A stretch of DNA of 33,648 bases from Bacillota bacterium (GTDB taxonomy: Bacteria > Bacillota > DTU025 > JANLFS01): NCBI GenBank assembly GCA_024655925.1, contig JANLFS010000021.1, forward strand, positions 1 through 33,648, read 5' to 3'. The translations under genes and the position numbers were made by a program. Within the stretch, counting starts at the first letter, position 1. Each line of letters opens with the position of its first letter. Positions 1 to 33,648 of the stretch are shown piece after piece. The notes below the pieces were generated by a model. It had not been told where the DNA came from, did not search any database, and worked only from the letters and a program-made list of their open reading frames with translations.

Positions 1-57
1 CGCAGACGATCAATGGATAGGATGTGAGCTTCGATCGAGATCAGAAAAGAGGCAATC

Positions 58-417
58 ATACCCCTCGGCTACGGCAAGTACGTCCGCTCGGACAACATCA
101 TAGCCTTGGATCCTATCGAGGACGACAGAGGACCTGGCCTTCGCACCAAGGTCTATGTCGAGCAACTCCCCGCCCCGCTCATCGCCTCCAGAACCGAGAA
201 TTCCATCCTGGCGAGCATCGTCAGGACGCCAAGGGAGGTCCTTGAAGCCACGGCTGCTCTTGAGCTCCTCCAGGACCTCTTGGACGACATCCAGCAAGTA
301 GGCCCGATGCTGCGAAAGAGCATCAAAGATGAGGCAGGCCTCGATCTCGGAGAACTTGAACTCAAGATCAAAGAGATCCTTTCGCACGAGCTCGACATCG
401 AACAGGAACCCCATTGA
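58..417 (+). CDS. RemA/DUF370-like regulatory protein, non-canonical start
   Basis: The frame is open from the TGA at 25-27 to the TGA at 415-417. Its N-terminus (IIPLGYGKYV, then RSDNIIAL) lines up with the start of RemA/DUF370 proteins, small DNA-binding regulators of matrix genes in Bacillota, and PLIASRTENSIL resembles the middle of that fold. About 50 further residues form a charged, probably helical tail that RemA lacks. The oddity is the start. The conserved segment begins at codons 55-61, yet no ATG, GTG or TTG lies between the TGA at 25 and a TTG at 106, which would delete the conserved N-terminus. An AAAAGAGG at 45-52 sits about 5 bases before an ATA at 58, so ATA (or ATC at 55) may be the start, or the gene is damaged or misread there. 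Family assignment is by eye and moderate. Confidence 0.5.
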   Translation: MPLGYGKYVRSDNIIALDPIEDDRGPGLRTKVYVEQLPAPLIASRTENSILASIVRTPREVLEATAALELLQDLLDDIQQVGPMLRKSIKDEAGLDLGELELKIKEILSHELDIEQEPH

Positions 418-460
418 TTCGCCCGCCCCCACGCAGAGGGAATACCGTTTGATGCGGAGG

Positions 461-2407
461 TCAGAACCGCCAACCAAGCAGATTCCATAGGTTCAGAAAC
501 CACACAAACACCATATGCGCGACAACACACAGCCAGGGGAGGAACAACGACGCGAATCCCTGCCGCGCTCTGCGTTTGGCGAAACCCCAGCGCCGCTTGT
601 TCGCATCTGCAGTCCTCCTGATCGTCTGCCATGCCAAAGCGACGGCGAGAACGATTCCCACCAACGGCAGGACTAACGCCGCCCGAGTCGTGCACGGCAC
701 AGCGGTGGTGAGCACCCAGTTAGGGACTGTGAGGAGTGAGGCGGCGATACCCACAATGGCAACCACGTCCGTCAGGCCAAGCGCGGCCGCGAGTCCGCTC
801 ACCTTTCGCCCAAAGGCCCACGCAAGCATGGCCCAGATGAACACCGCAACGATAGCCGCTAGCAGAACCAACGCGAAGGAAGACGTCTCGTAAAACGGCA
901 GCCTGTGGAAAGCCCACGTTCCGATGTAGACTCGGGACGGTCGCCTTCCTTCCGAGGCCTTCGCCCATTCGTCGAAAGCCATCAGGTCGTCGCCAGCCGT
1001 GTCGCGGTATAGCCCGGGTCCCACCGGTGCCCATGTCGTTGGGGGAACACCATACCCGGCGGGAGGAGTGAGCGCCAGCGTTCCGTCGTTCTGAGCGGAC
1101 AGGCGCAGTTCTGTCATCAAGGATATGACCTTGTCAGCCGTGGTCATCGGGCTTCGGGTCATGCGGTACACACCGGACAGGTTTCGGGGATCGCCTGCGG
1201 ATCCGGCATCCCCACGGACATTCGGATCCCCGGTCAAACCCGCAGAACCTTCCTCCTTGGGCCTGGGAAAGAACGTATCGAATAGTCCCTTTATTAGCTC
1301 ATCGTTGAGACGCGCGGCTCCTGCCCCATTGCCTGACACGAACAGCCCGAAATCTTCCTCGGGCGCGAGCAGAAGCTGAGTGGAGAACTGCCATATGTCC
1401 CCGCCGTGAAAAACCACCCGGCGACCGTTCCGCTGACCCATCAACCAGGCATACCCGATTCCCGGCACAGCGGGGTTGTTCGTGAACTGCTGGGACTGCA
1501 TCGCGTCCACCTGTTCCGCGCCGAGCACGCGCACACTATCAAGCTCCCCGCCAGCCAGATTGGCCATGATGAACCTGGCCATGTCAGCGGCGGTAGTCAT
1601 CAACATCCCAGCCGGAATCAGATTGATGTGCACATATGGCACCTTCACGTACTTGCCTCTGCGCCACTGGTAGCTCGACGAAAGCTGCTCCTGCATGGAG
1701 GGCGTCAGCTCGAAGCTACTGTGCACCATCCCCAGCAGAGCGAGGATATGCTCCTGAACATAATGGACAAACGGAGTTCCACTCGCGCATTCCACCACAT
1801 ACCCGGCAAGTGTCATCCCGTGGTTGCTGTACTGAGCCAGCTCTCCCGGAGGCCGCACACGCGGCGGAAGCTCAGCAGCGAGGTACTCTCCCAGCTCCGG
1901 ATAGACGTCCGATCCAAACTCCGACATCCCTAGATTCCGTTCATCGAAGCCCGCAGTGTGAGTCAGAAGATGGCGCAACGTGATCCGCTCGCGGTAGGTG
2001 TCGGGGATCTCGAACCCCCTGATGTACGTGTTGACATCCTCGTCCAGGTCAACAACGCCCCTCCCCACAAGCTGCATTACGGCCATCCCGGTAAGAATCT
2101 TCGAGACGGAACCGGCGCGGAACACGGTCGTTTCGGGATCGACCCGGCGCGCGGTCTCGATGTCGGAGTATCCGAATCCGCGCATGGTCAGGATCTCCCC
2201 GTCCTTGACAGCAACGAAGGTGACGCCGGGGACGTGCAGACGGTCCATGGCGGATGGCATGAACTCATCGAGAAACCGGTCCACCGCCTCGCGCGTGAGG
2301 GCTGGGGCCGGCGTGGACTCCGGACTCGCAATCGCTACGGACGCACCCAGAGATAGCACAGCCACTAGCACAAAGGCGGCAACGAGTGAATACGGAGTCC
2401 TCCCCAT
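461..2407 (-). CDS. Serine hydrolase, class C beta-lactamase/esterase type, membrane-anchored
   Basis: This 648-residue protein has an N-terminal signal peptide or anchor (about residues 5-28). The serine hydrolase domain carries the three hallmark motifs: SVSK at 100-103 (nucleophile Ser100, Lys103), YSN at 193-195 and HGG at 334-336. These fit the penicillin-binding-protein/AmpC fold that cleaves D-Ala peptides or esters outside the cytoplasm. After a linker, the last 150 or so residues contain several hydrophobic segments, so the C-terminus is membrane embedded, as in many 'beta-lactamase family' proteins with a TM tail. The ATG is preceded by GGGAGG at a spacing of about 7. It is monocistronic and divergent from the transposase-like gene. 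The substrate cannot be deduced, and nothing in the sequence shows drug resistance. Confidence 0.85.
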   Translation of the reverse strand: MGRTPYSLVAAFVLVAVLSLGASVAIASPESTPAPALTREAVDRFLDEFMPSAMDRLHVPGVTFVAVKDGEILTMRGFGYSDIETARRVDPETTVFRAGSVSKILTGMAVMQLVGRGVVDLDEDVNTYIRGFEIPDTYRERITLRHLLTHTAGFDERNLGMSEFGSDVYPELGEYLAAELPPRVRPPGELAQYSNHGMTLAGYVVECASGTPFVHYVQEHILALLGMVHSSFELTPSMQEQLSSSYQWRRGKYVKVPYVHINLIPAGMLMTTAADMARFIMANLAGGELDSVRVLGAEQVDAMQSQQFTNNPAVPGIGYAWLMGQRNGRRVVFHGGDIWQFSTQLLLAPEEDFGLFVSGNGAGAARLNDELIKGLFDTFFPRPKEEGSAGLTGDPNVRGDAGSAGDPRNLSGVYRMTRSPMTTADKVISLMTELRLSAQNDGTLALTPPAGYGVPPTTWAPVGPGLYRDTAGDDLMAFDEWAKASEGRRPSRVYIGTWAFHRLPFYETSSFALVLLAAIVAVFIWAMLAWAFGRKVSGLAAALGLTDVVAIVGIAASLLTVPNWVLTTAVPCTTRAALVLPLVGIVLAVALAWQTIRRTADANKRRWGFAKRRARQGFASLFLPWLCVVAHMVFVWFLNLWNLLGWRF

Positions 2408-2975
2408 ATGTGAACCTCCCAGTGACAGGTTGATCGACAGTCATGCGGTTTTAGCATTCTCCCGGGACGCGGCCCGAGCACTCCAACTCGGTTTTTCCCG
2501 CGACTCCATGAACCTTCTCATCTTTTCAACTCCGGCGATACATGTCCTGCCTGCATAATAGGCCATGGCATCCAAATTCACCCGTGGCCCTGCCATCGCC
2601 AACACTGTTACGCATCCGAGCGGGCGGAGGCCGGATGGGAGCCTCCATATGGCTCCCAGGCCGACGCCCGCCCATGCTGGTATGGGCCGAAGGCAAACCC
2701 GCCCTCCTCAGCCCTCAGCCCTCGGTGACCGACTCGGCATGAACTTCGTCGGGTCAGTCCCAACTAATGGTTGACACCGCTTGGGATACATGCCAAGATA
2801 TGGGTATCACCGATGCCCGCCGAAAGGAGGCCTTCCCATGCCAGCCTCGCCACTCCGGCACCCGTTTCCCCTTGGGCCCAGTCCCGGCCTGTCCGACGTC
2901 CGTCTTTGCGCAATCCCCTTTCCCACTCAAGACTCTGATCTCATCCCCGCGCCGTTCTGCGAAGGCCATGTTGAG
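2408..2975. other. Intergenic region between divergent genes
   Basis: This stretch separates the serine hydrolase (leftward) from the transposase-like gene (rightward). The rightward frame is open upstream to about 2781, but the peptide there is proline-rich and low in complexity, unlike any transposase N-terminus, so I treat it as non-coding. Apart from the hairpin at 2622-2673, I see no RNA gene or convincing promoter. Confidence 0.5.
2622..2673. repeat. Large imperfect inverted repeat (hairpin)
   Basis: GGGAGCC at 2637-2643 pairs perfectly with GGCTCCC at 2651-2657 across a 7-base loop. The outer GGGCGG at 2622-2627 can pair with the CGCCCGCCC at 2665-2673 after a partly mismatched middle. 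No T-tract follows on either strand, so it is not a standard terminator. It may be a mobile-element end or a structural repeat. Confidence 0.5.
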
Positions 2976-3920
2976 GTGAGCCTCTCTGACATTCGCGACC
3001 TCTCAAAGCCCGAAGGGCAGGTCTGTCCCAGGTGCGAAAGCAGGGAGATCGTCAGGTACGGAAAGCCCCGGGGCATACAGAAGTACAAGTGCAAACGCTG
3101 CCGGACATACTTCACCGACCTCACCGGAATGGTCATGCACCGAACCCGGCTGCGGAGGAAGTGGCTCCAGTACCTCGCGCTGATGATGGAATGCCTCCCA
3201 GTGCGGGAGGCCGCAAGGCGCTTAGGCATCTCCAAGAACACCGCGTTCGCCTGGAGACACAAAGTCATCTCCAGGCTCGCCGAGGCTTGTGCTCGGACTA
3301 CGCTCTCCGGCATCGTCGAGATGCACCAGATTCTCATGCTGAAGTGCCACAAGGGCTCCCCGGAGGAGGCCCGCCGTGCCCGCCCAATGGGCCACAAGCC
3401 GGAATCACGCCGGATGCCGGTTTTCAGCCCCCGCTCGGAGAGGGTCTATGTCCTCTTCGCCCTCGACCGGTTCGGAAACGTCGCAGCAGAGCTCGCGCCG
3501 GGCGAATCCCGGGTCGGGTTCGACGAGATCACGCGGGACCAGATCGCGCCCGGGGCTCGAATCTGTGTGAAGCGCGGAATCGGGCACTGGCCCCGTCCCG
3601 GAGCGCGGAGCCTGGGGCTGACGTGGACAACGTCGGCGCGGGCCAGGGGCTTCCGCGAAGACGCGGTGAGCGCCGACCCTATGCACCATCAGAGAAACGC
3701 AACACGCCTTGCGGTGCAGTTCCGCGACTGGTTGAGGAGGTTCCGGGGAGTGGCGACGAAGTACCTGCTCCGATACGTCGCTTGGTTCTGGGAAGTATCG
3801 GCCTCCGCCGGGCTTGTGGTGCCCCTTGCGGCAAGGAGGCTGCTCCTGGCCACCTTGGGCTGCGCAGGGATCTGCAGAAGCGCGGGGTCGCAGGGGTTCG
3901 TCAGCTCAAGTGGTCTCTAG
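2976..3920 (+). CDS. Degenerate IS1595/ISXO2-like transposase
   Basis: The protein starts with a zinc ribbon (CPRC about 18 residues in, then CKRC 23 residues later). A helix-turn-helix follows (VREAARRLGISKNTAF), then a region recognisable as an IS1595-type transposase core. The late segment RRFRGVATKYLLRYVAW resembles the conserved 'RRF-GVATKYL-NYL-W' block. The catalytic signature is eroded: where the family has a VE-DE motif this protein reads VEMHQ, the usual second-Asp 'TDG' position reads CVKRG, and the NAYHSR-like block reads NATRLA. It is therefore probably inactive, although the frame is open. GTG at 2976 is my choice of start because the zinc ribbon follows closely; its ribosome binding site is weak. 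I found no terminal inverted repeats or target duplications. It could be a dying insertion sequence or a retained DNA-binding protein. Confidence 0.65.
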   Translation: MSLSDIRDLSKPEGQVCPRCESREIVRYGKPRGIQKYKCKRCRTYFTDLTGMVMHRTRLRRKWLQYLALMMECLPVREAARRLGISKNTAFAWRHKVISRLAEACARTTLSGIVEMHQILMLKCHKGSPEEARRARPMGHKPESRRMPVFSPRSERVYVLFALDRFGNVAAELAPGESRVGFDEITRDQIAPGARICVKRGIGHWPRPGARSLGLTWTTSARARGFREDAVSADPMHHQRNATRLAVQFRDWLRRFRGVATKYLLRYVAWFWEVSASAGLVVPLAARRLLLATLGCAGICRSAGSQGFVSSSGL

Positions 3921-3988
3921 CAGGGCGGAGCCTACGATGAGCCGTCGGAGCTCGTCAACCGCGAACTGGGACACGTGCTATTACTCGG

Positions 3989-5116
3989 CTACCCATAGGG
4001 GGACCTCACTGCAGACCCCCTCCCCGTCGCTCCCCCTCCCAGCGCCCCGGCCGCCAGAATCCCGAGACTCAAGATCAGGCCTGCCAGCGCGCGCCCGCGC
4101 GAGTATTCCCGGGTAGTATAGACCCGCCCCTCCCCCAGGGAAGGGAGGGGAACCGGGTCGACAGGTATGCCGTTTCTCAGAGCGAGGCCGCGCACGTCCA
4201 GAAGATGTATCACGGGAATCCCCGCCGCGGCAAACTCGAACACGAGCCCTCTCTCGGGGCCGGCCGCCAGGAGCGGCGGTCGCATGACCAGACCGTTTGG
4301 GAACTCGAGCGACGCGAGGGTGTTTCCATAGTTCGCGCTCGCACCCCCGACGTTCACGAAGCACATGATGGGCCGGCCTCGGCTGTGCTCCTCATAAACC
4401 TCAAGTCTCTTCCGGATGCTGGCGGCGATGGAATCCTCCCGTATCACCGGGACCCCCGCCCGCTCCGCGATGGCCTCCATCACCTCCGTCCCGTCCTCGA
4501 ACAGCACCCCTGCGCCCTCATCACCTTCGCCGCCCAGCGAGACTGCCGTGAGCGTGTAAGGGATCACCCCGGCCTCTCGAGCCGCCTCGAGCATGTCGAT
4601 GAAAGTGAACTCCGGAATGGTCGCGCCGTACATGGACGCCCCGACGGAGTAGATGATGATCGGTTCGAGGTCCAGGGCTCTCGCGGCGGAGAGAGTGGCC
4701 AAGATGAGCGATGGGAATGAGCCGCTGGCCCCGACAGCTACAACGTCCCCGGGTCCGAGCCCGGCTTCCTTGAAGTACCGGACGATGAGCGCCGCGAAGT
4801 CGGGGTTCGTCGCGGTCCGCTTGGCCTCCAGGATCCCAACGGATGTGGTGATGGACGTGAACTCCTCGCCGATCAGGCCCGTCTCGTTCGGGTCCAGGTT
4901 GCGGTCTATGGGGATGCCCGACGCCAACCGGCTGGCCTTTATGGCCGTGGTCGCCTCCTGCATGATCTCGGCGGCGCGAAGCTGCTCCGCGTAATACTCG
5001 CGCTCCCCGGTTCCGGTCCCCAGGCCGGACGCGACGAATCCCCCGACCGCGGTAGCAGCCGCAAGCACCAGCACCGCAAGGTTCACTCTGCCCCGGGAGA
5101 AGCCCCATCCTGACAC
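3989..5116 (-). CDS. pgsW: Poly-gamma-glutamate system protein PgsW
   Basis: This is a PgsW-family protein of 375 residues. It has an N-terminal membrane segment (about residues 10-30), a large extracytoplasmic domain with Gly/Ala-rich stretches such as AVGASGSFPSL and FVNVGGASANYG, and a C-terminal hydrophobic helix. PgsW accompanies PgsB and PgsC in poly-gamma-glutamate operons of several anaerobes; its biochemical role is not established. It follows pgsC with almost no gap. GTG at 5116 has a GAGG 8 bases upstream; GTG at 5125, which overlaps the pgsC stop, is an alternative. The open frame extends further upstream inside pgsC but is not coding there. No pgsA/capA follows it, since the next gene leftward is the transposase remnant on the other strand. 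Confidence 0.85.
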   Translation of the reverse strand: MSGWGFSRGRVNLAVLVLAAATAVGGFVASGLGTGTGEREYYAEQLRAAEIMQEATTAIKASRLASGIPIDRNLDPNETGLIGEEFTSITTSVGILEAKRTATNPDFAALIVRYFKEAGLGPGDVVAVGASGSFPSLILATLSAARALDLEPIIIYSVGASMYGATIPEFTFIDMLEAAREAGVIPYTLTAVSLGGEGDEGAGVLFEDGTEVMEAIAERAGVPVIREDSIAASIRKRLEVYEEHSRGRPIMCFVNVGGASANYGNTLASLEFPNGLVMRPPLLAAGPERGLVFEFAAAGIPVIHLLDVRGLALRNGIPVDPVPLPSLGEGRVYTTREYSRGRALAGLILSLGILAAGALGGGATGRGSAVRSPYG

Positions 5117-5121
5117 GGTCC

Positions 5122-5553
5122 TCACCTCACCAGTATCAGGACCAGGCGCACCGCGGCAGAGATCAGCAACACAGCCGCAAACGTCCTGGCCACGCCCTGT
5201 CTTGCCATGTCGTTGGCTATGAGGCCAGGGATGATGTACCCTATCACTCTGAGTTCCTGGCCCGCGGATGGGACCCGCCCTCCGAACCGGAGCGCAAACC
5301 ACCCGAGCCAGAATCCCACCAGGACCATAGCCATGAATCGCCGCCGGCCGTACATGATGACGAAGCTGGACAAGGCCCAGACGATGACGTAGGTCAATAG
5401 GGCTACTCCGAATGTGAACGCAACCCTGACAGGCTGATCTAGATACAAGGCCAGGTAACCTGGGACGACCAGTCCGCCTGCGTAGAGGCCAGTCAATTCA
5501 GTGAACAGGAAGCTTGCTATGAGCCCGATTCCCACAGATAGCGTGATGGTCAA
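5122..5553 (-). CDS. pgsC: Poly-gamma-glutamate biosynthesis membrane protein PgsC
   Basis: This is a 143-residue, highly hydrophobic protein with four or so membrane helices. It contains the segments TGLYAGGLVVPGYLAL and IIPGLIANDMARQG that are typical of PgsC/CapC, and its length is close to the roughly 149 residues usual for the family. PgsC forms the membrane part of the poly-gamma-glutamate synthase together with the ligase PgsB. Translation appears to begin at a TTG that overlaps the pgsB stop (TTGA), and the gene ends where pgsW begins, so the three genes look translationally coupled. Confidence in identity is high; the TTG start is inferred from the overlap. Confidence 0.9.
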   Translation of the reverse strand: MTITLSVGIGLIASFLFTELTGLYAGGLVVPGYLALYLDQPVRVAFTFGVALLTYVIVWALSSFVIMYGRRRFMAMVLVGFWLGWFALRFGGRVPSAGQELRVIGYIIPGLIANDMARQGVARTFAAVLLISAAVRLVLILVR

Positions 5554-6731
5554 AGGGGTTCACCGTTCCGTTCAAAGTAGTCTGCGATAACTTGTCCCAT
5601 CGTCTTGGTGTTGCCCAGGCCGAGCAAGAAGGCGCCTCCCGGCAGGCGCTGCTCGATCTCCGAAAGAATCTGCTCCGGGTCGCGCACAGCAGTCAGGTCG
5701 CAGATGACATCATCCGCGAGCCCCGCAGCATTGAGGCAGCGCGAGGCAACCCGGCCTGCCTGCCCAGTGAGGAACACCCGCACAGGCCGGATTTCCTCCG
5801 CGATGAGGGGCGCCAATTCCCCTATCCTGGGAAGCCTGTCCCCGCGGTTGTTCATGACCACGGCCACCGGGCGTGCCCTCTCCCCTACCAGGCCCCTCTC
5901 TCGAAGCAGCTTCCATATGGCAGAATTGGAGGCTCGATCGTTCGCAGCGAAGGCTGCCGCCAGTACGTAGGCGCCGGTGGGGCGGGTTATGCGCCGAATG
6001 TGCATGACACCGGGGTCTCCCCGCGCCTCGAGCATCCCACCTAAGGCTACCTCCCGTGGAACCCCAGCGAGCTCGCACGCACAAACCGCGCACGCCACGT
6101 TCTCTCTGAAGCTTACGTACTCGAAGGCCCCGTTCACATCTTCGGGGATAGATGAAGGGTCTGCCCTGTGGACTGTGGCCCCGACTCGCCTGGCACAGGC
6201 CTCGATAACATCTAGGTGGTCGGTCTCGGCAGTGACCAGGTGCCCCCTCCGGGGGACGGTCAGGGCCAGGGCACGTGCCACGTCCGATACTGTGGGGCCC
6301 ATCACGTCAAGATGGTCCTCGCGGACATTGGTTATCACGCCTATCGTGGACCGGACTATCCGGTGCTCCGAAACCCACTGATTCTCAGGCTCGAGGGCCA
6401 TGCATTCCAGAACGAGTGCGTCGGCCCCACGTCTTGAGGCGAAGGCCGCCACCCGGATCTGCTCGGAGATGTTGGCCCGGCCCCGCCGTCTGACCGGCAT
6501 CTCCGACCCATCCTCCAGGATGATGTTGGGCGCGGTGCCTGTGGTCTTTGCGATGACACGGTGGCCACCCGCGCGCAGACCCGCGGCTATCAGCCGGGTC
6601 ACAGTGGATTTGCCCCGGGTCCCGTTCACATGGATACGTATGGGGATGCGCCGGATCCTCATGGAGTGGACGGTGCTCTCAACGAGCCCGAAAAGAAGCA
6701 CACCAGCACAGAGAAGAGCAAAGGGCAACAT
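5550..6731 (-). CDS. pgsB: Poly-gamma-glutamate synthase ligase subunit PgsB
   Basis: PgsB is an ATP-dependent amide ligase, related to folylpolyglutamate and Mur ligases, that polymerises glutamate through its gamma-carboxyl. The protein starts with a membrane helix (about residues 3-20). It then carries the P-loop NGTRGKST at 36-43, the ECMALEPE motif, and TNVREDHLDVMG, the Mur-type metal/substrate loop. ATG at 6731 is chosen because GGGAGGG lies 6 bases upstream and it gives 393 residues, the usual PgsB length. The open frame continues upstream to 7043 but that extension has no family similarity. It is first gene of the leftward pgsBCW set and divergent from the DUF6305-permease-hydrolase operon. 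Confidence 0.92.
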   Translation of the reverse strand: MLPFALLCAGVLLFGLVESTVHSMRIRRIPIRIHVNGTRGKSTVTRLIAAGLRAGGHRVIAKTTGTAPNIILEDGSEMPVRRRGRANISEQIRVAAFASRRGADALVLECMALEPENQWVSEHRIVRSTIGVITNVREDHLDVMGPTVSDVARALALTVPRRGHLVTAETDHLDVIEACARRVGATVHRADPSSIPEDVNGAFEYVSFRENVACAVCACELAGVPREVALGGMLEARGDPGVMHIRRITRPTGAYVLAAAFAANDRASNSAIWKLLRERGLVGERARPVAVVMNNRGDRLPRIGELAPLIAEEIRPVRVFLTGQAGRVASRCLNAAGLADDVICDLTAVRDPEQILSEIEQRLPGGAFLLGLGNTKTMGQVIADYFERNGEPL

Positions 6732-6835
6732 GCAAACCCTCCCGCGCAGCCTTTCGATATCGGCCCGTGGTATCCTTCCGGCCTCAGAAAATGGATGAAA
6801 ACGAAGCCCACCGTCAGAACGGTAACTGGCATGTG

Positions 6836-6847
6836 TTGGTATACCAA
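6836..6847. promoter_or_regulatory. Perfect GntR/FadR-type operator palindrome
   Basis: TTGGTATACCAA is a perfect 12-base palindrome in the 260-base space between divergent pgsB and the DUF6305 gene, about 105 bases upstream of the pgsB start. It matches the TGGT-ACCA half-site pattern of FadR/FCD-subfamily GntR regulators and resembles TGGTGTACCA upstream of the lactate permease in this window. Regulation of both divergent operons is inferred. Confidence 0.5.
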
Positions 6848-6902
6848 TGGTATGCCTCCTTCCCAGTGTAGGAGAAGGAAATACGCTGAGGTCGTCGAAG
6901 TT

Positions 6903-6912
6903 CACACGTGTG
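6903..6912. promoter_or_regulatory. Palindrome in divergent promoter region
   Basis: CACACGTGTG is a perfect 10-base palindrome about 80 bases before the DUF6305 gene start. It may be a second protein-binding site, but it is short enough to occur by chance. Confidence 0.25.
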
Positions 6913-6991
6913 GTCGCCCCGCTTAGGTCGGGACATCCTGGATGCGGATATGTCTCAATAATCCAAACATCTATGAAAGGAGAGGTAGTCC

Positions 6992-7591
6992 TTGCGGAAA
7001 GCACTACTTGCCTCAATGGCCCTGTTATTGGTAATAATAGCACATGTCGGTATCGGTACGGCCGCCGTCACCGGCGATCCGCCGGTGAAAGGCGGGCTCC
7101 CACTTCTCATCACCAACGCGGGCCAGGGCCCTGGCGGCAAGATGGCGAGGTTGCTCGTTACCCAGTCCAAGGCGATCGATCCTGCGGATTTCGACTACAA
7201 CGCCGAACCCTGGGAAGAGGACCTGCGCGCGCGGCCTTATAAGACCCTCATGGTAGTCATCGGATCTACGGCCAAGGGACTGGGGGCATCCGGGATCACC
7301 ATTGATCAGGAGATCGCTCGCCTCAACAGGATGATAGCAGAGGCCAAGCGGCTCAACATGCAGATAGTGGCGGTCCTGCTCGAAGGGAAGATCCGGCGCG
7401 GGCAGCCTGGTGGGGCTGATGAGAGAAGCATCGACGCCATAATCCCCCATGCGCACTATCTCGTCGTCAAGAAGGATGGCAACGCCGACAACAAATTCAC
7501 CATCATGGCCAACAAGAACAAGGTTCCGCTCACCTTCATAGACAACGAGATCGACTTCACTCAAGTCGTGAAGGCAATGTACGCCAAGTAG
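6992..7591 (+). CDS. Exported DUF6305-type protein
   Basis: This 199-residue protein has a signal peptide or anchor (hydrophobic residues about 4-25, ending near GTAA). An alpha/beta domain follows with a Rossmann-like look: LPLLITNAGQGPGG near the N-terminus, TLMVVIGSTAKGLGASG in the middle and a conserved-looking HAHYLVVKKDGN. I recognise it as the DUF6305 type; its function is unknown. The TTG start is supported by AAAGGAGAGG at 6976-6985. It is first in an operon with a TRAP/IT-type permease, a tiny membrane protein and a zinc hydrolase, and divergent from pgsBCW. A role as the extracytoplasmic component of that transporter is possible but is inference from position. Confidence 0.7.
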   Translation: MRKALLASMALLLVIIAHVGIGTAAVTGDPPVKGGLPLLITNAGQGPGGKMARLLVTQSKAIDPADFDYNAEPWEEDLRARPYKTLMVVIGSTAKGLGASGITIDQEIARLNRMIAEAKRLNMQIVAVLLEGKIRRGQPGGADERSIDAIIPHAHYLVVKKDGNADNKFTIMANKNKVPLTFIDNEIDFTQVVKAMYAK

Positions 7592-7627
7592 GTCCCGTTC
7601 CACGCCCGCGCGTGCGATGATAGGGGG

Positions 7628-8926
7628 ATGAGCATGTACCTGCAAACCACTTACACACTTGTGGCAATGGCCGCAGTCTTTGCGTTGGCAAGCTGGAAAC
7701 TACGCTCTCCAGAGATCTCCATGGTCATAACGGCTGTAGTCGGGGCGATCGTGGGCGGGTTCGGGTTCCCCGTGCGCCTACTCGTGGAGGGGACATTCAC
7801 CTACCTCGACTTGGCACTTCTGTTCCTCACGGCATCCATCTTCATGAGGTTCTATTCCGAGATAGGCGCGATGAACGCGCTGGTTCGGATGTTCGTGAGC
7901 AGGTTCTACGAAAGGAAATGGGTCCTCCTGTTGCTGCTTGCGGTCGTCATGCTGATCCCGGGCGCACTCACTGGGGCGGGAAGTGTCTCCATCCTCGTGG
8001 TAGGAGGGCTCGTCAGCACGGTTCTGGCGTTCCTCGGATTTCCCCCTGAGCGGAGAGCTGCGTTCGTGTTCATGCTGGCAATTCTTTCAGCCGCAGCCCC
8101 GCCCATAAACCTGTGGGCAATGCTGATGGCTGCCGGAGCGAACATGCCTTACGTCGGGTTCGACTTGGTCCTTCTGGTCCCGGTTCTCGTCGTCGCGGTC
8201 TTCACCGTCTTCTACCTTGGCCGGGGAACGACTCCCAAACCCAAGCGGGAAGTGCTGGACTCGTTGCCGCCAACCCCGGAGGGGATGAACTGGTTCAGAA
8301 TCGCTGTGCCTCTCGTGACCCTCATTGCCCTGATCCTGGTGACTAAGTACGCCGCGTTCCACGTGCCAGTGATCGGGCTTCCGCTCACCTTCGTTCTGTG
8401 CACCGCGGTCACCATGGCCCTGGATCCCAACCCCAGGGGCATCAAGAGGTGGTTCGAGGTCTTGACCAAGACTGTGGAGCAGGTATTCCCGCTCGTGGCC
8501 ACCTTGATCAGTGTGGGGGTACTAGTGAACATCCTTGCAGGGACCGGCGTCAGAGGACTCATCGCAATCACTTTCGTGACTCTCCCGATTCTCTGGATCT
8601 ACCTGACCGCCCTGTTCTTCTGCCCTCTGTCCCAGGGATCATTGAGCTACGGCAGTGCGGTCATCCTAGGGACTCCTCTGATCTTCAGGTTCAACGCGAT
8701 CGGGGCCAACGTCACCGTCGTCGCAGCAGCCTTGAGCCTCATGTTCCCGCTCGGTGACTGCCTGCCGCCATCGCGAATCGTGGGGAGAATCACCATCGAC
8801 ACCGTGGGGTACAAGGGAAGCTACACTTCCTTCCTCAGGGCGATTCTTGTCCCTTGGCTGTTCCTCGCGGCAGTCGCGCTGATCATGTTCATCTTCCCGA
8901 ACAAATTGGCATTCCTGGTGAAGTGA
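7628..8926 (+). CDS. TRAP/IT-superfamily permease (DctM-like)
   Basis: This 432-residue protein has about 11-12 hydrophobic helices and two similar halves. Polar, Gly/Ala-rich loops break the helices, for example GALTGAGSVSILVVGG near residue 115-130 and GSLSYGSAVILGT in the second half; re-entrant loops of this kind are typical of the ion-transporter superfamily that includes TRAP large subunits. I expect an inner-membrane carrier for a carboxylate or small peptide. The ATG has AGGGGG just upstream. It follows the DUF6305 gene by 36 bases and precedes a 57-residue membrane protein, so the order is exported protein, large permease, small membrane protein. The substrate is unknown; the hydrolase downstream and the pgs genes opposite make glutamate or a glutamyl compound a reasonable guess. 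Confidence 0.75.
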   Translation: MSMYLQTTYTLVAMAAVFALASWKLRSPEISMVITAVVGAIVGGFGFPVRLLVEGTFTYLDLALLFLTASIFMRFYSEIGAMNALVRMFVSRFYERKWVLLLLLAVVMLIPGALTGAGSVSILVVGGLVSTVLAFLGFPPERRAAFVFMLAILSAAAPPINLWAMLMAAGANMPYVGFDLVLLVPVLVVAVFTVFYLGRGTTPKPKREVLDSLPPTPEGMNWFRIAVPLVTLIALILVTKYAAFHVPVIGLPLTFVLCTAVTMALDPNPRGIKRWFEVLTKTVEQVFPLVATLISVGVLVNILAGTGVRGLIAITFVTLPILWIYLTALFFCPLSQGSLSYGSAVILGTPLIFRFNAIGANVTVVAAALSLMFPLGDCLPPSRIVGRITIDTVGYKGSYTSFLRAILVPWLFLAAVALIMFIFPNKLAFLVK

Positions 8927-8945
8927 TACGGGGGAGGGATTCGAA

Positions 8946-9119
8946 TTGATATTGCTGCAGGAGCTGATCCATCAGTTCTACTTCATAATGACTGGGTTCT
9001 TCGCGCTGCTCCTGATAAGGGCGCTCTTTCGGAGAGAGACACGCAAGAGTCTTCTCTACGACATCGTGTACGCCTACACGATAATCCCGTTCCTCCTCAG
9101 AGCGCTTCACGTCAAGTAG
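8946..9119 (+). CDS. Small membrane protein, 57 residues
   Basis: A TTG at 8946, preceded by GGGGGAGGG about 8 bases upstream, opens a 57-codon frame ending with TAG at 9117. The product has two short hydrophobic stretches (FYFIMTGFFALLLI and YTIIPFLLRAL) separated by a basic segment FRRETRK, so it probably spans the membrane once or twice. It sits 19 bases after the permease and 13 before the zinc hydrolase, with its own ribosome binding site, which argues that it is translated. I do not recognise the family. A minimal DctQ-like partner of the permease is one possibility. Confidence 0.6.
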   Translation: MILLQELIHQFYFIMTGFFALLLIRALFRRETRKSLLYDIVYAYTIIPFLLRALHVK

Positions 9120-9132
9120 GGGAGATGTGGCC

Positions 9133-10305
9133 ATGGCGAAGTCAAACGGAAACGAAGTGCTTCGGAAGCTGATCCTTCTGGCCCTCGCGCTCGTGCTTGC
9201 TTTCCTGGGAGGTCGCGAGTTCAGGACGCTTCGAAACTACAAAGAGACAGTCGTGGTATCTGAGGGGTTCACCGAAACGTTCATGCTATCCGAGTACCTG
9301 CCGAGCCTCCGCGGCACTTGGGGGGACACACCGGTATACCTGTTCGATTCAGGGGTCCCTGGAGGTTCGATGCTGGTCCTGGGGGGGACACACCCGTATG
9401 AACCTGCAACTACCCTGGCGACTTATGTGATGATGGAGAACATGCAGGTTGAAAAGGGCAAGGTCTATGTAATCCCCCACGCGAACATGAGTGCCTCCAC
9501 TCAGGGGATCCTGGGCAACGCGTACCCTCAGTTCTACCACATCGAGACCCCATGGGGTGTGAAGAAGTTCCGGATAGGCGACAGGGAGACCGCTCCTCTC
9601 GACCAGTGGCCGGACCCGTTCACTTACGTGCACTATCCCTCCGGGCAGAACCTTGCGTATCAGGACCTTCGGAACTTGAACCGGACTTTCCCAGGCCGGC
9701 CAAATGGGAGCCTGACAGAGCGGATAGCCTACGGAATCATGGAGTTGATCCGCAAGGAGAACATCGACCTCACAATAGACCTGCATGAAGCATCGCTGAT
9801 GTACCCCGTGGTCAGCACGTTCGTGGCGCACGACAGGTCCGCGGACATCTGCATGATGGCGGCGATGATGCTCTCGGCACAGGAGTTTCCGATGAAGTGC
9901 GAGGCCTCCCCGAAGAACCTGCGTGGCCTCACCCATCGCGAAGTCGGGGACTTCAGCGACACCTTGGCTGTCCTGATGGAGACGCCTGAGCCGTTCATCG
10001 ATCGAGTCGTGGGAAGGATGACGGAGGACCTCATGCTCACGGGCAAAGACGAATTCCTCCAGACCGCAGCCGAGAAAGGGCTGCTGTACGCTGACTACGA
10101 TATAAGCGACCCACCCACCATGGACTACCGAGTCGGACGCCATTTGTCAGGTACTCTGGAGACAGTCCGGCAGATGAACGCGTTCTTCCCTGAGAAGGAA
10201 CTCCTGGTGAGCTTCCCGTCATACGGAGACGTGATGGAGAAGGGCACCGGGTACTTCCTGTATGATCCCGCCTCGGCTGACCCCTCACGGGTCTTCCTGA
10301 ACTGA
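9133..10305 (+). CDS. Membrane-anchored succinylglutamate desuccinylase/aspartoacylase-type zinc hydrolase
   Basis: This protein has an N-terminal membrane anchor (about residues 10-27) and an M14-like zinc hydrolase domain of the AstE/AspA type. The zinc ligands are visible: GGTHPYE gives His87 and Glu90, and TIDLHEAS gives the third ligand at His218. The late MET motif (Glu283) is a candidate catalytic base. An NRTFPGRPNGSLTER segment matches the substrate-arginine region. The enzymes cleave N-acyl amino acids or C-terminal residues; this exported copy probably acts outside the cytoplasm. ATG at 9133 has GGGGAG about 8 bases upstream; GTG at 9127 is an alternative. Its place behind a permease and opposite pgsBCW suggests trimming of glutamyl material, which is inference. 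Confidence 0.8.
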   Translation: MAKSNGNEVLRKLILLALALVLAFLGGREFRTLRNYKETVVVSEGFTETFMLSEYLPSLRGTWGDTPVYLFDSGVPGGSMLVLGGTHPYEPATTLATYVMMENMQVEKGKVYVIPHANMSASTQGILGNAYPQFYHIETPWGVKKFRIGDRETAPLDQWPDPFTYVHYPSGQNLAYQDLRNLNRTFPGRPNGSLTERIAYGIMELIRKENIDLTIDLHEASLMYPVVSTFVAHDRSADICMMAAMMLSAQEFPMKCEASPKNLRGLTHREVGDFSDTLAVLMETPEPFIDRVVGRMTEDLMLTGKDEFLQTAAEKGLLYADYDISDPPTMDYRVGRHLSGTLETVRQMNAFFPEKELLVSFPSYGDVMEKGTGYFLYDPASADPSRVFLN

Positions 10306-10443
10306 CCCAAGGACAGTCGAGATTCCGGGGGCGATGGGAGGTGTCATCAACAAGCTGTAGGGGCTTGCTGGGAACTGATTGCAGTTGCAAAAGATCACTT
10401 CAAGACTGATGGAGCCAAATTCCGAACAAGGAGTGTTGACAGT

Positions 10444-12030
10444 ATGAGATCACGCAAGATCTCCTTGGCCCTTGCGCTCGTGGCAGTCGCGATGCTGGTA
10501 TTCGGGTCTGTGGCCCATGCCTGCACCATCGTGGCAGTAGGAAAAGATGCCACAACCGACGGGTCCACGATGATCACACACAACGATGACTCCAGTGTCG
10601 CTGACTACCGACTCTGGATCATCCCCGAGCAGGATTGGCCGGAGGGATCCACCAGGGACATTGTCGTGGATGGGCACAACTACACTGGCGGCACCGTCGT
10701 CGGAACCATGCCCCAGGTGCCTCATACTTACCGGTACTTCCATTCCCGCTACTCGTTCATGAACGAGAAAGGCGTGGCCATGGGCGAGTCCACTTTCAGC
10801 TACGACCGGAACACCCCCCGCGAGCAAGAGATCTACAACACCATGGTCAAGAACAGCCCTGGCGTGATTGACTGCTGGCTCGCTCAGGACATCGCCCTCG
10901 AGCGGGCGTCGACCGCCCGCGAGGCGGTACGGATCATGGGCGACCTGGTGGAGCAGTACGGCTGGCTCGGTCCTGGTGAGACCATGGACATCACCGATGG
11001 TGAAGAAGTCTGGGTGGCGGAGTTCTACGGCCACGGCGTCTGGGCGGCCGTCAGGATCCCTGACGACCACTTCTTCGTGGCCGCGAACCGCGCCCGCATA
11101 GGCGAAATCGATCTCAACGACAAAGAGAACGTAATGGCTTCCCCGGACATCGTGTCCTTCGCGGTAGAGAAGGGCTGGTACGACCCGAACTCCGGCAAGC
11201 CTTTCGTCGTCTACGAGAACTACGCGCCCTGCGAGTCTCTGTACGCGAGCCGCCGCGAGTGGCGCGCGTTCGACCTCGTGGCTCCGTCCCTCGGGCTCAG
11301 CCCGCATGACTACAGGTTCCCGCTTTCGGTCAAGCCTGAGCGGAAGCTGTCCGTCCAGGACATCTGGGACATCAAGGCCGACTACTATGCGGGCACCGAG
11401 TACGACCTTTCCAAAGGCCCCGCAGCCGGACCTTGGGGATCCCCGCTCCGATACCCGAACTCTGACCCCCGCGGCGGCGCCTACGAGCGGAGCATCAACA
11501 TGCACCGCACTTGCTACCTCCACATCGGCCAGGTGAAGAGCTGGCTTCCTGACCCGATCAAAGGGATAAGCTGGTACGGTTACGGCGCCCCTGACACCAC
11601 CTACCTGACGCCGCTCTGGCCTGCCATGAAGGAACTCCCGAAGTTCTATCAGGTCGGCACGAGGTACGAGGAGTTCAGGAGAGACTCCGGATGGTGGGTC
11701 AACACCTACGTGCAGGAGATCGCGCACATGAGGTACCAGGCTGCGGTCAAGGACATCCACGCCTTCCGCAACCCCAGGATGGAGATGCTCTATCAGGTGA
11801 CTCCGAAGGTCCAGGAGATCGCGGCAGAACTCTACAAGACCGATCCCGAGGCCGCGCTCAGCCTGATCCACGAGTTCGCATACACCAACGCCGTCGCCTG
11901 GCATGAGGACTGGAAGCTCCTCGGCGACAGGCTGCTCGGCAAGTACGCCTTCGGGTCCATAAACATGAAGGCCACGCCGTTCCCGCAGTGGTGGAACGAC
12001 CTCATCGAGTTCAAACCGCTTGAAAGGTAA
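10444..12030 (+). CDS. Secreted C69-family dipeptidase
   Basis: This is a 528-residue peptidase of the C69 (PepD-like, N-terminal-nucleophile) family. A signal peptide of about 26 residues ends in AHA. The next residue is Cys27, followed by TIVAVGKDATTDGST and the ITHNDDS motif, the classic start of the mature enzyme with Cys27 as nucleophile. Length fits extracellular members. The ATG follows AAGGAGTG about 9 bases upstream. It lies 138 bases after the zinc hydrolase on the same strand and ends just before a terminator. Together with that hydrolase it suggests peptide breakdown outside the cell, with the permease taking up the product. Note that the antisense strand also holds a long open frame; the motif-rich plus strand is the real one. 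Confidence 0.9.
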   Translation: MRSRKISLALALVAVAMLVFGSVAHACTIVAVGKDATTDGSTMITHNDDSSVADYRLWIIPEQDWPEGSTRDIVVDGHNYTGGTVVGTMPQVPHTYRYFHSRYSFMNEKGVAMGESTFSYDRNTPREQEIYNTMVKNSPGVIDCWLAQDIALERASTAREAVRIMGDLVEQYGWLGPGETMDITDGEEVWVAEFYGHGVWAAVRIPDDHFFVAANRARIGEIDLNDKENVMASPDIVSFAVEKGWYDPNSGKPFVVYENYAPCESLYASRREWRAFDLVAPSLGLSPHDYRFPLSVKPERKLSVQDIWDIKADYYAGTEYDLSKGPAAGPWGSPLRYPNSDPRGGAYERSINMHRTCYLHIGQVKSWLPDPIKGISWYGYGAPDTTYLTPLWPAMKELPKFYQVGTRYEEFRRDSGWWVNTYVQEIAHMRYQAAVKDIHAFRNPRMEMLYQVTPKVQEIAAELYKTDPEAALSLIHEFAYTNAVAWHEDWKLLGDRLLGKYAFGSINMKATPFPQWWNDLIEFKPLER

Positions 12031-12060
12031 GGGCGTAGACGAACCAGAAGGGAACCAGGA

Positions 12061-12110
12061 AGGGTGACGCCGGGAGAAGTGCCTGGCGTCACCCTCTTGC
12101 CTTTTGTTCC
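12061..12110 (+). terminator. Rho-independent terminator after the dipeptidase
   Basis: AGGGTGACGCC at 12061-12071 pairs perfectly with GGCGTCACCCT at 12085-12095 over a 13-base loop, followed by a T-rich stretch (cttgccttttgttcc). It ends the transcript of the dipeptidase and presumably the upstream permease operon. Confidence 0.85.
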
Positions 12111-12234
12111 TTTCGGGATTCCAAGCTCCGTTGATCCCTCCGATGCGCGCGAGTCAGAACATACTCCGGCTCTCGTCAATTCCGGAACGCCCGCAGAACG
12201 AGATTCAAGAGAGGAATGACTTCCGAAGGCAGAC

Positions 12235-13275
12235 TCATTGCTGGGTCAGCCTCCTTTGTGCCAGCACCCTTCCTGTGATCTCCCCCACGTTCCCCGAACC
12301 GGTCAGGATCATCGCCCGGACCAGCTCGGAACGGATGGCCTGAAGGGTCAAGGCGACGCCTTCAGCCCGCGCCCCTACCGCCCCGAGGGCAAGGGGCCTG
12401 CCCACGAGGACGGCATCTGCGCCAAGCGCCAAGTACTTGAGCACGTCTATGCCGCGCCGGACCCCCCCATCGGCCAGTACCGCAATCTTGCCGCCGACCA
12501 CCCGGACGATCTCTGGGAGCACCCATGCAACTCCTGGTGTATGGTCCAGTGCTCTGCCCCCGTGGTTGGATACGACGATCGCAGCCGCGCCGGCCCTGAC
12601 CGCTATCTCGGCATCGCTCGGGGTCATGATACCTTTGAGTATCACTGGAAGCTTGGTGCTGGCCGTGATCTCGAGAAGATCATCGAGAGGCTTCGGCCCT
12701 ACCGGCGCCCCTGCGAGCACCATGTTGAGAAACCCCGCAGCATCAACATCGATCCCAACTGCCATAACCCCGTGGTCCTCGGCTACTCGGATTTTCTCGA
12801 TGATCGTCTTGTTTGGCAAGGGTTTGATGATGGGGATACCCTGGCCACCCGCAGCCTTTATGGCCTCAAGGCCGATTTTGAGGACCGCCATGTCCGGGCC
12901 GTCGCCGGTCATCGAAACCGTCCCCTCGCGGACACACCCTTCCACCATAGACCCGGCGAGGTCTGCCTCTGTCAAGACCGATCCGTAGTTCAGGGCGGCA
13001 CCCGCAACCGCAGCACCTAGCACAGGCATAGAGAGGTCCCGTCCGAACAGACTCGCCCGGGTGTCGGGTCTGAACCGGTCATGTAATACCCTCATGTTGA
13101 CCTTGACCGCGGCGAGGGCACGTACGTTGTCAATGAATGAGGAACCAGTCTCCACCCCCCCGACACCAGGCACTCTCCCTGCACATGCCCGTCCGTCACA
13201 CACCGGGCAGACGTTGCATATTCCCTTGAGTCTCTCTCGGGCCCTTGCCCGAACTTCATCGAGTGTCAAAGGCAT
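12235..13275 (-). CDS. FMN-dependent alpha-hydroxy-acid dehydrogenase/oxidase family protein
   Basis: This 346-residue TIM-barrel flavoprotein belongs to the family that oxidises lactate, glycolate or mandelate to the keto acid. Key residues are visible: VILKGI with Lys214, VSNHGGRALD with catalytic His238, and the phosphate-binding ADGGVRRG and GRPLALG segments. The N-terminus is unusual: four cysteines at 20, 23, 26 and 31 (ICNVCPVCDGRAC) before the barrel, suitable for a metal or Fe-S site. Standard family members lack this. It is transcribed away from the pilT gene and about 1.5 kb from the lactate permease cluster, so a related 2-hydroxy-acid substrate is plausible. The ATG has GGGAAGGG upstream. 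Confidence 0.85.
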   Translation of the reverse strand: MPLTLDEVRARARERLKGICNVCPVCDGRACAGRVPGVGGVETGSSFIDNVRALAAVKVNMRVLHDRFRPDTRASLFGRDLSMPVLGAAVAGAALNYGSVLTEADLAGSMVEGCVREGTVSMTGDGPDMAVLKIGLEAIKAAGGQGIPIIKPLPNKTIIEKIRVAEDHGVMAVGIDVDAAGFLNMVLAGAPVGPKPLDDLLEITASTKLPVILKGIMTPSDAEIAVRAGAAAIVVSNHGGRALDHTPGVAWVLPEIVRVVGGKIAVLADGGVRRGIDVLKYLALGADAVLVGRPLALGAVGARAEGVALTLQAIRSELVRAMILTGSGNVGEITGRVLAQRRLTQQ

Positions 13276-13347
13276 CCTGAGTCACCCTTCCCTAAGGACT
13301 TGCTGTTGCCGGATTTTCGCCACTCGTCTAGAGACTCCCTCCTTCTA

Positions 13348-13376
13348 TTGACTTCCCTACTGGGCGCGGGTAAGAT
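13348..13376 (+). promoter_or_regulatory. Sigma-A-type promoter of pilT
   Basis: TTGACT at 13348-13353 and TAAGAT at 13371-13376 are separated by exactly 17 bases. The -10 box lies 40 bases upstream of the GTG start of pilT. This is the best promoter match I found in the window. Confidence 0.6.
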
Positions 13377-13416
13377 TTCCGTGTGTTAAGATCTCTGACC
13401 ATGGAGGGACATCTTT

Positions 13417-14484
13417 GTGCCTCGAACAATCGATGAACTACTGACCCGCACCGTGCATCTAGGTGGCTCCGACCTCCACATCGCAGCAGGTTTCGTCCCG
13501 TGCGCACGAGTGGGCAGAATACTCAAACCCATAGATTCAAGCCCGGTATCGCCCGATGAGGCACGCTCGCTGGTTGAATCGATGATGGATCCAGAGCGGT
13601 TCAGGGAGTTCTGCCAGAGGCTCGAGGCAGAGTTCGCCCACACGGTTCCCGGCATAGGACGGTTCAGAGTGAATTGCTTCTTCCAGCGCGGGTCAGCGGG
13701 GTGCGTGTGCAGGTACATCCCCGAGCATGTTCCCGGATTTGAGGAACTCGGGCTGCCGGCACAAACCCTCAAGCAGATCTGTGCACTCCCCCGGGGTTTG
13801 GTCCTGGTCACCGGACCCACTGGGTGCGGGAAATCCACTACGCTCGCATCGATGATAGCCTACATAAACGACAATTACACCTATCATGTGATGGCCATAG
13901 AAGACCCTGTCGAATACGTCCACACCAATAGAAAATCCATCGTCAACCAGCGAGAAGTGGGCATCGACACCTTGAACTTCACTTCCGCGCTCCGTCACGT
14001 CCTTCGACAGAACCCGGACGTGATTCTAATAGGTGAGCTGCGTGATCTTGAAACCATATCAATCGCGGTCACCGCGGCTGAGACCGGACACCTCGTGTTC
14101 GGTACACTCCACACATATGACGCCCCGTCATCGGTCGACAGGATAGTGGATGTGTTTCCAGAACATCAGCAGCGGCAGATCAGAGTGCAGCTGGCTTCGT
14201 CGTTACAGGCGATCATCTCACAGCAACTCATCCCCCGTGTTGGCGGGGACGGTGTCGTACCCGCAGTCGAGATCCTTCTCGCCACCCCCGCAGTCAGAAA
14301 CCTCATTCGGGAGAACAAGGCCTTCCAGCTTTACTCCGTCATTCAGTCCAACATGAGGATCGGCATGCGCACCATGAACCAGGCCCTGGCAGAGCTGTGC
14401 CGCCTGGGCCAGGTATCCGTGGACGAGGCCCTCACCAGATGCACCGATCCCGAGGAGTTCAAGTCTCTGGTGGCTTGCATTTGA
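13417..14484 (+). CDS. pilT: PilT-type twitching/retraction ATPase
   Basis: This 355-residue cytoplasmic ATPase belongs to the PilT branch of secretion ATPases. The N-terminal domain starts with GGSDLHI. The core has Walker A GPTGCGKST (133-141), the Asp box AIEDPVEYVH, Walker B DVILIGELRD (201-210), the His box TGHLVFGTLHT and a VRNLIRE stretch matching the AIRNLIRE retraction motif. PilT powers type IV pilus retraction as a hexamer at the pilus base. The GTG start has GGAGG 9 bases before it. It stands alone: no pilin, PilB, PilC or PilM-Q is in the window, so its partners must be elsewhere or it is an orphan paralogue. Confidence 0.92.
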   Translation: MPRTIDELLTRTVHLGGSDLHIAAGFVPCARVGRILKPIDSSPVSPDEARSLVESMMDPERFREFCQRLEAEFAHTVPGIGRFRVNCFFQRGSAGCVCRYIPEHVPGFEELGLPAQTLKQICALPRGLVLVTGPTGCGKSTTLASMIAYINDNYTYHVMAIEDPVEYVHTNRKSIVNQREVGIDTLNFTSALRHVLRQNPDVILIGELRDLETISIAVTAAETGHLVFGTLHTYDAPSSVDRIVDVFPEHQQRQIRVQLASSLQAIISQQLIPRVGGDGVVPAVEILLATPAVRNLIRENKAFQLYSVIQSNMRIGMRTMNQALAELCRLGQVSVDEALTRCTDPEEFKSLVACI

Positions 14485-14537
14485 CGCTTGCCACAACCCA
14501 CCCTCGGCAGGTCAGAGGAAAAACCTGTGCGAATTGA

Positions 14538-14547
14538 TGGTGTACCA
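14538..14547. promoter_or_regulatory. Candidate FadR-type operator upstream of the permease
   Basis: TGGTGTACCA has TGGT/ACCA half-sites with a 2-base spacer, as in the perfect TTGGTATACCAA at 6836. It lies about 210 bases upstream of the lactate permease start. Binding by the cluster's FadR-type regulator is inferred. Confidence 0.4.
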
Positions 14548-14588
14548 AGAAGGAGTTGGCATATTCCATGTGTAATGCTACTTCAACT

Positions 14589-14603
14589 ATTGGCCTGACC
14601 AAT
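14589..14603. promoter_or_regulatory. Candidate LldR/FadR-type operator upstream of the permease
   Basis: ATTGGCCTGACCAAT has perfect ATTGG/CCAAT arms around 5 bases. This is very like the lactate-responsive LldR operator pattern (AATTGG-5-CCAATT). It lies about 150 bases upstream of the lactate permease, where a repressor could block the promoter of the whole cluster. Confidence 0.5.
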
Positions 14604-14755
14604 GAACCGATGTGAACATCAGGGCAGTTGCGCGCGTGACAGAGGCTGGGTGCGCCGCGTTTTGGGAGGTGACGAATGGGGGAGAGGACGTCTTCGTATT
14701 CCCTTCGTGGATTGTCGTGGAGGAAACCCCGGTAATCTGAAAGGAGGGTCAAGTT

Positions 14756-16441
14756 GTGTCTTTGCCAGTCGGTCTTCTGGCCGTGATCGCGCTGGTCCCA
14801 ATCCTGGTAGCTTTGGTGCTCATGACCGTCATGATGTGGCCTGGAAAGAAAGCCATGCCCATCGCCTGGCTGGTAACGGTAATCTTGGCTGCAATTTTCT
14901 GGAGGATGCCTGCCCAGTGGCTTGCTGCCGCCTCCATAAACGGTGCGCTCGGCGCCGTGAACATCCTCATAATCGTATTTGGCGCCATTCTCGTCATGAA
15001 CACTCTCCAAAACAGCGGCGCGATGAAGACAATTAGCGCGGGTTTCTACGGCATTTCCCCTGACCGTCGCGTTCAGGCGGTAATCGTTGGGTGGTTGTTC
15101 GGCGCACTGATCGAGGGCGCAGCCGGGTTTGGAACACCGGCCGCACTCGCAGGGCCTCTCATGGTCGGCTTGGGGTTTCCGCCCATGGCCGCGGCGATGG
15201 TCGCCCTGATCTTCAACTGCACCCCCGTATCCTTCGGCGCGGTGGGAACCCCAATTCTCGCAGGTGTCTCTTCGGCCTTACGTGGCATCGTCGAGGCAGA
15301 CCTGCCAGTGGGACTCGCATTCTCCCAGTTCCTGCACGACGTGGGCGTCTACACGGCCTTGGTGCACGGCATCTGCGGGACCTTCCTGCCGGTCCTGGGG
15401 ATTGGAATGATGACTAAGTTCTTCGGTGAGAAGAAGAGCTTCCGGGAGGGCCTCGAGATCCTCCCGTTCGCGATCTTTGCCGGCCTCGCGTTCACCGTCC
15501 CATACTTCCTGATCGCCATGTTCATAAGCCCCGAACTCCCATCCCTGGCCGGGGCGGCGATCGGTCTAGTCATTGTGCTCTATGCCAGCTCCAAAGGGTT
15601 CCTTGTGCCCAAGCAGGCATGGGACTTCCCCGCCCGAAGCAAGTGGGAGTCCAACTGGGTAGGCACGCTCGAACCTGAGTCGAAGAGGGAGAAAGGCACC
15701 ATGTCCATGTTCCTGGCGTGGCTGCCCTACCTCATGATCGTGGGCCTTCTGGTCATAACCAGAATCCCTGCGATCGGGCTCAAGCAGCTACTTACGTCTC
15801 CCAAGGTCACGATCAGCTGGGTCAATATTCTGGGCACCAACATCAAGTACTCCCTGCAGCCCCTGTATGTGCCGGGGATTATCCCATTCACCCTGGTCGG
15901 CCTGGTGACTTTCGTGATCCACAGCATGAAACCGGATGCTATCTCGAGGACTCTGCGCAAGACTTTCACTCAGATGGTCCCGGCCACTGTCACGCTCGTG
16001 TTCACAGTGGCTATGGTGGAGATCTTCAAAGCCTCGGGGACCCCCGCCAAGATCGACAGCATGCTGATTGTGATGTCTAAGGCCGCGGCCGATCTGGTTG
16101 GCAGGGCATGGCCCCTGTTCGCGCCTTTCGTGGGGATCCTCGGTGCGTTCATCGCGGGGTCCAACACTGTGTCGAACATTCTCTTCACCGGGTTCCAGTA
16201 TGGTGTCGCCAAAGAGCTGGCGATATCCCGGTACATCATCATCGCCCTTCAGGTCCTCGGCGGCGCTGCGGGCAACATGATCTGCGTGCATAACGTGGTC
16301 GCAGCCTGCACAACGGTGGGCACCACGGCCATTGAGGGCGTGATTATCAGGAGAAACCTCGTGCCGTGTTTCGTCTACGGTGCGGCGGCGGGGATCATCG
16401 GGCTGCTCGCAGCCTACTTGATCGCTCCTGGCCTCTGGTGA
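14756..16441 (+). CDS. lctP: L-lactate permease family transporter
   Basis: This 561-residue protein with about 13-14 membrane helices is of the LctP/LldP family, which imports lactate or glycolate with protons. Family segments are clear: [28 protein letters not shown] near residues 115-145, [13 protein letters not shown] shortly after, and near the C-terminus [16 protein letters not shown] followed by [15 protein letters not shown]. The length is normal. The GTG start has AAGGAGGG 5-7 bases upstream. It is first gene of the Hdr/Flx cluster, preceded by two FadR-type palindromes and followed by a strong hairpin before glcD. Lactate is the likelier substrate, but glycolate cannot be excluded from sequence. 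Confidence 0.92.
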
Positions 16442-16496
16442 TACCCGGTTCATCTCCGGTGGCGGGCCACATGCGGACATCCGGCTGTGCTCGCAG

Positions 16497-16532
16497 GCGG
16501 GTGAGCGGGGTGCTAAGTACCCGCTCACCCGC
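16497..16532 (+). terminator. Strong GC-rich hairpin between permease and glcD
   Basis: GCGGGTGAGCGGG at 16497-16509 pairs perfectly over 13 bases with CCCGCTCACCCGC at 16520-16532, leaving a 10-base loop. No clear T-run follows (only ctttcccc). It is more likely an attenuator or mRNA processing/stability element that sets different levels for the permease and the enzymes than a full terminator. Confidence 0.5.
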
Positions 16533-16613
16533 GGCCCGACGCCTTTCCCCCGGGTCTCCCGGGCCTCCGCCCCTGGGGCAGACTCGATATCAAGAAGCGA
16601 GGGGGACGAAAAC

Positions 16614-18020
16614 ATGTGTGCACTCCCCGCAGACGTTCTGCTCGACCGCGTCACATCCATCGTGCCGCGTGAACATGTGCTGGCCAAGTTCGCTGACAGG
16701 CTCTGCTACTCTTACGATTCCACCAATATCGAACACATGCCGGATGTTGTGGTCCGGCCCGGTTCAGCCGGGGAGATCTCAGAGGTGCTCAAGCTCGCCA
16801 ACGCCACGGGGACCCCTGTGTTCCCCAGAGGGGCCGGTACCGGGCTCTCGGGGGGATCCGTCCCTATCACCGGTGGGATCGTGATGGATCTGACCAGGAT
16901 GAACAGGATCCTCGACATCGATACCGCAAACCTGCTCGCAGTGGTGGAGCCGGGCGTCGTGACTCTGGACCTTTTCAACAAAGCGGCCTCCCTGGGGCTT
17001 CTCTACCCTCCCGATCCCGGATCCAACACTGTCTCCACGATAGGCGGGAACGTGGCGGAAAACGCCGGGGGATTGCGCGGCCTCAAGTACGGAGTCACCA
17101 AGGACTACATCATGGCCTTGGAGATCGTCTCTCCCGAGGGCGGGATCTGGCGGTCAGGGTCCAAGACTGTCAAGTGCGTAACCGGGTACGACCTCACGAA
17201 GCTCATGGTCGGGTCCGAGGGGACACTCGGAGTGTTCACCAGCATTACGTGCAAGCTCGTGCCCATGCCTGAACACAGTGTGGCCATGCTCGCCGTGTTC
17301 GACGACATCGACCTGGCCGCGGCCACGGTCGCCGCCATCATAAGGGCTGGTATCCTTCCATCTACTCTGGAGTTCCTGGACCGCGTAACGTGCAACGTCA
17401 TCGAGGACTTCAAACCCTGCGGTCTTCCGCGCGATGCCGAGGCTGTGCTCCTGTTAGAGGCAGATGGCGTGCTCGAAGCCGCAACCAAGCAGGCAAAGAA
17501 GATGACCGACATCGCCAGCCTTGAAGGCGCCCGCGAAGTCATCGTCGCCAAGAACGAAGAAGAGAAGGCAAGGGTCTGGTCAGGCAGGCGTGCGGCCCTC
17601 GGAGCGCTCGCCCGGGTGAGGCCGACCACGATCCTGGAGGACGCGACTGTGCCCAGGAGCGAGATCCCGGCGATGGTGAGGGCGGTCCGTGAAATCGCAT
17701 CGAAGTACAACCTCATGATAGGCACGTTCGGCCACGCAGGTGACGGGAACCTCCACCCCACCATACTGACGGATGAGCGTGACCGGGAGGAGATGCACAG
17801 AGTGGAGGCAGCCATTGATGAGCTGTTCAAGACGGCCCTGGCCCTGGGAGGCACGCTCTCGGGTGAGCACGGGATCGGGCTTGCCAAGGCGCCCTTCCTC
17901 CACATGGAAATGGGTGAGGTTGGCCTCGCCACTATGCGAAGGATCAAGCAGGCCTTGGACCCGAAGAACATACTCAACCCCGGAAAAATGGCGCTCGAAC
18001 TCGGAGGTGACCCGAGGTGA
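16614..18020 (+). CDS. glcD: FAD-linked 2-hydroxy-acid dehydrogenase, GlcD family
   Basis: This 468-residue flavoprotein of the PCMH/VAO type oxidises D-lactate or glycolate. The FAD-binding domain shows PRGAGTGLSGGSVP (about 71-84), PPDPGS and GGNVAENAGG with LKYGVTKDY. The C-terminal domain has FGHAGDGNLHP and SGEHGIG, the metal/substrate motifs of GlcD-like enzymes, and the protein ends in ALDPKNILNPGKM, the usual tail. The ATG follows GAGGGGGAC. Its stop overlaps a possible start of the next gene, an HdrD/GlcF-type Fe-S protein, so the two are probably subunits of one dehydrogenase. D-lactate versus glycolate specificity is not decidable here; the permease favours lactate. Confidence 0.92.
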   Translation: MCALPADVLLDRVTSIVPREHVLAKFADRLCYSYDSTNIEHMPDVVVRPGSAGEISEVLKLANATGTPVFPRGAGTGLSGGSVPITGGIVMDLTRMNRILDIDTANLLAVVEPGVVTLDLFNKAASLGLLYPPDPGSNTVSTIGGNVAENAGGLRGLKYGVTKDYIMALEIVSPEGGIWRSGSKTVKCVTGYDLTKLMVGSEGTLGVFTSITCKLVPMPEHSVAMLAVFDDIDLAAATVAAIIRAGILPSTLEFLDRVTCNVIEDFKPCGLPRDAEAVLLLEADGVLEAATKQAKKMTDIASLEGAREVIVAKNEEEKARVWSGRRAALGALARVRPTTILEDATVPRSEIPAMVRAVREIASKYNLMIGTFGHAGDGNLHPTILTDERDREEMHRVEAAIDELFKTALALGGTLSGEHGIGLAKAPFLHMEMGEVGLATMRRIKQALDPKNILNPGKMALELGGDPR

Positions 18021-18025
18021 CGACG

Positions 18026-19189
18026 ATGAGTCGTGACGAGTTGCTGGATAGACTGATGCCCTGCATGAAGTGCGGGCTGTGCCGGGCCTCCTGCCCTATC
18101 TTCACCGAGGTCGGGGTCGAGACGTCCGTCGCCCGTGGGAAAGTCCGGTTGATCAAAGGCCTTTTGAGGGGCGAGTTCTCCCCGGACGATGACATCGCGT
18201 CCCGCATATACCTTTGCCTCCTGTGCAAGCAGTGCACGACTACTTGCCCGAGCGGAGTTGAAGTCGACGATATCATCGCGGGGGGCCGCGAGTATCTGGT
18301 ATCCCAGGGGTACGCGCCTGAGCCAATGCGCATCCTCTCTGCCGCCCTGACTGAAGCGAGGAACATCACCGGCGAGCCCCGGGCCAACCGGACTCTGTGG
18401 ATGGATGACCTTGAAACCAGACCCAGGCAGGTGGAACCCGGCCACACGGCCGGGGTCGACATCATCTACTACACCGGCTGCGTCGCCGCTCTGTTCCCAA
18501 CCGTCTGGGCAATACCACAGTCACTTGTCCAGCTCTTCCGGCGCGCCGGGCTCAACTTCGCGGTCCTTGGGGGGGAAGAGTGGTGTTGCGGGTACCCGAT
18601 GATGGGCGGGGGCATCACCGCTGAGCTCAAGGATTTCGTCAGCCATAACGTCGGGGCGATCGAGGAGACAGGGGCACGCACTCTCGTAACTGGATGTCCG
18701 TCCTGCTATCATGCGTGGAAATACGACTATCCCAGGATCGTCGGGCGAGACCTCCCATTCGAGGTAGTTCACTCGTCCCAGCTCCTTGAAGGCCTTATCC
18801 AGCAGAGGGCGCTGGCCCTTGGCCCGGTTGATTCCACAGTCACTTATCACGACCCCTGCGATCTTGGGAGGAAGAGCGGCGTGTTCGACGCTCCCAGGAA
18901 CATCATCAGAAGCATCCCGGAGCTACAATTCCTGGAGATGGCGAAGAGCCGGGACAACGCCATATGCTGCGGCGGAGGCGGAAATCTGGAGATGCTCTTC
19001 CCCGATACCACCGAAGCCGTGGCGAGCCGAAAAATATCTCAGATCCGGGAGGTCGGCGCATCCACCGTGGTATCATCCTGCCAGCAGTGTAAGAGAACGA
19101 TCGCGGCAGCAGTCCGGCGCGAAAAGGCCCGGGTGCGCGTGCTCGATATCGCTGAACTCCTCCTGAAGTCGGTGCAGGCCGCTGAGTAA
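18026..19189 (+). CDS. glcF: GlcF/HdrD-like Fe-S protein with two CCG domains
   Basis: This protein has two N-terminal [4Fe-4S] motifs (CMKCGLCRASCP starting at residue 13, then CLLCKQCTTTCP) and two cysteine-rich CCG domains. Both CCG signatures are complete: TGCVAAL...EWCCGYP...GCPSC, then YHDPCDLG...ICCGGGG...SCQQC. GlcF passes electrons from GlcD; HdrD/HdrB members use the CCG sites to bind non-cubane clusters that reduce disulfides. It is closely similar to the HdrC-HdrB fusion at 21633, pointing to duplication. ATG at 18026 has GAGGTG about 8 bases upstream; GTG at 18017, overlapping the glcD stop, is an alternative. I infer that it connects GlcD to the rest of the cluster. Confidence 0.88.
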   Translation: MSRDELLDRLMPCMKCGLCRASCPIFTEVGVETSVARGKVRLIKGLLRGEFSPDDDIASRIYLCLLCKQCTTTCPSGVEVDDIIAGGREYLVSQGYAPEPMRILSAALTEARNITGEPRANRTLWMDDLETRPRQVEPGHTAGVDIIYYTGCVAALFPTVWAIPQSLVQLFRRAGLNFAVLGGEEWCCGYPMMGGGITAELKDFVSHNVGAIEETGARTLVTGCPSCYHAWKYDYPRIVGRDLPFEVVHSSQLLEGLIQQRALALGPVDSTVTYHDPCDLGRKSGVFDAPRNIIRSIPELQFLEMAKSRDNAICCGGGGNLEMLFPDTTEAVASRKISQIREVGASTVVSSCQQCKRTIAAAVRREKARVRVLDIAELLLKSVQAAE

Positions 19190-19221
19190 GCCAGTCCACT
19201 GTGGACATTGGAGGGACTTGC

Positions 19222-21180
19222 ATGGAACGATCTGAAAGACTCGCAGAGAAGGTCAAGGCGGGCCTTCTCGATCGGGACTCCAGGCGCGGGCGACGGGTGG
19301 CCCTGGACGTCATCGTCCCCAAGCATATCGAGAAGGCCAAACAGTACCCGGCTCTCTCTCGCCGGCTCCGCGAGGTCAAGGCCTACTCCATCGCGAACCT
19401 CGACGCCCTCGTCGAACAGGCCATAGCCTCTCTTGAGGCCGTCGGGTGCAAGGTCTTCTATGCGAAGACCGGCGAGGAAGCCGTCGAGTACATCAAGACC
19501 GTGATACCCAGCGGGGTTGTGGTGAAATCCAAGAGTAACGCGGGCAAAGAGATCGGTCTCGTGGAGGCGCTCGAGGCGCGGGGAGTCACCGTGATCGAGA
19601 CGGACCTTGGAGACCGCATTGTGCAACTCGCCGGCGCGCACCCCAGCCACTCACTGGTGCCCGCTCTGCACATTCCCATCGACAAGATTGCCCAGTTGTT
19701 CACGAAGGAGATGGGGTGCGAGGTTCTGCCGGACCTCGACCAAATCATTGCGGCCGCCCGCCGGGGCCTCCTCGACTACATGCTCCGGGCGGACTATGGC
19801 CTCTCAGGGGCGAACGCAATCGCGGCGGACTGCGGTGCCATCTTCCTCATCGAGAATGAGGGCAATATCCGGGCTGTTACGAACTTGCCACACACACACG
19901 TAGTCATAGCCGGCATCGAGAAGATCGTCCCGACGCCACAGGACGCTCTGACTGTGGTCCAGGCTGCCTCAGTCTATGGGCTTGGGCAGGACCTTGGGAC
20001 TTATGTCTCGTGCATCTCAGGCCCAAGCCGCACCGGGGATGTGGAGTACAAGGTGGCTCTGGGCATGCACGGGCCTAAGGAAGTCCACGTGGTCCTCATG
20101 GACAACGGCCGCAGGCAGGCCATACGCGATGGGTACGGCGAGCTACTCTACTGCACGAACTGCGGGAGTTGCTTGAACTTCTGTCCGGTCTACGGGGCCA
20201 TAGGGGAGCACTACGGACACAAATACCTGGGCGGCCGCGGTATCGCTTTCACCGCCTACCATGCAGGTCTCGGCACAGCACAAGATGAGGGGCTTTCGTT
20301 CTGTACCACGTGCGAGAGCTGCAAGCAGGTCTGCCCGGCCGGGATCGATGCACCGAGACTCGTGGCGAAGCTCAGGCGACACGCCTGTTCAAAAGGGGAA
20401 GGATTCAGCACCTACGACGAAATCAAGTCTACCGTGGACAGGTATGGGAACCCCTACGCCGAACAACGCGTTGGCTACAAGTACAGGAAGCCCAGGGCCG
20501 ACGCTGTGGTGTTCGTCGGGTGTGTCGCGTCCTTTCGAGAGCGCGAGGCAGCGGAGGCGTCACTGGCCTTGCTGGATCGAGTGGGTGTGGACTTCACCAC
20601 CATCGACGAGCACTGCTGCGGCGGGGTGTACGAGGACATCGGCCACGACCCGAACCCTGCGTTCGTCCGGGCAAACCACGATGCCATCGTGGCTGCAGGC
20701 GCCCATCGAATCGTGTTTCTCTGCCCAAGGTGTGAGCGGTTCTTCAAGGATACTCCGGCATTCAACGCGTTTGAGCTTCTGAACATCGCCGAACTCCTCG
20801 CGAAGATGGATCTACCTGTCACTACTTCGAAGAAAGTCACCTATCACGACCCGTGTCACCTCGGCCGCTCACAGGGTTGCTTCGACGCTCCACGGGAGGT
20901 CCTCAGAAGGATCACCCCGGACTTCGTCGAGCCCCTCCGCGCGGGCAAGTACAGCAGGTGTTGCGGGGCTGGGTCAGTGGTCCGCGGGGTCTATCCTCGT
21001 TTGTCGCTGGACATGTCCAGAACCAGAATCGCGGAGCTCGCGTCCGAAGAGCCTGACGTGATTCTGACCGAGTGCCCCGCGTGCCTGCATAACCTGAAGA
21101 ATGCGAAGAAGAGCACGGACGAGTTTGAGATCTACAACATATCCGAGTTCATCGAGAAGCTCTTCTCTGAGAAGGGCTGA
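19222..21180 (+). CDS. LutB-type LUD protein fused to ferredoxin and two CCG domains
   Basis: This is a 652-residue fusion. Residues about 30-300 form a LUD domain as in LutB/LutC of the lactate-utilisation LutABC complex (VVKSKSNAGKEIGL, ADCGAIFLIENEGN). Two [4Fe-4S] motifs follow, starting at Cys311 (CTNCGSCLNFCP) and Cys361 (CTTCESCKQVCP). Two complete CCG domains close the protein: VGCVASF...HCCGG...CPRC and YHDPCHLG...RCCGAG...CPAC. It is thus a LutB plus LutA/HdrB-like protein in one chain. ATG at 19222 with GGAGGG 7 bases upstream is preferred over the upstream GTG at 19201. It sits between glcF and the lipoyl carrier. It may be a second lactate oxidation route or an Fe-S adaptor; the fusion is unlike canonical LutABC. 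Confidence 0.88.
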   Translation: MERSERLAEKVKAGLLDRDSRRGRRVALDVIVPKHIEKAKQYPALSRRLREVKAYSIANLDALVEQAIASLEAVGCKVFYAKTGEEAVEYIKTVIPSGVVVKSKSNAGKEIGLVEALEARGVTVIETDLGDRIVQLAGAHPSHSLVPALHIPIDKIAQLFTKEMGCEVLPDLDQIIAAARRGLLDYMLRADYGLSGANAIAADCGAIFLIENEGNIRAVTNLPHTHVVIAGIEKIVPTPQDALTVVQAASVYGLGQDLGTYVSCISGPSRTGDVEYKVALGMHGPKEVHVVLMDNGRRQAIRDGYGELLYCTNCGSCLNFCPVYGAIGEHYGHKYLGGRGIAFTAYHAGLGTAQDEGLSFCTTCESCKQVCPAGIDAPRLVAKLRRHACSKGEGFSTYDEIKSTVDRYGNPYAEQRVGYKYRKPRADAVVFVGCVASFREREAAEASLALLDRVGVDFTTIDEHCCGGVYEDIGHDPNPAFVRANHDAIVAAGAHRIVFLCPRCERFFKDTPAFNAFELLNIAELLAKMDLPVTTSKKVTYHDPCHLGRSQGCFDAPREVLRRITPDFVEPLRAGKYSRCCGAGSVVRGVYPRLSLDMSRTRIAELASEEPDVILTECPACLHNLKNAKKSTDEFEIYNISEFIEKLFSEKG

Positions 21181-21195
21181 TAGGAGGTTTCGTCT

Positions 21196-21636
21196 GTGAA
21201 GATTCGAGACTACGAGTTCCCTGATGACCTCTACTATGACCGGTACCACGGGTGGGCCAGGCTCGAGGGGAACAAGATCACAACCGGAATAACCGACTTC
21301 GCTCAGAAGCTCGCGGGGGAGATAGTCTACATCGCCCTGCCCGCGCGAAATCGCACCCTGGAGCGTGACAAACCATACGTCTCTTTGGAGTCCGGCAAGT
21401 GGGTCGGGCGTGTGAATTCGCCTGTGGCGGGCAAGGTTCTCCGGGTCAACACCGAGCTCGAGGACGACCCGGCGCCTCTCAACGACGACCCCTACGGTGA
21501 GGGATGGATCGCCGAGATCGAGATGGCGGAACCCGCGTCCACCGAGGCTTTCATGAGGACCGGCCCAGATCTGGAAGCCTTCATCCAGTCCGAGATCGAC
21601 AGGATCGAGCAAGAGAAAGCGGAGCGGGAGAAATGA
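21196..21636 (+). CDS. GcvH-like lipoyl carrier protein (LbpA-like)
   Basis: This is a 146-residue biotinyl/lipoyl-domain protein. The fold markers of glycine cleavage H protein are present: HGWARLEGNKITTGITDFAQKLAGEI, YVSLES, and SPVAGKVLRVN. The modified lysine should be Lys68, but its context is ESGKWVG rather than the ESVKA of true GcvH. The C-terminal 35 residues are a charged tail that GcvH usually lacks. Start is GTG with TAGGAGG 8-9 bases upstream, and its stop overlaps the next gene (ATGA). No gcvP or gcvT is nearby; neighbours are Hdr-type disulfide reductase subunits, and a lipoate ligase closes the cluster. A lipoyl electron carrier, as in the sHdr-LbpA system, fits better than glycine cleavage. 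That role is inference. Confidence 0.88.
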   Translation: MKIRDYEFPDDLYYDRYHGWARLEGNKITTGITDFAQKLAGEIVYIALPARNRTLERDKPYVSLESGKWVGRVNSPVAGKVLRVNTELEDDPAPLNDDPYGEGWIAEIEMAEPASTEAFMRTGPDLEAFIQSEIDRIEQEKAEREK

Positions 21637-22850
21637 TCTCGAAGGTGATTACGGAGGAGTCCATCGCGGTCGGACGGGCCGAGAGACTTGCGGCAGGCTT
21701 CGAAGACGGCCGCCGGCTGCTCGCTTGCATCCAGTGTGGCACGTGCACCGGCACCTGCCCTGCGTCCACCGGGATGGACATAACCCCGCGCCAAGTCTTC
21801 CGCATGGCTCAGCTGGGCATGATCGACGAGTTGATGGAGTCGCGCACCTTGTGGCAGTGCGCTACGTGTGCGTCATGCAAGGTGAAATGCCCAAGGGGAA
21901 TCCCCCTGTCTGACCTCATGCTCGAACTCCGCCGAGAGTATGTGAGGCAGCGTGGCGCCCCAGAAGCGATGGGGAACCTCGCCAGGATGCTGGACGAAAG
22001 GCACAACCTGACGGGAGATCCACCTGACAACAGGCTCCTCTGGTCCCTGAACATGGATCCGGTTCCCGATGGCCTCGACAGGCGCAAGGGAGCCCAGGTT
22101 GTGTACTTCACTGGCTGCGTCGCCGGTCTGTTCCCCGCGGTATCGGGAATACCTCAATCCCTTGCAACGCTGCTCAGAGCGGCCAGGGTGGATTTCACGA
22201 CCTTGGGCGGCGATGAATGGTGCTGCGGATTCCCCCTTTTCGGCGCGGGTGTGCCCGAGAGGGCCCAGGCCGCCGCCAGGCACAACGTCGACGAGATACG
22301 GAGGCTTGGCCCTTCGACCATGGTCACGTCCTGCCCATCGTGCTACCACACCTTCGTCCACAAGTACGAAAGCCTCATCGGAGAGAGCCTCGGCTTTCGG
22401 GTGGTCCATTCCACGGAGTTCCTCCGCGAGCTTGCCTCATCTGGCAGACTTCCTTTGGGGACAATCAATGAGGTCGTCACCTACCACGACCCTTGCGACC
22501 TCGGCAGGAAAAGCGGTATCTACGATGCGCCCAGGGATCTGATCAACATGGTGCCCGGCATGGAGTTCCGCGAAATGAGGTACGCCCGAGAGAACGCCAA
22601 GTGCTGTGGGGGCGGAGGCAATCTCGAGATGAACGACAAATCTATCTCTGAATCCATCGCGGAACAAAGGGTAGCCCAGGCTGCCGAGACCGGAGCCAGG
22701 ATTCTCCTGTCCGCATGCCAGCAATGCAAGAGAACGCTCCAATCCGCGGCTAGGCGTGCGAGGACCAAGATCAAGGTGGTTGATCTCACCGAACTCCTCG
22801 TCCGCTCAGTTGAGGTGGGTCAAGCAGAATCGGGGGTAGGCGCGCCATGA
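21633..22850 (+). CDS. hdrD: HdrC-HdrB fusion (HdrD-like heterodisulfide reductase subunit)
   Basis: In this 405-residue protein the HdrC part has two [4Fe-4S] motifs at Cys32-35-38-42 and Cys76-79-82-86. The HdrB part has two complete CCG signatures (TGCVAGL...EWCCGFP...SCPSC and YHDPCDLG...KCCGGGG...ACQQC) that would hold the disulfide-reducing non-cubane clusters. The ATG at 21633 overlaps the stop of the lipoyl protein gene by four bases, and its own stop overlaps hdrA, so the three are translationally coupled. This adjacency suggests that the lipoyl disulfide is the substrate of the CCG site, which is inference. It is a close paralogue of the glcF product in the same operon. Confidence 0.88.
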   Translation: MISKVITEESIAVGRAERLAAGFEDGRRLLACIQCGTCTGTCPASTGMDITPRQVFRMAQLGMIDELMESRTLWQCATCASCKVKCPRGIPLSDLMLELRREYVRQRGAPEAMGNLARMLDERHNLTGDPPDNRLLWSLNMDPVPDGLDRRKGAQVVYFTGCVAGLFPAVSGIPQSLATLLRAARVDFTTLGGDEWCCGFPLFGAGVPERAQAAARHNVDEIRRLGPSTMVTSCPSCYHTFVHKYESLIGESLGFRVVHSTEFLRELASSGRLPLGTINEVVTYHDPCDLGRKSGIYDAPRDLINMVPGMEFREMRYARENAKCCGGGGNLEMNDKSISESIAEQRVAQAAETGARILLSACQQCKRTLQSAARRARTKIKVVDLTELLVRSVEVGQAESGVGAP

Positions 22851-24835
22851 AGAGGATCGGAGTGTACATCTGCCACTGCGGCACTAACATCGCTGGGGCT
22901 GTCGATTGCAGTAAGGTTTCGCGCTACGCTTCGGGTCTTCCCGGGGTTGTGGTCGCCCGCGACTACGTGTATACTTGCTCCGACCCGGGGCAAGAGATGA
23001 TCAAGCAGGACATAGCTGGGCACAAGCTCGATCGCGTCGTGATTGGGGCGTGTTCCCCCAGGATGCACGAACCGACCTTCCGGAACACACTGGCCGAGGC
23101 GGGCCTTTCTCCGTTCCACCTGCAGATGGCCAACTTGAGGGAACACGTGTCCTGGGTGACCCACGACCGGGAAGAGGCCACGGCCAAGGCCATGGACCTC
23201 ATCCGTGCGGCAGTTGCCCGAGTCACGCTCCATACAGACCTTGCGAGTCTCGAGGTCCCCATAACCAAACGCGCGTTGGTGGTTGGAGGGGGAATCGCGG
23301 GCATCCAGGCCGCGCTCGACATCGCCAATGCGGGTTACCACGTATACCTGGTAGAGCGTGAGCCAAGCATCGGCGGGCACATGGCCCAACTCGACAAGAC
23401 CTTCCCCACACTTGACTGCTCCGCATGTATCCTCACACCCAAGATGGTGGACGTCTCCCGCCATCCCAACATCGATCTCCTGGCGTACAGCGAGGTTGTC
23501 GAGGTCGCAGGATACGTCGGGAACTTCCGGGTCCGTGTGAGGCACAAGCCCCGCTATGTAGATTCCTCCAAGTGCACGGGGTGTGGGGACTGCGTAGAGG
23601 CGTGCGTCATGAAGAAGAGGATCCCCTCTGAATTCGAGGCGGGGATGGGAGGCCGTAGCGCAGTCTACATCCCCTTCCCCCAGGCGGTTCCGCTCAAGGC
23701 GGTCGTGGATGGAACCCGATGCCTCTTCCTCACCAGGGGGAAGTGCACCAGGGCATGCGAGGAAGCATGTTCGCGCGGAGCGATCAGGTTCGACGACTCG
23801 GAGCGGGACTCAGAGCTCGAAGTGGGTGCTGTGGTGCTGGCCACAGGGTATGATCTGTTCGATGCGAGGACCAAGCCCCAGTACGGTTACGGCATCCTGA
23901 AGAACGTCATAGACGGCCTTCAGTTCGAACGCCTGGCGTGTGCTTCCGGCCCCACAGATGGCAAGATCGTGCTTGCCAACGGGTGTGAGCCGGAGGCCAT
24001 AGCCTTCCTGCACTGTATAGGTTCTCGAGATGTCAACTCTAACCGGTACTGTTCGCGAGTGTGTTGCATGTACTCGATGAAGCAGGCACACCTGGCGCGA
24101 GACAAGACCAGGGCCCGGGTGTACGAGTTCTACATCGACATCCGAGCGGCGGGCAAAGGCTACGAGGAGTTCTATGAGAGAGTCCAGGAGGAAGGCGTGC
24201 ACTTCATCCGGGGCAAAGCCGCCGAGGTCTCAGAGCGCGACGGCAAGCTGGTTGTCCGGGCAGAGGATACCACTTTGGGCCGGCCTGTCGAGATCGCGGT
24301 CGACATGGTGGTCCTGGGAGCTGGGCTTACTCCGCGGTCGGATGCGGCTGAAGTCGCCCAAACTTTCCACGTGACGAGAAGTCAGGACGGGTTCTTCGCC
24401 GAGGCCCACCCCAAACTCAGGCCGGTGGAGACCAACACCAGAGGCATCTTCCTCGCCGGGGCTTGCCAAGGACCCAAGGACATCCCCGAGTCCGTGGCCC
24501 AGGCGACAGCGGCGGCGGGTAAAGTCACCGCCCTCTTCGCGCAGGACTTCCTCAGGACTGAGGCGATGATCGCACAGGTGAACGAAGCGATGTGCTCCGG
24601 ATGCCTCTGGTGCAAGCCGGTCTGCCCGTTCGGGGCCATCGAAGCGGTCACCATAACCGAGCGCTCCGGCCGCCGCACGGTCGAGCGCGAAGTAGCCCGG
24701 GTCAACCCCAGCCTGTGCCAAGGGTGCGGGGCATGCACCGCGGCATGCAGGACCGGGGCCATGTCACTCCTGGGATACACTGACAGGCAGGTCCTTGCGG
24801 AGGTGGATGCAATATGCCTTGGAACCCCCTCATAG
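22847..24835 (+). CDS. hdrA: HdrA, flavin-based electron-bifurcating subunit
   Basis: This is a full-length HdrA of 662 residues. The N-terminal domain has YICHCGTNIAG and IGACSPRMHEP. The FAD-binding Rossmann motif GGGIAGIQAALDIA is at 147-160, followed by LDCSACILTPKM. Central [4Fe-4S] motifs are Cys243-246-249-253 and Cys292-300-304-308 (CLFLTRGKCTRACEEAC). Two ferredoxin-type clusters lie at the C-terminus (CSGCLWCKPVCP, CQGCGACTAACR). HdrA splits or merges electron pairs between ferredoxin, the HdrBC disulfide site and a donor module. Here the donor or acceptor module would be the FlxDCBA set encoded directly downstream. All expected motifs are intact, so it should be functional. The gene overlaps both neighbours. 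Confidence 0.95.
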   Translation: MKRIGVYICHCGTNIAGAVDCSKVSRYASGLPGVVVARDYVYTCSDPGQEMIKQDIAGHKLDRVVIGACSPRMHEPTFRNTLAEAGLSPFHLQMANLREHVSWVTHDREEATAKAMDLIRAAVARVTLHTDLASLEVPITKRALVVGGGIAGIQAALDIANAGYHVYLVEREPSIGGHMAQLDKTFPTLDCSACILTPKMVDVSRHPNIDLLAYSEVVEVAGYVGNFRVRVRHKPRYVDSSKCTGCGDCVEACVMKKRIPSEFEAGMGGRSAVYIPFPQAVPLKAVVDGTRCLFLTRGKCTRACEEACSRGAIRFDDSERDSELEVGAVVLATGYDLFDARTKPQYGYGILKNVIDGLQFERLACASGPTDGKIVLANGCEPEAIAFLHCIGSRDVNSNRYCSRVCCMYSMKQAHLARDKTRARVYEFYIDIRAAGKGYEEFYERVQEEGVHFIRGKAAEVSERDGKLVVRAEDTTLGRPVEIAVDMVVLGAGLTPRSDAAEVAQTFHVTRSQDGFFAEAHPKLRPVETNTRGIFLAGACQGPKDIPESVAQATAAAGKVTALFAQDFLRTEAMIAQVNEAMCSGCLWCKPVCPFGAIEAVTITERSGRRTVEREVARVNPSLCQGCGACTAACRTGAMSLLGYTDRQVLAEVDAICLGTPS

Positions 24836-25230
24836 TCGCTTTCTGCTGCAATTGGTGCAGTTACGCCGGAGCGGACCTCGCAGGCACATCAAGGCTTGCC
24901 TACCCCGCGACGGTCAGGATAATCCGGGTTCCGTGCTCCGGGCGAGTGAATCCCCAGTACATCGTGAGGGCATTTCAGCGTGGGGCTGACGCCGTCCTGG
25001 TAGCTGGCTGTCATCCCGGGGATTGCCACTATTCCACCGGCAACTACTTCACACGCCGCCGGTTCCTTCTCGCCCGGACGTTCCTGGAGTACCTGGGGGT
25101 AGAGCCAGAGAGATTCCAGGTCCGCTGGATCTCGGGGTCGGAGGGACCCAAATTCCAGGAGACCATCAAGGAGATCACACAGGCCGTCCGGGCACTCGGG
25201 CCCAATCGAAAGCTGAGGGATGAGTCGTGA
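24814..25230 (+). CDS. flxD: MvhD/FlxD-type Fe-S electron transfer subunit
   Basis: This 138-residue protein has the MvhD signature: FCCNWCSYAGADLAGTSR at the N-terminus, VPCSGRVNPQYI, then GADAVLVAGCHPGDCHY and NYFTRRR. MvhD (FlxD in Flx clusters) carries a [2Fe-2S] cluster and docks an electron-input module onto HdrA. The start overlaps hdrA by 22 bases and the stop overlaps the next gene, so it is coupled to both. With FlxA, FlxB and FlxC downstream it should connect HdrA to the NAD(H) site. Confidence 0.93.
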   Translation: MPWNPLIVAFCCNWCSYAGADLAGTSRLAYPATVRIIRVPCSGRVNPQYIVRAFQRGADAVLVAGCHPGDCHYSTGNYFTRRRFLLARTFLEYLGVEPERFQVRWISGSEGPKFQETIKEITQAVRALGPNRKLRDES

Positions 25231-26138
25231 CCGATGCCACGTCACAGATCAGAGAGATTGCCAGAAACCTCCTCTCCGAAGGGCGAGTCCAGACGGTGCT
25301 GGGCTACGAAGAAGCGCCTTTGGGCCTTGGGCTCAGGCCGGCCTTCGTGCGGGAACCCAGTGGCACCGGCCGGCTGGTGTTCGACGCCCGCCCCACCCTG
25401 GGCCTGGCGAGGTACCTTCCAGGTGAGATCGCCTCAGCGCTCGCGCGGGCGGAGGATGGAGCGGCAGGGAGCGGTGGAACGACACGTGGTGCAACCGTGG
25501 CAGTGGTCGCTAAGGGGTGTGATGTCCGGGCGGTACTCCGCCTCGTCGCGGACAGGCGCATTCGCCGCGAGAACGTAATCCTCATAGGCGTCCCCTGCTC
25601 CGGCTCGATCGACGAAGAGCGTTTCCCGAGACTCATCGCCAAGTGTTCGGGATGCGACGCCCGCCTTCCGGAGGGATGCGACTTCACCATCGAGACCATG
25701 GCCGAACCCCGGCCGGCTGACCGTCACCGGCCGCTCAAGGTCGAGGATCTCGAAGGAATGACCGCCGACGAGCGTTACACCTTCTGGCAGAGGCAGTTTG
25801 CCAGGTGCATAAGGTGCTTCGCATGCCGGAGCGTCTGCCCGGCGTGCGGGTGCCGCGAGTGTGCCCTGGAATCAAGATCTCCAGTGTGGCTCGAGCGTGA
25901 CGTCAATCCCTCCACGCAATCGATGTTCCACTTCATGCGCCTCATGCACACTGCTGGACGGTGCGTGGACTGCGGCGAATGTGAGCGCGTCTGCCCGGTG
26001 GGAATCCCCCTCACGCTTCTCACGAGAAAGCTAATGTCGGACATACGCACTCTCTTCGGAGTGGAACACCCTGAGACTCCCGGAGACAGCGAGCCTCTCG
26101 CGAGGTTCGGCCTCTCCGACCCGGAGGAGTTCATATGA
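25227..26138 (+). CDS. flxC: FlxC-like protein with two [4Fe-4S] clusters
   Basis: This is a 303-residue protein. The N-terminal part (about 90-155) resembles the beta-subunit N-domain of F420 hydrogenase/formate dehydrogenase-type proteins, with KGCDVRAVLRLV, IGVPCSG and a CSGC motif. The C-terminal part holds two [4Fe-4S] motifs at Cys194-197-200-204 and Cys246-249-252-256. FlxC is one of the two ferredoxin-like electron-wire subunits of FlxABCD-HdrABC, the NADH dehydrogenase/heterodisulfide reductase of Desulfovibrio and other anaerobes. Start and stop both overlap neighbours by four bases. The family label rests on order and domain layout; the exact FlxC/FlxB naming could be swapped. Confidence 0.8.
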   Translation: MTDATSQIREIARNLLSEGRVQTVLGYEEAPLGLGLRPAFVREPSGTGRLVFDARPTLGLARYLPGEIASALARAEDGAAGSGGTTRGATVAVVAKGCDVRAVLRLVADRRIRRENVILIGVPCSGSIDEERFPRLIAKCSGCDARLPEGCDFTIETMAEPRPADRHRPLKVEDLEGMTADERYTFWQRQFARCIRCFACRSVCPACGCRECALESRSPVWLERDVNPSTQSMFHFMRLMHTAGRCVDCGECERVCPVGIPLTLLTRKLMSDIRTLFGVEHPETPGDSEPLARFGLSDPEEFI

Positions 26139-27205
26139 GAGAGTTCGAGGGGAGGAACGGTCAACCCATGCGCAAATTGAACCAGGGGGACCTTCCACTG
26201 TTTCTCGCCGAGGTCGCACAGGAGCGGGAGGTATTCGCCCCCGAGAAAGAGGACGGCGCAGTGGTCTTCCTGAGATGGTCCCCTGGCGATCCCGTCTTCA
26301 CGGATTACTTCAACACCGCTGTCTCCCCGAAGGGATTTGTCTTTCCTCAGTCTCAGAAGGTCCTCGACTTCGAGATGAAAAAGGGCTCGGAGTCCATCAC
26401 GGCCGCTCCGCCACCGATTCCCCGGGCGGTCTTCGGTGCCAGGCCATGCGACCTCGCCGCACTTGAGCTGCTGGATTTGGTGTTCCTCTCTGGCGAGTAC
26501 CGCGACGACTCCTACGCCCGAGAGCGGGAGAGCGTCCTTTGGATCGGGCTTGCATGCGTCGAGCCCGGAGAATCGTGCTTCTGCAACGTGTTCGGCATCA
26601 CCCCCGGATCGTCAAAAGGTGCAGATATCATGCTCTACCCCATTCCTCCAGCCTGGGGCGGCGGTTTCGCGGTCGAGGGACTGACGGCACTGGGCGAGGA
26701 GTTGTTGGCGACCAAAGCGAATTTGTTCGTGACCCTGCCTGATCCTGATGGGGCCGCCGTTGTGGCGGAGTATACCGGACGGATGACTTCCCTCGCGCGC
26801 CACCTCGACCTCGGGAACCTCCCGGAGTCGCTGCCCACACGGTTCAACGACCCATACTGGGCACGCTCATCCGAAAGGTGTCTGGAATGCGGCCTGTGCA
26901 CTTACACATGCCCCACCTGCCACTGTTTCGGGGTGTCGGACATTCCGAGAGGGACGGCTGGGCGACGGGTGCGGTCCTGGGACTCATGCATGTTCTCGGA
27001 ATTCCTGTTGATGGCGGGGGGACATAACCCGAGGCCCACTCGGGCGGAGAGGGTGAGACAGAGGTTCATGCACAAGCTCGCCTATGCTCCTGAGAGGTAC
27101 GGCCGCGCCTTCTGCGTGGGGTGCGGCAGATGTGTCGCCATGTGTCCGGCCGGGCTCTCCATGGCCACGGTTCTTCACGAGATCGGGGGAGTTCGCTGTG
27201 AGTGA
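26135..27205 (+). CDS. flxB: FlxB-like Fe-S oxidoreductase subunit
   Basis: This 356-residue protein belongs to the anaerobic sulfite reductase/hydrogenase beta-type family. The N-terminal domain carries FGARPCDLAALELLD and LACVEPGESCFCN, typical of 4Fe-4S dicluster beta subunits. Two [4Fe-4S] motifs follow, at Cys249-252-255-259 (CLECGLCTYTCP) and Cys327-330-333-337 (CVGCGRCVAMCP). It should pass electrons between the flavoprotein FlxA and HdrA through FlxD. The ATG overlaps the flxC stop and has GGAGG at 26123-26127. It overlaps flxA by 8 bases. Confidence 0.85.
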   Translation: MREFEGRNGQPMRKLNQGDLPLFLAEVAQEREVFAPEKEDGAVVFLRWSPGDPVFTDYFNTAVSPKGFVFPQSQKVLDFEMKKGSESITAAPPPIPRAVFGARPCDLAALELLDLVFLSGEYRDDSYARERESVLWIGLACVEPGESCFCNVFGITPGSSKGADIMLYPIPPAWGGGFAVEGLTALGEELLATKANLFVTLPDPDGAAVVAEYTGRMTSLARHLDLGNLPESLPTRFNDPYWARSSERCLECGLCTYTCPTCHCFGVSDIPRGTAGRRVRSWDSCMFSEFLLMAGGHNPRPTRAERVRQRFMHKLAYAPERYGRAFCVGCGRCVAMCPAGLSMATVLHEIGGVRCE

Positions 27206-28037
27206 GAGACTACTGCTGCCGTCCCTTGCCACCGTCACGTCGGTCCGCCCGGAGACCTTGTCCGGGGATGTGAGGACGTTCCAGGTTGAGTTCGATGACC
27301 CGGCGGACGCTGCTCGGTTCACCTACCTTCCAGGCCAATGTGCCATGGTCTCGGTGTTCGGAGTTGGGGAATGCATGATCTCCATCGCATCCTCCCCTAC
27401 ACGACTGGGGCCGCTGGAATTCGCCGTCAAGAAGGTAGGCATGGTCACTGAGGCCATTCACGAGCTCGAACCTGGCGCAAACCTGGGAGTGCGCGGCCCC
27501 TACGGCAACTGTTTCCCAGCTCACAACTGGCTCGGCCAGAACCTGCTGTTCGTCGCTGGCGGCATCGGCCTTGCACCTCTTCGGTCACTTGTCAACTACT
27601 GCCTTGACAAACGGGAAGACTATGGGACAATTGACCTTGTATACGGCGCAAGAACCCCGGGGGACCTCTGCTTTCGCGATGAACTCCAAGAAGTCTGGTC
27701 AAAGGCTCCCGACACCCGCGTCAACCTGACCGTGGATCGAGGAGACGATACCTGGGCGGGCCCGGTCGGTTTTGTTCCCGCTTTTCTCGAGAGCCTCGCA
27801 CCTGACCCATCGGGAAGGATCGCTGTCACCTGCGGGCCTCCCATCATGATCAAGCTGGTCCTGGAGTCCCTGACCCGCCTCGGGTTCCCGCCGGAACGGA
27901 TCATCACGACGCTCGAGATGAAGATGCAGTGTGGCGTGGGCAAATGCGGGCGGTGCAATGTCGGGGCGAAGTACGTGTGCGTGGACGGCCCAGTGTTCTC
28001 CCTGCGGGACCTGGAGGGACTCCCTGAGGAGTTCTGA
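27198..28037 (+). CDS. flxA: FlxA-like NAD(P)/FAD oxidoreductase
   Basis: This 279-residue ferredoxin-reductase-type flavoprotein is like the HydG/FlxA group. The FAD domain has YLPGQCAMVSVFGVGE and ISIASSP. The nucleotide-binding part has VAGGIGLAPLRSL and VTCGPPIMI. The C-terminus has the cysteine cluster MQCGVGKCGRCNVG with a fourth Cys in YVCVDGP, a [2Fe-2S] site. It is the likely NAD(H)-reacting subunit of the complex. The open frame runs further upstream, but GTG at 27198 is the right start because it begins the conserved domain and overlaps the flxB stop. It is the last of the electron-transfer genes. Confidence 0.9.
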   Translation: MSERLLLPSLATVTSVRPETLSGDVRTFQVEFDDPADAARFTYLPGQCAMVSVFGVGECMISIASSPTRLGPLEFAVKKVGMVTEAIHELEPGANLGVRGPYGNCFPAHNWLGQNLLFVAGGIGLAPLRSLVNYCLDKREDYGTIDLVYGARTPGDLCFRDELQEVWSKAPDTRVNLTVDRGDDTWAGPVGFVPAFLESLAPDPSGRIAVTCGPPIMIKLVLESLTRLGFPPERIITTLEMKMQCGVGKCGRCNVGAKYVCVDGPVFSLRDLEGLPEEF

Positions 28038-28075
28038 TGCCGGCTGGCGCGCGTCTACAATGGGGGATTACATCG

Positions 28076-28849
28076 ATGTATCTTAAGCCAATCCGTACCC
28101 GCAAAGTCTACGAAGAGATCGTCGACCAGATACGCTCACTCATCACCTCAGGCGCGCTCAAACCCGGGGACAAGCTCCCTCCCGAGAGGGAACTTGCGGA
28201 CACCCTGAAGGTGAGCCGCGCATCAGTCAGAGAGGCCTTGACCGTGCTCGAATCGAGAGGAATAATCGAGAGCCGGCCCGGTGGCGGCACCTTCATCCGA
28301 GAGTCCACGGTGGAATCGTTCGCAGAGCCTTTCGCCCTGATGCTCATGCAGTCCCGAACCTCAAGTTTCGCGCTGCTCGAGCTGCGAACCATTCTGGAGT
28401 CCGAGGCTGCCGCACTCGCAGCCAAGCGCGCTTCCCCCGAGGACATCGAGCGCATGATGGAATACGTCGGGCAGATGGAGGCAGACGTTGCGGCTGGAGG
28501 CCTCGGTGACCATGCCGATTTCGACTTCCATCTGTCCATTGCGGAGGCTACCAAGAATGCGATGCTGGTTCGAGTCATGGCGGGCATATCGGACGTCTTC
28601 GCACAGAGCCTGAGGACAAGCAGGCTCCGGCTGTTCACACTCCCCGGCGGCTCCAAGACCTTGCTCGATCAGCACGTCGAAATAGCTCAGCGCATCGCGG
28701 AGCGCGATGCTCGCGGCGCAAAACGCGCCATGCGAAATCATCTGCTGTATGTCAGGGATAAACTCCAGGAATTCGAACGCGGAGAGAAGACCGAGGCTTC
28801 CGAAGCGAAGCAAGCGGAGAACGTCCTCCGACGGGAGCAAGGAGAGTGA
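28076..28849 (+). CDS. GntR-family transcription regulator, FadR/FCD subfamily
   Basis: This is a 257-residue regulator. The winged helix occupies residues 1-75 (KVYEEIVDQI, LPPERELADTLKVSRASVREAL, the wing RPGGGTFI). The ligand-binding FCD domain has the metal-binding set Asp148, His152, His200 and His222. FCD regulators such as LldR, GlcC and PdhR respond to lactate, glycolate or pyruvate, which fits the cluster. ATG at 28076 begins at the family's normal position; an upstream ATG at 28037 overlaps the flxA stop but adds residues with no similarity. Likely operators are the palindromes at 14538 and 14589 upstream of lctP and perhaps 6836 between the pgs and permease operons. Confidence 0.9.
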   Translation: MYLKPIRTRKVYEEIVDQIRSLITSGALKPGDKLPPERELADTLKVSRASVREALTVLESRGIIESRPGGGTFIRESTVESFAEPFALMLMQSRTSSFALLELRTILESEAAALAAKRASPEDIERMMEYVGQMEADVAAGGLGDHADFDFHLSIAEATKNAMLVRVMAGISDVFAQSLRTSRLRLFTLPGGSKTLLDQHVEIAQRIAERDARGAKRAMRNHLLYVRDKLQEFERGEKTEASEAKQAENVLRREQGE

Positions 28850-28858
28850 TGGCCGCAA

Positions 28859-29965
28859 ATGCCCGGCAGTGAATGGAGGCTTCTCGACCTGGGGGAGCTG
28901 CCCCCAGTTGAAACCCAGTCCGTCTACCACGCTGTTGCTTCCTGTGTCGGCTCAGGCCGCTCTCCTGACACCCTCATAATCTGCTGGCCAGCTTCCCCGC
29001 TTGTCTGTATCGGTTACCACCAGGTTGCGTCGAAAGAAGTAGCGATGGATCGGTGTGCTGAACGGGGCTACCCGGTGGTCAGGCGGATGCTGGGCGGAGG
29101 AGCAGTCCTCCTCAATTCCGACCAACTCTTCTACCAGGTGATAGCATCCGGGACCAATCGGTCCGCCCCGTCTACCATCGACGGCCTTTTCAGATTCTTC
29201 CTCCAGGCCCCCGTGGAGACCTACAGGGCACTTGGTATCCCTGCAGTCTACAGGCCCATAAACGACATTGAGGTGGACGGACGAAAGATCTCCGGAAACG
29301 GCGGAGGGTTGATCGAAGGAGCAAAGGTCATTACCGGCAACATCATTTTCGATTTCCCCTTCGATGAGATGCCCCAACTCTTGCGCGTCCCAGACGAGAA
29401 GTTCAGGGACAAGATTCGCGCCACTCTCTGCGACCGGATGACTACGATCCAGAGAGAACTGGGCCGTCGGCCACCGCTGTCGGAGGTCAAGAGCATGCTT
29501 ATCGACCAGTTCGTGCAGGTGCTCGGGGGGGCCCTCGTCCCCGGATCCCTCACTGACCTCGAGCGCGAGCGGCTTGTCGAGATCACCCGAACATACTCCG
29601 GCGCAGAGTGGCTGAATCAGCGAAGTCCCGGCGGCAAGGGAAGCGAATGTCCTGCGAAGAAAGTGAAGATCAGTGCGCGGACCAGCATCGTCGAGGCGGC
29701 TCACAAAGCCCCAGGCGGTTTGATCCGGGCGCTCATCGAGGTAACCGATGGGATCCTAACCGATGTATTTTTCTCAGGAGACTACTTTGTCAGCCCTCTG
29801 GACGGATTCGACCGACTCTCCTCAGAGCTTGTCGGGACTCGTTTGGACGCTGGTGCACTGCGCGCCGTGGTAGAGGAGTTCTTCGCCACGAGTGGCGTGG
29901 AGTCACCCGGGGTATCCGCAGAGGACGTGGTCGCGACCGTCATGGCCGCGGCGGCGCTCAGGTGA
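28859..29965 (+). CDS. lplA: Lipoate-protein ligase A-type enzyme with C-terminal accessory domain
   Basis: This is a 368-residue protein. The ligase core shows RRMLGGGAVLL at 75-85 (lipoate/AMP loop), NDIEVDGRKISGNGG with Lys143 as the catalytic lysine, and VITGNIIFDF. The usual His after GGGAV is replaced by Leu. The last 100 or so residues (KISARTSIVEAAHKAPGGLIRALIEV and onward) look like the LplB-type accessory domain, so this is a single-chain LplA-LplB arrangement. It would attach lipoate to the GcvH-like protein of the same cluster. It starts 9 bases after the regulator gene; a GGAG lies about 15 bases before the ATG, rather far. It ends the cluster and is convergent with the diguanylate cyclase gene. 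Confidence 0.88.
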   Translation: MPGSEWRLLDLGELPPVETQSVYHAVASCVGSGRSPDTLIICWPASPLVCIGYHQVASKEVAMDRCAERGYPVVRRMLGGGAVLLNSDQLFYQVIASGTNRSAPSTIDGLFRFFLQAPVETYRALGIPAVYRPINDIEVDGRKISGNGGGLIEGAKVITGNIIFDFPFDEMPQLLRVPDEKFRDKIRATLCDRMTTIQRELGRRPPLSEVKSMLIDQFVQVLGGALVPGSLTDLERERLVEITRTYSGAEWLNQRSPGGKGSECPAKKVKISARTSIVEAAHKAPGGLIRALIEVTDGILTDVFFSGDYFVSPLDGFDRLSSELVGTRLDAGALRAVVEEFFATSGVESPGVSAEDVVATVMAAAALR

Positions 29966-29984
29966 ACCCGCCGCTGAGAGCCGG

Positions 29985-31648
29985 TCAGGGCAGAGTATCC
30001 TCTCCATGGCCGGCCGCCCTCGGGCGGGCACAGCCGTCTAGATGCCCGGCAGCCCTGTTCATCGATGCGAGCATCGCCGCCCTCACTTTCTGTGCCCTTG
30101 AGGTCTTTTCACTGTACATTGCATTGTCTGCCCGCCGCATCACACACGCAAGGTCCTCGTCTTCGTCGACCGCAGTCGCCACGCCCACCGACACGGAAAG
30201 TGCGGGTACACTCGGGTCTTCCGATGCGGCGCGGAACGCGTCGCGCACCCGCCGTTCCACCTGGAGAGTGGCATCTGGCCCCGCTTTCGGCAGGAGGACC
30301 GCGAACTCGTCCCCTCCGATCCGCGCGACAATGTCATTTGCACGAAAGACCCCGGAGAGCACGGCGCCTACCCTTCGTAGCAGCGCATCTCCTTGATCGT
30401 GCCCGAGAATGTCGTTGACCATCTTCAGCATATCCACATCTATCATCATCACACTTACCGGGAAGTTCGATGGGTCGCCCAGCCTCACCAGGGCGTCATC
30501 GAAGTAGGTGCGGTTGTATAGGCCAGTCAAGGAGTCCCGGGCAGAGATGTATGACAGTCGCTCCTGCTTCCTTATGAGTTCCTGTTCGGCACGCTTGTCA
30601 TCGGTGATGTCCTCGAAGATCACCCCCAGCCTGCGCCCGGGCATGGCGAACACGGTGAAATCCACTGCCCTGGTGATGAACTCACCGTCCATCTCCACCA
30701 TCTCGTACTTGGTCGGTATCCCCGTGCCGAGGACGGCTTGGAGTCTCGCGGCGATGTTCCGGTCCATGGTGGGCCACACATCGTGGAAGGCCGAACCCAC
30801 ACGCACGTCCGGACCGTGCCCCGGGCGCCGGGAAAGGCGCCTGCCAGCATCGTTCTCAAGGCTTAGGACCAACCCTCCCCCGCTCTTCTCCTCGAACACC
30901 TGGAACCCTACGGGCATGTACTGGGCCACGTCATGGAAGCTTCCCAGCGCGGCCTCTTTCTCGATCTCCGCCGCCTCACGAGCCCGGGACTCGAACCACC
31001 CTTCGAGGGCGAGCGCAAGGACGCGCACGGCCGCTCGCAGGAGTCGTGTATCATCGTTGTTCCACGTCTCGCCGGAAGTCGCGCCATCCGCCACAACCGC
31101 CGAGTGGAGTGAACCGCGGAGGTTCCCCAGCTGGCCGAGGGTGAACTCGATCATCTCCGAGAACGACCTGCGCGAGAACGCATACTCCGCTATTGCGCTG
31201 ACCGCGCGTTCGTGCTCCAGTTCTCGCCTGGCGGCCTCGAGCACCAGGACACGTTAAGTGATGTCGCGAGCTATGACTAGTACCCTGCCGTCTCCGAGGG
31301 CACTGCAGTTGACCTCGGCAGGCGCCTTGCGGCCGTCCCGCCTGACGACGGTCACCTCTCCCATGTACTGCCCAGTCTCCTCAATCGACGCAAGGATCGT
31401 GTCCCTCGCCTCTTCGCCAGACCCCCAGAGGAAGAGCTTCCCTAAATCCGATCCGGGGAGATCCTCACGGCGGCACCCACCGAGCCGTGCTGCGGCGTAG
31501 TTGACCTCAAGGCAGACCCCCGAAAATCCGAGACAATGATGGCATCACGGGCGTTTTCCACGACTGCCCTGTACCGGTTTTCGGCAGCCAATAGCGCGAC
31601 GCGGTCCAGGGCCTGCTTGAGTATGTCATGTCTCCCGTCGCTGACCAT
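29985..31648 (-). pseudogene. PAS-GGDEF diguanylate cyclase, disrupted N-terminus
   Basis: The intact part (29985-31244) encodes 419 residues: an N-terminal helical region, a PAS-like segment (about 105-230) ending in ITDDKRAEQEL, and a GGDEF domain with RIGGDEF (310-314) and SLTGLYNRTYFDD. GGDEF proteins make cyclic di-GMP. Upstream, reading continues as a PAS domain broken twice. ATG at 31648 starts LAAENRYRAVVENARDAIIVSDF, then a 1-base loss near 31517-31526 (runs of C and A on the plus strand) shifts frame. The resumed PAS (CLEVNYAAARLGG through RVLVIARDIT) ends at an in-frame TAA at 31254-31256 directly before the cyclase part. The GTG at 31244 has no ribosome binding site. It may be inactive, or a shortened cyclase survives. 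Confidence 0.7.
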
Positions 31649-31794
31649 CCGTTATCCCCCCTGCCGGACCATTGCCCGGAACAACTCACGTGTCTCGCGC
31701 GTCAGATCAATTGGCGGCAAATACCTCTTCGGATCCGCTCATCCACCCTGCGCAAAAAGAGGATTGCCAGGACAAATGAAGTAGTACTCAGGGT

Positions 31795-32421
31795 ATGGTG
31801 AGGCTCACAGCCGAAGAGGTGAGCGCCGTGGCATGCCAACTTGACGACGAACAACTGGTCGAACTCCACCTCTCTGGGAATCCGGAGGCAATGGAGCTTA
31901 TTTACGACAGATATTTCGACAAAGTGTATCGTCTGGCCTTCGCGAAACTTGGAAATCCGACAGATGCCGAGGATGTCACTTCGAACGTGTTCCTGAAGCT
32001 CTGCCGGTCGCTCCACTCTTTTCGGGGGGAATCCAAGTTCTCGACCTGGATATACACGATCACGAACAACGCGGTCACAGACTGCCTCAGGAGGAGACGG
32101 CCCACCGTTTCGTTGAATGCGGACTTGGCGACAGACGACGGCGACTCGATGCAGCGCGAGCTCGAGGACGAGTCTCCGGGGCCCGAGAACATGACCTGCG
32201 AGGCGGACTTCGCCCGATACGTCTTCAGTCTGCTGGACTCTCTCCCCCCGCAACAGCGGGCAGTGGTAGAACTGAGGTTCGTCATGGAGCGCAGCTACCA
32301 GGAGATAGCCGATGAGCTCGGTGTGGAGTTGGGCACGGTGAAGTCGAGGTTGAACAGGGCTATCGCCGCCCTGAAGGCGCTTTGTTTTCGCGACGAGGTG
32401 AAAGCCAGTGCAGTGCGGTGA
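31795..32421 (+). CDS. ECF-type RNA polymerase sigma factor
   Basis: This 208-residue sigma-70 family protein has only regions 2 and 4. Region 2 is about residues 30-100 (IYDRYFDKVYRLAF, DAEDVTSNVFLKL, KFSTWIYTITNN). Region 4 is about 145-200 (LDSLPPQQRAVVELRF, SYQEIADELGVELGTVKSRLNRAI). It recruits polymerase to a specific, usually stress-responsive, regulon. The start ATG at 31795 lacks a strong ribosome binding site; a downstream GTG near 31829 is possible. It overlaps the anti-sigma gene, the standard arrangement for an ECF pair. Confidence 0.92.
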   Translation: MVRLTAEEVSAVACQLDDEQLVELHLSGNPEAMELIYDRYFDKVYRLAFAKLGNPTDAEDVTSNVFLKLCRSLHSFRGESKFSTWIYTITNNAVTDCLRRRRPTVSLNADLATDDGDSMQRELEDESPGPENMTCEADFARYVFSLLDSLPPQQRAVVELRFVMERSYQEIADELGVELGTVKSRLNRAIAALKALCFRDEVKASAVR

Positions 32422-33196
32422 GTTCCGTGAGAGCCTGCTGGATTACGTTCAAGGAGACTGCGGGCCGGACGAGGCCAGGTCCATAGCCGACCATGCTTCC
32501 GGGTGCAGGCCGTGCGCGGACGCACTTGAGGCGTACCGGGTGATTGTGGCCGCACTCCGTTCCTCCGCCCTGCCCTCAATGGAGTTCCAGGAATCACTGC
32601 GGGCAATGTTTCGAGCAGAGGTCCGTTCCGACATCCAAAGACGCCGGGCCCGGCTTGGCCGGTGGGCAGCCTTCGCCCAGGTCTGCCGCCCCTACTTCGG
32701 TCTTGCAGCGGCCATTCTGCTCGCTGTCACCGTATCCCTCACAATCGTGATTCACCGGCCCGGGGCGGTGCCCGGAACCGAGATCGCTCAGGAATCCAGT
32801 CTGACCAGGACCATCGCTGAGGCGCCCAGAGCTGCATCCTCCGATATCGACATGGGAGGAGCCTACGGAGCGCTGATAGGCGCGACTCAAAGCAGGGCAG
32901 TGGGATTTGGCCCCACGGGTCCAGACGAGCCTTCTACCGTCTTCGTGGTCGTCGGGCGCCCCTACTCCCCCGAAGGTGAAAGCGCCTTCCAGGACCTGGT
33001 CCGGCAGGCTGGCGGCACTCGCGAACCCGATCAGGCTGGCGCCGACGGGACGGTGTCCGTCAGGGCTGCCATCCCCGCGGATGTGGTCGGTCACTTCCTC
33101 GCCGGGCTCGAGGTCTTAGAGCCTCGTGAGATCTCAAGGCCTCTCGAGATAACCTCGGAGGTCGTGTCCATCGTGGTCACCTTCAACACAGATTGA
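32408..33196 (+). CDS. Transmembrane zinc-finger anti-sigma factor
   Basis: This is a 262-residue protein. The N-terminal anti-sigma domain has Cys3 and the HxxxCxxC motif (His29, Cys33, Cys36), as in ZAS-type factors. A single membrane helix lies at about 98-118. The extracytoplasmic domain of about 140 residues is not one I recognise. It would hold the overlapping ECF sigma factor inactive until the outer domain senses a signal. The GTG start lies inside the end of the sigma gene, 14 bases before its end. Its own end overlaps the convergent gene on the other strand by 14 bases. Confidence 0.85.
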   Translation: MQCGEFRESLLDYVQGDCGPDEARSIADHASGCRPCADALEAYRVIVAALRSSALPSMEFQESLRAMFRAEVRSDIQRRRARLGRWAAFAQVCRPYFGLAAAILLAVTVSLTIVIHRPGAVPGTEIAQESSLTRTIAEAPRAASSDIDMGGAYGALIGATQSRAVGFGPTGPDEPSTVFVVVGRPYSPEGESAFQDLVRQAGGTREPDQAGADGTVSVRAAIPADVVGHFLAGLEVLEPREISRPLEITSEVVSIVVTFNTD

Positions 33197-33648
33197 CCTC
33201 GGCGACTCTCCATTCGCCGTCCTCCAGGACCATCGTCAGCCGAACTGTGCCCGTGTTTACCGTCAGGTCATCTATTATCAGTGCGTGCGAGAACGACACT
33301 GTGGCAAGGGTCTCGCTGTGCAGGTCCCAGCACACATCCCACGCAGGCATCTCCGCCCTTTCACCCGAGAGAAACCATGCCCACCCGATGGCTTCGAGAG
33401 TCCCCCCGGGGTCCGCTGGATTCTGCGCATGGCGGATCCTTCCCCTGGAGTATACGGACATGTGCTCGGGAAAATCCGAAACCATGCTGTCCCGCCACTT
33501 CTTCGCGACTTGAAGGATTGCCCGTTCATCCCCCCGGTCCGACACCCCCCCTGCCGCGCTCAGCTGATCCCCGATCGTCCCCCACTCCAGACAGACCTGA
33601 CCTGACGCAGTCGGGGCGACCTCAGGGACCCAGGGCCCATTCACTCTG
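33183..33648 (-). CDS. Unidentified protein, C-terminal part or whole
   Basis: The minus-strand frame is open from the window edge to a TCA (TGA) at 33183. A GTG at 33644 could be the start, but the frame stays open beyond it, so the gene probably continues outside. The visible 150 or so residues have a soluble alpha-plus-beta look (ILQVAKKWRDSM, MSVYSRGRIRH, then LTVNTGTVRLTMVLEDGEWRVAEVNLC), rather like a small NTF2-like or DUF4440-like sensing domain. I cannot name the family. It is convergent with the anti-sigma gene and overlaps it by 14 bases. Confidence 0.6.
   Translation of the reverse strand, partial: RVNGPWVPEVAPTASGQVCLEWGTIGDQLSAAGGVSDRGDERAILQVAKKWRDSMVSDFPEHMSVYSRGRIRHAQNPADPGGTLEAIGWAWFLSGERAEMPAWDVCWDLHSETLATVSFSHALIIDDLTVNTGTVRLTMVLEDGEWRVAEVNLC

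Follow-up and report, generated by a model that had tools for sequence, protein, structure and literature searches.

The window, by which we mean the whole stretch of 33,648 nucleotides analysed from a Bacillota bacterium, contains a thirteen-gene operon that probably serves the uptake and oxidation of lactate, or of a close 2-hydroxy acid, through the lipoyl disulfide of a dedicated GcvH-like carrier feeding an Hdr-Flx unit. The best reading is that this disulfide would ferry electrons between the 2-hydroxy-acid dehydrogenase with its HdrD-type subunits and Hdr-Flx, and comparative genomics supports the link. The carrier belongs to a distinct family, here termed KW. A broader proposal, held more tentatively, is that in bacteria and in Asgard archaea alike KW lipoyl proteins represent a general and ancient protein-bound disulfide cofactor, which would act as physiological partner to many orphan HdrD/HdrABC-type enzymes in oxidising 2-hydroxy acids, acetoin and further organic compounds; LbpA would then be a specialised branch and the window operon a lactate version with ferredoxin/NAD confurcation.

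Gene calls and Pfam/NCBIfam searches bear out the original prediction of thirteen co-directional, mostly overlapping genes of the families named (Table 1), all on the + strand between 14756 and 29965. Seven of the 12 junctions overlap by 4-22 nt, the remaining spacings being 9-172 nt. The gcvH-like gene is internal to the operon, with a CCG gene on either side, starting 15 nt past lud-ccg and sharing a 4-nt overlap with ccg2. The closest PDB chains to GlcD are glycolate oxidase (9qgz) and LctD (7qh2), and the protein carries the metal motif GHAGDGNLH plus GEHGIG. Lactate is the putative substrate, the pointers being the permease, the LldR-like regulator and this 2-hydroxy-acid motif. CCG1, CCG2 and LUD-CCG each possess two complete CX~30-40CCX~30-40CXXC and two CX2CX2CX3C motifs, which identifies each as HdrC and HdrB in one chain; CCG2 probably supplies the HdrBC part of the Hdr-Flx unit. 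The ligase shares 47% identity with ligases adjoining KW genes in Asgard archaea.

Table 1. Genes of the operon in the window and the matches behind their assignment
Product	Position	Strand	Matches
LctP family lactate/glycolate permease	14756..16441	+	PF02652 E=8e-111; TIGR00795 359.6 bits (above cut-off 341)
GlcD-type FAD 2-hydroxy-acid dehydrogenase	16614..18020	+	FAD_binding_4 (PF01565), FAD-oxidase_C (PF02913); TIGR00387 516 bits (below equivalog cut-off 568)
CCG1, HdrD/GlcF-like	18017..19189	+	PF13183 (Fer4_8), 2 x PF02754 (CCG); two [4Fe-4S] and two CCG (non-cubane) motifs
LUD-CCG fusion, LdhH-like (LutB+LutA)	19219..21180	+	PF02589 (LUD_dom), PF13183, 2 x PF02754; NF045670 LdhH 404 bits (below cut-off 800)
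GcvH-like lipoyl carrier protein, KW type	21196..21636	+	PF01597 (GCV_H) E=2e-32; alignments
CCG2, second HdrC-HdrB-like protein	21633..22850	+	Fer4_17, 2 x CCG; HdrC profile TIGR03290 78 bits
HdrA, FAD electron-bifurcation module	22847..24835	+	NF040770 HdrA2 835 bits (below cut-off 1100); PDB HdrA chains 5odc, 8rvu E<1e-200
FlxD/MvhD-like	24814..25230	+	PF02662 FlpD (=MvhD/FlxD) E=3e-55
FlxC, Fe-S protein	25227..26138	+	Fer4_8; weak FrhB_FdhB_C; two CX2CX2CX3C motifs
FlxB, Fe-S protein	26135..27205	+	PF17179 Fer4_22 E=1e-34
FlxA, FAD/NAD(P)-binding subunit	27195..28037	+	PF00175 (NAD_binding_1), PF00970, PF10418 (DHODB_Fe-S_bind); sulfhydrogenase-gamma-type profiles
GntR/FCD regulator, top match LldR	28073..28849	+	PF00392, PF07729; NF007741 LldR 184 bits (below cut-off 311)
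LplAB-type lipoate/octanoate protein ligase	28859..29965	+	PF21948 (LplA-B_cat), PF10437 (C-terminal domain); NF053749 LplB over residues 281-364

The carrier shares its fold and lipoyl-lysine hairpin with the glycine cleavage H protein: an AlphaFold2 model (pLDDT 92.6) adopts the H-protein fold (TM to 1onl 0.83/0.95) and places the lipoyl lysine at the hairpin tip. However, the surrounding motif is ESGKWVG instead of ESVKAVAD. The lysine, Lys68, stands in LESGKWVG and is predicted to be lipoylated; in alignments ESG-K-W-VG marks the KW family, which forms a clade apart from canonical GcvH (SH-aLRT 98). The KW lipoyl/CCG-Hdr family was defined here by the ESG-K-W motif together with a CCG/Hdr gene within 6 kb, and the window carrier has both.

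The association of this family with Hdr-type proteins was assessed in 155 loci, none longer than 20 kb, comparing 84 KW proteins with 79 other GcvH proteins at a neighbour distance of 6 kb. CCG/Hdr genes lie near 70 of the 84 KW genes and 2 of the 79 others (Fisher p about 4e-29), and clustering at 60% identity leaves 23/29 against 2/40. Fourteen KW genes have no CCG/Hdr gene inside 6 kb, some of them at contig ends or adjoining LplA/LipS only. These counts reject chance adjacency of lipoyl gene and Hdr, the first way in which the original prediction could have failed; members of the family adjoin CCG/Hdr genes in Bacillota, Desulfobacterota, Chloroflexota and Asgard archaea alike. The second safeguard of the prediction, that the protein should not belong to glycine cleavage, also holds. 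Genes for gcvP or gcvT lie near 30 of the 79 other GcvH genes and none of the 84 KW genes, and elsewhere in the genome a glycine cleavage operon, complete in itself, encodes a canonical ESVK H protein, so that identity as the glycine cleavage H protein was rejected. The latter operon also holds Lpd and a LipS1-LipS2 fusion (on C4), in which both LipS profiles score over their cut-offs, giving a de novo lipoylation route; a profile search of the genome returned no LipA match over cut-off.

An acyl-transfer role, with the carrier acting in a 2-oxoacid or acetoin dehydrogenase-like reaction or serving as an additional H protein, so that its presence in the operon would reflect pyruvate metabolism, is most improbable, even though acetoin dehydrogenase E1/E2 genes lie near 12 of the 84 KW genes and NCBIfam GcvH models label many KW proteins GcvH. 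The operon has no E1/E2 gene, a FAD oxidase and/or CCG protein also adjoins the KW gene at nearly all acetoin loci, and the glycine cleavage results above speak against a second H protein.

The sHdr-LbpA systems of Hyphomicrobium, Acidithiobacillus and Sulfolobaceae likewise tie a lipoylated protein of the GcvH fold to Hdr, served by an LplAB-type ligase and LipS1/S2 (PMC6067878, PMC10332631). Since LbpA proteins are nested within the KW clade and DsrE-like genes are present at some KW loci, the operon might be a variant of sulfur-oxidising sHdr, its carrier an LbpA bearing sulfane sulfur. Most LbpA members carry two conserved cysteines, N- and C-terminal (PMC6067878). This strictly conserved pair is absent from the window carrier, which contains no cysteine at all; in addition, the carrier falls inside the KW clade but outside the Cys-pair LbpA clade (SH-aLRT 99), as a long branch whose placement within the KW clade the tree does not settle. 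On these cysteine and clade tests LbpA was rejected as the identity of the carrier and a sulfur role is very unlikely. No TusA/DsrE-type sulfur-transfer gene was noted in the gene calls for the window; the operon instead joins its carrier to an NAD-linked Flx module, a lactate permease and a dehydrogenase.

GcvH-like, HdrCBA, FlxDCBA and GlcD-CCG were found together in six Desulfobacterota genomes, whereas the LUD-CCG fusion and LctP had no match at the 75 KW loci besides that of the window. The six share their core with the window in the order lipoyl protein, hdrCBA, flxDCBA, glcD::ccg (genome/loci G741/L260; G413/L233+L310; G662/L238+L311; G778/L243+L312; G545/L242+L314; G596/L244+L315); genomes with matching genes are at least those named (contig pattern scan, one pattern of which also matches ordinary GcvH). 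Eight more Desulfobacterota loci (L245, L246, L254-L256, L264, L266, L268) have the KW gene flanked on one side by Qmo-like HdrA/HdrC genes and on the other by a GlcD-CCG fusion, and in a Desulfarculaceae locus (L103) a gene for LarA, lactate racemase, separates the KW gene from GlcD-CCG. The 2-hydroxy-acid motif GHxGDGN[LI]H/EHG is kept in all full-length GlcD-CCG fusions, as in the window GlcD. The acetogen-type and Asgard FAD proteins adjoining KW genes lack it, and hence not every member of the wider family would oxidise such acids. As the whole window set, with LctP and LUD-CCG, was not found at these 75 loci, 'lactate' appears to be the form that a wider system takes here. The closest LUD-CCG found (G014, 55% identity over residues 9-395) has a GntR gene alongside and no KW, Hdr or Flx, and within the group to which the window belongs, related orders and families are mostly without LUD-CCG.

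The FlxABCD-HdrABC systems of Desulfovibrio and others resemble the window operon in that a single operon combines HdrA, FlxD/C/B and an NAD(P)-binding FlxA with an equivalent of HdrBC, the two CCG motifs of HdrB/HdrC being found in CCG2 (and CCG1). In contrast, the window operon adds a dedicated lipoyl carrier and ligase, fuses HdrC with HdrB and also includes GlcD, LUD-CCG and a lactate permease, whilst DsrC, the disulfide partner in sulfate reducers, is missing. The predicted absence of DsrC extends beyond the window, no PF04358 match being found in the whole 97.6%-complete genome. The original interpretation is borne out in part: a single soluble complex is putative, and the claim that the lipoyl disulfide replaces DsrC is too narrow, because elsewhere the same carrier accompanies acetoin dehydrogenase, Qmo-like Hdr sets or acyl-CoA genes.

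In the proposed mechanism, the oxidised lipoyl group of the carrier would be the disulfide for HdrD/HdrBC-type CCG subunits. GlcD, and probably LUD-CCG, would draw two electrons from lactate and pass them through CCG1 to this disulfide, after which the dihydrolipoyl carrier would dock on CCG2-HdrA. At the HdrA flavin the carrier electrons would be merged with electrons that reduced ferredoxin brings from pyruvate oxidation, and NAD+ would receive them by way of FlxDCBA (confurcation). The operon ligase would charge the carrier, with sulfur insertion by the LipS1-LipS2 fusion. This electron path, its direction and stoichiometry, and the role of ferredoxin are putative. Standard potentials are about -190 mV for pyruvate/lactate, about -290 mV for lipoamide and -320 mV for NAD, which makes the lactate-to-lipoyl step uphill by about 19 kJ/mol; removal of pyruvate and the ferredoxin-driven step must draw it forward. 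Also at odds with a lipoyl carrier, free lipoate gave no coupling to an Hdr-containing MTHFR complex in Sporomusa, although this is a different enzyme (PMC9430772).

An Fe-S relay running directly from GlcD/CCG1 into HdrA would sidestep the uphill step. GlcD, CCG1, LUD-CCG, CCG2, HdrA and Flx would then form a single bifurcating lactate dehydrogenase, the lipoyl protein being a side branch that gives electrons to Lpd, which the genome encodes, or protects thiols. This arrangement is energetically the simplest, and direct coupling is known from LctBCD-EtfAB of Acetobacterium woodii, which likewise pairs a GlcD/LctD-family flavoprotein with a flavin bifurcation device. However, the window operon has no Etf gene, so that HdrA-Flx would be the device, and its CCG proteins and carrier are extra. 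We consider direct transfer unlikely: the KW carrier is kept beside CCG/Hdr even at loci without HdrA or Flx, Lpd lies near just 2 of the 84 KW genes, and in the window the carrier gene sits within the operon, flanked by two CCG genes.

The lactate genes themselves recall LutABC and LdhH-LdhI, with which the operon shares an LdhH-like LUD-CCG fusion, a FadR-type regulator and an LctP permease; it differs in having no second LUD gene (LutC/LdhI) and in the addition of Hdr-Flx and the carrier. Desulfovibrio Flx-Hdr is described as using NADH for the reduction of ferredoxin and a disulfide. By this precedent Hdr-Flx could run in the bifurcating direction, with the lipoyl protein as a high-potential electron sink for reducing something else and the lactate genes merely co-regulated, but the importer, dehydrogenases and LldR-like regulator of the operon, with no obvious terminal reductase, make this very doubtful.

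The open-access papers searched yielded sHdr/LbpA, Flx-Hdr and LctBCD and no description of a lipoyl-linked lactate/Hdr system. An earlier proposal joined lactate dehydrogenase and LdlEFG through a thiol/disulfide link, with no carrier (Meyer et al. 2013, cited in PMC3949148), and an unnamed thiol/disulfide carrier has been suspected for the lactate dehydrogenases of sulfate reducers (PMC3949148). The known disulfide substrates of non-methanogen HdrB/HdrD-like proteins are those of DsrC and sHdr; a small lipoyl protein is a concrete further candidate. Because KW carriers stand beside Hdr-type Fe-S proteins across phyla and in Asgard archaea, theirs may be the disulfide on which many orphan Hdr-type enzymes work; if so, they would fill the place held by CoM-S-S-CoB in methanogens and by DsrC in sulfate reducers. 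Many proteins annotated as glycine cleavage H protein are then probably redox carriers, which bears on metabolic models of anaerobes and Asgard archaea. KW-family proteins occur in 97 of 228 Asgard genomes at E<=1e-25. In Chloroflexota and Asgard archaea a KW protein adjoins a FAD-oxidase/CCG pair or Hdr, and among the 20 Asgard loci examined, with a KW or close KY motif, nine have KW, FAD-oxidase and CCG together and two have HdrABC.

When re-called and assigned to families, the 13 genes of the lactate operon lie on a single strand and overlap at 7 of their 12 junctions, in agreement with the original prediction of co-directional, mostly overlapping genes. The gcvH-like gene starts 15 nt past that of the LUD-CCG fusion and overlaps ccg2 by 4 nt. 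Each of the three CCG proteins keeps both non-cubane motifs of its cysteine-rich domains, and GlcD retains the metal-binding motif GHAGDGNLH...GEHGIG, which occurs in 2-hydroxy-acid dehydrogenases; among solved structures, GlcD comes closest to a glycolate oxidase and to the LctD subunit of the bifurcating lactate dehydrogenase. The GntR/FCD regulator best matches LldR, with a score under the LldR family cut-off.

Across 399 genomes of the same phylum, the top matches to the window's lipoyl protein are clearly set apart from ordinary GcvH and, in alignments, share the motif [EQ]S[GA]-K-W as opposed to ES-V-K-A. These proteins, here termed KW proteins for the tryptophan following the lipoyl lysine, are labelled GcvH by NCBIfam models. 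The AlphaFold2 model of the window protein adopts the H-protein fold (pLDDT 92.6), with K68 flanked by the two hairpin strands of residues 60-66 and 69-74, the arrangement of lipoylated H proteins. Relatives at L305, L306 and L253 carry tyrosine in place of the tryptophan (ETGKYVG, EAGKYIG), and that at L253 adjoins CCG and LplAB genes.

Gene neighbourhoods were compared by searching loci at most 20 kb long, which surround matches from the window's phylum, from Desulfobacterota and Chloroflexota and from named genomes, with the window proteins and the glycine cleavage proteins of the source genome; neighbours were counted within 6 kb, and both protein sets were picked by similarity to the window protein, independently of their neighbours. 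A CCG/Hdr gene lies near 70 of the 84 KW proteins, a GlcD-type gene near 35, an LplAB ligase near 34 and LipS near 25, while gcvP/gcvT accompany none (0/84 within 6 kb in the fetched loci). Among the other GcvH proteins, 30/79 are near gcvP/gcvT and 2/79 near CCG; these two are K-F/K-Y relatives and fall into the KW clade. With the proteins clustered at 60% identity, the proportions near CCG/Hdr and gcvP/gcvT are 23/29 and 0/29 for KW proteins, and 2/40 and 23/40 for other GcvH. The original prediction had asked whether the GcvH-like protein serves glycine cleavage with gcvPT. The source genome (3.21 Mb, 97.6% complete) has another H protein of canonical type (ESVKAVAD), encoded on contig C4 within a complete glycine cleavage operon ordered GcvT, GcvH, GcvPA, GcvPB, LipS1-LipS2 fusion and LplA-like ligase, with dihydrolipoyl dehydrogenase adjoining; the window protein is therefore not needed as an H protein, and this role was rejected on both counts. 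The fusion and ligase imply that the genome is able to make protein-bound lipoate; LipA gave no match over the cut-off in this 97.6%-complete assembly, across which the predicted lack of DsrC also holds.

The LbpA proteins of sulfur oxidation have been reported to contain two cysteines not found in GcvH, with exceptions among archaea (PMC6067878). Such a pair marks a single clade (SH-aLRT 99) made up of the L145, L168 and L174 proteins; the only other instance in our set, L087_12765, is placed apart in the tree. The window protein branches near Chloroflexota proteins, a placement resolved no further in a tree based on few columns. It has no cysteine and lies outside the cysteine-pair clade, which suggests a lipoyl family of wider extent, with LbpA of sulfur oxidation as a single branch that does not include the window protein.

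Because the carrier stays with HdrB/HdrD-type proteins, the simplest reading of these sequences is that its lipoyl disulfide would be their substrate. Electrons from lactate would pass through GlcD (and LUD-CCG) to CCG1 and on to the lipoyl disulfide, and the dihydrolipoyl carrier would be reoxidised by CCG2-HdrA-Flx jointly with ferredoxin, yielding NADH. Judged by standard potentials, the lactate-to-lipoyl step is uphill and the CCG2-HdrA-Flx step downhill, so that the sum would be feasible with the first step needing pull; this uphill step is the chief weakness of the mechanism. The strongest rival is that electrons would pass straight from CCG1 to HdrA, with the lipoyl carrier as a branch. 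The individual parts are already known; no description of a lipoyl carrier combined with a 2-hydroxy-acid dehydrogenase and Hdr-Flx, or of the extent of the KW family, was found in the open-licence literature, and subscription journals may hold one.

The anticipated recurrence was borne out in part, by a core of GcvH-like, HdrCBA, FlxDCBA and GlcD-CCG genes (arrangement a, Table) that matches the core of the window, with GlcD and CCG1 fused; L244 has an additional HdrA/FlxD pair and a gap of ~2.4 kb before glcD::ccg. Arrangement b also includes an AMP-forming acyl-CoA ligase, with HgdB-type genes at 6/8 loci. At L254-L256, L264, L266 and L268, this ligase and a 2-hydroxyglutaryl-CoA dehydratase D-component gene accompany the arrangement, possibly as a 2-hydroxy-acyl or aromatic acid pathway. 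The FAD proteins of arrangement d lack the 2-hydroxy-acid motif.

Positions of features and loci of recurring arrangements (L numbers, fetched loci; L096, source genome)
Feature	Location	Strand	Content
FMN-dependent alpha-hydroxy-acid dehydrogenase	window 12241-13275	-	PF01070, E=8e-61; N-terminal cysteine-rich stretch
GGDEF protein	window 29988-31244	-	
Putative ECF sigma factor and zinc-finger anti-sigma partner	window 31795-33193	+	look-alikes judged by eye
LipS1 and LipS2	L096:13105-16067 (C4)		one open frame within glycine cleavage operon, then LplA-like ligase
Arrangement a	L260; L233+L310; L238+L311; L242+L314; L243+L312; L244+L315 (six Desulfobacterota genomes)		lipoyl gene, hdrC, hdrB, hdrA, flxD, flxC, flxB, flxA, glcD::ccg
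Arrangement b	eight more Desulfobacterota loci		Qmo-like HdrA proteins, HdrC, lipoyl gene, GlcD-CCG fusion
Arrangement c	L067-L069, L071, L088-L090 (window's phylum); L251 (Chloroflexota)		lipoyl gene, HdrCB, HdrA, MvhD, FlxCBA, without GlcD
Arrangement d	L077-L082, L084-L087, L098 (window's phylum)		FAD oxidase, CCG protein, one or two lipoyl genes, LplAB, LipS1/LipS2; acetoin dehydrogenase genes often adjoining
Arrangement e	20 Asgard archaeal loci		FAD oxidase and CCG protein at 9, HdrABC at 2
Arrangement f	L103 (Desulfarculaceae)		LarA lactate racemase gene between lipoyl gene and GlcD-CCG

At L078, L079, L082 and L085-L087, one or more KW proteins, a GlcD-like FAD protein and a CCG protein lie beside acetoin dehydrogenase E1/E2, AcoX and a carboxymuconolactone-decarboxylase-like gene; no dihydrolipoyl dehydrogenase was detected within 6 kb, which raises the possibility that the FAD/CCG pair takes the place of E3. 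In Asgard archaea, an LplAB ligase 47% identical to that of the window occurs at 2/20 loci, and in the Thorarchaeota group (L290-L297, L300) a conserved KW gene faces the FAD-oxidase and CCG pair ~1.2-2 kb away. In Desulfobacterota (L231, L233-L237, L241, L242), the KW gene adjoins an HdrD-like CCG gene followed by one for a ~284-aa membrane protein with no Pfam match, suggesting a membrane HdrDE-like dihydrolipoyl:quinone oxidoreductase.

Within the window, the PF01070 gene precedes the lactate operon by ~1.5 kb, on the opposite strand and with a pilT-like gene in between, and its product is possibly a second lactate/2-hydroxy-acid enzyme. The GGDEF gene adjoins the putative sigma/anti-sigma pair.
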